In this document: in pieces, positions 1 through 64,000 of the stretch | How the letters are laid out: each line of letters opens with the position of its first letter | How positions within the stretch are numbered: the stretch's first letter is position 1 | Origin: Nioella sp. MMSF_3534 | GTDB lineage: Bacteria > Pseudomonadota > Alphaproteobacteria > Rhodobacterales > Rhodobacteraceae | DNA length: 64,000 nt | Direction: 5' to 3' | Assembly: GCF_030732985.1 (NCBI RefSeq) | Contig: NZ_JASHJX010000019.1 | Coordinates: forward strand, 1 to 64,000 | Translations under genes and position numbers: made by a program | The notes under the pieces: model-generated | The model's input: the letters and a program-made list of their open reading frames with translations, nothing else | Databases searched by the model: none | Told to the model about the DNA's origin: nothing

Positions 1-66
1 CCTTTCCCCATATGGCCCTCCCCTCCTCTTTGCGCTAAGCAAACCCCGCTCGACAGGAGGACCGAC

Positions 67-1899
67 ATGCCCAGATACCGTTCCCGCACGACCACCCATG
101 GCCGCAACATGGCCGGTGCCCGTGGCCTTTGGCGCGCCACCGGGATGACCGATGGCGATTGGGACAAGCCCATCATCGCGATCGTCAACAGCTTTACCCA
201 ATTCGTGCCGGGGCATGTGCACCTCAAGGACCTCGGTCAGATGGTCGCGCGAGAGGTCGAGGCGGCGGGCGGGGTTGCCAAGGAGTTTAACACCATCGCG
301 GTCGATGATGGCATCGCCATGGGCCATGACGGGATGCTGTATAGCCTGCCGAGTCGCGAGGTCATCGCCGACAGCGTCGAATACATGGTCAACGCCCATT
401 GCGCCGATGCGATGGTCTGCATCTCGAACTGCGACAAGATCACGCCGGGCATGCTGATGGCCGCCATGCGGCTCAATATCCCCGCGATTTTCGTGTCCGG
501 CGGCCCGATGGAGGCCGGCAAGATCGACATCGAAGATCTGGAGATGAGCAAGATCGACCTTGTGGATGCGATGGTCGCTGCCGCCAATGACAGCTTCACC
601 GACGCCCAAGTGCAGCATATCGAGGAGAACGCCTGCCCGACCTGCGGGTCGTGCTCCGGCATGTTCACCGCGAACTCGATGAACTGTCTGGCTGAGGCCC
701 TGGGTCTGGCGCTGCCGGGAAATGGCTCCACGCTCGCCACGCATTCCGACCGCAAGGGCCTGTTCCTGGAGGCCGGTCGCAAGATCGTCGAGATCGCCAA
801 GCGTCATTACGAGGGCGAGGAAAAGGGCCTGCTGCCGCGCGAGATCGCGACATTCGAGGCGTTCGAGAACGCGATGAGCCTCGATATCGCCATGGGCGGG
901 TCCACCAACACCGTGCTGCACCTGCTGGCCATCGCCCATGAAGGCGAGGTGGATTTCACCATGACCGATATGGACCGGCTCAGCCGCAAGGTGCCCTGCC
1001 TGTGCAAGGTCGCGCCCAACACCGCGAACGTCCATATGGAGGACGTGCACCGCGCCGGCGGCATCTTCTCGATCCTGGGGGAACTGAGCCGCGCGGGCCT
1101 GCTGCACAACGAATGTCACACGGTGCATTCCAGCACCATGGGCGAGGCGATTGCCAAGTGGGATATCGCGGTGGCGAACAACCCCGAGGCGGAGAGCCTG
1201 TTCAAGGCAGCCCCCGGTGGCGTCCGCACGACGCAGGCCTTCAGCCAGTCGAACCGGTACAAGGAACTGGATACCGACCGCACCAACGGCGTGATCCGCG
1301 ACAAGGACAACGCGTTCAGCCAGGACGGGGGCCTTGCCGTTCTGTTCGGCAATATCGCGCTGGATGGCTGCATCGTGAAAACCGCCGGTGTCGATGCGTC
1401 GATCCTGCAATTCACCGGCACCGCCCATGTCTGCGAAAGCCAGGATGAGGCCGTCAGCAACATCCTGACCGGCAAGGTGAAAGAGGGCGACGTGGTGGTC
1501 ATCCGCTACGAAGGCCCGCGCGGCGGGCCGGGGATGCAGGAGATGCTCTACCCGACCTCTTACCTGAAGTCGAAGGGGCTTGGGAAAGCCTGCGCGCTGC
1601 TGACCGATGGCCGCTTTTCTGGCGGGACCTCGGGTCTGTCGATCGGGCACGTGTCGCCCGAGGCCGCCGAGGGCGGCGCGATCGGGCTTGTCCAGAACGG
1701 CGACAAGATCGAGATCGACATCCCCAACCGCACCATCAACCTCGCCGTGTCGGACGAAGAAATGGCCGCCCGCCGCGCCGCACAGGAGGCCGCCGGGTGG
1801 AAACCCGCCAAGCCGCGCGCCCGCAAGGTTTCGACCGCGCTCAAGGCCTATGCCGCCCTCACCACCAGCGCCGCCAAGGGCGCCGTTCGCCAAGTCTGA
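67..1899 (+). CDS. ilvD: Dihydroxy-acid dehydratase
   Basis: Catalyses dehydration of 2,3-dihydroxy acids to 2-oxo acids in valine, isoleucine and pantothenate synthesis, in the cytoplasm. The 610-residue product has the family's usual full length. Seen: the Fe-S/Mg site around D81 and C122-K124 (motif CDKITPG), the second cysteine cluster near residues 190-196 ([11 protein letters not shown]), and the conserved C-terminal GRFSGGTSG motif with its catalytic serine. The start is supported by an AGGAGG ribosome site seven bases before the ATG. The next gene, a D-amino-acid transaminase, begins 13 bases after the stop and is probably cotranscribed. Identification is secure. Confidence 0.97.
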
Positions 1900-1912
1900 G
1901 AAGGAACGAAGA

Positions 1913-2776
1913 ATGACCCGCACCGTCTATGTGAACGGCGACTACCTGCCGGAAAATGAAGCGAAGGTCTCGATCTTCGACCGGGGGTTTCTTTTTGCCG
2001 ATGGCGTCTATGAAGTGACCTCGGTGCTCGGCGGCAAGCTCATCGACTTCGCCGGTCACGCCAAGCGTCTCCAGCGGTCGCTGGACGAGCTGGAGATGAA
2101 GAACCCGCTCAGCACCGAGGACCTGCTGGAAGTTCACCGTCAGTTGGTTGAACGGAACGGCATCACCGATGGCCTGATCTACCTGCAGATCACCCGCGGC
2201 GCGCCCGATGATCGCGATTTCGCCTTCCCGCCCGCAGAGACCGCGCCGACCATCGTCCTGTTCACCCAGAACAAGCCCGGTCTGGCGGATGCCCCGCAGG
2301 CCAAGACCGGTATGAAGGTGATTTCGGTCGAAGACCTCCGGTGGGGTCGCCGTGATATCAAGACGGTGCAGTTGCTCTACCCTTCGCTTGGCAAGATGGC
2401 CGCGAAGAAGGCGGGCTGTGATGACGCCTGGCTGGTCGAGGATGGGTTCGTGACCGAAGGCACCTCGAACAACGCCTATATCGTGACCAAGGATGGCACC
2501 ATCGTCACGCGGCAGCTGTCCAACGACATCCTGCACGGCATCACCCGCGCCGCTGTGCTGCGCTTCGCGCGAGAGGCACAGATGAAGGTGGAGGAGCGCC
2601 CCTTCACCATCGCCGAAGCGCAGGACGCGGCTGAGGCCTTCGTGACCTCCGCCTCCGCCTTCGTGATGCCGGTGGTGGAGATCGACGGTCAGCCCGTGGG
2701 CACCGGCATGGTCGGTGAGATCGCCCCGCGCATCCGCGAGATTTACCTTGAGGAAATGCGCAAGGCGGCGATCTGA
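1913..2776 (+). CDS. dat: D-amino-acid transaminase (class IV PLP enzyme)
   Basis: PLP-dependent fold-type IV aminotransferase, probably interconverting D-alanine and D-glutamate for the cell wall. The 287-residue protein shows the catalytic lysine at about residue 150 (motif RRDIK), the PLP-binding glutamate in FVTEGTSNN near 182, and an N-terminus (YVNGDYLPENEAKVSIFDRG) typical of D-alanine transaminases rather than IlvE. An upstream in-frame extension overlapping ilvD is rejected because this ATG has an AAGGA site and starts 13 bases after the ilvD stop. It could instead act on branched-chain acids, given the neighbour; sequence alone cannot exclude that. Confidence 0.88.
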   Translation: MTRTVYVNGDYLPENEAKVSIFDRGFLFADGVYEVTSVLGGKLIDFAGHAKRLQRSLDELEMKNPLSTEDLLEVHRQLVERNGITDGLIYLQITRGAPDDRDFAFPPAETAPTIVLFTQNKPGLADAPQAKTGMKVISVEDLRWGRRDIKTVQLLYPSLGKMAAKKAGCDDAWLVEDGFVTEGTSNNAYIVTKDGTIVTRQLSNDILHGITRAAVLRFAREAQMKVEERPFTIAEAQDAAEAFVTSASAFVMPVVEIDGQPVGTGMVGEIAPRIREIYLEEMRKAAI

Positions 2777-2796
2777 GCTGATGCTATTGCAGATGT

Positions 2797-2827
2797 GAGA
2801 AAGGGCCGCACAATGCGGCCCTTTCTC
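2797..2827. terminator. Bidirectional intrinsic terminator between convergent genes
   Basis: A perfect 13-bp inverted repeat, GAGAAAGGGCCGC, lies around the 5-base loop ACAAT. Its A-rich left side and T-rich right side give a U-rich stretch in either direction. It lies between the D-amino-acid transaminase and the convergent DEAD-box helicase, so it can end both transcripts. Confidence 0.8.
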
Positions 2828-2828
2828 G

Positions 2829-4115
2829 TCATGCGGCCGGCTTGCGGCGTTGTTTGTTGCGACGTGCCTGACGTGGTTTGGCCGGGGCCTGACTCTGGCT
2901 TTGGCCCTTGCTGGCCCCTCCACCACCGGACCGGCGGCGACGTTGCCCCCCACCTCCGCGCTTGGGCTTGTCTTCCTTCACCGGTTCCGGGCGGCGACCG
3001 CTGGCAACGGGGATCGAGATCTTCATGACCTTCTCGATATCCTTCAGCTGATCGACCTCTTCGGCACAGCAGAAGGCAATTGCCTCGCCATCCTTGCCGG
3101 CACGTGCAGTGCGCCCGATGCGGTGAACGTAGTTGTCGGGCACGTCGGGCAGGTCGTAGTTGTAGACGGTACGCACATCGGGAATGTCGATGCCACGCGC
3201 GGCCACGTCGGTCGCCACGAGGATCTTCACCTGCCCGTCCTTGAACGCCTTGATGGCGCGGTCGCGCTGACCCTGGCTCTTGTTGCCATGGATCGAGGCG
3301 GCGTCGAACCCGTCGGCAACCAGCCCTTTCATCAGCTTCTCAGCCCCATGCTTGGTGCGGGAAAACACCAGGCTCAGCGTATCGGGGTGGCGGCGCAGAA
3401 GCTCGCGCAGCAGGGCGGGTTTTTCGCTTTTGGCGATGAAATGGATGCACTGCGTCACCTTGTCGGCGGCTTTACCCGGCGGCGAGACCTGCACTTTGCG
3501 CGGGTTCGTCAGGTAGGTGCGCGACAGCTCCTCCATCTGCTTGGGCATGGTGGCCGAAAACAGCATGGTCTGGCGCGGGGTGCCCAAAGCGGGCGCAATC
3601 CGGCGCAGCGCGTGGATGAAACCGAGGTCCAGCATCTGGTCGGCCTCGTCCAGCACAAGGAACTGGGCCAGGTCCAGCCGCACCGCGCGGCGGTCCATCA
3701 GGTCGATCAGGCGACCGGGGGTGGCCACCAGAATATCGGTGCCGCGTTCGAGGAAGCGCATCTGCACATTGATCGACTGCCCGCCGACAACGGTGCCAAC
3801 GCGCAGGTGAGAGCCCTTCACATAAGTCCGCAGGTTCTCGGCAATCTGGTTGGTCAGTTCGCGCGTCGGCGCAAGGACCAGCGCCTTGACGGATTTGGGT
3901 TCGCGCTTGCCCTGATGGGCCAGCAGGTGTTCCACCAGCGGCAGGCCAAAGGCCGCGGTCTTGCCGGTGCCGGTCTGGGCAAGGCCCATGATGTCGTGAC
4001 CGGCCAGCGCCAGCGGGATCGCCTGGTTCTGGATGGGCGTTGGGGTGTCGTAGCCGGCGGATTTGACGGCGGCCAGCAGGGTCGGCGAGAGGCCGAGCAT
4101 ATCGAAATCGAACAA
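2829..4115 (-). CDS. DEAD-box ATP-dependent RNA helicase (RhlE-like)
   Basis: RNA-unwinding ATPase likely acting in ribosome assembly or RNA turnover. The 428-residue protein has the Q motif near residue 25-30 (TPTPIQNQAI), Walker A AQTGTGKT at 46-53, DEAD at 156-159, SAT at 187-189 and motif VI HRIGRTARAG near 330. The last 55 residues are Lys/Arg/Gly-rich and low complexity, as in RhlE-type helicases that use basic tails to hold RNA. It is transcribed convergently to the transaminase. The 5' leader contains a perfect palindrome (4164-4181). RhlE versus another DEAD subgroup is not settled by eye. Confidence 0.93.
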   Translation of the reverse strand: MFDFDMLGLSPTLLAAVKSAGYDTPTPIQNQAIPLALAGHDIMGLAQTGTGKTAAFGLPLVEHLLAHQGKREPKSVKALVLAPTRELTNQIAENLRTYVKGSHLRVGTVVGGQSINVQMRFLERGTDILVATPGRLIDLMDRRAVRLDLAQFLVLDEADQMLDLGFIHALRRIAPALGTPRQTMLFSATMPKQMEELSRTYLTNPRKVQVSPPGKAADKVTQCIHFIAKSEKPALLRELLRRHPDTLSLVFSRTKHGAEKLMKGLVADGFDAASIHGNKSQGQRDRAIKAFKDGQVKILVATDVAARGIDIPDVRTVYNYDLPDVPDNYVHRIGRTARAGKDGEAIAFCCAEEVDQLKDIEKVMKISIPVASGRRPEPVKEDKPKRGGGGQRRRRSGGGGASKGQSQSQAPAKPRQARRNKQRRKPAA

Positions 4116-4446
4116 GGTCTTCCTTTCCGGCGCGATGGCGCGCTCGGGTGTAAACGGATCATCGTTCCCGGAATCGGGAACAGCGAGGGTGCGGTCAGGC
4201 GCTCTGCGAAACGGGCGGATCCCATTGAACCGGCCGGACCGTCAGACCCTGCGTGATGGGGACTGGGAATTCTGTTGTGCCGTGAACGCGGGGGCGACGG
4301 GGTCGCAAGGGGCGTTCGGCTCACGCGGCCAATGGGCACGGGTGTCACATGTTCGCAATTGCAGCATAAGTCAAGCCTGTTGCCCCTTTTGATTCCCTCG
4401 GGCTTGCGGTATGTGGCGCGCTGTTCCCAACCAAGAGGACAAAATC
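4116..4446. other. 331-base divergent intergenic region
   Basis: Lies between the leftward helicase and rightward asd. It holds a perfect 7-bp palindrome close to the helicase start, an AAGAGGA ribosome site for asd, and a weak TTGATT-N15-TATGTG promoter-like pair just before asd whose spacing is short. I find no supported small gene on either strand. Confidence 0.5.
4164..4181. promoter_or_regulatory. Perfect palindrome in the helicase leader
   Basis: GTTCCCG-GAAT-CGGGAAC is a perfect 7-4-7 inverted repeat about 50 bases before the helicase ATG. It may be a repressor operator or an mRNA hairpin in the 5' leader. No U-run follows on the leftward strand, so it is not an obvious terminator. 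Confidence 0.45.
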
Positions 4447-5469
4447 ATGGGCTACAAAGTTGCCGTTGTCGGCGCCACGGGTAACGTGGGCCGCGAAATG
4501 CTGAACATCCTGGCCGAGCGCCAGTTCCCGGTGGATGAGATCGCCGCACTGGCATCGCGCCGTTCGCTTGGGACCGAGTGCAGCTTCGGTGACACCACAC
4601 TGAAAACCCAGGATCTGGATACATTCGATTTCACCGGGTGGGACATTGCGCTCTTCGCCATTGGCTCGGACGCGACCAAGCAATACGCCCCCAAGGCCGC
4701 CAAGGCGGGTTGCATCGTCATCGATAACAGCTCGCTCTACCGCTACGACCCGGATATTCCGCTGGTCGTGCCCGAGGTGAACCCCGAGGCCGTCGATGGC
4801 TATGCAAAGAAGAACATCATCGCGAATCCCAACTGCTCGACCGCGCAGATGGTGGTGGCACTGAAGCCGCTGCATGACCGTGCGCGGATCAAGCGGGTGG
4901 TGGTCTCGACCTATCAATCCGTGTCCGGCACTGGCAAGGACGCGATCGACGAGCTGTGGGACCAGACCAAGGGCATGTATGTTCCGGGTCAGGAAGTGGC
5001 CCCCAAGGTCTACCCCAAGCAGATCGCCTTCAACGTGATTCCCCATATCGACGTTTTCATGGAAGACGGTTCGACCAAGGAAGAATGGAAGATGGTGGCC
5101 GAAACCAAGAAGATCGTGGACCCCGCGATCAAGGTCACGGCAACCTGCGTGCGGGTGCCGGTCTTCGTGGGCCATTCGGAAGCGATCAACATCGAGTTCG
5201 AAGAGTTCATCGACGAGGACGAGGTCCGCGATATCCTGCGCGAGGCGCCGGGCATTCTGGTGGTCGACAAGCGCGAGGCCGGTGGCTACGTGACGCCGGT
5301 GGAATGCGTGGGCGACTATGCGACTTTCATCAGCCGCATCCGTCAGGACAGCACCATCGAGAACGGCATCAACCTGTGGTGCGTGTCCGACAACCTGCGC
5401 AAGGGCGCGGCGCTAAATGCGGTGCAGATCGCCGAAACGCTCGGCAATCGGGTGCTGAAAAAGGGCTGA
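4447..5469 (+). CDS. asd: Aspartate-semialdehyde dehydrogenase
   Basis: Reduces aspartyl phosphate to aspartate semialdehyde, the branch point to lysine/diaminopimelate, threonine and methionine. The 340-residue protein has the NADP-binding GATGNVG at 9-15, catalytic C130 in ANPNCSTAQ, and a C-terminal HSEAINIEFE segment matching the family. An in-frame ATG 36 bases upstream is less likely because the AAGAGGA site sits eight bases before the chosen ATG. Together with dapD and dapE later in the window it supplies three steps of diaminopimelate synthesis. A terminator-like hairpin follows the stop. Confidence 0.96.
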   Translation: MGYKVAVVGATGNVGREMLNILAERQFPVDEIAALASRRSLGTECSFGDTTLKTQDLDTFDFTGWDIALFAIGSDATKQYAPKAAKAGCIVIDNSSLYRYDPDIPLVVPEVNPEAVDGYAKKNIIANPNCSTAQMVVALKPLHDRARIKRVVVSTYQSVSGTGKDAIDELWDQTKGMYVPGQEVAPKVYPKQIAFNVIPHIDVFMEDGSTKEEWKMVAETKKIVDPAIKVTATCVRVPVFVGHSEAINIEFEEFIDEDEVRDILREAPGILVVDKREAGGYVTPVECVGDYATFISRIRQDSTIENGINLWCVSDNLRKGAALNAVQIAETLGNRVLKKG

Positions 5470-5504
5470 GCCGAAAGGCCGCTTGACGACTCGACAAAGA
5501 AGAT

Positions 5505-5539
5505 AAACCCTCCTTGCACAACCTGCTTGGAGGGTTTTT
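5505..5539 (+). terminator. Terminator-like hairpin overlapping the next gene's ribosome site
   Basis: Perfect 9-bp stem AAACCCTCC / GGAGGGTTT with a 15-base loop, followed by a short T run. It follows asd by about 35 bases and is a good intrinsic terminator. Its right arm is also the GGAGGG Shine-Dalgarno of the MuiA-like gene, whose ATG is at 5542. It may therefore also occlude translation of any read-through mRNA. Confidence 0.65.
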
Positions 5540-5541
5540 CA

Positions 5542-7167
5542 ATGAAATTTCATGTATTTGCGATTAGCGTTCTGACGGCGGGCATGGCCCATGCCGACGA
5601 CATTCCCCTGCGCGCCGACGTGACCCACGCCACGATCTATGGCGGCGCGGCCGAGGTGACGCGGCACGCGACGGTGACCGTCCCCGCAGGCGCGCATCGG
5701 CTGCTGGTGCCGGTCCCGTCCTATATGCAGGATGCCGGTGTCGTCAGCGCCGCGCTGTCGGACGGCACCCCGCTTGGCCCGGTGCGTCTGGAATTGGCCC
5801 CCGGTTTCGAGGACGGCCAGTTCGACACGCCTGCACAGGCCGCCCTGCGCGCCCGGATCGAGGCGCTGGAGGCCGAGATCGAAGAGGCAGAGGATCAGCT
5901 TGCCCATATCGAAGCGGGTCTTGGCACGATTGCCCTGCAACGTCGCTATCTGGAAAGCTACGCCTCCAGCGCCTCGGGCGAGGTGACGGCCCCGGATGAG
6001 ATCGGCGAGGTGATGAGCGAGCTTGGCCAGCAGATGGAGGGACTGGTCACGGAGCTGTTTGAAGGCGAACGCCAGCAGGATGAACAGCTTATGGTGATTG
6101 CCGATCTTCAGTTTGAGTTGAGTGAAGCAGAGGCAGAGCTGCGCGCGCTTTACCCGCTTGGTGCAGACAGCATTGCGCTTGCCATTCCGGTTGCGGTTTC
6201 GGCCGATGCAGAACTGCCTGTTGTCCTCACCCATACGTTAAGCGGCTTCGGCTGGAACATGAGCTACACCGCACGCCTGTCGACGGTCGAAGGCAGCTTG
6301 TCGCTAGACCGTACCGCGCGGTTGGAAAGCTACGTGCCCGACAGATGGGAAGATGTTGCCCTGACCCTGTCAGGCGAAGAATGGGGGCAGGAGCTGGATA
6401 TGACCGGTGTCTGGCCCTCGCCCGCCCGGATCGAAGAGGAACGACCGCCAGAAGTGTTTGACGGACGGCTGGCCGGGGCGGCGTATGTGGAACCGGTGTT
6501 GGAACCCGTGGTCATCATGGAAGACACGGCCTCGTTCGAAAGCTTCGGCCTGTCTTTCTCCGCCGCGGTCGCCGATCCGCAAACGATCAGCCAAGGCGCG
6601 GAAACGCTGGTGCCGTTTGATGCGCTGACCCTTGATCCCGAGATCACCATCGAGGCTAACCCACGCCACGACGACACCGCTTTCCTGATCGCGCGGGCCG
6701 AGAACACAACCGGCCAGCCGCTGATCCCCGGTGACATGGCCGTTTACCGCGATGCGGCGTTTCTGTCGGACCTGTATCTGGACACCGTCCCGCCCGGCGG
6801 CGAGGTGGAACTGCCCTTCGGGTCGGTCGATCACCTGCAACTGTTCTGGCGGGATCTGTCGCGGAATGAGGGCGACGAGGGGTTCTTCAACCGGTCCAAC
6901 GTGCAGCGGCAGGTGGTGGAATTTGGCATCACCAATGTCTCGGACCAGCCCGAAGACGTGCGCATCCTCTACGCCGTGCCATACACGGAACAGGAGGATC
7001 TGGAACTGGACCTGACCCTGTCGATTGCGCCAAGCGTCGAAAACCTCGACGGTCGGCGCGGTATCCATGCCTGGGATCTGACCGTCGGTGCGGGCGAAAC
7101 CCGCACCATCCGGATGGAGGCTGATATGTCCTGGCCCGAGGGCTACGACCTTTACTGGCGTCCGTAA
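5542..7167 (+). CDS. MuiA-family (DUF4139) envelope protein
   Basis: Exported protein of the 'mucoidy inhibitor A' family; molecular function unknown. The 541-residue product starts with a signal peptide (about residues 1-18, ending GMAHA) and has the typical N-terminal DUF4140-like region (HATIYGGAAEVTRHATV). A Glu/Ala-rich coiled coil follows at about 85-190, then a C-terminal beta-rich DUF4139 region ending in YDLYWRP. The start is chosen for the signal peptide and the GGAGGG site. It stands alone between asd and the convergent bicarbonate operon. The name reflects family similarity only and no mucoid phenotype is implied here. Confidence 0.85.
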   Translation: MKFHVFAISVLTAGMAHADDIPLRADVTHATIYGGAAEVTRHATVTVPAGAHRLLVPVPSYMQDAGVVSAALSDGTPLGPVRLELAPGFEDGQFDTPAQAALRARIEALEAEIEEAEDQLAHIEAGLGTIALQRRYLESYASSASGEVTAPDEIGEVMSELGQQMEGLVTELFEGERQQDEQLMVIADLQFELSEAEAELRALYPLGADSIALAIPVAVSADAELPVVLTHTLSGFGWNMSYTARLSTVEGSLSLDRTARLESYVPDRWEDVALTLSGEEWGQELDMTGVWPSPARIEEERPPEVFDGRLAGAAYVEPVLEPVVIMEDTASFESFGLSFSAAVADPQTISQGAETLVPFDALTLDPEITIEANPRHDDTAFLIARAENTTGQPLIPGDMAVYRDAAFLSDLYLDTVPPGGEVELPFGSVDHLQLFWRDLSRNEGDEGFFNRSNVQRQVVEFGITNVSDQPEDVRILYAVPYTEQEDLELDLTLSIAPSVENLDGRRGIHAWDLTVGAGETRTIRMEADMSWPEGYDLYWRP

Positions 7168-7173
7168 GGGAAG

Positions 7174-7200
7174 GGGCCGGGCGTCAGAACCGCTCGGCCC
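7174..7200. terminator. Hairpin between convergent genes
   Basis: GGGCCGGGCG pairs with CGCTCGGCCC across a 7-base loop, with one G-T position. It sits seven bases after the MuiA-like stop and overlaps the last codons of the SbtB-like gene. No clear U-run is present, so termination would be weak or factor-assisted. Confidence 0.45.
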
Positions 7201-7495
7201 GCAGCACCTCGCAATCGGTGACGCTGACCACGCCGATATGACGCTCCACCACGGCAAAGGCCGCTTCCAGCAGGGCATCCAGCCTTTCGGGTTTGATGAT
7301 ACAGACAACGGCCAGCATCCCGCCCGCCCGGCTGACTTGGCCCGCGCGGCTCCACTCCCCCGACCGGCCCGACCCACCCTTGACGGGCAGGATGGTGTAC
7401 CCGGTCACATCGGCCTTTCGCAGCGCCTCGGTCAGGCGGCGTTCCATCATCGATTCGATGATGATTTCGACACGTTTTGCCTTGTGGGTCTGCAT
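7184..7495 (-). CDS. PII-like signalling protein (SbtB-type)
   Basis: Small ligand-binding trimeric PII-superfamily protein expected to control the bicarbonate transporter encoded immediately upstream. The 103 residues begin with a PII-like beta strand (KRVEIIIESM), have a glycine-rich T-loop region at about 36-50 (LPVKGGSGRSGEW), and end with a strand containing HIGVVSVTD. The uridylylated tyrosine segment of canonical GlnB is absent, which fits SbtB-type proteins that bind adenyl nucleotides. It starts four bases after the sbtA stop, so the genes are cotranscribed. Ligand choice cannot be read from the sequence. Confidence 0.8.
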   Translation of the reverse strand: MQTHKAKRVEIIIESMMERRLTEALRKADVTGYTILPVKGGSGRSGEWSRAGQVSRAGGMLAVVCIIKPERLDALLEAAFAVVERHIGVVSVTDCEVLRAERF

Positions 7496-7498
7496 CGG

Positions 7499-8485
7499 TC
7501 AGCCTCCGGTCACGGTGCGGGCAATGGCCAGATAGATCGGGATGCCCAGGGTCAGGTTAAAGGGGAAGGTGACGCCGAGCGACAGCGTCAGGTAGATGGA
7601 CGGGTTCGCCTCTGGCAGGGCCACGCGCATGGCTGCAGGGACCGCGATGTAAGAGGCCGAGGCCGACAGCACCATGAACAGCGCCACGCCCCCCGCCGAC
7701 AGGCCGATCAGAATCCCGGCGGCAAGGCCAAACAGACTGCCAACCAGCGGCATGACGATCCCGAAGGCCAGCAGGCCGGGCCGCAGAACCCCCGCCGCGC
7801 TGCGCAGACCGCGCCCCGCAACCAGCCCCATATCCAGCAGGAAGAGGCAGAGCACACCCTGGAAGGGCGCCACGATGAAGCTTTCGATCCGGGCCAGCCC
7901 GTCCGCCCCTGTGATCGCGCCGATCAGGAACGACCCGATCAGCAGCACGATGGAGCCATTGAGCAGGATTTCCCGCAGCAGTTCCCCATCCATCTCTTCG
8001 CTGTTCGTTTTGTCCCCGTAGCGCGCGATCAGCCACAGGGCGGCAAGGATCGCCGGGGCCTCCATCGCGGCGGCGACGGCGACCATGAAGCCTTCGCCCG
8101 CCAGCCCCGCAGAATCGAGCACCGACGTGCCCGCCACGAAGGTCACGATAGAGATCGACCCGTAATGCGCGGCGACGGCGGCGGCGTTGGTGACATCCAG
8201 CCCCGACATGACGCGCAGCAAGGCGAAGGCGACCAACGGCAGAACGAAGGACAACACCACGCCCGCCACCAAAGACAGGATCAGCGCCGTGTCCACCCCG
8301 TGCGACGCCACGCTGGCCCCGCCCTTGAAGCCGATGGCAAACAGCAGATAGAGCGACATGGCCTTGGCCACGGCCTCTGGCACCGTCAGGTCGGATTTCG
8401 CATAGGCGGCAGCGAATCCAAGCACGAAAAAGAGGATGATGGGCGACAGCAGGTTTTCTGCCGCCAGCGAAAGTATCTGGTCCAT
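7499..8485 (-). CDS. sbtA: Sodium-dependent bicarbonate transporter, SbtA family
   Basis: Inner-membrane permease of the SbtA family, which in cyanobacteria brings in bicarbonate with sodium. The 328-residue protein is almost entirely hydrophobic with about ten predicted membrane segments. It has the family-like HYGSISIVTFVAG motif near the end of the first half and a matching SASASYIAVPAAMR motif in the second half. That inverted repeat of Ser-rich segments forms the substrate site in SbtA. It lies between a beta carbonic anhydrase (upstream) and an SbtB-like protein (downstream), all leftward. Cation and anion specificity are inferred from family and context. Confidence 0.85.
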   Translation of the reverse strand: MDQILSLAAENLLSPIILFFVLGFAAAYAKSDLTVPEAVAKAMSLYLLFAIGFKGGASVASHGVDTALILSLVAGVVLSFVLPLVAFALLRVMSGLDVTNAAAVAAHYGSISIVTFVAGTSVLDSAGLAGEGFMVAVAAAMEAPAILAALWLIARYGDKTNSEEMDGELLREILLNGSIVLLIGSFLIGAITGADGLARIESFIVAPFQGVLCLFLLDMGLVAGRGLRSAAGVLRPGLLAFGIVMPLVGSLFGLAAGILIGLSAGGVALFMVLSASASYIAVPAAMRVALPEANPSIYLTLSLGVTFPFNLTLGIPIYLAIARTVTGG

Positions 8486-8541
8486 GTCGTCCCCACATTC
8501 CGACGGGCTGTTCAGAGGCCGCAGAACGGTTCCGAAATTCC

Positions 8542-9192
8542 CTACACTTTTACGAAGGAATTAGTGCCGGGATCGTACATTTCCAAGGCCCCGGACGCGA
8601 TTTCATTCCACAAACCATGCAGGCTGAGCCGCCCGTCCTCGACGGCCTCCGACACGAAGGGGAAGGTCATCAGGTTGGCAAGGGACACCAGCACCGAGCG
8701 CTGTTCCAGCACCTTCTGCCGTTCCTGTTCATCGGTGATGTCAGCGGTCTCTTCACACGCCGGACGCAGGATATCCATCCAGCGGCCCACGAAACTGGTG
8801 GGCTGCTCAAGCTCGGGCGCGTTGCCCGACACCATCTGGATGCAGCCATTCACGCCACCGCAATTGGAATGGCCCAGAACCATGATGTTGGCGACCTTCA
8901 GCGCCGTAACCGCATATTCCACCGCTGCCGATGTGCCGTGGTGATCGCCGTCGGGCGCATAGGGCGGCACCAGATTGGCGATGTTGCGGTGAATGAAGAA
9001 CTCGCCCGATTCAGCCCCGAAGATCGAGGTGACATGCACCCGGCTGTCGCAGCAGGAAATCACCATGGCGCGGGGGCGCTGGCCTTCCTCCGCAAGGCGG
9101 CGAAACCAGGCCTGGTTTTCTGAAAATTCGGTTGCTTTCCAGCTGTGGTATCGCCGTGTCAGGTATGTCGGCAGGGGGGAAACGTATTTCAT
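8542..9192 (-). CDS. Beta-class carbonic anhydrase
   Basis: Interconverts CO2 and bicarbonate in the cytoplasm. The 216-residue protein shows the zinc ligands and Asp-Arg dyad of the beta class: SCCDSR (C47, D49, R51), and GHSNCGG (H108, C111). Length is normal and the active site looks intact. The ATG is preceded by a GAGGAC ribosome site. It is the first gene of a leftward run with the SbtA-type transporter (56 bases downstream) and the SbtB-like regulator, so it probably balances CO2 with imported bicarbonate. Confidence 0.95.
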   Translation of the reverse strand: MKYVSPLPTYLTRRYHSWKATEFSENQAWFRRLAEEGQRPRAMVISCCDSRVHVTSIFGAESGEFFIHRNIANLVPPYAPDGDHHGTSAAVEYAVTALKVANIMVLGHSNCGGVNGCIQMVSGNAPELEQPTSFVGRWMDILRPACEETADITDEQERQKVLEQRSVLVSLANLMTFPFVSEAVEDGRLSLHGLWNEIASGALEMYDPGTNSFVKV

Positions 9193-9333
9193 ATAGCGTC
9201 CTCTGTCGTCGCGTCGACCCTGATAGGCTGCATTCCCCGAAAGTTCGAGGTTTTTTTGGTCGCGGGCCTAACGGTTTCTTCAGCAAGCCGGGGCACAGTC
9301 CCCCTATCCGTGGGGGCGGAAGTGGAGTGAGTG

Positions 9334-9711
9334 ATGGAGCAGGATGTAAGCAGGCTGCGGCCGGAAGAACCCGCGCGGTTCAATCCCGAACGGCTGGAAC
9401 TCCTTTGTGACGAAATCGGGGAAATCCGCGCAGAGCATGAAGTTGCCAGCGCGTTGCAGGCGATCAATCTGCATCTTCGGAATATCCGGTGCCTGAATCC
9501 GGTCGGGGCCGAATTGCTGCGCCCGGTCCGCAATCTGGCCGCAGCCTCTGACCGGATCGGCATGGCAACACTGGCACGGGTGGCCCGCGATGTGCTGGCC
9601 TGTATCGGCAGCGGCGATCAGGTGGCCCTGGCCGCCACCCATGCCCGTTTGCTGCGGGTCGGCGAACGATCCATCCATGCAATCTGGGATCTGGAGGATG
9701 TATCCGGCTGA
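9334..9711 (+). CDS. Hypothetical helical protein
   Basis: No family recognised. The 125 residues are predicted mostly alpha-helical and acidic near the N-terminus, with a repeated Leu/Ala/Arg pattern (RLELLCDEIGEIRAEH; IGMATLARVARDVLACI). That resembles small four-helix proteins such as Hpt domains, but there is no phospho-accepting HxxKG motif, so that name is not applied. A GTG one codon upstream is an alternative start. It is divergent from the carbonic anhydrase and precedes the aminopeptidase by 58 bases. Confidence 0.6.
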   Translation: MEQDVSRLRPEEPARFNPERLELLCDEIGEIRAEHEVASALQAINLHLRNIRCLNPVGAELLRPVRNLAAASDRIGMATLARVARDVLACIGSGDQVALAATHARLLRVGERSIHAIWDLEDVSG

Positions 9712-9769
9712 TCCACCTTGCAGACACAGCCCGTCACGTTAGGTTATCGACAGCCTTTTTCTGTGACGG

Positions 9770-11164
9770 ATGACCATGGACAGACGTTTTTCCCCCGCCG
9801 ATCCCGGCGCGATCCCGGTGACCTGTATCGACCCCGATGCGCTGGATGCCTCGCTTGCGGGACTGCCCGCCGCACACTCCGCCTGGGCGCGGTCGACCGG
9901 CTTTACCGCAGGTCTTGGGGAAACCTGTCTGCTGCCTGATGCGGATGGCGGCATCGCCCGGGTGCTGCTTGGACGCGGCACCGCCGACGCACGGGCCCGC
10001 AAGCGCTTTGCACTCGGGGCGGCGCTGGCAGGATTGCCGGAGGCAACCTACCAGATGCCGGATGGGTTGCCCGGGGCCGAACAGGAAGAGGCTGCGCTTG
10101 GCTGGCTGCTGTCTGGCTACCGCTTTGGCCGTTACAAGGACGCCCCTGTGCCAAAGGCCGCCCTTGTTGCGCCACAAGGGCTGGACGCCCCTGCACTGGA
10201 AAATATCGCAGCGGGTGAGGCGCTGACCCGCGACCTGATCAACACCCCGGCCAGCGACATGGGCCCGGATCAGCTGGAAGATGCGGTGCGGGCGCTGGCA
10301 GACGGATTCGGCGCGTCGATCTCTGTCACCAAGGGCGAAGACCTGTTGACCGCCAATTTCCCGATGATCCACGCCGTCGGCCGCGCCGCTGCACAGGCCC
10401 CGCGCCTGATCGAGATGACCTGGGGCAGCACCGGCCCGCTTGTCACGCTGGTCGGCAAGGGTGTCTGTTTCGACACCGGTGGCCTGAACCTCAAACCCGG
10501 CGCCTCCATGGGCCTGATGAAGAAGGACATGGGCGGATCGGCCACGGTTCTTGGCCTCGCGCGGATGATCATGGGGGCGGGCATGGAACTGCGCCTGCGC
10601 GTCCTGATCCCGGCGGTGGAAAACGCGGTGGCGGGCAATGCCTTCCGCCCCGGTGACATCCTGACCGCGCGCAACGGCCTGACGGTCGAGATCAACAACA
10701 CCGATGCCGAGGGGCGGCTTGTGCTGGCCGATGCGCTGGCGCTGGCCAGCGAAACGCCGCCCGATCTGCTGATCTGCATGGCCACCCTGACCGGGGCGGC
10801 GCGAGTCGCGGTTGGGCCGGATATCGCGCCGTTCTACACCGACGATGACGCGTTTGCCGGGGCGCTGGCCAACTCTGCAGCTCGCATCGCGGACCCGGTC
10901 TGGCGGATGCCCCTCCACATGCCTTACGAGGCGATGATCGAACCCGGTATCGCCGATCTGGACAACGCCCCGAAGGGTGGTTTTGCAGGGTCCATCACCG
11001 CCGCGCTCTTCCTGCGCCGCTTTGCCAAGGATGCCCCGCGTTTCGCCCATTTCGACATCTACGGCTGGCAGCCCGCCGACGCCCCCGCCCGGCCCAAGGG
11101 TGGCGTCGGGCAGGCCGCACGCGCGATCTTCGCCGCTTTGCCCGAGGTTCTCAGCAATGACTGA
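9770..11164 (+). CDS. Leucyl aminopeptidase family (M17) metallopeptidase
   Basis: Cytoplasmic zinc/manganese exopeptidase that releases N-terminal residues in peptide turnover. The 464-residue protein carries the M17 signature NTDAEGRL at 310-317, with metal ligands K230, D235, D253, D312 and E314 in the expected spacing (VGKGVCFDTGG; KKDMGG). The N-terminal domain is short, as in the shorter M17 branch common in alphaproteobacteria, rather than classical PepA. The stop overlaps the start of the NlpC/P60 gene by eight bases, so the two are translationally coupled. Confidence 0.93.
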   Translation: MTMDRRFSPADPGAIPVTCIDPDALDASLAGLPAAHSAWARSTGFTAGLGETCLLPDADGGIARVLLGRGTADARARKRFALGAALAGLPEATYQMPDGLPGAEQEEAALGWLLSGYRFGRYKDAPVPKAALVAPQGLDAPALENIAAGEALTRDLINTPASDMGPDQLEDAVRALADGFGASISVTKGEDLLTANFPMIHAVGRAAAQAPRLIEMTWGSTGPLVTLVGKGVCFDTGGLNLKPGASMGLMKKDMGGSATVLGLARMIMGAGMELRLRVLIPAVENAVAGNAFRPGDILTARNGLTVEINNTDAEGRLVLADALALASETPPDLLICMATLTGAARVAVGPDIAPFYTDDDAFAGALANSAARIADPVWRMPLHMPYEAMIEPGIADLDNAPKGGFAGSITAALFLRRFAKDAPRFAHFDIYGWQPADAPARPKGGVGQAARAIFAALPEVLSND

Positions 11165-11996
11165 TCCGCGCATCACCCCCACCAATGGCCGCGTGGCCCA
11201 TGTCAGCCTTGAAGGGCAGGTCGAGGCCGAGAAATTCGTGCAGGGCCGCCGAATGATGGTGATGCAGCCCATGGCCAACATCACCGACGAACCGCGCGGC
11301 AAGCGGGTCAGCCAGTTGCTGTTCGGCGAGGTCTTTCACGTGCTGGAAACCGATGACGGCTTCGCCTTCGGGCAGGCCGAACGGGACGGGCAGGTGGGCT
11401 ACATGCTGTCCGGCGCGCTGGCCTCGCCCGAGCAGCCGACCCACTGGATCACGGCCCCCGCCACGCATCTCTACCCCAAGCCCGATCTCAAGGCCCCGCC
11501 CGAGGTCGCCATTTTCTTCGGCTCTCAGGTCAAGGTGGTGGGGGAACGCGACGACTATGTCCGCATCCACACCGGCCATTTCATCCCGCGCCCGCATCTG
11601 CAACCGATCCGCGCCCGTTTTGGCGATCCGGTCGGGGTGGCGGACCTGTTCCTTGGGTCGCCTTACCTGTGGGGCGGGTCCAGCCGGTGGGGCATCGACT
11701 GTTCCGGCCTTGTGCAGATGGCCCTGCTGGCCTGCGGCGTCGATTGCCCGCGCGACAGCGATCAGCAGATGGTGTTGGGGCGCGAATTGCATCATGGCGA
11801 GCCCTTCCTGCGCGGCGATCTGGTGTTCTGGAAAGGGCATGTGGGCTTCATGGCGAATGAACGGATGCTGCTGCACGCCAATGCCACCCACATGGCCGTG
11901 GCCTATGAGCCGCTGAAAGATGCGGCCGCAAGAATCGAAGACAAGGGCGAAGGCCCGATCACGGCGCGGCGCAGGTTTCTGAAACCCGGCGGCTGA
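11157..11996 (+). CDS. NlpC/P60 family peptidase with N-terminal SH3-like domains
   Basis: Probable gamma-D-glutamyl-diamino acid endopeptidase acting on murein peptides. The 279-residue protein has two SH3-like segments (about 30-90 and 97-150) and then an NlpC/P60 domain with catalytic C182 (WGIDCSGLVQ), H228 (WKGHVGFM) and a third polar residue at H240. No signal peptide is visible. Such coupling to an M17 aminopeptidase suggests recycling of wall peptides in the cytoplasm, although that is inference. The start is the ATG overlapping the aminopeptidase stop; the longer frame upstream is a shadow of that gene. Confidence 0.9.
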   Translation: MTDPRITPTNGRVAHVSLEGQVEAEKFVQGRRMMVMQPMANITDEPRGKRVSQLLFGEVFHVLETDDGFAFGQAERDGQVGYMLSGALASPEQPTHWITAPATHLYPKPDLKAPPEVAIFFGSQVKVVGERDDYVRIHTGHFIPRPHLQPIRARFGDPVGVADLFLGSPYLWGGSSRWGIDCSGLVQMALLACGVDCPRDSDQQMVLGRELHHGEPFLRGDLVFWKGHVGFMANERMLLHANATHMAVAYEPLKDAAARIEDKGEGPITARRRFLKPGG

Positions 11997-12000
11997 GGCG

Positions 12001-12345
12001 CTATTCGACCACCCGGATCAGCTTGCGTTCCAGCACCCGCAGCACGGTTTTCAGGTCGTGCCCGCGTTTCAGGATGCGACCGTCCATGCCGATGACGGAA
12101 TACTGCCCCTGCCGGTCGCGCAGCTTCGGGCGTTTCTCGATCCGGTAGATGGGATGTTCCGCTGTGCGCCGGAAGACGGAAAAGACCGCCACCTCCCTCA
12201 GGCACGATATCCCGTAATCGCGCCATTCACCGGCAGCCACCATGCGCCCGTAAAGGCCCAGGATAACGCCAAGCTCCGTCCGGTGAAACGCCACCTGTTC
12301 CGGCTGCGGGGGGACCGGACCCCTGGGCTGAATTTGCATGTCCAT
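12001..12345 (-). CDS. DUF2794 protein
   Basis: Conserved alphaproteobacterial protein of unknown function. From the ATG at 12345 it is 114 residues, matching the usual DUF2794 length, with the family-like core ELGVILGLYGRMVAAGEWRD and a C-terminal basic segment (GRILKRGHDLKTVLRVLERK). A longer frame upstream has no ribosome site and no similarity I recognise. It is convergent with the NlpC/P60 gene, with stops only four bases apart, and its upstream side faces a long non-coding region. Confidence 0.8.
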   Translation of the reverse strand: MDMQIQPRGPVPPQPEQVAFHRTELGVILGLYGRMVAAGEWRDYGISCLREVAVFSVFRRTAEHPIYRIEKRPKLRDRQGQYSVIGMDGRILKRGHDLKTVLRVLERKLIRVVE

Positions 12346-12469
12346 GATGCAAGCTTGGCCCTCATGTCGCGACTTATCAAGACCTGCCCTGCAATTGCCA
12401 CGAAAGAGCCGCTGGATTTTCCCGCGTCCTCCCTCAATTCGCCCTGCCACGACGCCAAACATAACCTTG

Positions 12470-12590
12470 TAGTGACGAGCATTGTCTCGCCCCCGGCGGA
12501 TCGGTTTTCTTGCCCCCACCCAGTCCGGTCCGCCGGGGGACTACACCAAACAGAAAAGGCCCCGCGCGAGAATGCCGGGGCCTTTTTGCT
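12470..12590 (+). ncRNA. Candidate structured small RNA
   Basis: Two stacked hairpins on the + strand. The first stem (12490-12504 with 12525-12539, loop 20 bases) pairs all 15 positions if one U-G pair is allowed. The second is a perfect 11-bp terminator stem ending in five Ts. There is no upstream + strand gene nearer than 470 bases that would need this terminator. The 5' end is a guess; only a weak CATAAC -10-like element at 12460 is visible. It does not resemble SRP RNA, tmRNA or 6S RNA as far as I can tell. Confidence 0.35.
12554..12587 (+). terminator. Strong intrinsic terminator
   Basis: Perfect 11-bp stem AAAAGGCCCCG / CGGGGCCTTTT, 11-base loop, then a further T (TTTTT in total). On the opposite strand it would end in only four Ts, so the + direction is favoured. 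Confidence 0.7.
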
Positions 12591-12865
12591 TGATGAGGGA
12601 CTCCAGCGGTCACCGACGGGAATCCCGTCAGATGATCCCTTGGTGCGGGGCGTTCCAGCTCTTCGATCAACGTTCCCCGGTCAAGGCGCGGTGGAACGGC
12701 GCGGGTGATCACACCCTCTCAATCAGGGCACCTGCAAAGGTGTTTCGGGTCGGAACAGACGGTTTCTGCCGAAGGGTGGAGAGAGCTCGGGGCACAGGCC
12801 AGCCGTTCACACGGATTTCAGGTTCGTATCGGCGTCTCAACCGCCCCTTTGCGTCTGCACGCCCG

Positions 12866-12907
12866 GTGTACAGGGGGTGTACGGGGGGTGTACGGGGGGC
12901 ACCCCCC
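12866..12907. repeat. TGTAC/G-run tandem repeat with hairpin
   Basis: Three copies of TGTAC at 12867, 12878 and 12889 are spaced exactly 11 bases apart and separated by runs of five to six Gs, and the last run leads into CACCCCCC. GGGGGGTG (12883-12890) can pair perfectly with CACCCCCC (12900-12907). It lies about 100 bases before gpmI. Confidence 0.6.
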
Positions 12908-13003
12908 CTCTTTCGGGGCGTATCCGAACCCGCCCTGTAGGGATTGCGTGTGCCTCCCGGCGGGCCTAGAACGCGAGGGATCGTTGTGAAAAAGGGGTCT
13001 CTT

Positions 13004-14521
13004 ATGGCCATTCCCAAACCTGTCGTCCTGTGCATTCTCGATGGTTGGGGTCTGGCGCCAGATGGGCCGGGAAACGCCCCGTCTCTCGCCGCAACCCCTT
13101 GTTTTGACAGGCTTATGGCGACCTGTCCGAATGCCACGCTGATCACCTACGGGCCTGATGTGGGCCTGCCCACGGGGCAGATGGGCAACTCCGAAGTGGG
13201 TCACACCAATATCGGCGCGGGGCGTGTCGTGGCGATGGATCTGGGGCAGATTGATCTTGCGATCGAGGATAGCAGCTATCGAGAGCGCCCCGCTTTGCTG
13301 CAATTCATTGAAAAGATGAAGAAAACCGGTGGTGTTGCGCATGTCTCCGGCCTTACCAGCCCCGGCGGTGTGCATAGCCACGAGAGCCACATCCTGGAAA
13401 CCGCCCGCACCCTGACGGATGCCGGAATTCCCGTTCAAATTCATGCGATTACCGATGGGCGCGACGTCGCCCCGCGCTCCGCAATCGAGACGGTCACGGC
13501 CTTCGACAATGCCCTACCCAAAGGCGCCCATATCGGCAGTCTGATCGGTCGCTACTACGCCATGGACCGCGATAACCGGTGGGAACGCGTGCAGCAGGGC
13601 TATGACCTTGTTATTGAAGGGAAAGGTCACGAAGCGGCCAGCGCCGAGGCCGCCATTCAGGCCGCTTATGAACGGGGTGAAAACGACGAATTCATCACCG
13701 CAACCCGGATCGTCGGCTATCGGAAACCGCAAGATGGCGACGGCCTTCTGTTCCTCAACTTCCGCGCCGACCGCGCGCGGGAAATCCTTGCCGCGCTGGC
13801 CGATCCGACATTCGCTGAGTTCGACATTTCCGCCCGCCCCAACTGGGCTGCAACCTGCGGGATGGTGGAATATTCCGACCGCCACAACGCCTATCTCGAC
13901 GTGATTTTCCCCAAGCAGGATATCGTCAACACCCTGGCCGAATGGGTCGCCAGCCATGGCCGCACGCAGTTCCATATCGCGGAAACCGAGAAATATCCGC
14001 ATGTCACCTTCTTCCTCAACGGCGGCAAGGAAGACCCGGTCGAAGGCGAGGACCGCTACATGCCGAAATCGCCCAAGGTGGCGACCTATGACCTGCAACC
14101 GGAGATGTCGGCGGGCGAGGTGACGGAACATCTCGTGGACGCGATCGAGAAACAATACGACCTGATCGTCGTGAACTACGCCAATCCCGACATGGTGGGG
14201 CACACGGGCATCATCCCCGCTGCCGTAAAGGCCTGCGAGGCGGTGGATGCGGGGCTTGGCGCGGCGGTGGCGGCGCTGGAAAAGGTGGGCGGCGCAATGA
14301 TTGTGACGGCGGATCATGGCAATTGCGACATGATGATCGACCCGGACACCGGCGGGCCGCACACGGCGCATACGCTGAACCCGGTGCCGGTGATCCTGTT
14401 CGGCGGGCCGGAGGGCGTCACCATGCAGGACGGGCGGCTGGCGGATCTGGCACCCACTGTGTTGAAGCTGATGGGGTTGGAGCCACCGGCGGAAATGACC
14501 GGAAAGTGCCTGTTTGCATGA
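13004..14521 (+). CDS. gpmI: 2,3-bisphosphoglycerate-independent phosphoglycerate mutase
   Basis: Interconverts 3- and 2-phosphoglycerate in glycolysis and gluconeogenesis, using two manganese ions and a phosphoserine intermediate. The 505-residue protein has the N-terminal DGWG (metal ligand D13), the phosphorylated serine S63 in GNSEVGHTNIGAGR, and the C-terminal metal motif TADHGNCD. The start is preceded by an AAAAGGGG site; an upstream frame extension into the repeat region is rejected. The stop overlaps the ATG of the EnvC-like gene (ATGA), placing gpmI first in a four-gene run with envelope and RNA-decay genes. Confidence 0.97.
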   Translation: MAIPKPVVLCILDGWGLAPDGPGNAPSLAATPCFDRLMATCPNATLITYGPDVGLPTGQMGNSEVGHTNIGAGRVVAMDLGQIDLAIEDSSYRERPALLQFIEKMKKTGGVAHVSGLTSPGGVHSHESHILETARTLTDAGIPVQIHAITDGRDVAPRSAIETVTAFDNALPKGAHIGSLIGRYYAMDRDNRWERVQQGYDLVIEGKGHEAASAEAAIQAAYERGENDEFITATRIVGYRKPQDGDGLLFLNFRADRAREILAALADPTFAEFDISARPNWAATCGMVEYSDRHNAYLDVIFPKQDIVNTLAEWVASHGRTQFHIAETEKYPHVTFFLNGGKEDPVEGEDRYMPKSPKVATYDLQPEMSAGEVTEHLVDAIEKQYDLIVVNYANPDMVGHTGIIPAAVKACEAVDAGLGAAVAALEKVGGAMIVTADHGNCDMMIDPDTGGPHTAHTLNPVPVILFGGPEGVTMQDGRLADLAPTVLKLMGLEPPAEMTGKCLFA

Positions 14522-15651
14522 GGCTTTTGGCGCTGATCACGGTGCTTTGCGCAACTGGCTTTGCCGCGAGCGGGCAGACCACTGACCCTGCACTGACCGC
14601 GCAGCGTGCCGCCCAGATGCTGGAACGCGCCGCGCTGACGATGGCCGAGGCTGACGATGCCCGCGACCGGGTTGATGCGCTGACGGAAACCATCCGCGCC
14701 TATGAGGAAGGGTTGTCGGCCTTGCGCGAAGGCATGCGGAGGGCGGCGATCCGGGAACAGTCGATCACGGTCGTCTTCGAGGCGGAACAGGAGCGGTTGG
14801 GCCGTCTTCTGGGGGTTCTGCAATCCATGCAGGCCGCGCCCGCGCCGCTGCTGCTGATCCACCCAAATGGCCCCGTGGGCACCGCGCGATCCGGCATGAT
14901 CGTGTCCGAAGTGACCCCCGCCGTGGCGGCGGAGGCCATGGAGTTGCGCCGCCAGCTGGAGGAACTGGCCCTTCTGCGCGCCGTTCAGGAAACCGCGGAG
15001 GACCAGTTGTCGGACGGTCTGACCGGCGTGCAGGAGGCCCGCGTTGCGCTCAGCCAGGCGATGGCGGAACGGCGCACGCTGCCGCCGCGCTTTGCCTCGG
15101 ACACCGAGGCGCTGCTCGAGCTGACCCAAAGCGCCGAAACGCTGGACAGCTTTGCCACCGCGATCCGGGCGCTGGACGTAATGGCCGCTGACACAAGGCT
15201 GCCCTCGTTCTCCGATCAGCGGGGTCAGCTTCCCTTACCTTTGCAGGGGCGCATTCTGCGCGGCTTCAACCAGGCCGATGCAGCGGGCGTCACCCGGCCC
15301 GGCTTGATCCTGGCGGCAGAGGCGCGCGCGCTGGTGTCTGCCCCATGGCATGCCACCGTGCGCTATGCGGGACCGCTTCTGGACTATGGCAATGTCATCA
15401 TCCTTGAACCGCAGGGCGATCATCTGCTGATTCTCGCGGGTCTGGGAGAGCTGTTCGTAAGGGCCGGAGACCTGCTGGCAGCGGGCGATCCCGTCGGTTT
15501 GATGGGCGGCGAAGCGCCAAACCGCGAAGAATTGATCGTTTCTGACCCACTCGCGTCTGGTGGAGAGCTGTCGGAAACGCTTTATATGGAACTGAGAGAG
15601 GCCGGAGAGCCCGTGGACCCGACCGCGTGGTTTGCGACACAAGACCAGTGA
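14518..15651 (+). CDS. EnvC-like murein hydrolase activator (M23/LytM domain)
   Basis: Exported coiled-coil protein with a C-terminal LytM-like domain, probably activating amidases at division. The 377 residues start with a signal peptide (about 1-20, ending FAASGQ). A long coiled coil follows (about 25-230, with many Glu/Arg/Ala heptads), then a LytM domain (about 255-370, with LILAAEARALVSAPWHATVRY). The usual zinc-binding HxxxD and HxH residues of active M23 enzymes are not seen, as in EnvC-type activators. The start overlaps the gpmI stop by ATGA. ctpA follows 12 bases on. Confidence 0.87.
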   Translation: MRLLALITVLCATGFAASGQTTDPALTAQRAAQMLERAALTMAEADDARDRVDALTETIRAYEEGLSALREGMRRAAIREQSITVVFEAEQERLGRLLGVLQSMQAAPAPLLLIHPNGPVGTARSGMIVSEVTPAVAAEAMELRRQLEELALLRAVQETAEDQLSDGLTGVQEARVALSQAMAERRTLPPRFASDTEALLELTQSAETLDSFATAIRALDVMAADTRLPSFSDQRGQLPLPLQGRILRGFNQADAAGVTRPGLILAAEARALVSAPWHATVRYAGPLLDYGNVIILEPQGDHLLILAGLGELFVRAGDLLAAGDPVGLMGGEAPNREELIVSDPLASGGELSETLYMELREAGEPVDPTAWFATQDQ

Positions 15652-15663
15652 GGATTTGAGAGA

Positions 15664-16983
15664 ATGAAGAAGTTCATGATGGCGGCCCTTGGCGGCACCG
15701 CGGCGGGTATTCTGCTGACCACCCAAGTCGCCGGTCCCCTGATCGCCCAGGAGAACATTCGCAACTCGACCGTTTACGAACAGCTCGACCTGTTCGGCGA
15801 TGTCTTCGAACGGATCCGCACCTATTATGTCGAGGACGTGGATGAGGCAGAGCTGATCGAGGCCGCGATCAACGGCATGCTGATGTCGCTTGACCCGCAC
15901 AGCTCTTACCTGCCGCCGAGCGACTATGAAACCATGCAGACCCACACACGGGGCGAATTCGGCGGCCTTGGCATCGAGGTGACGCAGGAAGAGGGCTTTG
16001 TCAGGGTCATCACCCCGATGGACGATACCCCCGCCATGGAAGCGGGCGTCGAGGCCGGTGATTTCATCACCCATGTGGATGGGGTCACGCTGCTTGGCCT
16101 GACTCTGGAAGACGCCGTCGACATGATGCGCGGTGAAATCGGGTCTGAAATCGTGCTGACCATCGTGCGTGAAGGCGAGGATGAACCCTTCGACATCACC
16201 ATCGTGCGCGATCGCATCCGCCTGACCGCCGTGCGTCACCGCCTGGAAGGCAACACCGCCGTTCTGAGGATCGCCAGCTTCACCGAACAGACCTATCCGA
16301 ACCTGCGCGACGGGCTGGAAGAGATGATCGAGGAAGTCGGCGGGATCGAGAACCTGGAAGGCGTGGTTCTGGACTTGCGCAACAACCCCGGCGGGTTGCT
16401 GACCCAGGCCATTCGCGTCTCGGACGCGTTCCTGGAACAGGGAGAGATCGTGTCGACCCGCGGCCGCAACCCCGAGGATGGCGAACGCTATAACGCCACG
16501 CCGGGCGACCTGATCGACGGCCTGCCGATGGTGGTGCTGATCAATGGCGGTTCTGCCTCGGCCTCCGAGATCGTGGCCGGTGCGCTTCAGGATCACCGCC
16601 GGGCGGTTGTCGTGGGCACCAACAGCTTTGGCAAGGGGTCCGTCCAGTCGGTGATGCCGGTGCAGGGCGATGGCGCGATGCGTCTGACCACGTCGCTCTA
16701 TTTCACCCCGTCCGGTCGCTCGATCCAGGCGCTTGGCGTGGCCCCCGATATCCTTGTGGAACAGCGCGAAGTGGGCGAGGTCGAGGACAATGGCCGTCCG
16801 CAGCGCACCGAGGCCGGTCTGCGCGGGGCCTTGTCCAACGCGACCCTGACCGAGGATGAAATCCGCCAGCTGGAGGAAGAACAGGAACAGGCCCGCGCCA
16901 CCGCCGAACTGCGCGCGCAGGACTATCAGCTGGCCTATGCCATCGACATCCTGCACGGCCTGAACGCCCTGCGTCCCCGCTAA
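15664..16983 (+). CDS. ctpA: Carboxy-terminal processing protease, S41 family
   Basis: Periplasmic serine protease that trims C-termini of exported proteins and often controls murein hydrolases. The 439-residue protein has an N-terminal signal/anchor (about 1-28), a PDZ domain (about 95-185, with FGGLGIEV), and the S41 catalytic core with GGSASASEI (nucleophile serine near 299-301) and the lysine in NSFGKGSVQ (K324). A Glu-rich tail follows. It is third in the gpmI-envC-ctpA-rppH operon; a wall-remodelling role beside an EnvC-like activator is a reasonable inference. Confidence 0.95.
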   Translation: MKKFMMAALGGTAAGILLTTQVAGPLIAQENIRNSTVYEQLDLFGDVFERIRTYYVEDVDEAELIEAAINGMLMSLDPHSSYLPPSDYETMQTHTRGEFGGLGIEVTQEEGFVRVITPMDDTPAMEAGVEAGDFITHVDGVTLLGLTLEDAVDMMRGEIGSEIVLTIVREGEDEPFDITIVRDRIRLTAVRHRLEGNTAVLRIASFTEQTYPNLRDGLEEMIEEVGGIENLEGVVLDLRNNPGGLLTQAIRVSDAFLEQGEIVSTRGRNPEDGERYNATPGDLIDGLPMVVLINGGSASASEIVAGALQDHRRAVVVGTNSFGKGSVQSVMPVQGDGAMRLTTSLYFTPSGRSIQALGVAPDILVEQREVGEVEDNGRPQRTEAGLRGALSNATLTEDEIRQLEEEQEQARATAELRAQDYQLAYAIDILHGLNALRPR

Positions 16984-16998
16984 GGGGGCGTTGGCCTG

Positions 16999-17478
16999 AT
17001 GACGCCCGAGGATCTGGCCAAGCTGCCCTACCGGCCCTGCGTCGGTGTGGTTCTGATCAACCGCGCCGGGCAGGTCTTTGCCGGGCAACGCGCCGATATG
17101 GACGTGCCCGCCTGGCAGATGCCTCAAGGGGGCGTCGACAAGGGTGAGGAGCCCGAGGCCGCCGCCCGGCGCGAGCTGCTGGAAGAAACCGGCGTTTCGC
17201 CTGATCATGTGACGCTGGTCGCGCAGACCGCCGACTGGTTGCCCTATGATTTCCCCTCCGAGATCGCCGGGAAGAGATGGGGCGGCAAGTTTCGCGGGCA
17301 GAAACAGATGTGGTTCCTGATGCGGCTGGAGGCGCCCGATGCGGTGATCAACCTCACCTATAAGGATGTCGAGTTTTCCGAGTGGCGCTGGATGGACCCG
17401 GCGGCGCTGCTGGAGACCATCGTGGAATTCAAGCGCCCGATCTATCAGGCAGTCCTGTCGGAGTTCGGGCTGGTGTGA
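16999..17478 (+). CDS. rppH: RNA pyrophosphohydrolase
   Basis: Nudix hydrolase that removes pyrophosphate from 5'-triphosphate mRNA ends and so starts RNase E-dependent decay. The 159-residue protein has the RppH N-terminus LPYRPCVGVVLIN, WQMPQGGVDKGE leading into the Nudix box (about 44-66, REL..EETG), and a C-terminal WRWMDP segment typical of RppH. It begins 15 bases after the ctpA stop, probably in the same transcript. Confidence 0.95.
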   Translation: MTPEDLAKLPYRPCVGVVLINRAGQVFAGQRADMDVPAWQMPQGGVDKGEEPEAAARRELLEETGVSPDHVTLVAQTADWLPYDFPSEIAGKRWGGKFRGQKQMWFLMRLEAPDAVINLTYKDVEFSEWRWMDPAALLETIVEFKRPIYQAVLSEFGLV

Positions 17479-17526
17479 ACACTGCGACACCTGTGCTATC
17501 CTGGCCACCCGTTGCCGGAGGCTTTC

Positions 17527-18024
17527 ATGTTCCACCGCCTGTTTCTGCCCCTTGCCATCCTCGCCGCAACAACCGGCCCCGCGCTGCCCCTGTCCTGCGC
17601 CTATCTCGACGCCGCCGCGATGTACCAACAGGCCGCCGAGGCCAGCGCGCGCTATGTAATCGTGCGCGGCGCTTTCCTGCGCAACGGGCCGGATGTGCCC
17701 TTGCCGCCCGATACCGACGACCCGGACACACCGCCGCCCTACACCGTCGAAATGCTGTTTTATGGCGATCTTGGCAGCCGCGTCGGCTTTCGCACACCGG
17801 TAGAGCTGGAGGTGACGGTACGGGTGAATTGCGTGCTCAGCTGGTGTGGTGCTCCGCCCGAAGAAGGGCGCGAGATGCTGGCCTTCCTGCGCGTGGACGA
17901 GGACCGTCAATATCACCTCGGCATCGGCCCCTGTCCGGGTTGGGTGATCTATGACCCGTCGCAGCAAGACCTCGACCAGATCACCACCTGCATGCGGGGC
18001 GAGACCTGTGAGGCCGGGCGGTAG
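17527..18024 (+). CDS. Exported hypothetical protein
   Basis: No family recognised. The 165 residues begin with a signal peptide (about 1-18, ending PALPLSC) and contain seven or more cysteines in the mature part (in SCAYL, VNCVLSWCG, GPCPG, TTCMRGETC), suggesting a disulfide-stabilised periplasmic protein. The chosen ATG gives the signal peptide; a TTG 15 bases upstream adds nothing. It follows rppH by 48 bases and is followed directly by a palindromic hairpin. Confidence 0.7.
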   Translation: MFHRLFLPLAILAATTGPALPLSCAYLDAAAMYQQAAEASARYVIVRGAFLRNGPDVPLPPDTDDPDTPPPYTVEMLFYGDLGSRVGFRTPVELEVTVRVNCVLSWCGAPPEEGREMLAFLRVDEDRQYHLGIGPCPGWVIYDPSQQDLDQITTCMRGETCEAGR

Positions 18025-18025
18025 G

Positions 18026-18045
18026 AAGGCCTTTCGAAAGGCCTT
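18026..18045 (+). terminator. TTCGAA-centred palindromic terminator
   Basis: A perfect 20-base palindrome (AAGGCCTTTC and its complement) centred on TTCGAA begins two bases after the stop of the exported hypothetical gene. In RNA it forms a stable stem capped by UUCG, closing the gpmI-to-hypothetical gene group. Confidence 0.6.
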
Positions 18046-18123
18046 TGCCGCGGGCCGGTGACGTTGCCCTGAACCTCGCATGGGCCGACAAAGGGAAGGG
18101 CTGTCAGTCGGGACTCCAAAAGA

Positions 18124-18138
18124 GAACAAAAGGTGAAT
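18124..18138. promoter_or_regulatory. LexA-type SOS box, one mismatch, before dnaE2
   Basis: GAAC-N7-GAAT, one base from the alphaproteobacterial LexA consensus GAAC-N7-GAAC. It ends 15 bases before the preferred dnaE2 ATG and would overlap a possible GTG start at 18133. DnaE2 genes are normally LexA-controlled, which supports the assignment. Confidence 0.65.
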
Positions 18139-18153
18139 ATACTGTGCCGCGCC

Positions 18154-21123
18154 ATGGGATTCGCGGAACTCTCCATCACCTCCAACTTCACCTTCCTGAC
18201 CGGCGGCTCGCACCCGGAGGATTACGCGCGCCGCGCGGCGTTGCTGGGGCTGGAAGCCATTGCGATTGCCGATGAGAACTCGGTTGCCGGGATCGTTCGT
18301 GCATGGTCAGAACTGAAAGAGATCAAGCGCCAGATCGTCGAACGGCAAGCGGCGGACAAAGACCCGATCGGCCCGCCGAAACCTGCGCATCTGCCCGATC
18401 CGCCCCGCGCGCCGATCTTCCATCCGCCGCGCCTGCTGCCCGCCACACGGCTGGTCCTGCGAGAGGGGCTGACGCTCACCGCCCTGCCCCGCGACCGGCG
18501 TGGGTGGGCGAACCTGTGCCGGATGCTCTCGGCGGGCCGGTTGCGGACCCAGAAAGGCTCCTGCGATCTGGGCCTTCCCGACCTTTGGCAATTCGCCGAC
18601 GGGTTGGAGCTGCTCCTCCACGGCCCGCCAGATGTCCTGACCCATCCGCGCGGCGCGGGCGACTGGTATGCTCAGGCGAAACAGATCACGCGCCGCCTTG
18701 GCCCCGCCTGTCACCTGCTGATGGCCCCTGCCTATGACGGGCATGACCGGCTGCGCTTCCAAAGGCTCACCCGGCTGGCGGGGCAACTGGGTATCCCCAC
18801 CATGGCCTCCGCCGTGCCGATCATGCATCACGGGGCCCGGCGCAGGCTGACCGACGTTCTGACTTGTATTCGCCTCGGCATCCGGGTGGAGGATCTGGGC
18901 ACGAAAGCGCAGGCCAATGCCGAGCAGCGCTTGCGGGGCGAGTCTGAGATCCGCCGCATCTTTGCAGGCTTCGAGGATGCCGTGGACCGGACCCTCGGTA
19001 TCGCCGCGCGCTGTACCTTCGATATCGGCTCGCTGCGCTATGAATACCCCTCCGAGATCAGCGGCGGCGAAACCGCGTCGCAAAGGCTGGAACGGCTGGC
19101 GCGCGCGGGGCTGCAATGGCGCTACCCGTCCGGCGCGCCGGACCGGGCCGTGAAGATGCTGGAGCATGAGCTGCGGCTGATCGCCAAGCTTGGCTATGAA
19201 CCCTATTTCCTCACTGTCCACGACATCGTCGCCTTCGCCCGGTCGCGCGGCATCCTCTGCCAGGGGCGCGGGTCGGCGGCCAATTCCATCACCTGTTATT
19301 GCCTCGGCGTGACCTCGGTCAGCCCGGAGGTCGGCACCATGGTGTTCGAACGCTTCGTCAGCGAGGCGCGCGACGAGCCCCCCGATATCGACGTGGATTT
19401 CGAACATGAACGGCGCGAGGAGGTGATCCAGCATATCTACGAACGCTACGGCCGCCACCGCGCTGGGCTCTGCGCGACGGTGATCCACTACCGGGGCAAG
19501 CGCGCGGTGCGCGAGGTGGGCCGCGCCATGGGGCTTAGCGAAGACATCCTCGGGGCGCTTTCCTCGCAAATCTGGGGCTGGGGCAGCAGCCGCGACATGG
19601 CCGATACCCGGATCCGCGAACTGGGGCTCGACCCGACCGAACCGCGCCTGCGCCAGACCATGGCCTTGGTCCGCGAAATTCAGGGCTTTCCCCGGCACCT
19701 CAGCCAGCATGTTGGCGGCTTCGTCGTGACCGAGGGGCGGCTGGATGAACTGGTGCCCATTGAGAACGCCACGATGGAGGATCGCACCGTCATCTGCTGG
19801 GACAAGGACGATATCGACGCTTTGGGTATCCTCAAGGTCGATGTGCTGGCGCTTGGCATGCTGACCTGCATCCGCAAGGCCTTTGACCTGATCGAGCGTC
19901 ACCATCAAACCGACTATACCCTCGCCACCCTGCCGCCCGAGGATCCGGCGGTTTATGACATGCTGTGCAAGGCGGACAGCCTCGGCGTCTTCCAGGTGGA
20001 AAGCCGCGCGCAGATGAATTTCCTGCCCCGGATGCGGCCGCGCTGTTTCTATGACCTCGTCATTCAGGTCGCCATCATCCGCCCCGGCCCCATTCAGGGT
20101 GACATGGTGCACCCGTTCATCCGCCGCCGGAACGGCGAGGAAAAGGTCAGCTTCCCCTCGGACGAGTTGGGCGCGGTTCTGGGCAAGACGCTTGGCGTGC
20201 CCTTGTTCCAGGAACAGGCGATGCAGATCGCCATCATCGGCGCGGGCTTCACCCCCGATCAGGCGGACCGGCTGCGGCGGTCGCTGGCCACGTTCAAGAA
20301 ACATGGCAATGTCAGCGATTTCCGCACGCTTTTCATGAAGGGCATGCGCGAGCGCGGCTATGACGAGGATTTCGCCGCGCGCTGCTTTTCCCAGATCGAG
20401 GGCTTCGGCAGTTACGGCTTTCCCGAAAGCCATGCCGCCAGTTTTGCGCTGCTGGTCTATGCCTCCAGCTGGATCAAGCACCATCACCCCGGCATCTTCG
20501 CCTGTGCGCTGCTGAACTCGCAGCCCATGGGGTTCTATGCCCCCGCCCAGATCGTCCGGGATGCCCGCGAACACGGGGTCGAGGTGCGGCCCGTCGATAT
20601 CAACGAAAGCTATTGGGACAACGTGATGGAACCTGACGGGCGGGGCGGTCTGGCGCTCAGGCTCGGGTTCCGGCAGATCCGGTCGATGCGGGAAGAAGAC
20701 GCGCGCTGGCTGGCCGCCGCGCGGGGCAATGGCTACCGCGCGGTCGAGGATGTGTGGCGCCGCGCCGGTCTGCCCGCCCGCGCGCTGGCGGTGCTGGCCG
20801 AGGCCGACGCCTTCGCCGGGATCGGGCTTTCGCGGCGAGAGGCGCTGTGGGCTGCCAAGGCGCTGCTGCCCGCAGAACCCCTGCCGCTTTTCACCGGCGA
20901 CATGGACGGCGAGGCCATCGAGGAACCGGAGGTGCACCTGCCCGAGATGACGGAAGGCGAACAGGTGGTGGAGGATTACGTGTCCATGCGCCTGACCCTG
21001 CGGTCGCACCCCGTGGCGCTGATCCGGCATTTGATCAGCCCGGGGCTAGGCCCGCTGCGCGATCCGGCGGCGCATGGCACTCAAAGGTTTGGCAGCGCTT
21101 CGCAGGCGGCCCATGCCGAGTGA
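18154..21123 (+). CDS. dnaE2: Error-prone DNA polymerase DnaE2, C-terminally truncated
   Basis: Alternative C-family polymerase for SOS mutagenesis. At 989 residues it is shorter than the usual 1,050-1,150. Seen: PHP domain from residue 1 (FAELSITSNFTFLTGG), catalytic aspartates in PDIDVDFEHERR and LKVDVLALGML, thumb and helix-hairpin regions up to about residue 930, and SMRLTLRSHP, which normally precedes the OB fold. After about residue 963 the protein ends in 26 residues unrelated to the OB-fold domain I expect. No other frame downstream encodes that domain. The ATG giving MGFAEL matches family N-termini. Polymerase residues are intact, so activity is possible, but clamp or partner contacts may be lost. 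imuA and imuB are not adjacent. Confidence 0.9.
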   Translation: MGFAELSITSNFTFLTGGSHPEDYARRAALLGLEAIAIADENSVAGIVRAWSELKEIKRQIVERQAADKDPIGPPKPAHLPDPPRAPIFHPPRLLPATRLVLREGLTLTALPRDRRGWANLCRMLSAGRLRTQKGSCDLGLPDLWQFADGLELLLHGPPDVLTHPRGAGDWYAQAKQITRRLGPACHLLMAPAYDGHDRLRFQRLTRLAGQLGIPTMASAVPIMHHGARRRLTDVLTCIRLGIRVEDLGTKAQANAEQRLRGESEIRRIFAGFEDAVDRTLGIAARCTFDIGSLRYEYPSEISGGETASQRLERLARAGLQWRYPSGAPDRAVKMLEHELRLIAKLGYEPYFLTVHDIVAFARSRGILCQGRGSAANSITCYCLGVTSVSPEVGTMVFERFVSEARDEPPDIDVDFEHERREEVIQHIYERYGRHRAGLCATVIHYRGKRAVREVGRAMGLSEDILGALSSQIWGWGSSRDMADTRIRELGLDPTEPRLRQTMALVREIQGFPRHLSQHVGGFVVTEGRLDELVPIENATMEDRTVICWDKDDIDALGILKVDVLALGMLTCIRKAFDLIERHHQTDYTLATLPPEDPAVYDMLCKADSLGVFQVESRAQMNFLPRMRPRCFYDLVIQVAIIRPGPIQGDMVHPFIRRRNGEEKVSFPSDELGAVLGKTLGVPLFQEQAMQIAIIGAGFTPDQADRLRRSLATFKKHGNVSDFRTLFMKGMRERGYDEDFAARCFSQIEGFGSYGFPESHAASFALLVYASSWIKHHHPGIFACALLNSQPMGFYAPAQIVRDAREHGVEVRPVDINESYWDNVMEPDGRGGLALRLGFRQIRSMREEDARWLAAARGNGYRAVEDVWRRAGLPARALAVLAEADAFAGIGLSRREALWAAKALLPAEPLPLFTGDMDGEAIEEPEVHLPEMTEGEQVVEDYVSMRLTLRSHPVALIRHLISPGLGPLRDPAAHGTQRFGSASQAAHAE

Positions 21124-21179
21124 CGGGAACGGGGGCCAACGGGGGATGACCACGCAGTACCACTATCCCTAGGCCGAGC

Positions 21180-21403
21180 CACTGGCGCACCGTAGACGTG
21201 CCGCTGAAGGGGCGGACATTCACCCCGCCCCAAGCGCCAGACGCTGTTCTGTCTTGGCGGCGCGGGTCACGGCCAGCGACGGCGAAGCACGGGAAATCTG
21301 CAAGGGCGATGTCTGGCGGATGGAGGATACCCACGGCAAGGGGCACCACACCGTCGTGATTAGCGAGGACGCGTTCGAGGCAGCCCTGGTGCAGTTCGAC
21401 TGA
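21180..21403 (+). pseudogene. Remnant of a cupin-domain gene
   Basis: Two fragments in different frames match the start and end of a small cupin protein I recall from Rhodobacterales. HWRTVDVPLKGRTFTPPQAP is read from 21180, and VTASDGEAREI, GDVWRMEDTHGKGHHT and a terminal EAALVQFD are read from 21266 to the TGA at 21401. The central barrel is missing and there is no intact start codon. It lies directly after the truncated dnaE2, so one deletion probably damaged both. Confidence 0.6.
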
Positions 21404-21410
21404 TCAGACC

Positions 21411-22400
21411 CTACAGCCCGTATTTCCCACGGTTCTGCCCGACCTGTTTCATCACCCGCACCAACTCAAAACTGATGCCGGGTTCCGAAAGCGCATGCCC
21501 CGCCGCGCGGACCATGTGCAGCCGGCCTGACCGCCAGCCCTGGGCCAAGTCATGCGCCGACCGGGGCGGGCAGATCATGTCATAGCGGCCCTGCACGATG
21601 ACGCCGGGGATATGGGCAATCTTCGGCAGGTCGCGCAGGATCTGGCCGTCTTCCTGAAGGAAGCCCTTGTTGACGAAATAGTGGTTTTCCAAACGGGCAA
21701 AGGCGCGGGCGTAATCCGCCGGGGCCTCGCCGGGGTTGCCGTCACTTTCAACCGAGGCCAGCGCATTTTCCCAGGCCGACCAGGCACGGGCATGGCGGGT
21801 TTCGACCATCAGGTCGCCGGAAAAGAGCCGCCGGTTATAGGCCGCGATCATGTCGCCGCGCTCGTCTTCCGGGATCAGCGACGAAAACCGCGCCCATTGT
21901 TCCGGCCAGAACTGCCCCGCACCGCCGCCATAGAACCAGTCCAGCTCTCGCTGCGTCGACAGGAAGACACCGCGCAGGGCGAGGAACGCCGCCCGGTCGG
22001 GGTGCGTTTCCGCATAGACCAGAGCCAAGGTCGCGCCCCAACTGCCGCCGAAGACGGCCCATCTGTCGATGCCGAGTGTTGCCCGGATCCGCTCGATATC
22101 CGCCACCAGATGCCAGGTCGTATTGTCCTTGGTGGACGCATGAGGCCGCGACCGGCCGCACCCGCGCTGATCGAACAGGATGACCCGGAACGCCTCCGGG
22201 TCGAAATAGCGCCGCATCGCCGGGCTGCACCCGCCCCCCGGCCCGCCATGCAGCACCACGACCGGCGCGCCATCGGGATTGCCGCATTGTTCCACATAGA
22301 TCTGATGCCCGTCGCCCACATCCAGCATCCGCTGATCGAACGGGTCAATCGGCGGGTAGAGATAGGCGCCTGCGCGCTTTTGGCCGGAGAATTTGTCCAT
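21411..22400 (-). CDS. pip: Proline iminopeptidase (alpha/beta hydrolase, S33)
   Basis: Releases N-terminal proline from peptides. The 329-residue protein has the S33 hallmarks: oxyanion-loop HGGPGGG at 51-57, FDQRGCGRS near 76-84, nucleophile S120 in GGSWGATLAL, and a late histidine in RAAGHALSEPG. Length and N-terminus (LYPPIDPFDQRMLDVGDGH) match the Xanthomonas/Neisseria-type enzyme. It is divergent from ubiG, with about 70 bases between starts. Confidence 0.94.
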   Translation of the reverse strand: MDKFSGQKRAGAYLYPPIDPFDQRMLDVGDGHQIYVEQCGNPDGAPVVVLHGGPGGGCSPAMRRYFDPEAFRVILFDQRGCGRSRPHASTKDNTTWHLVADIERIRATLGIDRWAVFGGSWGATLALVYAETHPDRAAFLALRGVFLSTQRELDWFYGGGAGQFWPEQWARFSSLIPEDERGDMIAAYNRRLFSGDLMVETRHARAWSAWENALASVESDGNPGEAPADYARAFARLENHYFVNKGFLQEDGQILRDLPKIAHIPGVIVQGRYDMICPPRSAHDLAQGWRSGRLHMVRAAGHALSEPGISFELVRVMKQVGQNRGKYGL

Positions 22401-22472
22401 GTTTCCCCTATATAGACCGATGGGGTGGGTCTGCTATGCCTGCCACGATGCCAAGATCGGAAAGGGATGTCC

Positions 22473-23216
22473 ATGAACAGCGCGGCCAATACCGTCGATG
22501 ACGCCGAAATCGCCAAGTTCGAGGCCATGGCTGCGGAATGGTGGGACCCTAAGGGTAAGTTCGCGCCGCTGCATATGATGAACCCGATCCGGCTGGACTA
22601 TATCACCGCGCAGATTGCCGCCGAGTTTGGCCGTGACCTGCGCGATGAAAAGCCGTTCTACGGGCTGCGCCTGCTGGATATCGGCTGCGGCGGCGGGCTG
22701 TTGTCGGAACCCATGGCGCGGCTTGGGGCGACCGTGGTGGGGGCGGATGCGGCGGAGCGGAATATCCCTGTCGCGCGCGTTCATGCCGAACAATCGGGGC
22801 TGGAGATCGACTATCGCCACACGACCGCCGAGGCGCTGGCAGAGGCGGATGAACAGTTCGACGTGGTCCTGAATATGGAAGTGGTCGAACATGTCGCCGA
22901 CCCGCAGGCCTACCTGACCGCCTGCCGGCAGCTGCTGAAACCGGGCGGGCTGATGATCTGTTCGACGATCAACCGGAACCCGAAAAGCTTTGCCCTCGCC
23001 ATTGTCGGAGCGGAATACGTGATGCGCTGGCTGCCCAAGGGCACGCATGAATGGCACAAGTTCATCACGCCGGAGGAGCTGTTTGCCCTGATCGAAACGG
23101 CGGGCCTCGACCCGGTGGACCGCAAGGGCTTCGTCTTCAATCCCATCAGCTGGCGCTGGTCGATCTCGGACCGCGATCTGAGCGTGAACTACGTGACGGC
23201 GAGCGTAAAGCGGTAG
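22473..23216 (+). CDS. ubiG: Ubiquinone biosynthesis O-methyltransferase
   Basis: SAM-dependent methyltransferase carrying out both O-methylations in ubiquinone synthesis. The 247-residue protein has the UbiG start ([19 protein letters not shown]), SAM-binding motif [14 protein letters not shown] at about 67-79, and the C-terminal [14 protein letters not shown] and [11 protein letters not shown] segments. The ATG at 22473 has an AAAGGG site six bases upstream; an ATG two codons earlier abuts that site and is less likely. It is divergent from pip. Confidence 0.95.
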
Positions 23217-23440
23217 GCCCAAGATAGCTGACAGGCTGTTCCCATTCAGTGCCTGAGGACGTATCCGGAGGGACGCCATCGATGAAGCAGTCTAAGCAGC
23301 GGCGAAGCAAACAGCGGGCATGCTTCTTGCCCCATTGCCTAACCTGATGCAGACTTTCTACCAAAGGAGGGATGTCTCCACCATCACTGGATCCGTTGGC
23401 ATGAGCTCATCCCGGCCCCTTGCTTTGGGAGGAGTGTGCT

Positions 23441-24259
23441 ATGACATCCGAGACCACAGAGGCCCCGTCGAAGAACGATCAGACACCACACCAGCGGGCA
23501 ACCCTCACCATCAATAGGGTGACGGCAGAGGACATCCGGGCATCGCTCAAGGCTGGCTTTGCCGACTTTCTGGCGCGCCCGGTCATGAGCGGCTTTTTCG
23601 GCCTGTTCTACGCCCTGTTCGGTATTCTCTTCATCTGGGCGCTCGTCTGGCTCGGCAAGATCTGGATGGTCATTCCCGCCGCTGTCGGCTTTCCACTGGT
23701 CGCCCCTTTCGCCGCCGCTGGGCTTTATGAAATGTCCCGCCGGATACAGATGGGGGAAAGCTTCGGCTGGTCCGACATCCTGACTGTCATGGCCAATCAG
23801 CGGAAACGAGAACTGGGCTGGATGGCCTTTACCACCCTGTTCATCTTCTGGGTGTGGGTCTACCAGATCCGGCTGTGGCTCGCGATCATCCTGCAGGATG
23901 CGTCCTTCTCGGATGTCGACGGGTTTCTGAGCATCGTGTTCTTCACGCCAGAGGGCTGGACCTTCCTTGCCATCGGCACTGTCGTCGGTGCGGGTCTGTC
24001 GGCGGTCCTGTTTTCCGTGACCGTCATTGCCATGCCCATGCTGCTGGACCGTGAGTTGGATTTCGTAACCGCCATGCTCACCTCCATCCGCGTAGTGGTT
24101 GAGAACAAGGGCGTCATGCTCAGCTGGGCCGCGATCATCGCGGTCACCATAGTGCTGTCGCTGGTTCCCGCGTTCCTGGGCCTGATCTTTACCCTGCCGA
24201 TCCTTGGCCACACCACATGGCATCTCTATCGGCGGGCAGTTTCACCGACAAAGGGGTGA
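23441..24259 (+). CDS. DUF2189 integral membrane protein
   Basis: Multi-pass membrane protein of unknown function. The 272-residue product has a hydrophilic N-terminus (about 45 residues) and then six or so hydrophobic segments (for example FGLFYALFGILFIWALVWL and LSWAAIIAVTIVLSLVPAFLG). The DUF2189-like pattern includes VGFPLVAPFAAAGLYEMSR. The start is set by GGAGGAG eight bases upstream. The preceding 224 bases hold no gene that I can support. It is convergent with the MarR gene. Confidence 0.8.
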   Translation: MTSETTEAPSKNDQTPHQRATLTINRVTAEDIRASLKAGFADFLARPVMSGFFGLFYALFGILFIWALVWLGKIWMVIPAAVGFPLVAPFAAAGLYEMSRRIQMGESFGWSDILTVMANQRKRELGWMAFTTLFIFWVWVYQIRLWLAIILQDASFSDVDGFLSIVFFTPEGWTFLAIGTVVGAGLSAVLFSVTVIAMPMLLDRELDFVTAMLTSIRVVVENKGVMLSWAAIIAVTIVLSLVPAFLGLIFTLPILGHTTWHLYRRAVSPTKG

Positions 24260-24298
24260 TCATTGATCAGCATCGACCTCACCCCGGTAACCCGCGGA

Positions 24299-24748
24299 TC
24301 AATCCTTCTGCGCCACTTCCAGTTCGATCCGCATCTCTCGGATCACCGGCAGGGCGGCCCGCACGCGGTCGGCGCCGACTTCCTGCACGGTGCGGCTGAG
24401 GATGGGGGCGATGGTTTGCAGGGCGGCGTCACGGGCGGCGCGGCCTGAGGGGCTGATCGCCACGAATTTGCGGCGGGCGTCGTCCCAGTCGGGGCGGATA
24501 TGCACGTGGCCCGCGATCTCCAGCCGGTTGAGCGTGTTGGTCATCGCCCCCCGCGTGACGTGGAAGAGCCGCGCCAGTTGCGCCGGGCTGCGTTCCTCGT
24601 TCGACCGCGCCAGGTGGTTCAGAACGGAAAAATGGCTCAGCTCCATCCCCTTGGGCAGCGCCTTGCTCAGCAGGGACCGCGCCAGTTGGTCGGCCATGAA
24701 CAGCTCGGAAAAGAGCGCAATGGCAAGGGGATCGTCGTTAGAGCTCAT
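24299..24748 (-). CDS. MarR-family transcriptional regulator
   Basis: Dimeric winged-helix DNA-binding protein of 149 residues. Seen: helix-turn-helix and wing at about 50-100 (RSPAQLARLFHVTRGAMTNT, then DDARRKFVAISPSG). Its ATG overlaps the stop of the nitrilase-like gene by four bases, so it is cotranscribed with, and may sense something linked to, the nitrilase, glutaredoxin and ComF group. Target unknown. Confidence 0.9.
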   Translation of the reverse strand: MSSNDDPLAIALFSELFMADQLARSLLSKALPKGMELSHFSVLNHLARSNEERSPAQLARLFHVTRGAMTNTLNRLEIAGHVHIRPDWDDARRKFVAISPSGRAARDAALQTIAPILSRTVQEVGADRVRAALPVIREMRIELEVAQKD

Positions 24749-25578
24749 GTCACCAAGGTATAGGGCCGGTCATGTCGGATCGAGGGCACGCGCCCCCGTG
24801 CCTTGTCCACCTCTTTGACGTCCACGTCAATGATGTGCAGCCCCGGTTCGGTGCCCGCGTCCAGCAGAACCTCACCCCATGGGGCCACCACAAGGCTGTG
24901 GCCATGGGTTTGGCGGGGCTTGCCGGTGCTCACCTTGTGATCACCCGTCTGCGCGGGCGCGATGACGAAACAACCCGTCTCGATGGCCCGCGCGCGCAGC
25001 AGCGTTTCCCAATGCGCCTTGCCGGTGACGGGGGAAAACGCGGCAGGCACCGTCAGCACCTGCGCGCCTGCCTTGGCGAGATCGCGAAAGAGATAGGCGA
25101 AGCGCATGTCGTAGCAGATCGACAGGCCAAACCGCGCCCAAGGGGTGTCTGCCACAACAGCGCGGTTGCCGGGGCGGTAGCCATCGGATTCGCGGAAGGT
25201 CTCCGTCTCTGTCACGTTCACGTCGAACATGTGGATCTTGTCGTACCACGCGGCGATATCACCCTGGTCGGAAATCAGGAAGGACCGGTTTGCAAAGCGC
25301 CCGTCGGGATCGCCCGATTGCAGCCCGAGCGAGCCGAGCAGCACCCAGAGGCCTGCCTCTTGAGCCGCTTGACGAACGGCGGCAAGCGTCGGGTCCGTGT
25401 CCTGCGGATGCAGCACCGCGGCCTGGTGGGCGCGGCTCTGGGACACGCAATTGGTGACTTCCGGCGTCAGCAGGATGTCGGCCCCGGCGGCCTTGGCCTC
25501 TGCCAGCGCCGCCAGAACCGTTTCGGCATTCTCCCCCGGATTGTCCGAGGAACACATCTGCAAAATCGCGGCGCGCAT
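24745..25578 (-). CDS. Nit-type carbon-nitrogen hydrolase
   Basis: Nitrilase-superfamily amidase; closest in appearance to the Nit1/Nit2 branch (deaminated glutathione or omega-amidase activity). The 277-residue protein has the catalytic triad E40 (LLTPE), K114 (YDKIHMFDV) and C155 (LSICYDMRF), with normal length. Lying directly downstream of a glutaredoxin gene by one base fits a glutathione-repair role, but substrate is inferred. Confidence 0.9.
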   Translation of the reverse strand: MRAAILQMCSSDNPGENAETVLAALAEAKAAGADILLTPEVTNCVSQSRAHQAAVLHPQDTDPTLAAVRQAAQEAGLWVLLGSLGLQSGDPDGRFANRSFLISDQGDIAAWYDKIHMFDVNVTETETFRESDGYRPGNRAVVADTPWARFGLSICYDMRFAYLFRDLAKAGAQVLTVPAAFSPVTGKAHWETLLRARAIETGCFVIAPAQTGDHKVSTGKPRQTHGHSLVVAPWGEVLLDAGTEPGLHIIDVDVKEVDKARGRVPSIRHDRPYTLVT

Positions 25579-25836
25579 TCAGCCCTGCAGCAGTTTGTCC
25601 AGCTTTCCCGCACGGTCCAGCGCGGCCATGTCATCGTAGCCGCCCACATGGGTCTGGCCCACAAAAATCTGCGGTACGGTGTGGCGGCCATTGGCGCGGG
25701 CCAGCATTTCCTGCCGCTTCTCCGGCGCGCGGGCCACGTCATATTCGGCAAACTCGATGCCCTTGTCCGACAGCAAGCGCTTGGCCGCATGACAGAAGCC
25801 ACAAAACGGCGAGGTGTAGATTTCAACAGTCTGCAT
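25579..25836 (-). CDS. grxC: Glutaredoxin 3
   Basis: Small dithiol glutaredoxin of 85 residues that reduces disulfides with glutathione. The active site is CGFC (C12, C15), unlike the common CPYC, followed by the cis-proline motif TVPQIFV and GGYDD. It abuts the nitrilase-like gene and is 38 bases downstream of comF, all leftward. Confidence 0.94.
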   Translation of the reverse strand: MQTVEIYTSPFCGFCHAAKRLLSDKGIEFAEYDVARAPEKRQEMLARANGRHTVPQIFVGQTHVGGYDDMAALDRAGKLDKLLQG

Positions 25837-25874
25837 AGGTCTGGTCCCGAAAATCGTCCTGTTCGGTCCCCTAG

Positions 25875-26597
25875 TTAGGCATCCTTGGCCACGCGCGCCA
25901 GTGCCATCACGCGAACGTTCTCTGCGCCTGCGTCATGGCAGGCTTGCGCGGCGGCGGCGAAGGTGGCGCCAGAGGTCATCACGTCGTCGACCAGCAGGAT
26001 ATCGCGGCCCACCAGAATATGGCCCCTCTTGGGGTGCGGATGGATGGAATCGCGCAGGTTCTCGAAACGCTCCTCCCGGCCCTTGCCGTCCTGGCTGGCG
26101 GTCTTGCGGATGCGTTTCAACGCGTCGGGGGCGAAGAACGCCTGAGTCTCATTGGCCAGCGCCTGCGCCAGCAATGCCGACTGGTTCACCTTTCGACGGA
26201 AGAGCCGCCACCAGTGCAGGGGGATGGGCACGATCACGGTATTGTCGGTCATCAGCGGCCCCGCCTTGGCCGCCATCCATTTGCCTGCGGCCCGGGCAAT
26301 CGCGGGCTGGTCGCCGTGTTTCAGGCGCAGAACCATCTTTCGCCCGTTGCCGGAATATGTGAAGACAGCGCGCCCCTTGTCCCAGGGTCGTGCGATGGTC
26401 AGGCAATCGTCGCAGCGCAGGCCCGGTTCGGGGTCCGATCCGGGCAGGGGTGTGCCGCACTGGTCGCAGGAAGGACCGTTGATGAAGGGCGTATCGCTCC
26501 AACAGTTTGCGCAAAGACCGAACTCGGTCTCGACCGGCGCACCGCAACAAACGCAATCGGGCGGAAACACCGCATTCACAGCCGTTTGCAATTTCAT
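25875..26597 (-). CDS. comF: ComF-family phosphoribosyltransferase-like protein
   Basis: Double zinc-finger protein related to competence factor ComF/GntX. The 240 residues include cysteine pairs near 15-18, 29-32, 44-47 and 62-65, and a PRPP-loop motif ILLVDDVMTSGAT near 198-210. In other bacteria ComF assists DNA uptake, but no competence genes are visible here. It is first of the leftward comF-grxC-nit-marR run and divergent from the methyltransferase. Confidence 0.9.
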   Translation of the reverse strand: MKLQTAVNAVFPPDCVCCGAPVETEFGLCANCWSDTPFINGPSCDQCGTPLPGSDPEPGLRCDDCLTIARPWDKGRAVFTYSGNGRKMVLRLKHGDQPAIARAAGKWMAAKAGPLMTDNTVIVPIPLHWWRLFRRKVNQSALLAQALANETQAFFAPDALKRIRKTASQDGKGREERFENLRDSIHPHPKRGHILVGRDILLVDDVMTSGATFAAAAQACHDAGAENVRVMALARVAKDA

Positions 26598-26621
26598 CCC
26601 GGCCCCCTAGGTTGCTGCGAC

Positions 26622-27494
26622 ATGACCGCCAAGACTGACATGACCCGGCCCAAGCTGATTGATCAAGAGGCCTTGTCCCGCCACCGCGCCCGCGCGCGGC
26701 TGGATCGGGCGGGTTTTCTGCATGACGAGGCGCGGTTCGAGCTTCAGGAAAGACTGCTCGACGTTAACAGGACGTTTACGGCGCCTGCAATTGTGACCCC
26801 TTTTCCGGACCTGTGGGCCGATTTCCTGCCCGGCGCGGTGGTCGTGCCTGATTCCGATGTGTTGGCGCTGGACCCCGGCGCGCATGATCTCGTGCTTCAC
26901 GTAATGGGCCTGCATTGGGCCGAAGATCCTGTCGGGCAGCTTGTGCAGTGCCGCCGCGCGCTGCGGCCCGACGGGCTACTGATGGTTGCGATGCTGGGGG
27001 GCGAGACCCTGAACGAGCTGCGCGCCGCGCTGGCGCAGGCCGAAAGCGAGGTCATGGGTGGCCTCAGCCCCCGCGTGGCCCCGATGGGCGAGATTCGCGA
27101 TCTTGGCGGGCTGCTTGGCCGCGCGGGCCTGTCGCTGCCCGTCGCCGACCGCCTGCCGCAGCGGGTCACCTATCAGACGCTGTTCCACCTGATGCGCGAT
27201 CTGCGCGATATGGGCGAGACGAATGCTCTGGCCGCGCGCCACAAGGCCACCCCGCCCCGCGCGCTCTTCGCCCGCGCCGCGCAAATCTACGCGGAGAGCT
27301 TCCCCGCCGAGGATGGCCGCATCGCCGCGACATTTGAACTGGTGTTCCTGACGGGCTGGCGCCCGCACGAGAGCCAGCAGAAACCGCTTCGCCCCGGATC
27401 GGCCGCCGCGCGGCTGGCCGAGGCTCTGGACACAACCGAATTCGATGAAACCGCCCGGCCCGTGCCGGTTCTGAACACAAGAGGCCAGGAATGA
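26622..27494 (+). CDS. Methyltransferase-domain protein (BioC/NDUFAF5-like)
   Basis: SAM-methyltransferase-like protein of 290 residues. The order FLHDEARFELQERLLDVNRTF, LVLHVMGLHWAEDPVGQL, LRPDGLLMVAMLGGETLNEL matches the BioC/NDUFAF5 group. The classical glycine-rich motif I is degenerate (FPDLWADFLPGAVVV), so it may act like NDUFAF5 homologues on complex I rather than as BioC. The chosen ATG follows divergent comF by 24 bases; another ATG six codons on is possible. Its stop overlaps the hemH start (ATGA). Confidence 0.82.
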   Translation: MTAKTDMTRPKLIDQEALSRHRARARLDRAGFLHDEARFELQERLLDVNRTFTAPAIVTPFPDLWADFLPGAVVVPDSDVLALDPGAHDLVLHVMGLHWAEDPVGQLVQCRRALRPDGLLMVAMLGGETLNELRAALAQAESEVMGGLSPRVAPMGEIRDLGGLLGRAGLSLPVADRLPQRVTYQTLFHLMRDLRDMGETNALAARHKATPPRALFARAAQIYAESFPAEDGRIAATFELVFLTGWRPHESQQKPLRPGSAAARLAEALDTTEFDETARPVPVLNTRGQE

Positions 27495-28531
27495 CCCAAG
27501 CTCTGCCGCACGCCCCCGCCGACCATCCCCCGGTGAAATTCGGGAAGATCGGTGTCCTGCTCGCCAATCTGGGCACGCCCGACGACTACAGCTACTGGCC
27601 CATGCGCCGCTATCTGAACGAGTTCCTGTCGGACAAGCGCGTCATCGACTACCCCGCCTGGAAATGGCAGCCGATCCTTCAGGCGATCATCCTGACCAAG
27701 CGGCCCTTCAGTTCCGGCGCGGCCTATAAGTCGATCTGGAACCACGACAAGGGCGAAAGCCCCTTGATGACCATCACCAAGGATCAGACCGCCAAGATGG
27801 TCGCCGAGATGCAGGCGCGGCACGGCGACAGGGTGATGGTCGATTTCTGTATGCGCTACGGCAATCCATCGACCAAGTCCAAGGTCCGCGCGATGGTCGA
27901 GGCGGGCTGCGACAAGATCCTCTTCGTGCCGCTTTACCCGCAATATGCCGGCGCGACCTCTGCCACTGCGAATGACCAGTTCTTCCGTGCATTGATGGAG
28001 GAAGCCTGGCAGCCATCGGTCCGGACCCTGCCAGCCTATTTTGACCACCCGTCTTACGTGGAGGCGCTGGCCGGCTCGGTGGAGAAGGCCTATGCGGCGA
28101 TGGAAGAGAAACCGGACATCCTGGTCGCCTCCTATCACGGGATGCCCGAACGCTATCTCATGCAGGGCGACCCCTATCATTGCCAGTGCCAGAAGACGAC
28201 GCGCCTGCTGCGCGAACGGCTTGGTTGGGACAAAAGCCAGATCGTTACCACCTTCCAGTCGAAATTCGGGCCGGAGGAATGGCTGAAGCCTTACACGGTG
28301 GAAGAAGTCGCGCGGCTGGCAGAGGCTGGTAAGAAGCGGATCGCTGTCATTGCGCCTGCCTTCTCAGCCGATTGCATCGAGACGCTGGAAGAGATCAACG
28401 AAGAGATCAAGGAAAGCTTTGAAGAGGCGGGCGGGGAAGAGTTTACCTATATCCCGTGCCTCAACGACGAGGCGGCTCACATCTCTGCCCTCGCGGACGT
28501 GATCGACGTCAACCTGTCTGGTTGGATCTAG
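27491..28531 (+). CDS. hemH: Ferrochelatase
   Basis: Inserts ferrous iron into protoporphyrin IX, the last step of haem synthesis. The 346-residue protein has the N-terminal VLLANLGTPDDYS motif, the conserved LYPQYAGATSA and YHGMPERY (catalytic histidine), and a late PAFSADCIETLEEI with the conserved glutamate. Length is normal. It is translationally coupled to the upstream methyltransferase and ends four bases into a convergent 43-residue gene. Confidence 0.97.
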   Translation: MTQALPHAPADHPPVKFGKIGVLLANLGTPDDYSYWPMRRYLNEFLSDKRVIDYPAWKWQPILQAIILTKRPFSSGAAYKSIWNHDKGESPLMTITKDQTAKMVAEMQARHGDRVMVDFCMRYGNPSTKSKVRAMVEAGCDKILFVPLYPQYAGATSATANDQFFRALMEEAWQPSVRTLPAYFDHPSYVEALAGSVEKAYAAMEEKPDILVASYHGMPERYLMQGDPYHCQCQKTTRLLRERLGWDKSQIVTTFQSKFGPEEWLKPYTVEEVARLAEAGKKRIAVIAPAFSADCIETLEEINEEIKESFEEAGGEEFTYIPCLNDEAAHISALADVIDVNLSGWI

Positions 28532-28659
28532 GCGGCAACAACCGGGCGGCCAGCGAATTCGGTCTGACCGACCCGCACCACAACATGCCCGTTGGCAAGC
28601 GCCTTCACGAATGTGCCCTGCACGGAAACGCAGGACCCGATGACGATGGTCTTGATCAT
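28528..28659 (-). CDS. Small conserved-looking 43-residue protein
   Basis: Below usual length cut-offs but well supported. The ATG at 28659 follows a GGGGAGA site, and the product starts MIKTIVIGSCVSVQGTFVK and ends GQTEFAGRPVVAA, a compact beta-rich pattern with one cysteine. I recall similar tiny proteins beside hemH in other Rhodobacterales, but cannot verify this here. It is read convergently to hemH with a four-base overlap, and lies 106 bases downstream of mutT. No function can be assigned. Confidence 0.65.
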   Translation of the reverse strand: MIKTIVIGSCVSVQGTFVKALANGHVVVRVGQTEFAGRPVVAA

Positions 28660-28765
28660 GGCTTCTCCCCAGAGCCGAGTGAAGGGATCACGTTAAGTGA
28701 TTCTGGTAGAAAGTCACTAGGTTTGCGGCCATCCCAATGGATAGGTTTGTGGGGGAAATGGCTAC

Positions 28766-29164
28766 TTACAGCCAATCGCGCAGGATCGGGATCAGGGGAA
28801 TGTCTGCTGGAGGCATCGGGTAGTCGCGCAGTTGGTTCGCTCGAACCCAAGCCAATTGCTGGCCTTCCTGCGCCGTCACGATGCCCTGCCATTTGCGGCA
28901 GGCAAAGAGCGGCATCAGCAGGTGGAAGTCGTCATATGTGTGACTGGCGAATGTCAGCGGGGCGAGGCAGCTTTCCCAGGTATCGATGCCCAGTTCCTCG
29001 TGCAGTTCACGGATCAGCGCCGCCTCTGGTGTTTCACCCGGTTCGACCTTGCCGCCCGGAAACTCCCACAAACCCGCCATCGACTTGCCCTCGGGGCGCT
29101 GTGCCAACAGCACGCGCCCGTCAGGGTCGATCAGCGCAACGGCGGAGACCAGAACGGTTTTCAC
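28766..29164 (-). CDS. mutT: 8-oxo-dGTP diphosphatase (Nudix, MutT-like)
   Basis: Sanitises the nucleotide pool by hydrolysing 8-oxo-dGTP, preventing A-to-C changes. The 132-residue protein starts VLVSAVALIDPDGRVLLAQR and has a complete Nudix box at 37-59 (GGKVEPGETPEAAL..REL.EELG). Its start overlaps the argJ stop by four bases, a linkage I associate with alphaproteobacterial argJ-mutT pairs. Confidence 0.93.
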   Translation of the reverse strand: MKTVLVSAVALIDPDGRVLLAQRPEGKSMAGLWEFPGGKVEPGETPEAALIRELHEELGIDTWESCLAPLTFASHTYDDFHLLMPLFACRKWQGIVTAQEGQQLAWVRANQLRDYPMPPADIPLIPILRDWL

Positions 29165-30549
29165 GATCGGTAATCCGCGTTGATGGTGATGTATTGATGG
29201 GTCAGGTCGCAGGTCCAGACCGTCGCCTCGCCGGTCCCGAGCCCCATATCCACGGCAACGACCAGTTCTTCCTGCTTCATGTAGGCCGCGCCCGCCTCTT
29301 CCGTATAGCTTTCCGCGACCCAGCCTTTCTCGGCCACGAGGATATCGCCAAAACGGATGTTCAGTAGATCCCGATCCGCAGCCGCGCCCGATTTGCCCAC
29401 GGCCATGACGATGCGTCCCCAGTTGGGGTCTTCGCCAGCGATGGCGGTCTTGACCAGTGGCGAATTGGCAATCGCGCGGGCCACCTTGTCGGCATCGCGG
29501 GCAGATTTCGCCCCGGTTACGCGCACTTCGACCAGTTTCGTCGCGCCTTCACCATCGCGCACGATCTGCAAGGCAAGGTCCTGTAGAACCTCGGTCAGCC
29601 CCGCGGCAAAGGCCCGCCCCGCCTCGGTCCGGGCGGAGGTGATCGGGCTATTGCCAGCCATGCCGGTGGCAGCCACCAGAACAGTGTCCGAGGTCGAGGT
29701 GTCGCTGTCAACCGTCACCGCGTTGAAGCTGACATTCGTGCCGGATTTCAGCATCGCCTGAAGCGCAGGTTGCGTCACTGCGGCATCGGTAAAGACATAA
29801 CCCAGCATCGTCGCCATATCCGGCGCGATCATGCCCGATCCCTTGGCAAAGCCCGCGATCGTCACGGTCTGGCCGTCCAGTTCCACCTGACGCACTGCGC
29901 CCTTGGGGAAAGTGTCGGTCGTCATGATGGCGCGGGCGGCGTCTTCCCAGTTGCCCTCGGCCAGCCCGTCGCGCAGGTCGGTCAGGGCATGGGTGATCTT
30001 TTCGGGTGGCAACGGTTGGCCGATCACGCCGGTGGAGGATGAAAACACATGCCCCTTGGGCAGGTTCATCAGCTGTGCCAGCGATCCGGTCACCTCGTCC
30101 ACGGTCTGCTGCCCGGCATGGCCGGTGAAGGCGTTGGAATTGCCCGCGTTGACGATGAAGGCAAAGCCCTTGGCCGCGCCGGGTTTCAGCGCCGCAAGCT
30201 TGGCCTCGCAATCCAGCACCGGCGCGGACCGGGTGGACGACTTGGTAAATACGCCCGCAATCGTACTGCCCGGCGCAAGTTCCGCCAGCATCACATCCTT
30301 GCGGCCCTTGTATTTCACGCCAGCGGCAACAGCCGACAGGCGCAGGCCCTCGATGGGCGGGATGGACGGAAACCCGTCCTTCGGCGCCAGCGGGGAAACC
30401 GCGGGCACCGGTGTTGTCGCGGGTGGGCTGGCCTCTGCGCCGTCACGCTCTTGCTTGAGCTTCTTGCGCAGTTTGTTCAGCTTGCGTTTCAGCTCGGCCA
30501 CCTCTCCGGTTGCCTTGCCGTGTTTCGCCTTCTTGTCTTTCTTGGCCAT
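29161..30549 (-). CDS. argJ: Bifunctional glutamate N-acetyltransferase/amino-acid acetyltransferase
   Basis: Transfers acetyl groups from acetylornithine to glutamate in the arginine cycle. The protein self-cleaves before the threonine of the ATML motif; here A246-T247-M248-L249 (APDMATMLG). The catalytic region is normal, but the 462-residue protein has an extra N-terminal 55-60 residues that are Lys-rich and coiled-coil-like (AELKRKLNKLRKKLK), then a Pro/Ala linker. The ATG at 30549 gives MAKKDKKAKHG; a slightly longer start is possible. It lies 19 bases after the PPIase gene in the same direction. Confidence 0.95.
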   Translation of the reverse strand: MAKKDKKAKHGKATGEVAELKRKLNKLRKKLKQERDGAEASPPATTPVPAVSPLAPKDGFPSIPPIEGLRLSAVAAGVKYKGRKDVMLAELAPGSTIAGVFTKSSTRSAPVLDCEAKLAALKPGAAKGFAFIVNAGNSNAFTGHAGQQTVDEVTGSLAQLMNLPKGHVFSSSTGVIGQPLPPEKITHALTDLRDGLAEGNWEDAARAIMTTDTFPKGAVRQVELDGQTVTIAGFAKGSGMIAPDMATMLGYVFTDAAVTQPALQAMLKSGTNVSFNAVTVDSDTSTSDTVLVAATGMAGNSPITSARTEAGRAFAAGLTEVLQDLALQIVRDGEGATKLVEVRVTGAKSARDADKVARAIANSPLVKTAIAGEDPNWGRIVMAVGKSGAAADRDLLNIRFGDILVAEKGWVAESYTEEAGAAYMKQEELVVAVDMGLGTGEATVWTCDLTHQYITINADYRS

Positions 30550-30568
30550 GCCCGCCCCTTGTGGCAAA

Positions 30569-31402
30569 TCAGTTGTCCAGCAGATCGAGATTGCGGATCA
30601 GAGCCGGGTCAATGTCAAGCTCCGGACGGTCGATTTCGGCCGCTGCGGTCAGGGATTCGATATGCGCATCGACGCGGGCCTGGCGCAGACCTTCTTCCAG
30701 CTGTTCCCGCACTTCTTCCAGCGCCGGGGCGGCCTGGTCGCGGCTGTCATTCAGGATGACGACGTGCCAGCCGAAGCGGGTTTCAACGGGGGGCGAAACC
30801 TCACCCACTTCCAGCGCGAAAACGGCCTCTTCGAAGGACGGCACCATCATGCCTGCGGTGAACCAGCCAAGCTGACCGCCATTGGGGCCGGAGGGACCGG
30901 TGGAATGTTCGCGCGCCAGTTCCGCGAAATCTGCGCCGCCTTCCAGTTCCTCGACCAGCGCCTGTGCCTCTTCCTGGGTTTCCACTAGGATGTGCGAGGC
31001 GTTATATTCGGTGACGGCCTCCATTTCGCCGAACTCGGCGTCGTAGGCGGCCTGCAATTCTTCTGCCGGAATCTCGGCCAGGGCGATCTCGTCCAGCGTC
31101 AGGGCTGCGACATAGGCGCGTTCTTCGTTCTCCAGCCCAAGGCGCATAGCGGCGGACAGGTCGTCCCGCGCGGCGGTGGCCACGATTTCCTGCTGCACCA
31201 GCTGTTCCAGAATGCCGGTCAGCAATACGTCATCGGGCAGCGCCTGATACTGCTCGGGCAGTTGCGAATGCGCCACGATGATATGGCCAAGCGTGATGTC
31301 CTGTCCGTTGATCGTTGCAAGCACCGTGTCTGCATCCTGCGCCATGGCGGGTGTGATCATAAGCGCGGACAGGGCCGCACCGGCAAGAATTCGTTTCGTC
31401 AT
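30569..31402 (-). CDS. Parvulin-type periplasmic peptidyl-prolyl isomerase
   Basis: Exported folding catalyst. The 277 residues start with a signal peptide (about 1-21, ending PAMAQ), then a SurA/PrsA-like N-terminal helical region and a parvulin domain at about 130-225 (SHILVETQEEA, GGQLGWF, ETRFGWHVVIL), and end in a short helical tail. Divergent from secA, which fits a secretion and folding neighbourhood. A start five codons upstream (MGISS) is possible. Confidence 0.92.
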   Translation of the reverse strand: MTKRILAGAALSALMITPAMAQDADTVLATINGQDITLGHIIVAHSQLPEQYQALPDDVLLTGILEQLVQQEIVATAARDDLSAAMRLGLENEERAYVAALTLDEIALAEIPAEELQAAYDAEFGEMEAVTEYNASHILVETQEEAQALVEELEGGADFAELAREHSTGPSGPNGGQLGWFTAGMMVPSFEEAVFALEVGEVSPPVETRFGWHVVILNDSRDQAAPALEEVREQLEEGLRQARVDAHIESLTAAAEIDRPELDIDPALIRNLDLLDN

Positions 31403-31618
31403 TGAAGATATTCCCATGTTGGATGGCCGCGAAGGACTCCCGGCCGCGTTGACACATTTCCGACAGCCCCTTATGTCCAACTCTGGTTTGGCATTGGGGC
31501 CCGGCCTGACTTGGGGGTCGTTTTAGACGCCCGCAAGGTGCCGGACAACCCGATGCCCAAAGGTTTGGCAGATTGCAGCCGCAACACGCGGCGTGACGGC
31601 GCGGAAGGCGATAAACAT

Positions 31619-34336
31619 ATGCTCGGTCTCGGAACACTCGCGAAGAAGGTCTTCGGCACGCCCAATGATCGCAAGGTCAAAACCACGCGACCCACTGTCG
31701 AAAAGATCAACGCGCTGGAGCCCGAGTTCGAGAAGCTCACCGATACGCAGATCGTTGAAAAGACCGCCGAACTGCGGAACCGGGCCCAGAATGGCGAAAG
31801 CCTGGACGACCTGCTGCCCGAAGCCTTCGCAAACTGCCGCGAAGCCGCCCGCCGCGCCCTTGGCCTGCGGGCTTTCGACGTGCAGCTTATGGGCGGAATC
31901 TTCCTGCATCAGGGCAACATTTCCGAGATGAAAACGGGTGAGGGCAAGACGCTCGTCGCCACCTTCCCCGCCTATCTGAACGCGCTGACCGGCAAGGGCG
32001 TGCACATCGTTACCGTCAACGACTACCTCGCCAAGCGGGACGCCGAGTGGATGAGCAAGGTCTACACCGCGCTTGGCATGACCACCGGCGTTGTCTACCC
32101 GCGCCAGCCCGATGCCGAGAAGCGCGAGGCCTACAAGGCCGATATCACCTACGCGACCAATAATGAGCTTGGGTTTGACTACCTGCGCGACAACATGCGC
32201 GCCAACCTGTCGGACATGGCGCAGCGCGGTCACAACTTCGCGATCGTGGACGAGGTGGACTCGATCCTGATCGACGAGGCGCGGACCCCGCTGATCATCT
32301 CGGGCCCGTCCGATGACCGCTCTGACCTCTACACCAAGATGAACGAGGTGATGCCGTTCATTCAGGACGAGCATTACACGCACGACGAAAAGACCCGTCA
32401 GGTGACCTATACCGACGAAGGCAACGATTTTCTGGAAGAAAAACTTCTGGAGGTCGGCATCCTGCCCGAGGGGCAGAGCCTTTATGACCCGGAATCCACG
32501 ACCATCGTGCACCACGCCACCAACGCGCTGCGCGCCCACAAGACCTTTACCAAGGACAAGGAATATATCGTCCGTGGCGGTGAGGTCGTGCTGATTGACG
32601 AATTTACCGGCCGGATGATGGCCGGCCGCCGCCTGTCCGATGGTCTGCATCAGGCAATCGAGGCCAAGGAAGGCGTCAGCATCCAGCCCGAAAACGTGAC
32701 GCTGGCCAGCGTGACCTTCCAGAACTACTTCCGCCTTTATGACAAGCTTGGCGGCATGACCGGCACCGCCGCGACCGAGGCCGAGGAATTCATGTCGATC
32801 TACGGGCTTGGCGTGGTCGAGGTGCCCACCAACCGTCCGATCGCCCGGATCGACGAGGATGACAAGGTCTACCGCACGGGCCGCGAGAAATACGAGGCCA
32901 TCGTCGAGGAAATCCGCGCCGCCCATGAAAAGGGCCAGCCGGTTCTGGTCGGCACCACGTCCATCGAGAAATCGGAAATGCTGGGCCAGATGCTGACCCA
33001 GGCCAAGCTGCCCCACAACATCCTGAACGCACGCCAGCACGAACAGGAGGCTCAGATCGTTGCCGATGCGGGTAAACTGGGGGCAGTGACCATCGCCACC
33101 AACATGGCCGGTCGCGGCACCGACATCAAACTGGGCGGCAATGTCGAGTTCAAGATCATGGAGGCCATCGCCGCTGATCCCGAAGGCCACCCGGATGAAA
33201 TCCGCGCGCGCATCGAAGAGGCTCATGAAGCCGATGAACAGGCCGTGAAGGACGCGGGCGGGCTGTTTGTTCTGGCCACCGAGCGCCACGAAAGCCGCCG
33301 CATCGACAACCAGCTGCGCGGCCGGTCCGGCCGTCAGGGCGACCCGGGTCGGTCCAGCTTTTTCCTGTCGCTGGAAGACGACCTGATGCGTATTTTCGGG
33401 TCCGAACGGCTGGACAAGATGCTGTCCACGCTTGGTCTGCAAGAGGGCGAAGCAATCGTTCACCCCTGGGTCAACAAGTCTCTGGAACGCGCGCAGGCCA
33501 AGGTTGAAGGCCGCAACTTCGACATCCGCAAGCAGCTGCTCAAGTTCGACGACGTGATGAACGACCAGCGAAAGGCCATTTTCGGCCAGCGGCTGGAGAT
33601 CATGGCCGCCGAGGATATCAACGAAATCACCCGCGACATGCGCCATCAGGTGATTGACGATATCATCGAAACCTACATGCCGCCGCGGTCCTATGCCGAT
33701 CAGTGGGACACGGACGGGCTGCACGAGGCCATCAAGAAGGCCATGGCGCTGGATTTGCCGGTACAGGCATGGGGCGATGAAGAAGGCGTTGATGATGACG
33801 TGATGCGCGAACGCATTGCGCAGGCCTCGGACGAGCAAATGGCGAAGAAGGCCGTGGATTTCGGCCCGGAAAACATGCGTCAGATCGAGAAGCAGCTTCT
33901 GTTGCAGACCATCGACACCAAATGGCGCGAGCATCTGCTGACGTTGGAACATCTGCGCTCGGTCGTCGGTTTCCGGGGCTACGCGCAGCGCGATCCGCTG
34001 AACGAATACAAGACCGAGGGCTTCCAGCTGTTCGAGATGATGCTGGACGGCCTGCGCGCCGACGTGACCGAGAAGCTGAGCCGAATTCAGCCGCTGACCC
34101 CGGAACAGCAGCAGGAAATCATGCGCCAGATGCAGGAACGTCAGGCCGCGAGCCAGGCTGCCGCTCTGGACGCTGCCGACGCTGCCTCTGCCGCCGCAGC
34201 CGGGCCGGACCCGGATTCCAACGCCGCGCCCGGTTTCGACGAAAACAATCCCGATACGTGGGGCAATCCCGGCCGCAACGATGCCTGCCCTTGTGGGTCT
34301 GGCAAGAAGTTCAAGCACTGCCACGGTCGTCTGTGA
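31619..34336 (+). CDS. secA: Preprotein translocase ATPase SecA
   Basis: Motor that drives unfolded proteins through SecYEG. The 905-residue protein has Walker A MKTGEGKT at 104-111, DEVDS near 210, the second nucleotide domain with [10 protein letters not shown], and the C-terminal zinc motif [13 protein letters not shown] that binds SecB. Length is typical. The upstream frame extension is rejected because the ATG at 31619 gives the normal [13 protein letters not shown] start. It is divergent from the periplasmic PPIase. Confidence 0.98.
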
Positions 34337-34360
34337 CCGGGACAAGACAGGCAGGCTGAC

Positions 34361-35179
34361 ATGGCGGAGCTGTTCGAGCGGACCCGTGGCAGCCTGACAT
34401 TTCTGTCGGTCCATCCGGTTCTGGACCAGATGGCGCGCGATATCCTGAACGGGCTGCCTCAGGCGGCCTGCGACGGGCCGCCCACCACCGTCTATTGCGG
34501 CGTGCATCAGGAGTTCGGCGATGCATGGTCCCGCCCCGGGTTCCGAATCGCGATTCAGACCGAGCAGCTTTTCGAGGCCGGCGGGGCCGCACTCTGGCCA
34601 TCCCGCAAACGGTCCAACCTGCAACGCATCCTCAAGGCCGTGCGGCAGTCGCATCGGGTTTTGGACCTGTCGGCCTATAATACCGCCTTCTATGACGCGG
34701 AACTTGGGCTGCCGAAGAACCGCCGCAAGCTGAGCTTTGGCCCTCATATCTTTCCCGCCACCCCTCACCCCTACACGCCGCCCACGCGAGACGAGATCCT
34801 GTTCTTCGGCTGGACCGGTGGCAAACGGCGCAAGGGCGTGTTGCAAGGCATCGACCGGTTCAAGGTGACGCTCGTCGAGGATGGCACCTTCTTCGACGAT
34901 CTGGATCAGATGATCCGTGCCCATAGCGCCGTTCTCAATATCCATTTCGAGGACGGCATCTATACCGAAGCGCCCCGCCTTCTCAGCGCCTATGTCTGTG
35001 GGACGCCGGTAATCTCGGAACCGCTCGATCCGGGGTTCGAGGCCGGGCTGCATTACCATCTGCTCGGCTCTGACGCGCCTTTCGATCCGCAGGCGGTGTT
35101 TGACGCGTTCTCTGCGCTCGTCACAAGCCGGTTCAGCTTTGCCGCCTATCTGGACAGCCTGGGCGACCGCAGCGCCTGA
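34361..35179 (+). CDS. Glycosyltransferase-like protein
   Basis: Protein of 272 residues with a C-terminal pattern (about 185-230: HSAVLNIHFEDGIYTEAPRL, LLSAYVCGTPVISEPL) resembling the nucleotide-sugar-binding half of GT-B glycosyltransferases. No clear N-terminal Rossmann motif or acceptor-binding domain is visible, and there is no signal peptide. It follows secA by 24 bases. Function uncertain; it might modify a surface glycan or be a degenerate family member. Confidence 0.6.
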   Translation: MAELFERTRGSLTFLSVHPVLDQMARDILNGLPQAACDGPPTTVYCGVHQEFGDAWSRPGFRIAIQTEQLFEAGGAALWPSRKRSNLQRILKAVRQSHRVLDLSAYNTAFYDAELGLPKNRRKLSFGPHIFPATPHPYTPPTRDEILFFGWTGGKRRKGVLQGIDRFKVTLVEDGTFFDDLDQMIRAHSAVLNIHFEDGIYTEAPRLLSAYVCGTPVISEPLDPGFEAGLHYHLLGSDAPFDPQAVFDAFSALVTSRFSFAAYLDSLGDRSA

Positions 35180-35260
35180 TTCCCCCGCATTTCCCCCGCA
35201 TCTCCGCAATATCGCCCCAATTGAGCGGGATTGTTTCCGGGTAGTGAGCCGGAGACCGTC

Positions 35261-36289
35261 ATGAATATCTCGCCCCGTATTATTGCCATTGCGACCATCG
35301 GATTGGGTGCGCTGACCTTTGGCGCGCTGATGACCGAGGCGCGTTCCTCCAACATCCGCCCGCTGAACGTGGAAACCATGCGAGAGCTGATCCAGGGCCA
35401 GGCAAGCGCAGAGCCCGAGGTAACGGTTCTGACATCCGCCAGCACCGGATCAAACGGGGCCAATACCCCGATTGAGACCCCGGCCCCGGCCCTTGCCCTG
35501 CCGGTGGAGGCACCGGAAGCGCCTGTCTTGCCACAGCCCCAACGGCTCGCTCAGGCATCGGAAGCCACCACCACCATGACCGATCAGGCGCTCAGCCCCT
35601 TCGGCCTTCCCTGCGGCCTGACCGTCAGCACCTCGGCCAGCGAAGGCGCCGTCGTGGCTCTCGATATCATGGACCCCTGCCAGCCCCATTCGCGGGTGAT
35701 TATCGAGCATTCCGGTCTGAACCTGACGGGCCGGACCGATGTGATGGGCCTGTTGACCATGGATGTGCCGGTCTTTGAAAACCCGGCCTTCTTCACCGTC
35801 CGCATGCCCGATGGTGCCAGCGACTCCTCGCTCGCCATCGTGCCGGATCTCGACAGCTACTACCGTGTCGGCCTGCAGTGGAACGAAGATCGCGCGCTGG
35901 AACTGCACGCGATGGAATTCGGCGCAACCTATGGCGATCCCGGTCATATCTGGCTGGATCACGCCGGCAGCGTCGACCGCGCCGTAGCCGGTGAAGGCGG
36001 GTTCGTCATGCAGGTGGGAAGCGCCGATGTCGAAAACCCGATGCTGGCGCAGATCTATTCCTTCCCGCGCGACACGCTGGATGGAAACGGCAATGTCCGC
36101 CTGTCCATCGAGGCCCCGGTGACCGAGGCAAATTGCGGGCAGGATACGCTGGCCCGCACTCTGGAACTGGAAGAAGACGGGCGCGTTGCCGTCATCGAGC
36201 TGACCTTCACCCTGCCCGACTGTGACGCTGTGGGTGACTATCTGGTGTTGCAAAATCTGCTGCATGACCTGAGAGTCGCATCAAACTGA
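35261..36289 (+). CDS. Membrane-anchored hypothetical protein
   Basis: No family recognised. The 342 residues begin with a hydrophobic anchor or signal (about 5-26, IIAIATIGLGALTFGALMTEA), then a Pro/Ala-rich linker (about 60-110) and a beta-rich periplasmic domain with cysteines near residues 120, 140 and 285-320. The pattern (VVALDIMDPCQPHSRVII, GLNLTGRTD) resembles no domain I can name. It lies 21 bases before the PstS-OmpA fusion gene, so the two are probably one operon and may work together. Confidence 0.7.
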   Translation: MNISPRIIAIATIGLGALTFGALMTEARSSNIRPLNVETMRELIQGQASAEPEVTVLTSASTGSNGANTPIETPAPALALPVEAPEAPVLPQPQRLAQASEATTTMTDQALSPFGLPCGLTVSTSASEGAVVALDIMDPCQPHSRVIIEHSGLNLTGRTDVMGLLTMDVPVFENPAFFTVRMPDGASDSSLAIVPDLDSYYRVGLQWNEDRALELHAMEFGATYGDPGHIWLDHAGSVDRAVAGEGGFVMQVGSADVENPMLAQIYSFPRDTLDGNGNVRLSIEAPVTEANCGQDTLARTLELEEDGRVAVIELTFTLPDCDAVGDYLVLQNLLHDLRVASN

Positions 36290-36310
36290 TCTTCACCGGC
36301 ACCACGCTTC

Positions 36311-37873
36311 ATGATTGTTCAAGTCAGGGCGGCCGTTTTGGCCGCTCTTACCGTTTTGATGACGACCTGCTTCGCCTCCGCCCAGGATGTGGAGCTTCGC
36401 TCGCTCGACGGATCGGTGGAATTGTCCGGCACGATCATAGGGTTCGACGGCGAATACTACCGGATCGACTCGATCTTCGGGCCGTTAACCGTCAATGCAC
36501 AGGGCGTCACCTGTCGCGGCCCCGGCTGCCCGGATTTGCAGAACTACGTGGCCGAGGTGCGGTTCATGGGGGCACCGGTGATTGCCGAACAGCTGTTCCC
36601 GGCGCTGATCGAACGCTTCGCCGCTGCCCGTGACATGACCGTCCGGCGGCAGATCCTTGCGGAAAACCGCTCGCTCTTCGCCCTGATGCGCGGGGAGGAT
36701 GAGGTGCTCGCCGCCCGGTTCTACGTGACCTCGACCACCACCGATGCGGGACTTCAGGCGCTGCTGGACCGCGACACCGATGTCGCCTTGGCGCTGCGGG
36801 AACCCGATGAGGCCGAGGAAGACGCCGCAGAAGCCGCCGATCAGGGCGATCTGTCCATGGTCGCCCGCAGCCGCGTTTTGGCACTGGATGCATTGGTGCC
36901 GCTGGTCGCGGCCAGCAACCCCGTCGATGCCCTGTCGCTGGAGGATCTGGCCCGCATCTTCGCAGGCGAAATCGGCAATTGGCAGCAGATCGGCGGCCCG
37001 GACGCCCCGATTGCGCTGCACCTGATGGATCCCGAAAGCGGCCATGCGCAGGACGTCGCGGCGCGGGTCATGTCGCCTTTCGGGCTGAACGCCAGTGACC
37101 GCGCTGAACGGCATAGCGACGCCACCGACCTTGCCGACGCCGTGGCCCGCGACCCCTATGCCATCGGCATCGGGCGCTTTTCCCGCACCGGCAATGCCCG
37201 TATGCTGCCCCTGCGCGGCGCCTGTGGCTTCGTTCAGCACGCCACGGCAAGCAGCCTGAAATCCGAAGACTATCCGCTGACCGCGCCTTTGCTGATGTAC
37301 CTTCCGGTTCGGCGCATGCCGCAACTGGTGCGCGATTTCATGCGGTTCTTCGAAAGTGCCGAGGCCGACCGGGTGATCCGCCGCCTTGGCTTCGTCAATC
37401 AGGGGATCACCCTGCAACCGCTGGCCACACAGGGGGAACGGCTGGCCAATGCCGTGATCGCAGCCGGGGAAGAGATTGCGCTGGAGGATCTGCAAGAGCT
37501 TGTCACCGCCATGTCCGGGGCGGAACGGCTGTCAACAACGCTGCGGTTCGAGGAAGGCACGACCGAGCTTGACCCACAGTCCCTGTCAGCAGTGTCGCGG
37601 CTGGCGCGGGCGATTGAAGGGGGGGCCTTTGATGGGCGCGAACTGGTGTTCGTAGGTTTCTCCGACGGGCAGGGCAGTGCCGGGGCCAATCTGCGCCTGT
37701 CACGCGGGCGGGCCGAAGCGGTGCGCCTGGCCGTCATCGCCGCTGCGGAAGAGGGCGACCTGAACCGCGTCACCTTGCGAGTCGCGGGGTTCGGCGAAGC
37801 GCTGCCCATGGCCTGCGACGACAGCGAGGGAGGGCGCGCGGTGAACCGGCGTGTCGAGGTCTGGCTGCGCTGA
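36311..37873 (+). CDS. PstS-like periplasmic protein fused to an OmpA domain
   Basis: The 520-residue protein has a signal peptide (about 1-24, ending FASAQ). A phosphate-binding (PBP-like) region at about 75-370 carries the family-like LSLEDLARIFAGEIGNWQQIGG and MRFFESAEADRVIRRLGF. A C-terminal OmpA-type peptidoglycan-binding domain spans about 415-520 (TLRFEEGTTELDPQSL, ending NRRVEVWLR). The fusion would tie a substrate-binding domain to the wall. No ABC-transporter genes are adjacent, so binding may serve sensing rather than import. The upstream membrane-anchored protein is the likely partner. Confidence 0.82.
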   Translation: MIVQVRAAVLAALTVLMTTCFASAQDVELRSLDGSVELSGTIIGFDGEYYRIDSIFGPLTVNAQGVTCRGPGCPDLQNYVAEVRFMGAPVIAEQLFPALIERFAAARDMTVRRQILAENRSLFALMRGEDEVLAARFYVTSTTTDAGLQALLDRDTDVALALREPDEAEEDAAEAADQGDLSMVARSRVLALDALVPLVAASNPVDALSLEDLARIFAGEIGNWQQIGGPDAPIALHLMDPESGHAQDVAARVMSPFGLNASDRAERHSDATDLADAVARDPYAIGIGRFSRTGNARMLPLRGACGFVQHATASSLKSEDYPLTAPLLMYLPVRRMPQLVRDFMRFFESAEADRVIRRLGFVNQGITLQPLATQGERLANAVIAAGEEIALEDLQELVTAMSGAERLSTTLRFEEGTTELDPQSLSAVSRLARAIEGGAFDGRELVFVGFSDGQGSAGANLRLSRGRAEAVRLAVIAAAEEGDLNRVTLRVAGFGEALPMACDDSEGGRAVNRRVEVWLR

Positions 37874-37876
37874 TCG

Positions 37877-38743
37877 CTATTCCGCGGCGGATAGCGGTTG
37901 TTTCAGCACCTGCTGCGGGGGCCGTCCAAACCGGCGCGAAAATTCACGGCTGAACTGCGCAGGGCTTTCATAGCCCACGGCATAGCCGATCTGCGTGACC
38001 GATTGCGTGCCCTCTTCCAACAGGCGGAGCGCCTCTGACAGGCGCACATCCTTCTGGAACTGCAACGGTGTGGTTCCCGTCAGCGCCTTGAAATGCTGAT
38101 GGAAGGCCGATTGTCCCATCCCGGCCTCTCGTGCCAGGTCGGGCAGGCGCTGGGGTTGCGCATAATTGCGCCGGATCAGGGACGCGACGCGCGCGATCCG
38201 GCTTTCCTGACTGGTGGGCGACAGCAGCCGACGCAGCATCCCCCCGGCGGGCGACATGAGCAGACGGTAGTGCAGTTCGGTCAACAGCAAGGGGGTCAGG
38301 ACCGTGTCATCGGCAGACCCCGGTTCCAGTGCAAGCAGCCGTTCAAGCGTATGCAACAGGGCCTTGTCGGCAACGGCAGAGCGCATGACCCCGGTTCCGG
38401 CGGAATCCGGCGATGGACGATCCGGCAGGCTGTCCGCAAGCGACCGGATCCGCGCCAGGTCAATGGGCATGATCAGTGCCAGATACGGCGCTCGTATGAT
38501 CCGGGCCGTTACCGGCGTATCATGGGATACGACCAGCATGTCCCCTTCCGCAAGATGTACGGTGCCCTTGTGGCTTGTCGTTTCTTTCGATCCTTGAAGG
38601 ATCAGGCAAATGACGGGGTTGTAGACACTGGCCTCAATGAGCCGTGGTTGCGACTCTTTCACGGGGAAAACGCCCTCCGGAAGCGCCCGTTGATCGGTAC
38701 TTTTCAGTTTCTGAATAAGGGAATCAAGCCCTGTCTCTCGCAT
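37877..38743 (-). CDS. AraC-family transcriptional regulator
   Basis: Regulator of 288 residues with an N-terminal AraC_N-type sensing domain (about 20-180, with VYNPVICLILQGSKETT) and a C-terminal double helix-turn-helix (about 190-285, with ARLLE-like and QFSREFSRRFGRPP motifs). The ATG at 38743 has a GAGGAGG site; a longer start is less likely. It is divergent from an aldo/keto reductase, its probable target. Inducer unknown. Confidence 0.92.
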   Translation of the reverse strand: MRETGLDSLIQKLKSTDQRALPEGVFPVKESQPRLIEASVYNPVICLILQGSKETTSHKGTVHLAEGDMLVVSHDTPVTARIIRAPYLALIMPIDLARIRSLADSLPDRPSPDSAGTGVMRSAVADKALLHTLERLLALEPGSADDTVLTPLLLTELHYRLLMSPAGGMLRRLLSPTSQESRIARVASLIRRNYAQPQRLPDLAREAGMGQSAFHQHFKALTGTTPLQFQKDVRLSEALRLLEEGTQSVTQIGYAVGYESPAQFSREFSRRFGRPPQQVLKQPLSAAE

Positions 38744-38791
38744 TGTTCGGCCTCCTCGCCCCATCATGGCAGACTATGCAGGGCCTTGGTA

Positions 38792-38818
38792 CAAATTCTG
38801 CAACATTCGCAGGATTTG
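38792..38818. promoter_or_regulatory. Candidate AraC-type operator
   Basis: Inverted repeat CAAATTCTGC-N7-GCAGGATTTG with nine of ten positions pairing, midway between the divergent AraC and reductase genes. In addition ACAAATT occurs directly at 38791 and again at 38819. Either arrangement could bind the AraC-type regulator. Confidence 0.45.
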
Positions 38819-38895
38819 ACAAATTGTTCGGATTATCAGGCAAGCTCGGTTTTCAACGCGCCCATATGGTCACCTCAACAAAGAGGAGACCTGAT

Positions 38896-39819
38896 ATGAC
38901 ACCCCTCCCGTCACGCTTTGCACTTGGTGACATCCACATACCCGCCGTCGGCTTTGGCACATACCTGATTGCCGACGATGACGCGGCGGGCGTGGTGCCC
39001 GATGCGATTTCTGTCGGCTACCGCCATATCGACACGGCAGCCGGCTATCACAACGAGACCGGAGTCGGGGCCGGAATTGCCGACGGGATCGCCCGCGCAG
39101 GTCTGTCCCGCGACGACCTGTTCGTGACAACCAAACTCTGGCCCGGGAATGCCGCGTGGGGAGATCCGCCGAAGGGGTATGACGAAACGCGCGCGGCCTT
39201 CGAGGCCAGCCGAACGGCGCTCGGTCTGGATGTGATCGACCTCTACCTGATCCATGCGCCCTCTGGTGCGGACAAGCGGGTGGAACAATGGCAGGCGCTG
39301 TGCGACCTGAAGGCCGAGGGGGTGGTGCGGGCCATCGGTGTCAGCAACTATACCGAGGCACATATCGAAGAAATCCGCGCCGCTGGTCTGCCACTGCCAG
39401 AGGCGAACCAGATCGAACTGCACCCATGGTCGCAGAAGCCCGATCTTGTAGCCTTCCTGAGGGCCGAGAACATCCTACCGATCGCCTATAGCTCTCTGGT
39501 TCCGCTGTCGACCTGGCGGGCAGAGCCGGGGCAGAACTCTGCCAAGACGGAAGAGATGAAGGCCGACAGCCAAAGCGCAGAGTCGCCCTTCAAGACGATG
39601 GCTGCCCGCTACGGCGTCTCCGAAGCGCAACTGCTGCTGCGATGGGGCGTGCAAAGCGGGTATCCCGTTCTGCCAAAAAGCACGAATGTGGATCGCATGA
39701 GGCAGAACCTCGATCTGTTCAGCTTCGAGATTTCGCGGCAGGACATGGACCTGATGGCCGCGATGGACCGGGGCGACGGGGTGGCCTGGGCAACGGGCGA
39801 TCCGCGCGAGATGGGGTAG
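38896..39819 (+). CDS. Aldo/keto reductase
   Basis: NADPH-dependent reductase of 307 residues with the family TIM-barrel pattern. Catalytic tetrad residues are visible: D and Y in HIDTAAGYHNE, K in VTTKLWPGN and H in YLIHAPSG. The substrate loop follows and the C-terminus is close to VLPKSTNVDRMRQNLDLF. Start from the AAGAGGAG site before ATG 38896. Divergent AraC regulator suggests stress-induced or substrate-induced expression; substrate unknown. Confidence 0.93.
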   Translation: MTPLPSRFALGDIHIPAVGFGTYLIADDDAAGVVPDAISVGYRHIDTAAGYHNETGVGAGIADGIARAGLSRDDLFVTTKLWPGNAAWGDPPKGYDETRAAFEASRTALGLDVIDLYLIHAPSGADKRVEQWQALCDLKAEGVVRAIGVSNYTEAHIEEIRAAGLPLPEANQIELHPWSQKPDLVAFLRAENILPIAYSSLVPLSTWRAEPGQNSAKTEEMKADSQSAESPFKTMAARYGVSEAQLLLRWGVQSGYPVLPKSTNVDRMRQNLDLFSFEISRQDMDLMAAMDRGDGVAWATGDPREMG

Positions 39820-39879
39820 GCGCGGGGCGTTTGCCCCCGCTGTTCTTCAGCCGGGCCATTCAGGTCCGGCAGAAAGACC

Positions 39880-40167
39880 TCAGATGAAATAGACCGCGTT
39901 GTTGCGGATCAGGATTTCTGCGGCGAAGAGGCCAAGGATCACGATCAGCGGCGCAAGGTCCAGCCCGCCCATGTCGGGCAGGCGGCGGCGGATCGGGCCG
40001 TAGATTGGCTCCAACAACTGGTTCAAGCCGCGCCAGATCTGCGCCACCAGCGGCTGGTGCATGTTCAGGACACCGAAATTGATCAGCCAGCTCATGATTA
40101 TATGGGCGATGATGATGAACTTGGCGACGCTGATCAGCATCAAGAGGATCTGAATGATCGACAGCAT
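39880..40167 (-). CDS. YggT-family membrane protein
   Basis: Small integral membrane protein of 95 residues with two YggT repeats (about 1-35 with LLMLISVAKFIIIAHIIMSW, and about 70-95), plus the conserved ILEPI/RRLPDMGGLDLAPLIV segment. Function unclear; homologues have been linked to division and osmotic or protein-insertion processes. A start further upstream is not supported. It is convergent with the aldo/keto reductase. Confidence 0.88.
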   Translation of the reverse strand: MLSIIQILLMLISVAKFIIIAHIIMSWLINFGVLNMHQPLVAQIWRGLNQLLEPIYGPIRRRLPDMGGLDLAPLIVILGLFAAEILIRNNAVYFI

Positions 40168-40309
40168 GGCGGGCGCTTTCCTTTGCTCGAAACCAGCCCA
40201 CAGGTAAGGGGGAGGGTCCGCATTGGCAAGGGCGTGACGCAACGGAGCCTGTTGACCCCGGGGCCGGGCGGGTTTCTGTGGCGCTGTCTGCCGATTCAGG
40301 GTTTGTCCG

Positions 40310-40840
40310 ATGTATCCCTTTGCCCGCATGGTCTATCAGCTGGCGGTGACCCGCAACGCTCCGCCCCTGCCGGTGACCGGAACCCATGTCAGCCATCATC
40401 GATGTTGGCCCTGGGATATCGACCTGTGGATGGAGCTGAACAACGGGCGCACCCTGACAATCTATGATCTTGGCCGCATCCCGCTGGCGCGGCGGACCGG
40501 GCTGGTTGAGCTGCTGCGCAAACAGCGCTGGGGGCTGACCATGGCGGGGGCCTCGGTGCGCTACCGGGCGCGGATCCGGGCCTTTGAACGGGTCGAGATG
40601 CTGAGCCGGGTGGTCGGCTGGGATGACCGGTTCATCTATCTGGAACAGAGCATGTGGAAGGGGCAGACCTGCTGCAACCAGATCGTCTATCGCTCTGCCG
40701 TGACGGATCGCAACGGGATCGTCCCAATGGACCGGGTGGCAGAGGCGTTGGGGATCGACCAGCAATCACCGCCCCTGCCCGACTGGGTGCAGGCCTGGAT
40801 TGACGCGGACGCCGTCAGACCCTGGCCGCCTGCAAGGTAA
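40310..40840 (+). CDS. Hotdog-fold acyl-CoA thioesterase-like protein
   Basis: Protein of 176 residues with a single hotdog-like region. It starts MYPFARMVYQLAV and contains WDIDLWMELNNGRTLTIYDL and AFERVEMLSRVVGWDDRFIYLEQ, resembling THEM-type or 4HBT_2 thioesterases. It probably hydrolyses acyl-CoA, but no catalytic residue can be fixed by eye. No good ribosome site is visible. It precedes the MFS gene by about 70 bases. Confidence 0.75.
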   Translation: MYPFARMVYQLAVTRNAPPLPVTGTHVSHHRCWPWDIDLWMELNNGRTLTIYDLGRIPLARRTGLVELLRKQRWGLTMAGASVRYRARIRAFERVEMLSRVVGWDDRFIYLEQSMWKGQTCCNQIVYRSAVTDRNGIVPMDRVAEALGIDQQSPPLPDWVQAWIDADAVRPWPPAR

Positions 40841-40909
40841 TCTGCCTTTTTCATTGCCAAACGGGGGGAATGGCTGAATTCTGCCCGCAAGGGGACATGA
40901 GGGCAGCAC

Positions 40910-42277
40910 ATGGCAGAGATCTCAACACGCAAGCGTATCTGGGGCTGGTATTTCTTCGACTGGGCCAGCCAACCCTATAACACGCTGATGCTGACCTTCA
41001 TCTTTGGTCCCTATTTCGGGCAGACCGCCGCCGAGGCGCTGATGGCAGGCGGCATGACCGAGCAGGCCGCCGAGGCCGAAGCGCAGGCGCTGTGGGGCTA
41101 CGGGCTGACCATTGCCGGGGTGATGATTGCCGTACTGGCGCCGATCCTTGGCAGCGTGGCGGATACATCGGGCCGGCGGATGCCGTGGATCTGGCTGTTC
41201 TCCGTGCTCTATGTCGTGGGGGCCTGGGGTTGCTGGTACACGGCCCCACAGGATTTCTCGACCACCTGGGCGCTGGTGTTTTTCGGCATGGGTCTGATCG
41301 GGATGGAGTTCGCCACGATCTTCACCAATGCCTATCTGCCGACCATGGGCCCGAAAGAGGAACTGGGCCGGATTTCCGGGTCCGGCTGGGGTTTTGGCTA
41401 TATCGGCGGGGTGGTCGCGCTGGCGATCATGCTGGTGGTGTTCCAGGCAGGCGATAACGGGCTGACCATGGCCGGGATCGAACCGCTTCTGGGCCTCGAC
41501 CCCGCAACCGGGGCCGATACCCGCGTGGTCGGGCCGCTGACGGCGCTCTGGTATGCGGTGTTCATGATCCCGTTCTTCCTGTGGGTAAAGGAAGCCCCCC
41601 CGCATGAGGGCGCCCATTACCGGATCGGCGAGGGGTTGAGGGAGCTGTGGCACACCATCAAGGGACTGCCGCGCCATCCCAGCTTGCTGGCCTATCTGGG
41701 CAGTTCGATGTTCTACCGCGACGCGCTCAACGGAATGTATACGTTCGGCGGGATCTACGCGCTTGGCGTGCTGGACTGGTCGATCATGGAGGTGGGGATC
41801 TTCGGCATTCTCGCCGCCATCTCGGGCGCGGTCTTTGCATGGATCGGTGGGCTGGCCGACCGCAGGTTCGGGCCGATGCCGGTGATCGTGGTGTGCTGCG
41901 TGGTGCTGATTTTCACCGCCTGCCTGATCGTCGGCCTGTCGCCCGAGGCCGTGTTCGGGATGCCGGTGGCCGAGGGGTCGTCGCTGCCCGATCAACTGTT
42001 CTATGTCGCCGGTCTGCTGATCGGTGCGGCGGGTGGGGCCATTCAGTCGGCCAGCCGCAACATGCTGACCAAGCAGGCCAATCAGGAACGCATGACCGAG
42101 GCGTTCGGCCTTTACGCCCTGTCGGGCAAGGCCACGACCTTCCTCGCGCCGTGGCTGATTGCCATCACGACCGACATCACCAACAACCAAAGGCTTGGGG
42201 TCACGCCCCTGATTGCGCTATTCTGCCTGGGATTGGTTATGTTGATTTGGGTAAAGCCCAACGGAGAAAGCGCCTGA
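40910..42277 (+). CDS. UMF1-family (Atg22-like) MFS transporter
   Basis: Multi-pass membrane transporter of 455 residues, about 12 segments, with the UMF1/Atg22 signature start (RIWGWYFFDWASQPYNTLMLTF) and SASRNMLTKQANQERMTEAFGLYALSGKATTF-like loop (shown as separate parts). Substrate unknown; relatives export amino acids or unidentified compounds. It is coupled to mepA by an overlap of one base (TGATG). Confidence 0.88.
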   Translation: MAEISTRKRIWGWYFFDWASQPYNTLMLTFIFGPYFGQTAAEALMAGGMTEQAAEAEAQALWGYGLTIAGVMIAVLAPILGSVADTSGRRMPWIWLFSVLYVVGAWGCWYTAPQDFSTTWALVFFGMGLIGMEFATIFTNAYLPTMGPKEELGRISGSGWGFGYIGGVVALAIMLVVFQAGDNGLTMAGIEPLLGLDPATGADTRVVGPLTALWYAVFMIPFFLWVKEAPPHEGAHYRIGEGLRELWHTIKGLPRHPSLLAYLGSSMFYRDALNGMYTFGGIYALGVLDWSIMEVGIFGILAAISGAVFAWIGGLADRRFGPMPVIVVCCVVLIFTACLIVGLSPEAVFGMPVAEGSSLPDQLFYVAGLLIGAAGGAIQSASRNMLTKQANQERMTEAFGLYALSGKATTFLAPWLIAITTDITNNQRLGVTPLIALFCLGLVMLIWVKPNGESA

Positions 42278-43200
42278 TGCTACGACGCGCCCTGTTTGCC
42301 GGATTTTGTGCGATTGCCTTGTCCTCCTGTGCGGGGGACAGCCCGGACCCGCCCTTGAACCAGGAACAGCGCGTGACGCTTTCCACCATGAGCGCGACCC
42401 CGGCGCGGCGGCTGTTCGGCCACTTGCTGGATTCATCCGACGGGCAGGCGCGGGTCTATGGCGGCTATGCGCGGGGCTGTATCCAGGGGGCGGAGGAGCT
42501 GCCCGAAACAGGCCCGACCTGGCAGGCCATGCGGCTCAGCCGTAACCGCAACTGGGCGCATCCCGAGATGCTCGATTTCGTGCAGGACCTGTCCCGCTTT
42601 GCAGCGACCCTGCCGGGGTGGGAGGGGCTCTATGTTGGTGACATGGCGCAGCCGCGTGGCGGGCCGATGCTGACCGGGCACGCCAGCCACCAGTCGGGGC
42701 TGGACGCCGATATCTGGATGCTGCCGCCCGACCGGCTGGACCTGACCGAAGCAGAGCGCGAGAGCCTGTCGTCGATCTCGACCCGCCGGGCGCGAGGGGC
42801 CTATGTGGGCGAGAACTGGACCGAACAGCACTGGCACCTGCTGCGAGAGGCAGCGAGCGATCCGCGCGTGGCGCGTATTTTCGTCTTTCCCGGCGCCAAG
42901 GTCTGGATGTGTGACAATGAAACCGGCGACCGGTCCTACCTGCGCCAGATCCGACCCCTGCATGGGCATCACTATCATTTCCACGTGCGCCTGCACTGCC
43001 CGGACGGGTCGCCCGATTGCGTCGAACAGGTCGCGCCGCCGCCCGGCGATGGCTGCGACGAGGCGCGGGCCTGGCAGCGCAATATCCTCAATCCGCCGCC
43101 CCCGCAGCCCGATCCGAACCGTCCGCCCCCCGTGCGCGGGGAAATCATGCTGAGCGATTTGCCGAACCAATGCAGCCGCGTTCTGGTCAGCTCGCCCTGA
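42277..43200 (+). CDS. mepA: Penicillin-insensitive murein DD-endopeptidase
   Basis: Periplasmic LAS-family endopeptidase that cleaves D-Ala-mDAP cross-links. The 307-residue protein begins with a signal or lipoprotein peptide (FCAIALSSCAG, lipobox-like), then shows the MepA zinc ligands and signature residues: GHASHQSGLDADIW and HGHHYHFHVRLHC. Length is slightly long owing to a Pro-rich C-terminus. It overlaps the MFS stop by one base and extends 31 bases into the next gene. Confidence 0.92.
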   Translation: MLRRALFAGFCAIALSSCAGDSPDPPLNQEQRVTLSTMSATPARRLFGHLLDSSDGQARVYGGYARGCIQGAEELPETGPTWQAMRLSRNRNWAHPEMLDFVQDLSRFAATLPGWEGLYVGDMAQPRGGPMLTGHASHQSGLDADIWMLPPDRLDLTEAERESLSSISTRRARGAYVGENWTEQHWHLLREAASDPRVARIFVFPGAKVWMCDNETGDRSYLRQIRPLHGHHYHFHVRLHCPDGSPDCVEQVAPPPGDGCDEARAWQRNILNPPPPQPDPNRPPPVRGEIMLSDLPNQCSRVLVSSP

Positions 43201-44051
43201 CGGCGGCGCTGGCCGCGGGGATTACCCTCACCGCTTTTGCGCAGGAACCGGGCGTGCTCGGGGCCTTTGCGATCCGGTCCGATCATGAACTGGTCGGTGG
43301 GCTGTCGGCGGTGGAAATCACCGATGGTGGTGCCGGACTGGTGGCGCTGTCGGATCGCGGGGCGCTGATCCGGGGGCAGATCACCCGCGACGGGGCCGGA
43401 CGCGTGGTGGCGCTGGCCCTGGCCGAGCCGGAGCTGCTGAATGCAAGGGACGGCTATCGCGGGGGCCGGGCGGCGCGGGACAGCGAGGGGCTGGCGATTG
43501 CGGAAGATGGCCGGATGTTCCTGTCGTTTGAGGGTGATCACCGCGTCGTGCTGCATCACGCCCATGGCGACACGATCCTGCCGGCAGCAGAGGGGTTCGC
43601 CGTGTTGCAGCCCAATGCCTCGCTGGAGGCGCTGGCGGTGGATGCGGACGGGACGCTCTACACTCTGCCGGAACGGTCGGGCGATCTGGATCGGGATTTC
43701 CCGTTGTTTCGCTATGCCAACGGGGCGTGGGACGAGAGCTGGACCATCCCGCGCGAGGGGCGGTTTCTGCCGGTTGGGGCGGATTTCGATGACCGGGGCC
43801 GGTTTTTTCTGCTGGAGCGGGATTTCAGCTTGCTCTTTGGATTTGCCAATCGCATCCGCCGCTTCGAGGTGACGGCGGAGGGCATGATCGGGGGCGATGT
43901 GGTCTGGCAATCGCCCCATGGCGGGTTTTCGAACCTCGAAGGGCTGAGCGTCTGGCGTGACGGGCAGGGCAGGCTGGTGGCCAGCATGGTATCGGACGAC
44001 AATTTCAGCCCGATCCTGCCGACGGAGCTTGTGGAAATCATCCTGGAGTGA
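43170..44051 (+). CDS. Exported phytase-like beta-propeller esterase
   Basis: Exported protein of 293 residues: signal peptide (about 1-24, ending TAFAQE) then a phytase-like propeller pattern (GGLSAVEITDGGAGLVALSD, ARDSEGLAIAEDGRMFLSFE, GGFSNLEGLSVWRDGQGRL), matching the 'esterase-like activity of phytase' family. Substrate unknown. It starts within the mepA 3' end in another frame, so translation is coupled, and its own end overlaps the convergent LysR gene by 14 bases. Confidence 0.8.
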   Translation: MQPRSGQLALTAALAAGITLTAFAQEPGVLGAFAIRSDHELVGGLSAVEITDGGAGLVALSDRGALIRGQITRDGAGRVVALALAEPELLNARDGYRGGRAARDSEGLAIAEDGRMFLSFEGDHRVVLHHAHGDTILPAAEGFAVLQPNASLEALAVDADGTLYTLPERSGDLDRDFPLFRYANGAWDESWTIPREGRFLPVGADFDDRGRFFLLERDFSLLFGFANRIRRFEVTAEGMIGGDVVWQSPHGGFSNLEGLSVWRDGQGRLVASMVSDDNFSPILPTELVEIILE

Positions 44052-44913
44052 CGCCCTTGGCCAAAAGCTTCGCCAGCGCCGGGTGTGGGAACTGGCGCGG
44101 GACGGTGACGGCGTAGAAGGGCTCGGATATGCCGAGGTCGAAGGGGGCGGTGGCGATGCGGCCAGAGGCGATTTCATCGGCCAGCACCACGGCGGGCGCG
44201 ACAGCCAGCCCCACGCCCTCGCGCGCCAGCAGGCGGACCATGGCCATGTCATCCACCGTGGCGGCGATGCGTGGGCTGACCTGAAGCCGGGCCAGAAGGT
44301 TATCCATTCCGGCGCGGATGGTGTTTTCCGTGGGCAGGATCAGCGGTTCGTTTTCCAGCATGGCGCGCAGGCTTGGGTGGCGCAGCCGCTCGGGCGACCC
44401 GTGCAGCTGCACGGGCTGCTCCGCAAGGCGCTGCGCGGCGAAATCAACGCCCTGGTCGCTGGCCGGAACCTCGGTCGTCAGCACCACGTCGAGCGCCAGC
44501 GCCGCGAGATCAGCCAGCAGCGTGCGCGTGTTGCCGGACCTGAGCGCCACGTCGCAATTCTCGGCCAGCGCAGGGCGCAGGAACTGAAGCTGAAAGTTGC
44601 GCGACAGGGTGGACAGCGCCCCGACCCGCAGGGGCGGGTTGCTGTCGCTGCTGCGGTTCAATGTGGCGACAAGGTCTTCGCCCGCGGTGAAGATCCTTTC
44701 GGCGTGGTCCAGCGCGATACGCCCCGCCTCTGTCAGCACGAGCCGCCGTCCGACCCGGTCAAACAGCTTGTGGCCAAGCCGGTCCTCCAGCTGGCGGATC
44801 TGGATCGACATGGCGGACTGCGACAGGTTCAGCACCTCGGCGGCGCGGCCAAGATGGCCCTGCCGGGCGACTTCGCGGAAGTAGCGGAGGTGGTGATAGT
44901 TGAGCGGACCCAT
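44038..44913 (-). CDS. LysR-family regulator, NhaR-like
   Basis: LysR regulator of 291 residues with an N-terminal winged helix (LNYHHLRYFREVARQGHLGR, AAEVLNLSQSAMSIQIRQLE), then an effector-binding half. The LNYHHL start resembles the NhaR subgroup that responds to sodium. It is divergent from the second SbtA-type transporter with a 95-base intergenic region, so it probably activates that gene, which would fit a sodium-coupled permease. The exact signal is inferred. Confidence 0.9.
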   Translation of the reverse strand: MGPLNYHHLRYFREVARQGHLGRAAEVLNLSQSAMSIQIRQLEDRLGHKLFDRVGRRLVLTEAGRIALDHAERIFTAGEDLVATLNRSSDSNPPLRVGALSTLSRNFQLQFLRPALAENCDVALRSGNTRTLLADLAALALDVVLTTEVPASDQGVDFAAQRLAEQPVQLHGSPERLRHPSLRAMLENEPLILPTENTIRAGMDNLLARLQVSPRIAATVDDMAMVRLLAREGVGLAVAPAVVLADEIASGRIATAPFDLGISEPFYAVTVPRQFPHPALAKLLAKGVTPG

Positions 44914-44958
44914 GTTTTAGAAAATAGAACAATAACTGAGAAAAGATATATTTTTTAT
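44914..44958. promoter_or_regulatory. AT-rich divergent LysR/sbtA promoter region
   Basis: About 45 strikingly AT-rich bases in a GC-rich genome, with a dyad TTTTAGAAAA at 44915-44924 and a TATATT -10-like element at 44947 but no recognisable -35 at the right distance. This suits a LysR-activated promoter for the transporter at 45009. Confidence 0.45.
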
Positions 44959-45008
44959 CCAACCCTGGCGGCGGTAGCCAAGCGCAGATCCAAACGGAGG
45001 GATATGCC

Positions 45009-46061
45009 ATGGACCTGATCGCAACCATCGCCGCAACGATCCTGGATCAGTTGCGCAACCCCACGCTCGCCTTCCTGCTGGGTGGGCTTCTGATCGCCGC
45101 GCTTGGCAGCCGCCTGACGGTGCCCGACGCGGTCTACAAGTTCATTGTTCTGGTGCTGCTGTTGAAGGTCGGTCTCAGCGCCGGGATTTCGGTGCGCGAG
45201 GCGGATTTCTGGGCGCTGATCGTGCCCGGCGTGCTGGCCATGCTGATCGGCATCGCCATCGTGCTGATCGGCAGCCGGACGCTGGCCCGCCTGAACGGCG
45301 TGTCTAAGGTGGACGGGCTGGCGACGGCGGGGCTCTTTGGGGCGGTCTCTGCCTCCACCCTCGCCGCCGGGATGGTGATGCTGGATGAGCGGCAGATCCC
45401 CTATGAGGGCTTCATCGGCGCGCTTTACCCCTTCATGGACATCGCCGCGCTGGTCACGGCCATCGTGCTGGCGCGGGTCAGCGTGGCGCGCAAGGCGGTG
45501 GCCACCGGCGGCGGGACTGTCGCGCTTGGCGGGGGCGGCGCGCAGATCGACGGGCTGGAAGGCGGCATGTTGCGGGACATCCTGACCGATACATTCCGCA
45601 GCCCCGCGATTTCCGCGCTGTTGCTGGGGCTGATGATCGGGCTGCTGGCCAATGCCGACTCGGTCTTCCATGGCTTCTACGAGCCGCTCTTCCGGGGCTT
45701 TCTTTCGATCCTGATGCTGGTCATGGGGATGGAGGCCTGGGCCCGGCTGGCGGAGCTGAAGCGGGTGGCGCATGCCTATATCCTCTACGGGATCGCGGGG
45801 CCGCTGCTGCACGGGGCTATCGGGTTCGGCGCAGGGATGATCGCGCATGAACTGACGGGCTTCTCTGCCGGGGGCGTGGTGCTGCTGGCGGTCATGGCCT
45901 CGTCAAGCTCCGACATTTCCGGCCCGCCGACCCTGCGCGGTGCGCTGCCAGAGGCGAACCCCTCGGCCTATGTGGGCACGTCGACGGGGCTCGGCACGCC
46001 GGTCGCCATTCTCAGCATCCCGGCATGGATCGCGCTGGCCGAACTTGTGATAAGCTGGTGA
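45009..46061 (+). CDS. Second SbtA-family bicarbonate-type transporter
   Basis: Multi-pass permease of 350 residues of the SbtA family, paralogous to the gene at 7499. Both have the same repeat layout, here with FGAVSASTLAAGMVML in the first half and LAVMASSSSDISGPPTLRGA in the second. A Gly-rich cytoplasmic loop (about 160-180) is longer than in the first copy. No carbonic anhydrase or SbtB gene is adjacent; instead it is divergent from an NhaR-like LysR gene. Transport of bicarbonate is inferred from the family. Confidence 0.85.
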   Translation: MDLIATIAATILDQLRNPTLAFLLGGLLIAALGSRLTVPDAVYKFIVLVLLLKVGLSAGISVREADFWALIVPGVLAMLIGIAIVLIGSRTLARLNGVSKVDGLATAGLFGAVSASTLAAGMVMLDERQIPYEGFIGALYPFMDIAALVTAIVLARVSVARKAVATGGGTVALGGGGAQIDGLEGGMLRDILTDTFRSPAISALLLGLMIGLLANADSVFHGFYEPLFRGFLSILMLVMGMEAWARLAELKRVAHAYILYGIAGPLLHGAIGFGAGMIAHELTGFSAGGVVLLAVMASSSSDISGPPTLRGALPEANPSAYVGTSTGLGTPVAILSIPAWIALAELVISW

Positions 46062-46073
46062 TGCCGGGGCGGC

Positions 46074-46919
46074 CTAGCGCCCCGGAATATCACCCCGGCG
46101 CGCGGTGTCGCCCCAGCTATCTATGATCTCCACGGCCTCTTCCGCCGTTTCGACAAAGCGGAAGAGGTCAAGGTCTTCGGGGCTGATCGTGCCCGCGTCG
46201 GCCAGAGCCTCCCAGTTGATGATCTTTTCCCAGAAGGCACGGCCGAACAGCAGGAACGGCACCCGCTCCATCCGGCCGGTCTGGATCAGGGTCAGGCTCT
46301 CGAACATCTCATCGAGCGTGCCGAACCCGCCGGGGAAGATGGTGATCGCCTTGGCGCGCATCAGGAAATGCATCTTGCGGATGGCGAAGTAGTGGAAGTT
46401 GAAGCAGAGGTCGGGCGTCACATATTCATTGGGCGCCTGCTCATGCGGCAGGACGATATTGAGCCCGATGGACACACCGCCCGCATCCGCCGCGCCCCGG
46501 CTGCCGGCCTCCATCACGCCGGGACCACCGCCGGTGACGATGATGTTGTCATGCTGGCCGTTGTTAAGGCTGCGTTCGGTGACGATCCGGGCGAATTTGC
46601 GCGCCTCGTCATAATAGTGCGACAGGTCCCTCAGGGTCCGGGTGCGCGCGCTGTCGGCCTTGGACGGCTCGGGGATGCGGGCGCCACCGAACATCACGAT
46701 GGTCGATTTCACCCCGTATTCATCCATGATCATCTGCGGCTTCAGCAGTTCCAGCTGCAACCGCACGGGCCGCAATTCGTCCCGGCACATGAAATCGTCA
46801 TCGGTAAAGGCCAGCTGGTAGGCGGGCGCACGGGTCTGCGGCGTGTCCGGCACATGACGGGCGGTTTCGATATCGGTATGGGCGTCGCGGAACAGCCCGT
46901 CGCGGGCGTCGTCATGCAT
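46074..46919 (-). CDS. LOG-family protein (TIGR00730 type)
   Basis: LOG-family protein with PGGFGTLDEMFE and GGGPGVMEAGSRG motifs, the phosphoribohydrolase signature of cytokinin-activating enzymes and related nucleotide hydrolases. At 281 residues it is the longer bacterial form with an N-terminal extension of about 70 residues. Cellular role in bacteria unclear. It is convergent with the second SbtA gene, 12 bases from its stop. Start at MHDDARDG follows an AAGGAAA site. Confidence 0.9.
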   Translation of the reverse strand: MHDDARDGLFRDAHTDIETARHVPDTPQTRAPAYQLAFTDDDFMCRDELRPVRLQLELLKPQMIMDEYGVKSTIVMFGGARIPEPSKADSARTRTLRDLSHYYDEARKFARIVTERSLNNGQHDNIIVTGGGPGVMEAGSRGAADAGGVSIGLNIVLPHEQAPNEYVTPDLCFNFHYFAIRKMHFLMRAKAITIFPGGFGTLDEMFESLTLIQTGRMERVPFLLFGRAFWEKIINWEALADAGTISPEDLDLFRFVETAEEAVEIIDSWGDTARRGDIPGR

Positions 46920-47019
46920 CACTCGTTTCCTTTCGGTCCTCGGCAAGAGTTAACGCTACCCCGCGGCGGTGCCGGATGAAACCCGTCTTCGCGTGGTCGT
47001 GAAGCGTCGTATTTGCCGA

Positions 47020-47048
47020 TTGAGCCGCGCGGTCCGGTCGGATATAGC
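47020..47048 (+). promoter_or_regulatory. Candidate dapD promoter
   Basis: TTGAGC-N17-TATAGC, each box four of six to the sigma-70 consensus with optimal spacing, ending 29 bases before the dapD ATG. An AGG ribosome site (GGAGGCCCCC) lies between. Confidence 0.5.
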
Positions 47049-47077
47049 GCCCGGGACCAAGGAAACCGGAGGCCCCC

Positions 47078-47905
47078 ATGTCGAACGCTCAGCTCGAATC
47101 CGCCATCGAAGCCGCGTGGGACGCGCGCGACCAGATCACCCCCGCCACCACTGGCGAAACCCGCGAGGCCATCGAGGATACGCTGAATGCGCTCGACAGT
47201 GGCAGCCTGCGCGTTGCTGAACGGCAGGACAGCGGCGACTGGCATGTGAATCAATGGGCCAAGAAAGCGGTTCTTCTGGGCTTTCGCCTGAAGGATATGG
47301 AAATGCAGTCCGGCAGCGCCCAGGGCGGCAGCTGGTGGGACAAGGTCGACAGCAAATGGGCGACCTGGGGTGAAAACGAATGGGGCGCGGCGGGTTTCCG
47401 CGCGGTGCCCAACTGCGTGGTGCGCAAATCGGCCTATATCGCGCCCGGCGTGGTGCTGATGCCCTCCTTCGTGAACCTGGGCGCCTATGTGGACAGCGGC
47501 ACCATGGTCGATACCTGGGCCACGGTGGGCAGTTGCGCGCAGATCGGCAAGAACGTGCACCTGTCGGGCGGCGTCGGGATCGGCGGCGTGCTGGAGCCGA
47601 TGCAGGCGGGCCCCACGATCATCGAGGACAATTGCTTTATCGGGGCGCGCTCCGAGGTCGTGGAAGGCTGCATCGTGCGCGAGGGCTCGGTCCTCGGTAT
47701 GGGAGTCTTCATCGGCAAGTCCACCAAGATCGTGGATCGGGAGACCGGCGAGGTCATGTATGGCGAGGTGCCGCCCTATTCGGTGGTCGTGGCTGGCTCC
47801 ATGCCGTCGAAGAACGGTGTGAACCTTTATTGTGCCGTGATCGTGAAGCGGGTGGACGAGCAGACCCGCTCCAAGACCGGCATCAACGAGTTGCTTCGGG
47901 ACTGA
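47078..47905 (+). CDS. dapD: Tetrahydrodipicolinate N-succinyltransferase
   Basis: Adds succinyl to tetrahydrodipicolinate in the succinylase lysine/diaminopimelate pathway, paired with dapE in this window. The 275-residue protein has the DapD N-terminus ([16 protein letters not shown]), a left-handed beta-helix of hexapeptide repeats ([20 protein letters not shown] and onward), and the active-site [15 protein letters not shown] segment. Start preceded by GGAGG. Two tandem palindromic hairpins follow. Confidence 0.97.
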
Positions 47906-47929
47906 TCCGACGATTTGGCCGGGCGGTGG

Positions 47930-47973
47930 AAGGCGCTTCGAAGCGCCTTTCAAACGCGTTTTCGAAAACGCGT
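47930..47973 (+). terminator. Tandem palindromic terminators after dapD
   Basis: Two perfect 20-base palindromes, each centred on TTCGAA: the first at 47930-47949 (AAGGCGCTTC and complement), the second at 47954-47973 (ACGCGTTTTC and complement), four bases apart. Each forms a long stem capped by UUCG in RNA. Confidence 0.6.
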
Positions 47974-48055
47974 CCCCCGCCCTGTGATTTTCGGTGCAAC
48001 CCCTCGATGACCTTGTGCTAATGTTCCCGCATCGAAACGATTTGGAGCATCTGGA

Positions 48056-48307
48056 ATGCAAGGTTTGGGATGGATCGCGGCGATTATCGTCGGCGGGTTG
48101 GCAGGCTGGGTTGCCAGCACCTTCATGCGGGCCGATACCGGGCTGGTTGCCAATGTGATCCTTGGGATCGTCGGGGCCATCGTTGCAAACTTCCTGCTGC
48201 GGCTGGTGGGGATCAGCGCTTCGCCCACCTGGATTTCACAAGGCCTTGTCGGTTTTGCCGGAGCCTGCCTGATCATCTGGGGCGCTCGGCAGTTGCGCGG
48301 CCGTTAA
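48056..48307 (+). CDS. GlsB/YeaQ/YmgE-family stress membrane protein
   Basis: Small hydrophobic protein of 83 residues with three or four membrane segments and the family pattern (GWIAAIIVGGLAGWVAS, NVILGIVGAIVANFLL). Known as transglycosylase-associated or GlsB-like stress proteins; function is not settled. Start preceded by a TTGGAG site. It lies between dapD and the YHYH protein. Confidence 0.88.
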   Translation: MQGLGWIAAIIVGGLAGWVASTFMRADTGLVANVILGIVGAIVANFLLRLVGISASPTWISQGLVGFAGACLIIWGARQLRGR

Positions 48308-48387
48308 ACGCCACACTGAAAAAGATTTCGACGGAAAGACGCAACCCCCGCGTGTAACCCGGCATGAACAGCCGAGGAGGACGCGCG

Positions 48388-49152
48388 ATGAGGAAAGCCC
48401 TGATACTGACCCTGGCCCTCGGGCTTGGCCTGTGGGTGCAGGCCGGTGAGGCCCATGAAAACGAGGTGGATATCAGGCTGGAGGGTGACCGGCTGTGTGT
48501 CACCTCCAACTCCAGCCCGAACCACGATATCGGGCGCTTCCCGAACCGCGGCAACCCGCACAGCTTTGCCGAGCAGACCACACGGGTTTGCGTGGATGCG
48601 GAACCGGAGGAGACGGGCCGCATCACCCGGCGCGTCCAAAGCTCCGGCATCTCGATCACCGGTATCCTGTTCCGCCCCGGCACGGCCGATTTCTACGACG
48701 CCAGCAGCCCGCGCGGCTTTTCGCGTGATCCGTCATCGGGATGGCGGCTGGAGGGGATGGGCGCGGCGGACATGCTGGGGATGGATGCCGAGAACGCCCA
48801 TGTGGATCATCGGGGGCTCTACCACTATCACGGCGTATCCGAGAGCCTTGTGGGGTCGCAGTCTGGTAGTCTGATCGGCTGGGCCGCCGATGGGTTCGAG
48901 ATCCACTATGTCGGGGAGGGTGCCCAATCCGGCTGGCAGTTGCGGTCCGGCACGCGGGGAAGCGCGCCTTATGGGGCCTATGATGGCACCTACGAGGAAG
49001 ACTGGGTCTATGCGGCGGGCAGCGGCAATCTGGATGAATGCAACGCCGCCGTGGTCAATGGCACGCTGACCTATTTCGCCACCGATACTTATCCGTTTTT
49101 CCCCCGCTGCTTTCATGGCTCCGTCAGCAGCGATTTCATGGGCCGGCGCTGA
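48388..49152 (+). CDS. Exported YHYH-domain protein
   Basis: Exported protein of 254 residues with a signal peptide (about 1-22, ending AGEAHE) and the YHYH motif (YHYHGVSESLVG) within a domain running from about residue 100 to the end, including AADGFEIHYVG. YHYH proteins are of uncertain function. An ATG eight codons upstream would lengthen the N-terminus; the chosen one has a GGAGGA site. Confidence 0.83.
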   Translation: MRKALILTLALGLGLWVQAGEAHENEVDIRLEGDRLCVTSNSSPNHDIGRFPNRGNPHSFAEQTTRVCVDAEPEETGRITRRVQSSGISITGILFRPGTADFYDASSPRGFSRDPSSGWRLEGMGAADMLGMDAENAHVDHRGLYHYHGVSESLVGSQSGSLIGWAADGFEIHYVGEGAQSGWQLRSGTRGSAPYGAYDGTYEEDWVYAAGSGNLDECNAAVVNGTLTYFATDTYPFFPRCFHGSVSSDFMGRR

Positions 49153-49186
49153 CCCCCACTGTCCCTGAACAGTGCCGCCCGTGACG

Positions 49187-49220
49187 ATCCCCCGCCTTCC
49201 TTGCTCCGAAGGCGGGGGAT
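49187..49220. terminator. GC-rich hairpin, bidirectional terminator-like
   Basis: A perfect 13-bp stem (ATCCCCCGCCTTC / its complement) around an 8-base loop between the convergent YHYH gene and the DUF2892 gene. No T-run follows, so strong termination is uncertain. Confidence 0.5.
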
Positions 49221-49226
49221 ATCTGG

Positions 49227-49427
49227 TCAGCCCTGACGCTGATGCAGCGGGCAGGTGTTCAGGCCGAGGATGCGGTAGAGTGGGCAGAAGCCCGCAAGGC
49301 CGGTTACCAGCGGCACGATGCCGATCCAGCCCCAGTTGGTCTGCGGGCCGACGAAGACAAGGGCGATAAGGACGATACCCGCGATGATGCGCAGGGCGCG
49401 GTCGATGTTACCTTCGTTGCGAGGCAT
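49227..49427 (-). CDS. DUF2892 (YgaP-like) small membrane protein
   Basis: Protein of 66 residues with two membrane segments and the DUF2892 start (NIDRALRIIAGIVLIALVF) and Cys-containing end (GFCPLYRILGLNTCPL). Such proteins resemble the membrane part of YgaP rhodanese-linked proteins. The next gene upstream, transcribed the same way, is a Crp/Fnr regulator, so it may be in that regulon. Confidence 0.82.
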   Translation of the reverse strand: MPRNEGNIDRALRIIAGIVLIALVFVGPQTNWGWIGIVPLVTGLAGFCPLYRILGLNTCPLHQRQG

Positions 49428-49502
49428 GGCGCGTCTCCTTTCAAGAGGCTTGCGATATGGTGGGATTATAGCGCCGGTGCCCGCCCGGCGGCGGTGACAG
49501 AG

Positions 49503-50102
49503 TCACCGTTCCTCTGCGGCAATCCGTTCCAAACCGGCCCGGTCCAGCACCCTGACCCCGCCGCGCTGCTGTTCCACCAGCCCCGCCCGCGCCAGTTCCG
49601 CCATACGTCGGCTGACGAAGGCCCGGCCAGAGGCGGTTTCGATGGCAAGCGCGTTGTGCGACGCATGGACCTCGCCCGCCGCATCGGCCAACCGCAGCAG
49701 CACCCGCGCCAGCCGCGCGTCGAACCCGGTCAAGGCCACGTCCTCGATCAGCCGTTCATATTCGCCGAAGCGGTTGGCGACGGCGGAGAACACAAGATCG
49801 CGAAAGGCAGGGTCGGTTTCCAGCCGGGTGCGGAACCGATCGGGTGGCACCAGCTCACCCTCCAGATCGTTTTCGGCCACGCCCTCGGCGGAATAGCTAC
49901 GTCCCTCGACCAGACAGGCGAAGGTTTGCAGGCACATATCGCCGGGGCTGACGCGGTAGAGAACCACCTCTCGCCCATTGGCGGCGGTCAGCGTGACCTT
50001 GATGGTCCCCTTGTCGAGCAGCACGAGACCGGGGCAGGCCTGTCCCGGCTGGAACAGAACGGTGCCCTTGGGAAAGGCGATGCGGCGGCGCAGGTCAGTC
50101 AT
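49503..50102 (-). CDS. Crp/Fnr-family transcriptional regulator
   Basis: Regulator of 199 residues: cyclic-nucleotide-binding-like domain (about 1-115, with VLFQPGQACPGLVLLDKGTI, ANGREVVLYRVSPGDM) and a short C-terminal helix-turn-helix (ASGRAFVSRRMAELARAGL). The N-terminal Fe-S cysteines of FNR are absent, but cysteines in the sensor domain (QACPG, DMCLQTFACL) might sense redox or sulfur compounds. It is divergent from the 111-residue gene with a dyad-rich intergenic region. Confidence 0.9.
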   Translation of the reverse strand: MTDLRRRIAFPKGTVLFQPGQACPGLVLLDKGTIKVTLTAANGREVVLYRVSPGDMCLQTFACLVEGRSYSAEGVAENDLEGELVPPDRFRTRLETDPAFRDLVFSAVANRFGEYERLIEDVALTGFDARLARVLLRLADAAGEVHASHNALAIETASGRAFVSRRMAELARAGLVEQQRGGVRVLDRAGLERIAAEER

Positions 50103-50127
50103 GCTTTCAGGGATGAAACGAAGTGTG

Positions 50128-50159
50128 GCGCAGGTCAACGGCCAAGGCTGCGCTTGACC
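50128..50159. promoter_or_regulatory. Interleaved dyads in the Crp/Fnr divergent region
   Basis: Two interleaved inverted repeats: GCGCAG (50128) with CTGCGC (50148), and GGTCAA (50133) with TTGACC (50154). They lie between the Crp/Fnr gene and the next gene and overlap its -35. They may form the regulator's operator; the canonical TTGAT-N4-ATCAA FNR site is not present. Confidence 0.4.
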
Positions 50160-50182
50160 GAAACGACGCAGGGGGCTAGGGC
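50154..50182 (+). promoter_or_regulatory. Candidate promoter for a leaderless mRNA
   Basis: TTGACC-N17-TAGGGC, with a near-consensus -35 and weaker -10. The expected transcription start would fall at about 50189, the A of the next gene's ATG, which has no ribosome site. Leaderless translation is therefore predicted. Confidence 0.45.
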
Positions 50183-50188
50183 GCTGGC

Positions 50189-50524
50189 ATGGCAAAGGAA
50201 AAGAAACAGCAGCAGGTCTATACGCTTGTGGTCGAGGTTGGCCGCAAGACCGGAGACGGCTTGCCCAAGGGCGCGACCGGTGCGGGGCTGATGATCTATG
50301 CCTCTGGCGTGGACGAAGCCGAGGCGGTGCGCGAAACCGTGGCGATCCTGAAACAGGCGGATCTGGCACCGCTGGATGTGCAGGGCTATGGCACGCTGGA
50401 GGAACGGCGCGAGCTGGGTCATGAGATCCCCGAGGAAGAGGTCGCCCTGATGCAGCGCGCGGCGGACGAAAACTCCGTCATCGTGGCGCAGATGACGCCC
50501 TATTTCGGTGACGGGGACGACTAG
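50189..50524 (+). CDS. Conserved-looking hypothetical protein
   Basis: Soluble protein of 111 residues. A lysine-rich start (MAKEKKQQQ) precedes a ferredoxin-like alternation of strands and helices (YTLVVEVGRKTG, EAEAVRETVAILKQADLAPL) and an acidic tail. No family recognised. It lacks a ribosome site; see the leaderless promoter. Divergent from a Crp/Fnr gene and 9 bases before a VOC-family gene. Confidence 0.7.
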   Translation: MAKEKKQQQVYTLVVEVGRKTGDGLPKGATGAGLMIYASGVDEAEAVRETVAILKQADLAPLDVQGYGTLEERRELGHEIPEEEVALMQRAADENSVIVAQMTPYFGDGDD

Positions 50525-50533
50525 GGCCCGCCG

Positions 50534-50922
50534 ATGTTTCTGGGCCTCCACCATGCCGCGATCATCTGTTCGGATTACGCGCGGTCCCGGGCATTTTACG
50601 TGGATATCCTGGGGCTGCGGGTTGTGGCCGAGACGTTTCGGGCCGAGCGGCAGTCGTGGAAGCTGGACCTTGCCTTGCCCGATGGGTCGCAAATCGAGCT
50701 GTTCGGCTTTCCCGATGCCCCCGCCCGGCCCTCCTACCCCGAGGCGCAGGGGCTGCGGCATCTCTGGCGTTTCGGGTTGCGGATGTGGCGGCTGCAAGAG
50801 ACTGGCTAAAGGCGCAGGGGATCCCGGTCGAGCCGATCCGTGTGGACGATCTGACGGGCCGCACGTTTGCCTTCTTCAGCGACCCGGACGGGCTGCCTCT
50901 GGAGCTGTATGAAGACGGATAA
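50534..50922 (+). pseudogene. YaeR-like VOC (glyoxalase) gene with frameshift
   Basis: Two overlapping frames together match YaeR/GloA2-type glyoxalase-like proteins of about 129 residues. The first part (FLGLHHAAIICSDYARSRAF, LRVVAETFRAERQSWKLDL, EAQGLRHL) runs in one frame to about 50761. The second (LAFRVADVAAARDWLKAQG, FAFFSDPDGLPLELYED) continues in another. A CT duplication at 50762-50765 (CTCT) accounts for the shift. Remove it and one complete 128-residue protein results. Either a true pseudogene, a slippage-controlled gene or a sequencing error. Confidence 0.85.
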
Positions 50923-50929
50923 ACCTGCG

Positions 50930-51949
50930 TCAGGCCGCGAAGGACCGGTTCTGGGCCAGCATCCCCAGATAGGCCTGTGCCCCGGCGCGGTCGATCACGG
51001 TCCAGGCCGGGATGCGATCGGGTTCCGCCAGACGGGCGGAGGATTTTCCGGTTGCTTCCAGGACGTCGGCCAACAAAGCCGTATCCAGCGCACAGCGCCC
51101 TGCCAGCAGGCAATCGTGATCGTCCAGAAGCACGTGATAGGTGGTGACCATGGGCCGTTCGAGGCAGATCTGCGCGGCGCTGGCGCGGCGGATATCCTCG
51201 ACCCGGGCCAGCACCTGCTCCTCTCCGAACAGATATTCGACCTCGCTTCCGCTGAGCAGCAGTTTCTGGTTGCGGGAGACGACGATATCTTCGGTCAGGC
51301 CGAAATAGGGCGCACGCAGGCGGATAGGGGCGGATGGGCCACGGGCCAGCAGATCGGTCTGGCCGATCCAGCGAACGGTCTGTTCCTCGCCTTTTTGCGA
51401 CAGGATGCTCATGCCCGGTTGCAGGTCGGCCACCCGGACCGGGCCTTTCGGGGTCTGAATGCGTGTGTCGCCCGCGATGCCGGGCAATGATGTGTCAGGC
51501 AATGGATGGTTGGCAACACCCGCATAGGCGACGGACACCATGGGGCCGGGAGTTTCGGGAATGATCTCGGCCAGGCTGTTGGGCGCGATGCTGCCGGTAT
51601 GGGTGACGATGCGGTTGCCGGTCTGGCCATTGGTCAGGACAAGCTGGCCGGTTTTTCCCAACCTGTCCCAGGTGAAGTGCAACAGCAGCGGCTCGCGGGA
51701 AAACAGGAAACCCGCATCGGTTTCAAACAGGAACGCGCCTTGTTCGACGCAAACCGTGCCGTTCGGGCGGCAGGTAATGCGCAGGTCGCGGGCGGTGCCG
51801 GTGCGGCCCTGCCACAGGATTGCGGGCACCTGCAGTTCACCCCTGAGCGTCATCTCGAAGCGAATAGTGCCATGGGACAGCTCCGCCATGCGTGCCCGCG
51901 CATCGAAATGCGTCAGTTTCCGTCCATCCCAGATCGCCAGCCAGCTCAT
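50930..51949 (-). CDS. Hint (Hedgehog/intein-type) domain protein
   Basis: Protein of 339 residues whose C-terminal half carries a Hint domain (about 195-300: GIAGDTRIQTPKGPVRVADL, LQPGMSILS, YHVLLDDHDCLLAG). The N-terminal half is a beta-rich region (about 1-180) of unknown fold. The first residue of the Hint domain appears as G/A rather than Cys, so self-splicing is doubtful. The start giving MSWLAIWDG matches relatives; a 38-codon longer start exists. It lies 88 bases downstream of another Hint protein in the same direction. Confidence 0.75.
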   Translation of the reverse strand: MSWLAIWDGRKLTHFDARARMAELSHGTIRFEMTLRGELQVPAILWQGRTGTARDLRITCRPNGTVCVEQGAFLFETDAGFLFSREPLLLHFTWDRLGKTGQLVLTNGQTGNRIVTHTGSIAPNSLAEIIPETPGPMVSVAYAGVANHPLPDTSLPGIAGDTRIQTPKGPVRVADLQPGMSILSQKGEEQTVRWIGQTDLLARGPSAPIRLRAPYFGLTEDIVVSRNQKLLLSGSEVEYLFGEEQVLARVEDIRRASAAQICLERPMVTTYHVLLDDHDCLLAGRCALDTALLADVLEATGKSSARLAEPDRIPAWTVIDRAGAQAYLGMLAQNRSFAA

Positions 51950-52037
51950 GCCGAAACAATGCCCCTCATTCCACTGGATTGGATCATATCCGTGGAGTTG
52001 GGGCCGAAGTCGTTCGGAAATGTGGAAAGAATGTGAC

Positions 52038-53618
52038 TCAGCCGAAAAGCGCCGCGGCCTCAAAGCTGCGCAGGCTGGGTCTTGCCGATGCGCTGTATCC
52101 GTGGCCGGTTGTCAGGTCCAGATCCGGGAAAAGTGAGATGATCTCCTCCCGCACCGCATCGTCAAAGCCCGACATGGTCACAGGCCCTGGATGGAAGCTT
52201 TCGGTCTGCAACCCCTCGGACCAGATGATCTGGTGTTCGTCAAAGAGCAGGTGGAAATACTCGACCGTGCCGCCTTCGCGCACCCGGATCGAGCAGTCAT
52301 TGACCAGATCCTTTGCGGCAACCAGAACCTCATCCTCGCCAAACAGAAGTTCGGCCATGTGGTGACTGACCAAAACCCGGTGCTGGGGCGACAGGACCAG
52401 CGTGTCGTGGAACCCCATGGTGCCGCGTTCGATGACGATGGGGGCGAAATTGCCGATGGCCTCGACCGTGCGGTTGCCGATCCAGCGAATGGGCTGCAAC
52501 CCGTTGTCGCGGGTGTCCACCAGATCGCCGACGCGCAGCGCCTCGACCGGGATATCGCCCCGATCCGTGCGGATCCGGGTGCCCGCCACGAAACAGGGGA
52601 TCGTGGTAATGGTGACGAAGGCAGTGTCGGAGATGCCGTTCCCGCCGCCTGCCGCCGCCGTGTAGGAAAAGGTGAAATCCTCTGGCGTCGTCGGGAGAGT
52701 ATAGCCGGTGGGGGCCTCGACCAGCAGGGTGCCGTCGGCCTGAAGCGTAACGTCAAACCCGTTGCTAAGCGTCACCGTGTCACCGACGCTGACGGCCTGC
52801 CCGTTGATATGGGTCACCACCATCGTATTCGCCGCCTGATCATTGGCGATCACATCGACAGAGATGTCCCCGTAGCCCGAGAATGTGGCCGTGTCGTCAT
52901 TGGCGAAGACACGCCCCTGCACCGAGTCCGCCGCAATCAGAATGGCGGAATCGTAGCTGCTGTCCCCGACATCGGCGATGCCAAGCCGGATGGTGTTCAC
53001 CTGATTTGGATTGACCGTCATCATCACCGACAGGGTCACGGTATAGCCGTCCATCTCGGTATTGGCGCTGTCATCGGTGTTGCTGACATAGAGCGTTTCG
53101 TTGGACGTGTTGTTGACGTTGTTGATCTGGGCGATCTGGAAGACGGGCGAGGCGACCTCGACCCCGTTGATCCAGATGCCGACCGCATCGTTGAAGATCG
53201 ACCCGACATATTCGGGGTATTCCTCGGACGCGAAGGTGAACTGCATCGTCAGCGTATCACCCTCGGGGATGAAATCCGCCTCCAGAATGGCGGCGTCATA
53301 GGTGCTACGCCCGGCCAGTGCGTTGAAACCGGAATCGTTGTTGACGCCACGCGTGTTGGTCGAGGTGCTGGTGCTGACGTTCGGATCGCCCGAGGAGTTG
53401 GTGAAGTCACGCACCTGCCCGGTGGACAGGATTACACCGGAATCGGACGGCGTGGCATTTGGCGAGGTCGTATCGCCATCGGACCAGATGCCCGATGAAT
53501 TGCGGTCGCCTGAATAGGACGCGCTGACAACGGTGACACCGTCGCCAAAGATGGTCTCGGCCATTTCATTGGCCGTCGCCCGATGGTCGATCGTAAGTTC
53601 ACTTGCCGTGACTGGCAT
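52038..53618 (-). CDS. Choice-of-anchor L/Hint domain protein, probably secreted
   Basis: Protein of 526 residues. Order: an N-terminal choice-of-anchor L domain (about 20-230, with TFASEEYPEYVGS), a cadherin/VCBS-like segment (about 240-345), then a Hint domain (about 345-460: PCFVAGTRIRTDRGDIPVEA, LVLSPQHRVLV), whose first Cys is present. No signal peptide, suggesting type I secretion. An extra eight codons upstream (MPMNGAEH) are possible. The next gene leftward is another Hint protein. Function unknown; perhaps autoprocessing of an extracellular adhesin. Confidence 0.8.
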   Translation of the reverse strand: MPVTASELTIDHRATANEMAETIFGDGVTVVSASYSGDRNSSGIWSDGDTTSPNATPSDSGVILSTGQVRDFTNSSGDPNVSTSTSTNTRGVNNDSGFNALAGRSTYDAAILEADFIPEGDTLTMQFTFASEEYPEYVGSIFNDAVGIWINGVEVASPVFQIAQINNVNNTSNETLYVSNTDDSANTEMDGYTVTLSVMMTVNPNQVNTIRLGIADVGDSSYDSAILIAADSVQGRVFANDDTATFSGYGDISVDVIANDQAANTMVVTHINGQAVSVGDTVTLSNGFDVTLQADGTLLVEAPTGYTLPTTPEDFTFSYTAAAGGGNGISDTAFVTITTIPCFVAGTRIRTDRGDIPVEALRVGDLVDTRDNGLQPIRWIGNRTVEAIGNFAPIVIERGTMGFHDTLVLSPQHRVLVSHHMAELLFGEDEVLVAAKDLVNDCSIRVREGGTVEYFHLLFDEHQIIWSEGLQTESFHPGPVTMSGFDDAVREEIISLFPDLDLTTGHGYSASARPSLRSFEAAALFG

Positions 53619-53838
53619 GTGCTCTGCCCCATTCATCGGCATGATCGTCGCGGATTACGTGGGAATGCACCTGCCTGCTGGTGCGTTCTCTGCGCCGATA
53701 ATGCCCGTCATTCTTTGTTTTGCCGCAGAATAGCCCTGTTCTTGTCACAAGTTAAGCCCTTGCGCGTCCCGGCGTGTACTTGAGTCCCGCGGGCCACAGG
53801 TCTATCGCTGTGACACCCGGAATGAGGAGAGCCAGGCC

Positions 53839-54981
53839 ATGACCGACCCGCAGAAACTGACCGCCGATCTGGTGCGCTGCGCCTCGGTCACGCCGGAAGA
53901 AGGCGGCGCACTGGTGCTGCTGGATCGGGTGCTGTCCGAGGCGGGGTTTACCTGCACGCGTGTGGATCGGGGCGAGGTGTCGAACCTGTATGCCCGGTGG
54001 GGGGATAAGGGTCATGCCCGGACCTTCGGGTTCAATGGCCACACGGATGTGGTGCCGGTCGGCGACGCAGCCGCCTGGACCCACCCGCCATTCGGGGCTG
54101 AAGAGGAGGATGGCTGGCTCTACGGGCGCGGGGCGACAGACATGAAATCGGGCGTTGCAGCCTTTGCGGCGGCGGCGATCGACTTCGTCCGCGACACGCC
54201 GCCTGACGGGGCTATCGTGCTGACCATCACCGGCGATGAGGAAGGCCCCTCGACCGATGGCACCATTGCCCTGCTCGACTGGATGGAGGCCGAGGGCGAG
54301 AAGATGAGCGCCTGCATCGTCGGCGAACCGACCTGTCCGGAAACCATCGGCGACATGATCAAGATCGGGCGCAGGGGCTCCATGTCCGCGTGGTTTACCG
54401 TGAAGGGCAAGCAAGGGCATTCCGCCTATCTGCACAAGGTGCTGAACCCGATGCCCGCCGTGGCGTTGCTGGCGCACCGGCTTTCGGCGCATGTGCTGGA
54501 TGAGGGGACCGACCATTTCGACCCGTCCACCTGTTCCGTGACAACCATCGACACCGGCAATGCCGCGACAAACGTGATCCCGGCAGAAACCCGGATGGCG
54601 GTTAACCTACGCTTCAACGATCTGCACACGGGCGCGAGCCTGACGGAGTGGCTGCAAGCCGAGGCCGACAAGGTGGCCGAAGAAACCGGAGTGAAGATCG
54701 GGATGGAGGTGAAGATCTCGGGCGAGGCGTTTCTGACCCCGCCGGGGGAGCTGTCCGAGTTGGTCAGCAAGGCCGTCACGGCGGAAACCGGCCTGACCCC
54801 GGTCCTGTCCACAACCGGCGGCACGTCCGACGCGCGCTTCGTCAAATCGCATTGCCCGGTGGTGGAGTTCGGTCTGGTCGGGCACCGGATGCACCAAGTG
54901 GATGAACGGGTCTGGATCGAGGATATCCACGCGCTGAAGCGCATCTATGCCCGTATCCTGAGCGACTATTTCGCCCAATGA
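53839..54981 (+). CDS. dapE: Succinyl-diaminopimelate desuccinylase
   Basis: Dizinc M20 peptidase-type enzyme that releases succinate to give LL-diaminopimelate. The 380-residue protein has the metal ligand motifs [10 protein letters not shown] and [13 protein letters not shown], the catalytic [10 protein letters not shown] and the late TGGTSDARF. Full length. Start preceded by an AGGAGAG site. Overlaps the next gene (ATGA). Confidence 0.97.
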
Positions 54982-55577
54982 TCCGCCCCACCGTCGTCGT
55001 GATGGTGAAGGAACCGCGCCCCGGTCGGGTCAAGACGCGGCTGGCGAAGGGTATCGGGACGGTTCCGGCGGCGTGGTGGTATCGCCAGCAGGTGACGCGC
55101 CTGCTGCGCCGGTTGCGCGACCCGCGCTGGCAGCTGGCTCTGGCGGTGTCCCCGGATGCGGAAGGGCTGGCCAGCCGCGTCTGGCCGGATGATCTGCCGC
55201 GCATCCCGCAAGGAACAGGCGACCTCGGTGCGCGCATGGCGCGGCTTCTGGCCAGGCCCGGCCCGGTTCTGGTCATCGGCAGCGATATCCCCGGCATCAC
55301 CCGCGCCCATCTGGCGCGTGCGTTTCGGACATTGGCCACCCATGACGCCGTGTTCGGACCTGCCCCCGATGGCGGCTACTGGCTGATCGGCCTGGGTCCG
55401 CGCCCCGCCCCGCCGGGGTTCCTGAAAAGGGTGCGCTGGTCCGGGCCGCATGCGCTGGCCGACAGCAGGGCAACCCTCGGCGACCGGCGAATTGCGCAGG
55501 TGGATATGCTGGCGGATGTGGACTGTGCAGAAGACCTGTTGCGCGGAAAGATTGCCGTGGACGATCCGATTCGCTAG
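54978..55577 (+). CDS. TIGR04282-family glycosyltransferase (DUF2064)
   Basis: Nucleotidyl/glycosyltransferase-like protein of 199 residues, with the family start ([20 protein letters not shown]) and [15 protein letters not shown] and [14 protein letters not shown]. Members are annotated as arsenosugar glycosyltransferases, but here no arsenic genes are present, so the role is open. It overlaps dapE by four bases. Confidence 0.85.
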
Positions 55578-55633
55578 GATTCCGCCAGAGCAGTCACGGG
55601 GCCAAAGACCCCGGCAACCAGCAAGAGGCAGGC

Positions 55634-56374
55634 ATGATCGACAGGGACGATCTTCTTTCACGGATTCAGGACGGCGATATCTCGGTCTTCCAGATCAAGA
55701 GCCAGACCACCAACAAGGACAAGGCAACGCTGCTGGCGGTGCAGAATTTCCTGCGCGATCAGGTGGGCGACTACAGCTATATCGAGATCGGCTCGCATCT
55801 GGGCGGCAGCCTTGTACCACATCTGGCGGACCCGGCCTGCACCCGCATTTCCTCGGTCGATCTGCGCCCCGAGGTGCTACGCGACGAACGGGGCCGCGAT
55901 GCGGTTTACGAGGGCAATTCCACCGAGCGGATGATCGACGGGCTGGCGGGCGTGTTGCCGATAGATTGCCTGACCAAGATGCGCACCTATGATTGCGACG
56001 CGGGCGATCTGAAGGATTTCGACGTGCCAACGGACCACGTGCTTGGCATGATCGACGGGGAGCATACCAACGTGGCCGCCTTCCGCGATTTCCTCAATCT
56101 GCGCAAATACATGGCCAAGGATTGCGTGGTGCTGTTCCACGATTCCAACCTTGTCTTCGATGCGCTGCTGAATATCGAAACGCTGCTGCGGGACGAGGGC
56201 ACCCGATTTGCCAGCTTCTTCCTGCCCGGCATCCTTTATGGCATCGCCTTCGGCAAGCTGCGCAAGCCTGCAAAGAAGGCGCTTGGGCCGCTGGCCCATG
56301 ACCCGGAGGAGTTCGTGGCCCGTGCCCGACGTGACCTTCAGGAACGGATCGCCAAGCACCTGCAGGCCGCCTGA
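55634..56374 (+). CDS. Class I methyltransferase-like protein
   Basis: Protein of 246 residues of the Methyltransf_24 type: YSYIEIGSHLGGSLVPHL (SAM-binding strand and turn), FDVPTDHVLGMIDGEHTN, and CVVLFHDSNLVFDALL. Often found with sugar or O-antigen genes, but context here is the DUF2064 gene before and rnr after. Substrate unknown. Confidence 0.8.
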   Translation: MIDRDDLLSRIQDGDISVFQIKSQTTNKDKATLLAVQNFLRDQVGDYSYIEIGSHLGGSLVPHLADPACTRISSVDLRPEVLRDERGRDAVYEGNSTERMIDGLAGVLPIDCLTKMRTYDCDAGDLKDFDVPTDHVLGMIDGEHTNVAAFRDFLNLRKYMAKDCVVLFHDSNLVFDALLNIETLLRDEGTRFASFFLPGILYGIAFGKLRKPAKKALGPLAHDPEEFVARARRDLQERIAKHLQAA

Positions 56375-56425
56375 GCCCCTTGTTTTCCGCATGACGCGCC
56401 CCTTGGCCCGTGCTAGGCCAAGGGC

Positions 56426-58681
56426 ATGAGCCAGATCCCCACCAAAGACCAGATTCTTGCCTGGATTTCCGACAATCCCGGCCATGCCTCGAAACGCGAT
56501 ATCGCCCGGGCCTTCGGCATCAAGGGCGCCGCGCGGATCGACCTGAAACGCATTCTGAAGGAGCTGGAGGCCGAGGGCCATCTGGAGAAGCGCAAGAAGA
56601 CCTATCGCGATCCCGACCGGCTGCCGCCCGTTGCGGTGTTGCAGGTGCTGGCGCCAGATGATTTGGGCGATGTGTTTTGCCGCCCGTTGGAATGGTTGGG
56701 CGAAGGGCCGGAACCGCGCATCCTGTTTGCTGCGAAGGCGACCGATCCCGCGCTTGGGGAAGGCGACCGCATTCTGGCGCGGATGCAGGAGGTCGAGGGC
56801 GAGGATCACCAATATGTCGCCCGCCTGATCCGGCGGATCGGTACCAACCCACGCAAGATCCTCGGTATCTTCCGTAAGGGGGCCGAGGGCGGGCGGATCG
56901 TGCCAATCGACAAGGGGTCGGACAAGGAATGGATGGTGCCCGCCGCCGCAGCCGAGGGTGCCAAGGACGGCGAACTGGTCGAGGCCGAACAATCGGGCCC
57001 CAAGGGGCGCATGGGCTTGCAGAAGGCGCGCATTGTGCAGCGGCTTGGCGATCCGGGGCAACCCAAGGCGGTGTCACTGATTGCCATCCACCAGCACGGC
57101 ATTCCCGACGATTTTCCCGACGACGTGATCGCCGAGGCGGATGCGGCGAAGCCTGCCGGGCTGTCTGGCCGCGAAGACCTGCGCGACATGCCGCTCTTGA
57201 CCATCGACCCGGCCGATGCGCGCGACCGCGACGATGCCTGCCTTGCCCATGAAGATGACGACCCCAAGAACCCCGGCGGTTTCGTGATCTGGGTCGCCAT
57301 TGCCGATGTGGCCCATTACGTGCGCCCGGGATCGGCGCTGGACCGCGAGGCGCGCAAGCGCGGCAACTCCACCTATTTCCCGGATCGCGTGGTGCCGATG
57401 CTGCCCGACCGGCTGTCGGGGGATCTTTGTTCCCTTCACGAAGGCGTGCCACGCGCCTGTATGGCCGTGCGCATGGTGATCAACGCGCAGGGCGAAAAGA
57501 TCGGGCACCGCTTCGTGCGCGGGCTGATGCGGTCTGTGGCGTCGCTGAACTATCAAGAGGTTCAGAACGGCATCGACGGGCACCCCAATGACAAGGTCGC
57601 GCCACTGGTTGACCCGGTTCTGAAACCGCTCTTCGCCGCCTATGGCGCGCTGAAACTGGCGCGGGCCAAGCGCCAGCCGCTGGATTTGGACCTGCCGGAA
57701 CGCCAGATCATTCTCAGCGATGAGGGGCAGGTGACATCCGTGGCCTTCAAGGACCGGCTGGATGCCCACAAGCTGATCGAGGAATTCATGGTGCTGGCCA
57801 ATGTCGCCGCCGCCGAGGAGCTGATCCGCCTGAAAACGCCGCAGCTTTACCGGGTGCACGAGGAACCGAACCCCGACAAGATCGCCGCCCTGCGGGAAAC
57901 GGCGCAGGCCAGCGGTTTCAATCTGGCCAAGGGGCAGGTGCTGCAAACCCGGCACCTGAACAGCCTGCTTGCCGCCGCCGAAGGGACAGAGTTCGACGAG
58001 CTGATCAACATGTCGACCCTGCGGTCGATGACGCAGGCCTATTACAGCCCTCAGAATTTCAGCCATTTCGGGCTGGCGCTGAAGGCATACGCGCATTTCA
58101 CCTCGCCCATCCGGCGCTATTCCGACCTGATCGTGCACCGGGCGCTGGTCTCTGCCCATGGCTGGGGCCGCGACGGGCTGAGCCCGGAAGAGATTGAGCG
58201 GCTCGACGACATTGCCAAGCATATCTCGGACACCGAACGCCGCTCGATGCTGGCCGAACGCGACACGACCGACCGTTATCTCGCGGCCTATCTGTCGGAA
58301 CGGGTGGGCGAAAGCTTTACCGGTCGGATCAGCGGCATCGCCCGGTTCGGGGCCTTCGTGAAGCTGGACGATACCGGCGCGGATGGGCTGCTGCCGATGC
58401 GGGCGCTTGGGCGGGAGTATTTCCATCACGACGCCGAGGCGCAGACCCTTGTGGGGGCCGATACCGGCCTGACCATTGGCATCGGGCAACGGGTGACGGT
58501 GAAACTGGCCGAGGTGGTTCCGGTTACCGGCGGCATGACGCTGGAACTGGTGGAGATCGACGGGAAATCCGTGCCACGCGGGGCGCGCCATGGGCGCGGA
58601 GCGGGGCCAAGACGCAAGGCGGGCAAGGCCCGCGCCAAGGCCGCCAAGGTCAAGAAGAAGGTGCTGCGCAAGCGCCGCTAG
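56426..58681 (+). CDS. rnr: Ribonuclease R
   Basis: Processive 3'-5' exoribonuclease for structured RNA. The 751-residue protein has an N-terminal helix-turn-helix-like domain (about 1-60, with GHASKRDIARAFGIKG), cold-shock-like domains, the RNB catalytic core (TIDPADARDRDDACL, metal-binding aspartates), a C-terminal S1 domain (FTGRISGIARFGAFVKLDD) and a Lys/Arg-rich tail. Start preceded by AAGGG. Its stop overlaps the sulfotransferase gene by four bases on the other strand. Confidence 0.96.
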   Translation: MSQIPTKDQILAWISDNPGHASKRDIARAFGIKGAARIDLKRILKELEAEGHLEKRKKTYRDPDRLPPVAVLQVLAPDDLGDVFCRPLEWLGEGPEPRILFAAKATDPALGEGDRILARMQEVEGEDHQYVARLIRRIGTNPRKILGIFRKGAEGGRIVPIDKGSDKEWMVPAAAAEGAKDGELVEAEQSGPKGRMGLQKARIVQRLGDPGQPKAVSLIAIHQHGIPDDFPDDVIAEADAAKPAGLSGREDLRDMPLLTIDPADARDRDDACLAHEDDDPKNPGGFVIWVAIADVAHYVRPGSALDREARKRGNSTYFPDRVVPMLPDRLSGDLCSLHEGVPRACMAVRMVINAQGEKIGHRFVRGLMRSVASLNYQEVQNGIDGHPNDKVAPLVDPVLKPLFAAYGALKLARAKRQPLDLDLPERQIILSDEGQVTSVAFKDRLDAHKLIEEFMVLANVAAAEELIRLKTPQLYRVHEEPNPDKIAALRETAQASGFNLAKGQVLQTRHLNSLLAAAEGTEFDELINMSTLRSMTQAYYSPQNFSHFGLALKAYAHFTSPIRRYSDLIVHRALVSAHGWGRDGLSPEEIERLDDIAKHISDTERRSMLAERDTTDRYLAAYLSERVGESFTGRISGIARFGAFVKLDDTGADGLLPMRALGREYFHHDAEAQTLVGADTGLTIGIGQRVTVKLAEVVPVTGGMTLELVEIDGKSVPRGARHGRGAGPRRKAGKARAKAAKVKKKVLRKRR

Positions 58682-59445
58682 CGGAAGGTGATCCGCTCCA
58701 TCACGTTCAGGTCCTCGGCGACGTGGCGTTCCATCTCGCTGCGCTGCGCATCGCTGTCCAATTCGTCCAAAAGCGCCTGCCAGCGGCTGCGGGAGCGATC
58801 CAGCGGGCCGGGGTTGGCGTGCTTGGTCACGATATCCGGTCGTGTCCCGAAACTTGCTTCGATGTCATCCTCGATCTTCTCGAACTCTCCGAAGCGGTAG
58901 ATCGCGGTCAACTTGCGGCTGTTTTCCTCGGCCAGCGCCAGAAGGTCGGCCAATGGGGCATTTGCGAGGGTTCCGCGCCGGATCAGGCTGCGCAGGGCCA
59001 GATAGGTCAGGGTCAGGTTGGACCACCTTTCCCGCACGGCCAGCTGAATTTGCGGGTCCTCGGAAAAGAAAAGCGCGGATGCACCGTTTAGCAGGGCGCG
59101 CTGCGCCGGTGGCAGAGAGTCCACCCCATTGGCATCGCGCGACCTGCGCGCTTCTTCCCGCATGAAGAAGTAGAAGGACCCAAGCCGTTCACGGGGGTCT
59201 CGCAGAACCATGAAGGAAAACGGATCACCGGGCACGTTTTCCAGCTCGTGCCAGTGCAGATGGCCCGAATGCATGCGGTATTCCGGCGGAAATGTCGCCC
59301 CGTCCCGAACATGGGATTGCAGCCGGTAGGGCGAGATGTTCCGTTCCCCAAAAAGCGCGCCGACGCTGTGGTGAATGGTCTGACCGCCGGTTTTGGGCAG
59401 GTGAAGAAAAACGATCGGGCGTTCTGAATCAGGATCAATCGACAT
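58678..59445 (-). CDS. Sulfotransferase-family protein
   Basis: Protein of 255 residues with the PAPS-binding 5' motif FLHLPKTGGQTIHH and the 3' motif VLRDPRERLGSFYFF. Likely transfers sulfate to a sugar or lipid. Start MSIDPDSER is chosen; a 7-codon longer start (MAGYLRG) is also possible. Convergent with rnr and divergent from the transglycosylase gene. Confidence 0.85.
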   Translation of the reverse strand: MSIDPDSERPIVFLHLPKTGGQTIHHSVGALFGERNISPYRLQSHVRDGATFPPEYRMHSGHLHWHELENVPGDPFSFMVLRDPRERLGSFYFFMREEARRSRDANGVDSLPPAQRALLNGASALFFSEDPQIQLAVRERWSNLTLTYLALRSLIRRGTLANAPLADLLALAEENSRKLTAIYRFGEFEKIEDDIEASFGTRPDIVTKHANPGPLDRSRSRWQALLDELDSDAQRSEMERHVAEDLNVMERITFR

Positions 59446-59620
59446 TCCCCTGAGATATCCGGCCATGAGGCGGGCGCAAGTCCTTTTGCGCTGTTCAGCT
59501 TTTGGTAACGGTGTTGGCAGAGACTTGCCGGCGAGGCTCCGCCGAAGGGGTGGGGCCGGTGCTTCTTTCGAAACCTGGAAGCGCGTATACTGCGGGACAA
59601 GCAATCATACAGGCCCGAGC

Positions 59621-60970
59621 ATGCTGACGCCGAAACTATTCCTGACCGCAATCCTGGTTCTGGCGGCAAGTGCTGCCGGGGCCACGCCCACGGCCACCAT
59701 GCGGCCCTTGCCCCGCCCGGCGGAAGACAGTTTGCAAAGCGTGACGCCAAGCGGGCTGGCAGTGGACGTGTCCTTGCGTCCGGCCATGCGCATGGTGACA
59801 TTGGCCGCCCACCCCGAAACGCCTTTGGCAGAGCCGGTCAGCTCCTCGGGCTTCCGGGCATGGTTTTCCGAGTTTTCACGCCGTGCCCGCGCGGAAGGCA
59901 TCGGCCAGCAGACTCTCGACAGGGCCTTTGCCGGGGTGACGCTGAATGAAAGGGTGATCGAGCGTGACCGCAACCAGTCGGAATTCTCGCGGACCTTGTG
60001 GGATTATCTGGACAGCGCCGCGTCGGATACGCGCATTGCCAACGGGCGCACGGCCCTGCGGGAGCATCGTGACACGCTGGACGCCATCGAACGGCGCTTT
60101 GGGGTCGAGGCCGAGATCGTGGCGGCGGTCTGGGGGCTGGAAAGCGCCTATGGCAGCTTCCGCGGATCGGTCCCGATCATCGAGGCGATGGCGACGCTGG
60201 CCTATGAGGGCCGCCGGGCGGAGTTCTTCGAGACCGAGCTGATGGCGGCGCTGCGCATCCTGCAGGCGGGTGATATCGACCCGGGCCATATGCAGGGATC
60301 ATGGGCGGGGGCGATGGGACACACGCAGTTCATGCCCACCAGTTTCCTGGCCCATGCGGTGGATTTCACCGGTGACGGGCGGCGCGATATCTGGGGGGAT
60401 GACCCCGCTGACGCACTGGCCTCGACCGCGCGCTACCTGTCGGAAAACGGCTGGACCCACGGCCAACCCTGGGCGCTGGAAGTGGAGCTGCCGGACGATT
60501 TCGATTTCTCGCAGAGCGGTGAGCTGATCCAGCGCGATGCGGCCCATTGGAACGCCATGGGTGTGCGGCTGGCGCGCGGTGGCGGTCGGGTTCCGGAACA
60601 CGGGCCCTCCTCGATCCTGCTGCCGGCGGGCCATACGGGCGTGGCGCTTGTGATCTATGAAAACTTCCATGTGATCGAGACCTACAACCCGGCGGATGCC
60701 TATGTGATCGGGGTGGGACATCTGGCCGACCGGATCGGCGGCGGACCTGCCTTTCGCGGCGGCTGGCCCCGGCAGGATCGGGCGCTGACCAATGACGAGC
60801 GGTTCGAGTTGCAACGGCGGCTGACGGCGGCGGGGTTTTCCACGGAGCGTATTGACGGGATCGTCGGGCCGCTGACAATCCAGGCAGTGCGCGAATACCA
60901 GGCCGCCGAGGGGCTGGTGCCGGATGGCTATGCCTCTGAGGCGCTGTTGAGGCGGCTGCGGCGCGGCTGA
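59621..60970 (+). CDS. MltB-type lytic transglycosylase with peptidoglycan-binding domain
   Basis: Exported enzyme of 449 residues: signal peptide (about 1-21, ending AAGA), an MltB-type catalytic domain (about 75-360) with the catalytic glutamate in WGLESAYGSF and the motif WAGAMGHTQFMPTS, and a C-terminal PG_binding_1 domain (about 380-449: ERFELQRRLTAAGFSTERID). Cleaves glycan strands to anhydromuropeptides. Confidence 0.93.
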   Translation: MLTPKLFLTAILVLAASAAGATPTATMRPLPRPAEDSLQSVTPSGLAVDVSLRPAMRMVTLAAHPETPLAEPVSSSGFRAWFSEFSRRARAEGIGQQTLDRAFAGVTLNERVIERDRNQSEFSRTLWDYLDSAASDTRIANGRTALREHRDTLDAIERRFGVEAEIVAAVWGLESAYGSFRGSVPIIEAMATLAYEGRRAEFFETELMAALRILQAGDIDPGHMQGSWAGAMGHTQFMPTSFLAHAVDFTGDGRRDIWGDDPADALASTARYLSENGWTHGQPWALEVELPDDFDFSQSGELIQRDAAHWNAMGVRLARGGGRVPEHGPSSILLPAGHTGVALVIYENFHVIETYNPADAYVIGVGHLADRIGGGPAFRGGWPRQDRALTNDERFELQRRLTAAGFSTERIDGIVGPLTIQAVREYQAAEGLVPDGYASEALLRRLRRG

Positions 60971-61122
60971 GCAGTTGCGCCCTGCAGGGCAGGTCGCGGC
61001 GGGAACGGCCCTCCTCAACCCCCGGCTTGCGCCGGAGGCCTCGTCGGTCCGTGTTGCCACGGGCCTGTGGCACGGGTGGTCTGCTGGGTGTGACGGTGGA
61101 TCTGCGTTGAGGCGAAGGGATG

Positions 61123-61142
61123 CCTCCGGCGGAGGTATTTTT
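61123..61142 (+). terminator. Short intrinsic terminator after the transglycosylase
   Basis: CCTCC-GGC-GGAGG stem followed by TATTTTTG and then CCAAGATGAA. I recall very similar hairpin-T-tail elements dispersed in Rhodobacterales genomes. It lies about 150 bases after the gene stop. Confidence 0.6.
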
Positions 61143-61155
61143 GCCAAGATGAAAC

Positions 61156-61626
61156 TCAGACCTCGACTGTGAGAATGGCTCCGATTGCGAGCGTTCCGGG
61201 TGTCAGAATCTCTGCACACCAGCCACCATGGCCGCGCATGGCGTTGTAGCCTCCGGGGCCGAGCGCCTCCTCCATCCGCGAGCAGGGGGCGCAGGGGCCG
61301 GTGATACGCAGCCGGGCGGTGCCGGTTGTGAGGATGCGGTTGCGGGTGGCCGAGAGGTTGAGGCCGGAGATCACGAGGTTGCGCCGCAGCGTTTCGGGCG
61401 CGACCTGGGGAAGCCCTGCAAGGGTGGCGATGACCGGCAGGTGTTCGGCCTGGATCAGGGTCACGGCGCGCTTTCCGGGGCGGGCGTGGTCGCCTGCGAG
61501 GCCATGGTCGAGAATGTCGATCCGGGGGACCGACTGCATGGCCGCCTTCCGCGCGGGGCGCAGGCCGATCCAGTCGACGCGGCCGGGCCGGGGAAAGCGG
61601 GCGGTGAGGCTGGCGAGCGGTTCCAT
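61156..61626 (-). CDS. MOSC-domain protein
   Basis: Protein of 156 residues with the MOSC pattern (LIQAEHLPVIATLAG near the middle, RNLVISGLNLSATRNRIL, CAPCSRMEEALGPGGYNAM with the conserved cysteines). MOSC domains bind molybdenum-linked or sulfur-carrying ligands; the precise role is unknown. The ATG at 61626 gives MEPLASLTARF; the longer frame is a shadow of imuB. It is divergent from imuB, sharing the region with a LexA box. Confidence 0.85.
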   Translation of the reverse strand: MEPLASLTARFPRPGRVDWIGLRPARKAAMQSVPRIDILDHGLAGDHARPGKRAVTLIQAEHLPVIATLAGLPQVAPETLRRNLVISGLNLSATRNRILTTGTARLRITGPCAPCSRMEEALGPGGYNAMRGHGGWCAEILTPGTLAIGAILTVEV

Positions 61627-61684
61627 GGGGTGAGCGTGACACGGGAGGCGGACTCGACTCCAGCCCCGTCGGGCGCTACATATG

Positions 61685-61699
61685 GAACATAACATGAAC
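61685..61699. promoter_or_regulatory. Perfect LexA (SOS) box before imuB
   Basis: GAAC-ATAACAT-GAAC is an exact match to the alphaproteobacterial LexA box GAAC-N7-GAAC. It ends 13 bases before the imuB ATG. Confidence 0.85.
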
Positions 61700-61712
61700 A
61701 TCATGCTGCCAC

Positions 61713-63392
61713 ATGAGCCCATCCGCCCCCAACCGCCCCGATCCGCGCCGCCGGATCCTGTCACTGTGGTTTCCACGGCTGGCCGCTGAACATGTGCAGC
61801 GGCTGGACCGGGGGCTGTGCGACAAGCCGCTGGCCGTGGTCGAGGAGGTGGGGAATGCGCGGGTCTTGTCCTCGCTGTCGCTTGAGGCATCGCGCGCGGG
61901 GCTGACGCCTGGCCTGCCGCTGGCCGAGGCGCGGGCGTTGTGCCCCGATCTGCAGACGCGGCCTGCCGACCGGTTGCGAGAGGCTGCTTTCCTGACATTG
62001 CTGCGCCGCTGGGCGGGCAAGTTTTCCCCCTGGGTTTCGGAGGAGGGGCGCGAGGGGCTGATGATCGACCTGACGGGTTGCGCGCATCTCTTCGGGGGCG
62101 AGGCGGCGTTGATCGCGCAGGTGGAGGCCGACTGCGCGGCGTTGCGCTTGACGGTGCGGGCGGGGCTGGCGGATACGGGCGGTGCGGCCTGGGCACTGGC
62201 GCGCTATGCGGGGCAGGGGGCGGGCAGTACGCGCAATGGCGATGCCATCGACCAGGAGGCGCGGGCGACCCGGTCACGCGCGGGCAAGCGGCGGCACTGG
62301 ACCAAGGGTGGCGCGGCGCCTGCGCGCGACGTCACCGCCCGCACCGCGCCAATTGCCCCGCCGGGGCAGACGCGGGCCGCCATCGGGGGGCTGCCCAGTG
62401 CGGCCCTGCGGTTGGACCCCGCGACGGTGGCGGGGCTCAATCGGCTGGGGCTGCACCGGATCGGCGACCTGCTGGGGCCGCCACGCGCCACGCTGGCCCG
62501 GCGTTTCGGGCAGGGGGTGGTGCGGCGGTTGGATCAGGCCCTGGGGCTGGAGCCGGAACCGATTGCCCCCGCCCGGCCCGAGACCCATTTCGCGCTGCGC
62601 CTCAGCCTGCCGGAACCCATTGGGCTGGAGGAGGATATTCTGGCGGGGATCGACCGGCTGCTGCCACCCTTGTGCGACAAGCTGCGCGCCAAGGGGCGCG
62701 GCGCGCGGCGGGTGCGGCTGGAGTTGATGCTGGCCGAGGGGAGGACGGAAGCGGTGGAGGTGGGGCTTGCCCGTCCGGGGGCGGAGCCGGACCGCATCCG
62801 CCCGCTTCTGGCGATGAAGCTGGGGGATATCGACCCCGGTTTCGGCATCGACACGCTGCGGCTGGTGGCCCCGGTGACGGAGCCTGTTCACGCGCGGCAG
62901 CTGAAGGGCGGGCTGGCTGCCACGGAAGACGCCGCCGCGCGGCAGGGGCGCGATACGGGGCTGGAGGATCTGTTGGGCCGGATCGGCGCCCGCGTGGGGC
63001 TGGAGGCGATCACCCGCCAGCACCCGGCTGAAAGCCACATTCCGGAAAAGACCTCCAGCACACTGGCCGCCGCATGGTCGGAGCCTGCGAAAGACTGGCC
63101 GCGCGCGCCCCGTCCCCGCCCCCTGACGCTTTTCCGTCCCGAACCGGTGCAGGCAGAGGATCGGCCCGGTCTGCCCGCGCGGTTCCGCTGGCGGGGGCGG
63201 GATTTCGCGACGCTAGGCGGCCTAGGGCCAGAGCGGATCGCGCCGGAATGGTGGCTGGACGATCCCAACTGGCGCAGCGGTGTGCGCGATTACTGGCGGG
63301 TGGAAACCGAAACCGGCGAACGGCTGTGGCTGTTCTACGCCCATGGGGGGGCGGTGTCGGGCGGTTGGTTCTGCCAGGGGGATTTTGGCTGA
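61713..63392 (+). CDS. imuB: ImuB, catalytically inactive Y-family polymerase-like mutasome protein
   Basis: Hub of the SOS mutasome with ImuA and DnaE2. The 559-residue protein has the ImuB start (RRRILSLWFPRLAAEHVQRL), in place of the aspartate-bearing DinB motif, so the polymerase is inactive. It also has DLTGCAHLFGGE and the little-finger-like region (about 290-400), plus a C-terminal extension (about 440-559) with WWLDDP and DYWRVETE. It is usually the second gene after imuA, but no imuA is present here; the LexA box acts on imuB alone. No ribosome site is visible. Confidence 0.92.
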   Translation: MSPSAPNRPDPRRRILSLWFPRLAAEHVQRLDRGLCDKPLAVVEEVGNARVLSSLSLEASRAGLTPGLPLAEARALCPDLQTRPADRLREAAFLTLLRRWAGKFSPWVSEEGREGLMIDLTGCAHLFGGEAALIAQVEADCAALRLTVRAGLADTGGAAWALARYAGQGAGSTRNGDAIDQEARATRSRAGKRRHWTKGGAAPARDVTARTAPIAPPGQTRAAIGGLPSAALRLDPATVAGLNRLGLHRIGDLLGPPRATLARRFGQGVVRRLDQALGLEPEPIAPARPETHFALRLSLPEPIGLEEDILAGIDRLLPPLCDKLRAKGRGARRVRLELMLAEGRTEAVEVGLARPGAEPDRIRPLLAMKLGDIDPGFGIDTLRLVAPVTEPVHARQLKGGLAATEDAAARQGRDTGLEDLLGRIGARVGLEAITRQHPAESHIPEKTSSTLAAAWSEPAKDWPRAPRPRPLTLFRPEPVQAEDRPGLPARFRWRGRDFATLGGLGPERIAPEWWLDDPNWRSGVRDYWRVETETGERLWLFYAHGGAVSGGWFCQGDFG

Positions 63393-63396
63393 GCCG

Positions 63397-64000
63397 TCAG
63401 CCCTGCCAGCCCACATCCTGCCCCGCGCCCGCTTCGACAGCGCGCAGATAGGCCAGACGGGAAATGGCGAAATCACCGATGGCGATGCCCCGGAAGACGA
63501 AGGCGCGGGGGGCGTTGTCGGGGAATTCGCCCGGCCCGGTGGTCAGCAGGGTCTTGAGGTCGCCCTTGACCAGCGAGGGATCGACCAGCTTCTTCGGGCT
63601 TGCCTCCTCCTGCACCAGATCATCGACGAAAAGCGGCCCGAAAGCCCCCATGCTGTCCTGCTGCCATGGCAGGGCGAGGTCGGTGATCGTGGCGAAGGCG
63701 CCGGGTTTGATCCAGTCGGCGTTCAGGAAGGGCTCGATTTCATAGTTGAGGGTGACGGAGGTCACGATCAGATCGGCCCCCTCGATGGCGGCGTGGGGGT
63801 CGTCGAACACCTCGGCAGACAGACCCAACCTCTTCGCCATGTCACACAGCTTGTCGATATTGGCCTGCCCGCGCCCGTAGGCCCGGATCGAAGACAGCGG
63901 GAACAGATCGTTGAAGATCGCCAGATGACTGCGCGCCTGCACGCCGCAGCCGATGAAGGCGATGCTTTGCGAGGCCGGGTTGGCCAGCCTGCGGGCGGCG
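63397..64000 (-). CDS. Ornithine cyclodeaminase/mu-crystallin family protein, partial
   Basis: Truncated by the window end; its N-terminus lies beyond. The visible 201 residues include the dinucleotide-binding IAFIGCGVQARSHLA, SIRAYGRGQANID, and the motif ADLIVTSVTLNYEIEPFL, as in ornithine cyclodeaminase-like NAD(P)-dependent enzymes. Which amino or imino acid it acts on is unknown. It is convergent with imuB, four bases away. Confidence 0.85.
   Translation of the reverse strand, partial: AARRLANPASQSIAFIGCGVQARSHLAIFNDLFPLSSIRAYGRGQANIDKLCDMAKRLGLSAEVFDDPHAAIEGADLIVTSVTLNYEIEPFLNADWIKPGAFATITDLALPWQQDSMGAFGPLFVDDLVQEEASPKKLVDPSLVKGDLKTLLTTGPGEFPDNAPRAFVFRGIAIGDFAISRLAYLRAVEAGAGQDVGWQG

Follow-up and report, generated by a model that had tools for sequence, protein, structure and literature searches.

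The window analysed here, a 64,000-nucleotide stretch from Nioella sp. MMSF_3534, carries three minus-strand genes encoding, in order, a β-carbonic anhydrase (CA; 8542..9192, 216 aa), a permease of the Sbt_1 superfamily belonging to a clade distinct from SbtA (7499..8485, 328 aa) and a PII-like regulator (7184..7495, 103 aa). The leftward CA-permease-PII operon proposed in a preliminary description was recovered at its coordinates with decisive Pfam matches, all far above the cut-off (Pro_CA, E=1.1e-45; Sbt_1, E=1.6e-115; P-II, E=4.1e-15). The CA and permease genes are separated by 56 nt and the permease and PII genes by 3 nt, which makes co-transcription of the three likely, and a GGAGG ribosome site lies just 5′ of the permease stop codon. 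The 8542..9192 product belongs to the β-CAs, combining Pro_CA family membership with intact zinc and active-site motifs, CxDSR from C47 and HxxC from H108; its nearest solved structure by sequence is the β-CA 1ekj (E=1.8e-32). Downstream of the operon and convergent with it, a MuiA/DUF4139 family protein is encoded at 5542-7167, and similar-looking proteins also occur 3′ of the PII gene in loci L063, L083 and L087.

A promoter-like element, CTCGAANTT, is present in the intergenic region preceding the CA gene (9193..9330, minus strand), and most relatives conserve it at a distance of about 60 nt from the CA start. An element of the form CTCGAAWT occupies this position in 39 of 64 relatives, which are not independent of one another, and the window copy, CTCGAACTT at 9241-9249, is a putative promoter. 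A second candidate, GCCCCCACGG, was rejected as a regulatory site of the operon: its core GCCCCCA occurs almost only where a divergent neighbour gene is present (34/35), with no enrichment in the window.

The permease fits both the Sbt_1 family and the SbtA fold. In its AF2 model (pLDDT 79) the helices corresponding to TM4 and TM9 are broken; the model finds its best PDB match by Foldseek in SbtA bound to HCO3− (7egl, E=8.8e-13) and gives a TM-score of about 0.76-0.82 to solved SbtA. The label SbtA (Na+-dependent HCO3− transporter, TC 2.A.83), however, did not survive analysis. The protein is 24% identical to Synechocystis SbtA (E=5e-19) and falls outside the SbtA clade, with 100% SH-aLRT on both sides, in a 69-sequence tree obtained by a quick search and containing some long internal branches. 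Together with the motif, these results rule out orthology with SbtA and define a separate SbtA-like clade, whose signature (AHYGSxSxxTF, MExPAI, SASASYIA, TFPFN) recurs with small variations in Alphaproteobacteria, Arthrobacter and Anoxybacillus. Docking has proposed Ser114, Tyr140, Ser324 and Ser327 as the HCO3−-binding residues of SbtA, and alanine at Tyr140 or Ser327 lowers its transport (PMC8352866). The serines matching 114 and 324 are kept across the clade, as S112 and S278 in the window permease, whereas Tyr140 is replaced by alanine and Ser327 by Ala281. The loss of these two of the four docked residues weakens the case for HCO3− uptake. Elsewhere in the pocket, Asp325 is replaced by Tyr279, and Asn310 is conserved.

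The true SbtA orthologue is another gene of the same window, overlooked in the preliminary description and located 37 kb from the operon (45009..46061, plus strand; E=2.8e-101 to Slr1512). Its product groups with cyanobacterial SbtA in the same tree (100% SH-aLRT) and keeps all four proposed HCO3− residues, but no SbtB gene adjoins it. It is flanked by a divergent LysR-type, NhaR-like regulator (44038..44913, minus strand), a pairing conserved in most of the Rhodobacterales relatives read. In two Rhodobacterales loci (L031:2494-3426 and L083:4007-4912), a relative of this regulator, 69-71% identical, takes the place of CA beside the operon-type permease, which ties the two transporters together.

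The small protein, previously labelled SbtB, does possess a PII-like ferredoxin fold and does lie beside an Sbt permease, but it resembles CPII more closely than SbtB. Pfam and fold comparison place it inside the PII superfamily, so that the structural result that would have spoken against the original proposal, a position outside that family, was not obtained. Thiomonas CPII provided its closest solved structures by phmmer, profile search and fold alike; its profile E-value was 4.8e-11, and the best SbtB reached 1.6e-5. The best match of its AF2 model was CPII 5d4o (E=6.7e-8), an entry whose description names ADP, AMP and bicarbonate as bound ligands; CPII reportedly binds ADP more strongly with bicarbonate. 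The T-loop reads GGSGRSGEWS where SbtB has GxGSRNVRS, and its residues G41, G43, G46 and W48 are invariant in 46 homologues. This corresponds to the GxGxxGx[W/Y] T-loop of Thiomonas intermedia CPII, one residue longer than that of SbtB, although overall identity to CPII is about 30%. The C-terminus, RAERF, lacks the CGPxGC R-loop, a feature which is not decisive as it is present in only some SbtBs and is also missing from that of Cyanobium. In a PII tree of about 100 columns with weak inner support, the operon protein stands clearly apart from GlnB/GlnK and the DAB-linked CPII proteins form their own clade, which may or may not group with the operon protein. Sequence, fold and T-loop thus do not support SbtB in the strict sense.

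The best named permease matches, at 99% identity, come from Nioella sediminis and N. ostreopsis, in agreement with the Rhodobacterales-like host suggested earlier. Neither a RuBisCO large subunit nor a PEP carboxylase is encoded anywhere in the 4.15 Mb assembly, which is rated 100% complete; the absence of RuBisCO previously noted for the window therefore extends to the genome. The search for carboxylases proposed at that stage returned both HCO3−- and CO2-using enzymes: four biotin-carboxylase proteins, one of them a clear pyruvate carboxylase, and a clear match to crotonyl-CoA carboxylase/reductase (624 bits). The genome also encodes two β-CAs beyond that of the operon, three in total, and two ordinary PII proteins.

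Across 149 genomes of the order, the operon-type permease was found in 58, the SbtA orthologue in 31 and both in 28; CA lies directly upstream on the same strand in at least 41 of the 58 permease carriers. All 30 loci first read contained the PII gene. Of 80 named loci, 79 have the PII gene 3′ of the permease gene, and at least 62 have CA on its 5′ side. When all layouts are counted, at least 91 of 145 loci have a β-CA gene next to the permease; the 145 loci mostly belong to one family and are not independent. CA is downstream in Roseibium, Thalassospira and locus L145, divergent in L144, and found in other arrangements also in L198 and L203. The CAs in these layouts are only 28-46% identical to the window CA, suggesting that CA has become associated with the permease repeatedly. 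Outside the family, most loci keep the permease-PII pair and usually lack CA, and the pair without adjacent CA is what most other alphaproteobacterial families display. Permease-PII genes 72-76% identical to those of the window, without CA, were also seen in six metagenome-assembled genomes labelled Spiribacter or Ectothiorhodospiraceae (L056, L064, L078, L090, L097, L099), reflecting either gene transfer or mis-binning. A conjugative Pseudomonas plasmid (L125:3983-5334) encodes an unannotated SbtA-like permease with a PII-like protein 3′ of it, in the vicinity of a Tn3 transposase.

The regulator was also followed from the CPII side. Thiomonas CPII, used as the query against 399 genomes, identified 20 loci, of which 19 adjoin the SbtA-like permease of the operon clade and one adjoins DabA. 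Plasmid-borne CPII homologues of Nitrobacter, Mycolicibacterium and Nocardia lie 3′ of DAB genes; in Mycolicibacterium the next gene is annotated as carbonic anhydrase, and in Nitrobacter RuBisCO lies beyond the DAB-CPII genes. On the Nitrobacter hamburgensis plasmid (L206:3423-16228), a DabB-hypothetical-DabA-CPII cassette is present twice in tandem, upstream of a LysR gene and form I RuBisCO. The recurrence of β-CA beside the permease, and of CPII-type proteins beside either an Sbt-like permease (19/20) or the DAB CO2 pump (1/20 and the three plasmids), argues for a role in dissolved inorganic carbon.

Full-length RuBisCO, defined by a score over 400 bits, was detected in 1 of the 58 permease carriers and 11 of the 91 non-carriers (p=0.029, kinship being ignored), so that the role of the permease is not tied to RuBisCO. 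The sole genome with both, G065, has a permease of the Cereibacter subclade without adjacent PII or CA. A Cereibacter sphaeroides plasmid (L119:3971-7713) carries a PII-less SbtA-like permease, flanked on one side by LysR-cbbLS and on the other by a regulator whose annotation reads hydrogen peroxide-inducible genes activator. The permease was not enriched in genomes lacking β-CA (3 of 11 carry it, p=0.53), and the idea that it compensates for a lost CA was rejected.

The preliminary description had regarded the operon as a known cyanobacterial arrangement. This holds for the transporter-PII pair: cyanobacterial SbtA-SbtB (Slr1512-Slr1513) shares the superfamily, the elevator fold and the order of transporter and PII-like protein. 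It does not hold for CA, as the two plasmid loci of cyanobacteria that we inspected have no annotated CA gene within 4 kb of sbtA-sbtB. The operon further departs from SbtA-SbtB by its permease (24% identity, a fully supported separate clade, replacement of two among the four proposed HCO3− residues), by a PII protein without the SRNVRS T-loop motif or the CGPxGC R-loop, and by the CA gene within it. The DAB/DAC-CPII operons of Nitrobacter, Mycolicibacterium and Nocardia resemble it in that a regulator of this type accompanies an uptake system for inorganic carbon, but there transport relies on DabA-DabB, unrelated to Sbt. Among SbtA-like proteins, Shewanella SO_3758 has the SASYIA motif and the Asn of the operon permease, judging from residues quoted in PMC12093963 rather than from a direct alignment. 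A Nostoc SbtA-like protein of 24% identity, placed here by its description in PMC11890772, co-occurs in some strains with true SbtA, as in Nioella. The available parts of these two articles report a CA operon for neither protein. Since Sbt homologues are already known in heterotrophs, from SAR11 (PMC10030771) and from a survey (PMC10880623), we regard the operon as a variant of a known system rather than a new kind. The literature searched, which was confined to an open-access collection, contained no report of a CA-SbtA-like-CPII operon.

Marine Rhodobacterales are abundant heterotrophs, and we propose that the module provides such an organism with a PII-gated supply of inorganic carbon. The SbtA-like elevator permease would bring in HCO3− together with Na+, and cytoplasmic CA would keep HCO3− and CO2 in equilibrium. 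Adenylates and possibly HCO3− would be sensed by the CPII-like trimer, whose T-loop would plug the permease whenever inorganic carbon or the energy state removes the need for uptake. The products would feed pyruvate and acyl-CoA carboxylases, which use HCO3−, and crotonyl-CoA carboxylase/reductase, which uses CO2, a supply that would matter most in alkaline, CO2-poor seawater. The model builds on gene content, conserved linkage, fold, the absence of RuBisCO and the presence of carboxylases. That the permease imports HCO3− with Na+ is probable, and we infer its substrate, direction, Na+ coupling and gating alike; bicarbonate supply to carboxylases is plausible from gene association. Several observations count against the model, in addition to the two lost residues. 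A cytosolic CA beside an HCO3− importer can let the imported carbon leak out as CO2. Nioella already possesses a true SbtA as well as two further CAs, and most other alphaproteobacterial families lack the adjacent CA. In Microcystis, an SbtA-like protein with a comparable identity (24%) seemingly does not replace SbtA (PMC11890772).

The rebuilt pocket (Asp325 to Tyr279, Tyr140 and Ser327 to Ala, conserved Asn310) would also suit the transport of some other small anion, for instance formate or another short carboxylate, the link to CA then arising from CO2 made or consumed in the metabolism of that anion. SO_3758 has the same S-A-S-Y-I-A motif with the Asn 34 residues later, formate tolerance results from its A269T substitution, and the wild-type protein protects Zymomonas (PMC12093963). 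We nevertheless consider this unlikely: CPII-type regulators adjoin inorganic-carbon systems or the operon-type permease in all loci examined, β-CA is repeatedly associated with the permease, and a non-systematic look at the neighbourhoods inspected revealed no recurrent formate gene beside it. The Shewanella authors favour an efflux model for SO_3758 (same article), and a heterotroph makes excess CO2; with CA as the first gene of the operon, the module might hydrate respiratory CO2 and export HCO3−, or buffer the cytoplasm. SbtA, however, is an inward-driven Na+ symporter (PMC8352866), outward symport would oppose the usual Na+ gradient, and a PII protein plugging the permease from the cytoplasm is suited mainly to the control of uptake or backflow, so that a function in pH or CO2 disposal appears quite improbable.

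A genuine carbon-concentrating mechanism serving RuBisCO could be suspected from Cereibacter, where a permease of the same clade adjoins form I RuBisCO (cbbLS). In the Nioella genome it is rejected by the absence of RuBisCO from an assembly rated 100% complete, and RuBisCO is depleted among permease carriers, the only one that has it belonging to the Cereibacter subclade without PII or CA; such a function has a negligible chance of being the right one. PII-gated Na+/HCO3− uptake, coupled to CA and feeding heterotrophic carboxylases, is the best reading, and we hold it to be rather likely.

Taken more broadly, the widespread SbtA-like clade, with its rebuilt site, CPII-type regulators and repeated recruitment of β-CA, may represent a second inorganic-carbon uptake system, serving heterotrophic carboxylases rather than RuBisCO and having its bicarbonate-sensing regulator type in common with the unrelated DAB pump, a proposal to which we give somewhat less than an even chance. 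If the operon indeed imports bicarbonate, one bicarbonate-linked class of PII proteins would serve two unrelated uptake machines, and the real cargo of many proteins annotated as sodium-dependent bicarbonate transporters without the SbtA site would become apparent. The operon would then offer a specific and genetically testable route for inorganic-carbon uptake by heterotrophs in CO2-poor seawater.

Follow-up and report, generated by a model that had tools for sequence, protein, structure and literature searches.

The ImuA-ImuB-DnaE2 mutasome, known from Caulobacter, Pseudomonas and Mycobacterium, is normally encoded as one contiguous cassette, although such a cassette is typical and not required of the system. 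Upon damage the genes are induced and ImuB gathers ImuA and DnaE2 at the clamp, with ImuA being bound via the RecA-NT motif of ImuB. An OB domain within DnaE2 together with a C-terminal SRDF[H/R] motif is given for ~77 % of DnaE2 in the survey of Timinskas et al. 2013, which also mentions several DnaE2 sequences without OB (PMC3919608). A published AlphaFold model places the contacts between DnaE2 and ImuB in the PHP and HhH/beta-binding regions and not in the OB, and the same 2026 survey reports, in its main text, systems with a divided ImuB but none with a divided DnaE2 (PMC12926913).

We analysed a window of 64 kb, i.e. the whole stretch of 64,000 nucleotides from Nioella sp. MMSF_3534, in which the original prediction had seen a split and incomplete mutasome, either decaying or working with a minimal DnaE2 and a distant or absent ImuA.

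dnaE2 and imuB in the window

The features of both loci are summarised in Table 1. The open frame of dnaE2 spans 18133-21123 and opens at GTG 18133, upstream of the conserved ATG at 18154. Its product is a DnaE2-type C-family polymerase (NF004225 score of 1220 bits vs the cut-off of 939) with the catalytic aspartates (PDIDVDF) kept, and it covers positions 4-937 of NCBIfam model PRK05672 (error-prone DNA polymerase, 1047 positions). No homology extends beyond about codon 974 (nt ~21055), which lies ahead of the OB domain. Both the OB domain and the C-terminal SRDF[H/R] motif are missing from DnaE2s of this short type, and the PHP and HhH/beta-binding regions, the contact sites with ImuB in the published model, are both retained. 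The structural model of the core has a pLDDT of 81 and its top structural matches are crystal structures of E. coli Pol III alpha ending near residue 910-917. As these best-matching structures stop so early, the model makes it plausible that the OB-less core is a stable unit.

Table 1. Coordinates of the dnaE2 and imuB features in the window
Feature	Position	Strand	Description
LexA box of dnaE2	18124..18138	+	GAACAAAAGGTGAAT, one mismatch to GAAC-N7-GAAC
dnaE2 core	18154..21123	+	989 aa from conserved ATG; PHP, palm, thumb, fingers, HhH/beta-binding; without OB domain
DnaE2 C-terminal tail	21055..21123	+	non-conserved, strain-specific; region rearranged vs congeners
LexA box of imuB	61685..61699	+	GAACATAACATGAAC, perfect GAAC-N7-GAAC
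imuB, solo	61713..63392	+	559 aa; inactive Y-family homologue with ImuB C-terminal region
ImuB insert, residues ~171-209	62223..62339	+	GDAIDQEARATRSRAGKRRHWTKGGAAP; Arg/Lys-rich, conserved, clade-specific, between palm and thumb

The region beside the dnaE2 stop is rearranged in the window strain (21056-21401), where ~600 bp are absent in comparison with G001 and G003 and ~120 bp are unalignable. This local rearrangement replaced the last ~20 non-conserved residues of DnaE2. The ORF 21240-21401 downstream of dnaE2 is a cupin-like remnant left without its start and resembles the final part of an unrelated gene. No OB remnant was recovered from any ORF of the window, and a frameshift-hidden OB downstream of dnaE2 was not found in 38 short loci either (three-frame translation of the dnaE2 strand, best E 0.37).

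The window ImuB has matches to PF00817, DUF6504 and the Y-family fold and aligns with canonical ImuBs. The clamp-like motif RPLTLF and the C-terminal region of ImuB are conserved. Neither imuA nor dnaE2 adjoins the gene, and its box is the sole perfect GAAC-N7-GAAC in the window. The gap between imuB and dnaE2 is 40.6 kb (43.6 kb from start to start), and no ImuA-like or OB-like ORF was identified among the ORFs of the window. The layout originally described, with imuB alone under a perfect box, a distant dnaE2 under a near-perfect one, no imuA, and a dnaE2 deprived of its C-terminal OB but not of its aspartates, was thus reproduced in all these points.

Split-type ImuBs have in common an arginine-rich insert with the consensus ~GDAIDQEARATRSRAxKRRHWxRGGxAP, which is missing in cassette ImuBs and also in the ImuBs of G009, G105 and G058. 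In the AlphaFold model of the window ImuB the insert shows pLDDT below 50 and no confident fold, with a possible helix at 176-187, as would be expected for a conserved linear interaction motif.

A similar spacing of the two genes recurs in other genomes. In several genera, represented by G000 (the window's genome), G016, G010, G135, G094, G165 and G163, a single contig carries imuB and dnaE2 at a distance of 22-41 kb, which suggests a conserved loose linkage. At three loci, L200 (G054), L201 (G112) and L205 (G078), imuB is located 1-1.4 kb upstream of a short dnaE2 on the same strand, and this could represent either ancestral linkage or local re-association.

Genomic loci of ImuA and of a solo OB gene

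A whole-genome search for ImuA and for the missing OB region, proposed along with the original prediction, recovered both. Using a profile of canonical cassette ImuAs, we identified ImuA at G000:C13:17349-17960 (E 4.5e-37), with the perfect LexA box GAACATTTAGCGAAC upstream. The protein scores below the cut-off of NF033429, and so does a cassette ImuA used as control. Split-type ImuAs carry RARxxPPxxW at the place where cassette ImuAs have the C-terminal KNKxGTxGxW.

A profile of fused DnaE2 OB domains retrieved a complete gene for a stand-alone OB protein of 122 aa on the minus strand at G000:C30:37551-37919 (E 4e-42). The protein begins MEPDIRPPDWPRPP, and the perfect LexA box GAACGAATATAGAAC lies directly upstream of the gene. 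The only further match of this profile in the genome was the OB of the replicative DnaE (E 0.004). The solo OB aligns to positions 950-1041 of PRK05672 (E 1e-29), and DnaE2 and the solo OB therefore tile the family model as two proteins without overlap. In Pfam it is assigned to a plain OB fold (PF01336), and weak matches to SSB- and RPA-type OBs were also seen, but the best match by far is the error-prone polymerase family. At the scale of the genome the mutasome is hence not incomplete, contrary to what had been claimed, as ImuA and the OB are both encoded elsewhere, each under a perfect box.

Across the clade the solo OBs measure ~115-150 aa. A W-P-R/K-P-P motif, not observed in fused OBs, is shared by their N-termini, and the tail LFPSRDFH is missing from them; the basal G105 still has THPRDQSKLLF, a visible remnant of this tail. 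A 2Fe-2S ferredoxin gene adjoins the solo OB at 32 loci, in every genus examined except the basal G105, and this constant neighbour indicates an old, vertically inherited locus. The search on phages gave one weak match to the solo OB, and on plasmids those of the best matches that are annotated were error-prone DNA polymerase genes.

Distribution of short DnaE2 and solo OB

In the first set of 41 genomes (the window's own and 40 relatives), DnaE2 of ten genomes ends at the same domain boundary and continues with unrelated tails, and these same ten genomes also possess a distinct ImuB, encoded away from dnaE2. Inspection of 80 named loci revealed no imuA in the fetched flanks of the OB-less DnaE2s, and no imuB with the exception of L164 (imuB convergent, ~0.5 kb); the full-length DnaE2s adjoin imuB, and usually imuA too, where the contig allows. 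Among the named taxa with the short DnaE2 are Thalassococcus, Ruegeria marisrubri, Shimia, Maritimibacter, Phaeobacter, Palleronia, Cereibacter johrii, Sulfitobacter and Marivita.

The family-wide set comprised 150 genomes of genera sampled across the family and contained 56 high-identity copies of the short kind. None of these has both imuA and imuB adjacent, vs 53 of the 73 other copies. For 13 short copies whose open frame was misleadingly long or whose identity was low, we inspected the sequence itself, and the OB was lacking in each of them. Altogether, OB-less DnaE2 occurs in 58 of the 150 sampled genera, so DnaE2s that naturally stop here are common among relatives, a finding named beforehand as one that would refute the original prediction.

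The solo OB gene shows a complementary distribution. It was found in 56 of the 58 genera with short DnaE2 and in none of the 65 with fused DnaE2 only (Fisher p ~1e-33, a value that ignores shared ancestry). The same is seen within the genus of the window, where the solo OB is present in G001, G003 and G004 and absent in the fused-type G002 and G005. In eight control genomes the solo-OB profile retrieved fused OBs only. The coupling of core and OB is not absolute, because in two short-DnaE2 genera, G065 (99 % complete) and G085 (98 %), no solo OB was found with either profile, and the complete-looking G072 (L237, L294) possesses split-type imuB, solo imuA and solo OB, with dnaE2 not detected. 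In the drafts G082, G089 and G140 the solo OB was found and dnaE2 is missing or fragmentary. ImuA was recovered in all but one of the 58 genera, the exception being G166 with only a 48-residue fragment at a contig end. The single-contig genomes G066 and G163 show the same dispersed arrangement.

Several genomes of the family also carry other forms of the system. Two members of the window's genus have a compact full-length imuA-imuB-dnaE2 cassette (G002:C49 and G005:C50), which groups with cassettes of other families. Cassette-type DnaE2s were observed on plasmids in several Rhodobacteraceae (e.g. Dinoroseobacter shibae, 126 kb; plasmid hits H2-H24), which suggests that mobile cassettes replace the dispersed set of the chromosome. 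Five hybrids, L221 (G095), L222 (G060), L223 (G047), L224 (G100) and L225 (G111), combine an imuB-dnaE2 cassette lacking imuA with a solo imuA elsewhere, and imuA thus appears exchangeable between the dispersed and cassette systems. In G018 (L041, L293) the short dnaE2 is frameshifted, and a decayed fragment of cassette-type DnaE2 still ending LFPSRDFH is located elsewhere.

LexA boxes and selective constraint

We searched for LexA boxes using the direct repeat GAAC-N7-GAAC. The palindromic forms GAAC-N7-GTTC and CGAAC-N4-GTTCG were rejected, as both occur at or near chance level in the window. By chance, a perfect box would occur with a probability of 0.0055 per 215-nt segment. At each of the 36 short dnaE2 loci the box deviates from the motif in no more than one position and mostly lies ~30 nt ahead of the conserved start; it should be noted that a one-mismatch box by itself would turn up by chance in 16 % of such segments. 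A perfect box precedes solo imuA at 17 of 17 loci and solo OB at ~30 of 32, the remainder having one mismatch. For solo imuB the box is perfect in 12-13 of 18 cases and missing or displaced in about one third of the checked ones. The basal G105 has perfect boxes at all four loci. Full-length dnaE2 genes within cassettes have no box of their own, and the stand-alone dnaE2 genes of G009 and G022 have perfect ones.

The dN/dS values of the closest pairs were 0.09-0.12 for dnaE2, 0.09-0.10 for imuB, 0.11-0.20 for imuA and 0.16-0.21 for the OB. Values of ~0.09-0.21 for all four genes mean that they are under purifying selection, which speaks against decay.

Evolutionary history

The short DnaE2 core arose once. 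In the DnaE2 tree, computed from core columns only, all 44 short sequences fall into one clade with support 100/98, which corresponds to one change on the tree. The sister of this clade is G009 with a full-length DnaE2 already unlinked from imuB, and on the next branch, G022, imuAB is divergent to dnaE2. Since the sister is full-length but dispersed, the break-up of the operon probably preceded the loss of the OB. The OB-only tree, with its 118 usable columns, does not by itself prove a single origin of all solo OBs, that of G105 included (p-AU 0.43).

A probable dispersed mutasome and its alternatives

We regard it as likely, judging from the sequences, that these genes constitute a functional four-gene SOS mutasome in dispersed form, in which the DnaE2 gene underwent fission and the OB acts in trans. 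The ancestral imuA-imuB-dnaE2 operon would have broken up in one clade of the family, and dnaE2 would have been divided into a polymerase core and a small stand-alone OB-fold protein. As imuA, imuB, the dnaE2 core and the OB gene each carry their own LexA box, all four are expected to respond to damage jointly: DNA damage would lead to cleavage of LexA, and the four unlinked genes would be switched on together. ImuB would then recruit ImuA and the DnaE2 core at the clamp via the retained PHP and HhH/beta-binding regions, and the solo OB would supply template-strand binding to the core in trans. Its docking may proceed through the N-terminal W-P-R/K-P-P motif or perhaps through the new ImuB insert. 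That the OB rejoins the complex we infer from its descent, distribution and co-regulation. A more speculative version, which we consider possible but doubtful, would be a four-subunit translesion polymerase with the OB as a separate and separately regulated subunit docked via the W-P-R/K-P-P motif and the ImuB insert, the supply of which could tune processivity or lesion access.

The alternative with the most in its favour is that the solo OB, although derived from DnaE2, is now an independent SOS-induced ssDNA-binding protein outside the complex, and that the DnaE2 core, ImuA and ImuB work without any OB. The weak SSB- and RPA-type matches of the solo protein would fit this, as would the genomes in which only one of the two partners was found (OB in G072, short dnaE2 in G065 and G085) and the lack of a major ImuB contact in the OB of the published model (PMC12926913). 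However, the solo gene accompanies DnaE2s without OB in 56 of 58 genera and never occurs with fused DnaE2 only, its best match by far stays in the error-prone polymerase family, and it shares LexA control with the mutasome genes, so we find this alternative rather unlikely. The decay envisaged originally, with dnaE2 as a truncated relic and the dispersed genes as leftovers, may seem suggested by the lost OB and SRDFH tail, by the sequence missing at the 3′ end of dnaE2 in the window strain and by the frameshifted dnaE2 of G018. It is nevertheless very improbable given the purifying selection on all four genes, the kept catalytic residues and conserved boxes, the clade-wide ImuB insert and the stability of the short form over 58 genera of one clade. 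The other option offered at that time, a minimal DnaE2 with a distant or absent ImuA, came close: ImuA is indeed distant and not absent, but the OB was relocated as an SOS-boxed gene of its own and not lost.

Two further explanations can practically be dismissed. Protein trans-splicing might rejoin the halves, and DnaE joined by a split intein does exist in cyanobacteria (cited in PMC3919608), but only ~8-70 unconserved residues follow the core, too few for a typical N-intein of ~100 residues, and the N-terminus of the solo OB is short with no recognised intein domain; we consider this extremely improbable. The own genome is a draft of 105 contigs, so the absence or separation of the genes could be sought in an assembly artefact, yet the genes lie within contigs and the same arrangement in independent assemblies, including the single-contig G066 and G163, already refutes this.

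The dispersed mutasome, as we interpret it, offers a natural experiment on the roles of the OB domain and of the unexplained conserved SRDF[H/R] tail of DnaE2, as the OB has been separated and the tail discarded in a clade that covers over one third of the genera sampled. The short form is carried by relatives of Ruegeria, Phaeobacter, Shimia, Sulfitobacter, Marivita and Cereibacter. Here an operon has been dismantled at the level of both genes and domains, with every piece keeping or gaining the same LexA switch, and surveys based on a single neighbourhood would label such mutasomes as incomplete or decayed.

Comparison with known systems

We found no prior mention of a solo OB gene in the searchable literature on DnaE2 and its OB-fold or OB domain; the dispersal of the cassette itself may possibly have been described in this family earlier. 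For the OB-less DnaE2s noted by Timinskas et al., the main text gives neither a taxon nor a cassette status, and it describes no OB partner encoded on its own (PMC3919608).

The set described here resembles the canonical mutasome of Caulobacter, Pseudomonas and Mycobacterium in its RecA-like ImuA, inactive Y-family ImuB, C-family DnaE2 with catalytic aspartates, and LexA boxes. It differs in that the genes occupy separate loci instead of the typical contiguous cassette, DnaE2 lacks the OB and the SRDF[H/R] tail, the OB is a gene of its own, ImuB has acquired a clade-specific insert and the KNKxGTxGxW of ImuA is changed to RARxxPPxxW. In Mycobacterium dnaE2 is likewise apart from imuB and each locus is LexA-regulated, but imuA'-imuB stay together and the literature gives no separate OB gene, whereas in the present set imuA has its own locus and the OB forms a fourth gene. 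The split DnaE of cyanobacteria is also a C-family polymerase made from two genes; it is, however, replicative and rejoined by a split intein, unlike the present proteins, which contain no intein-sized segment. Finally, the systems with iPolY, stand-alone ImuB-C and DnaE2X (PMC6511836, PMC12926913) likewise encode one mutasome protein in separate pieces, but the protein divided there is ImuB and here it is the polymerase DnaE2.
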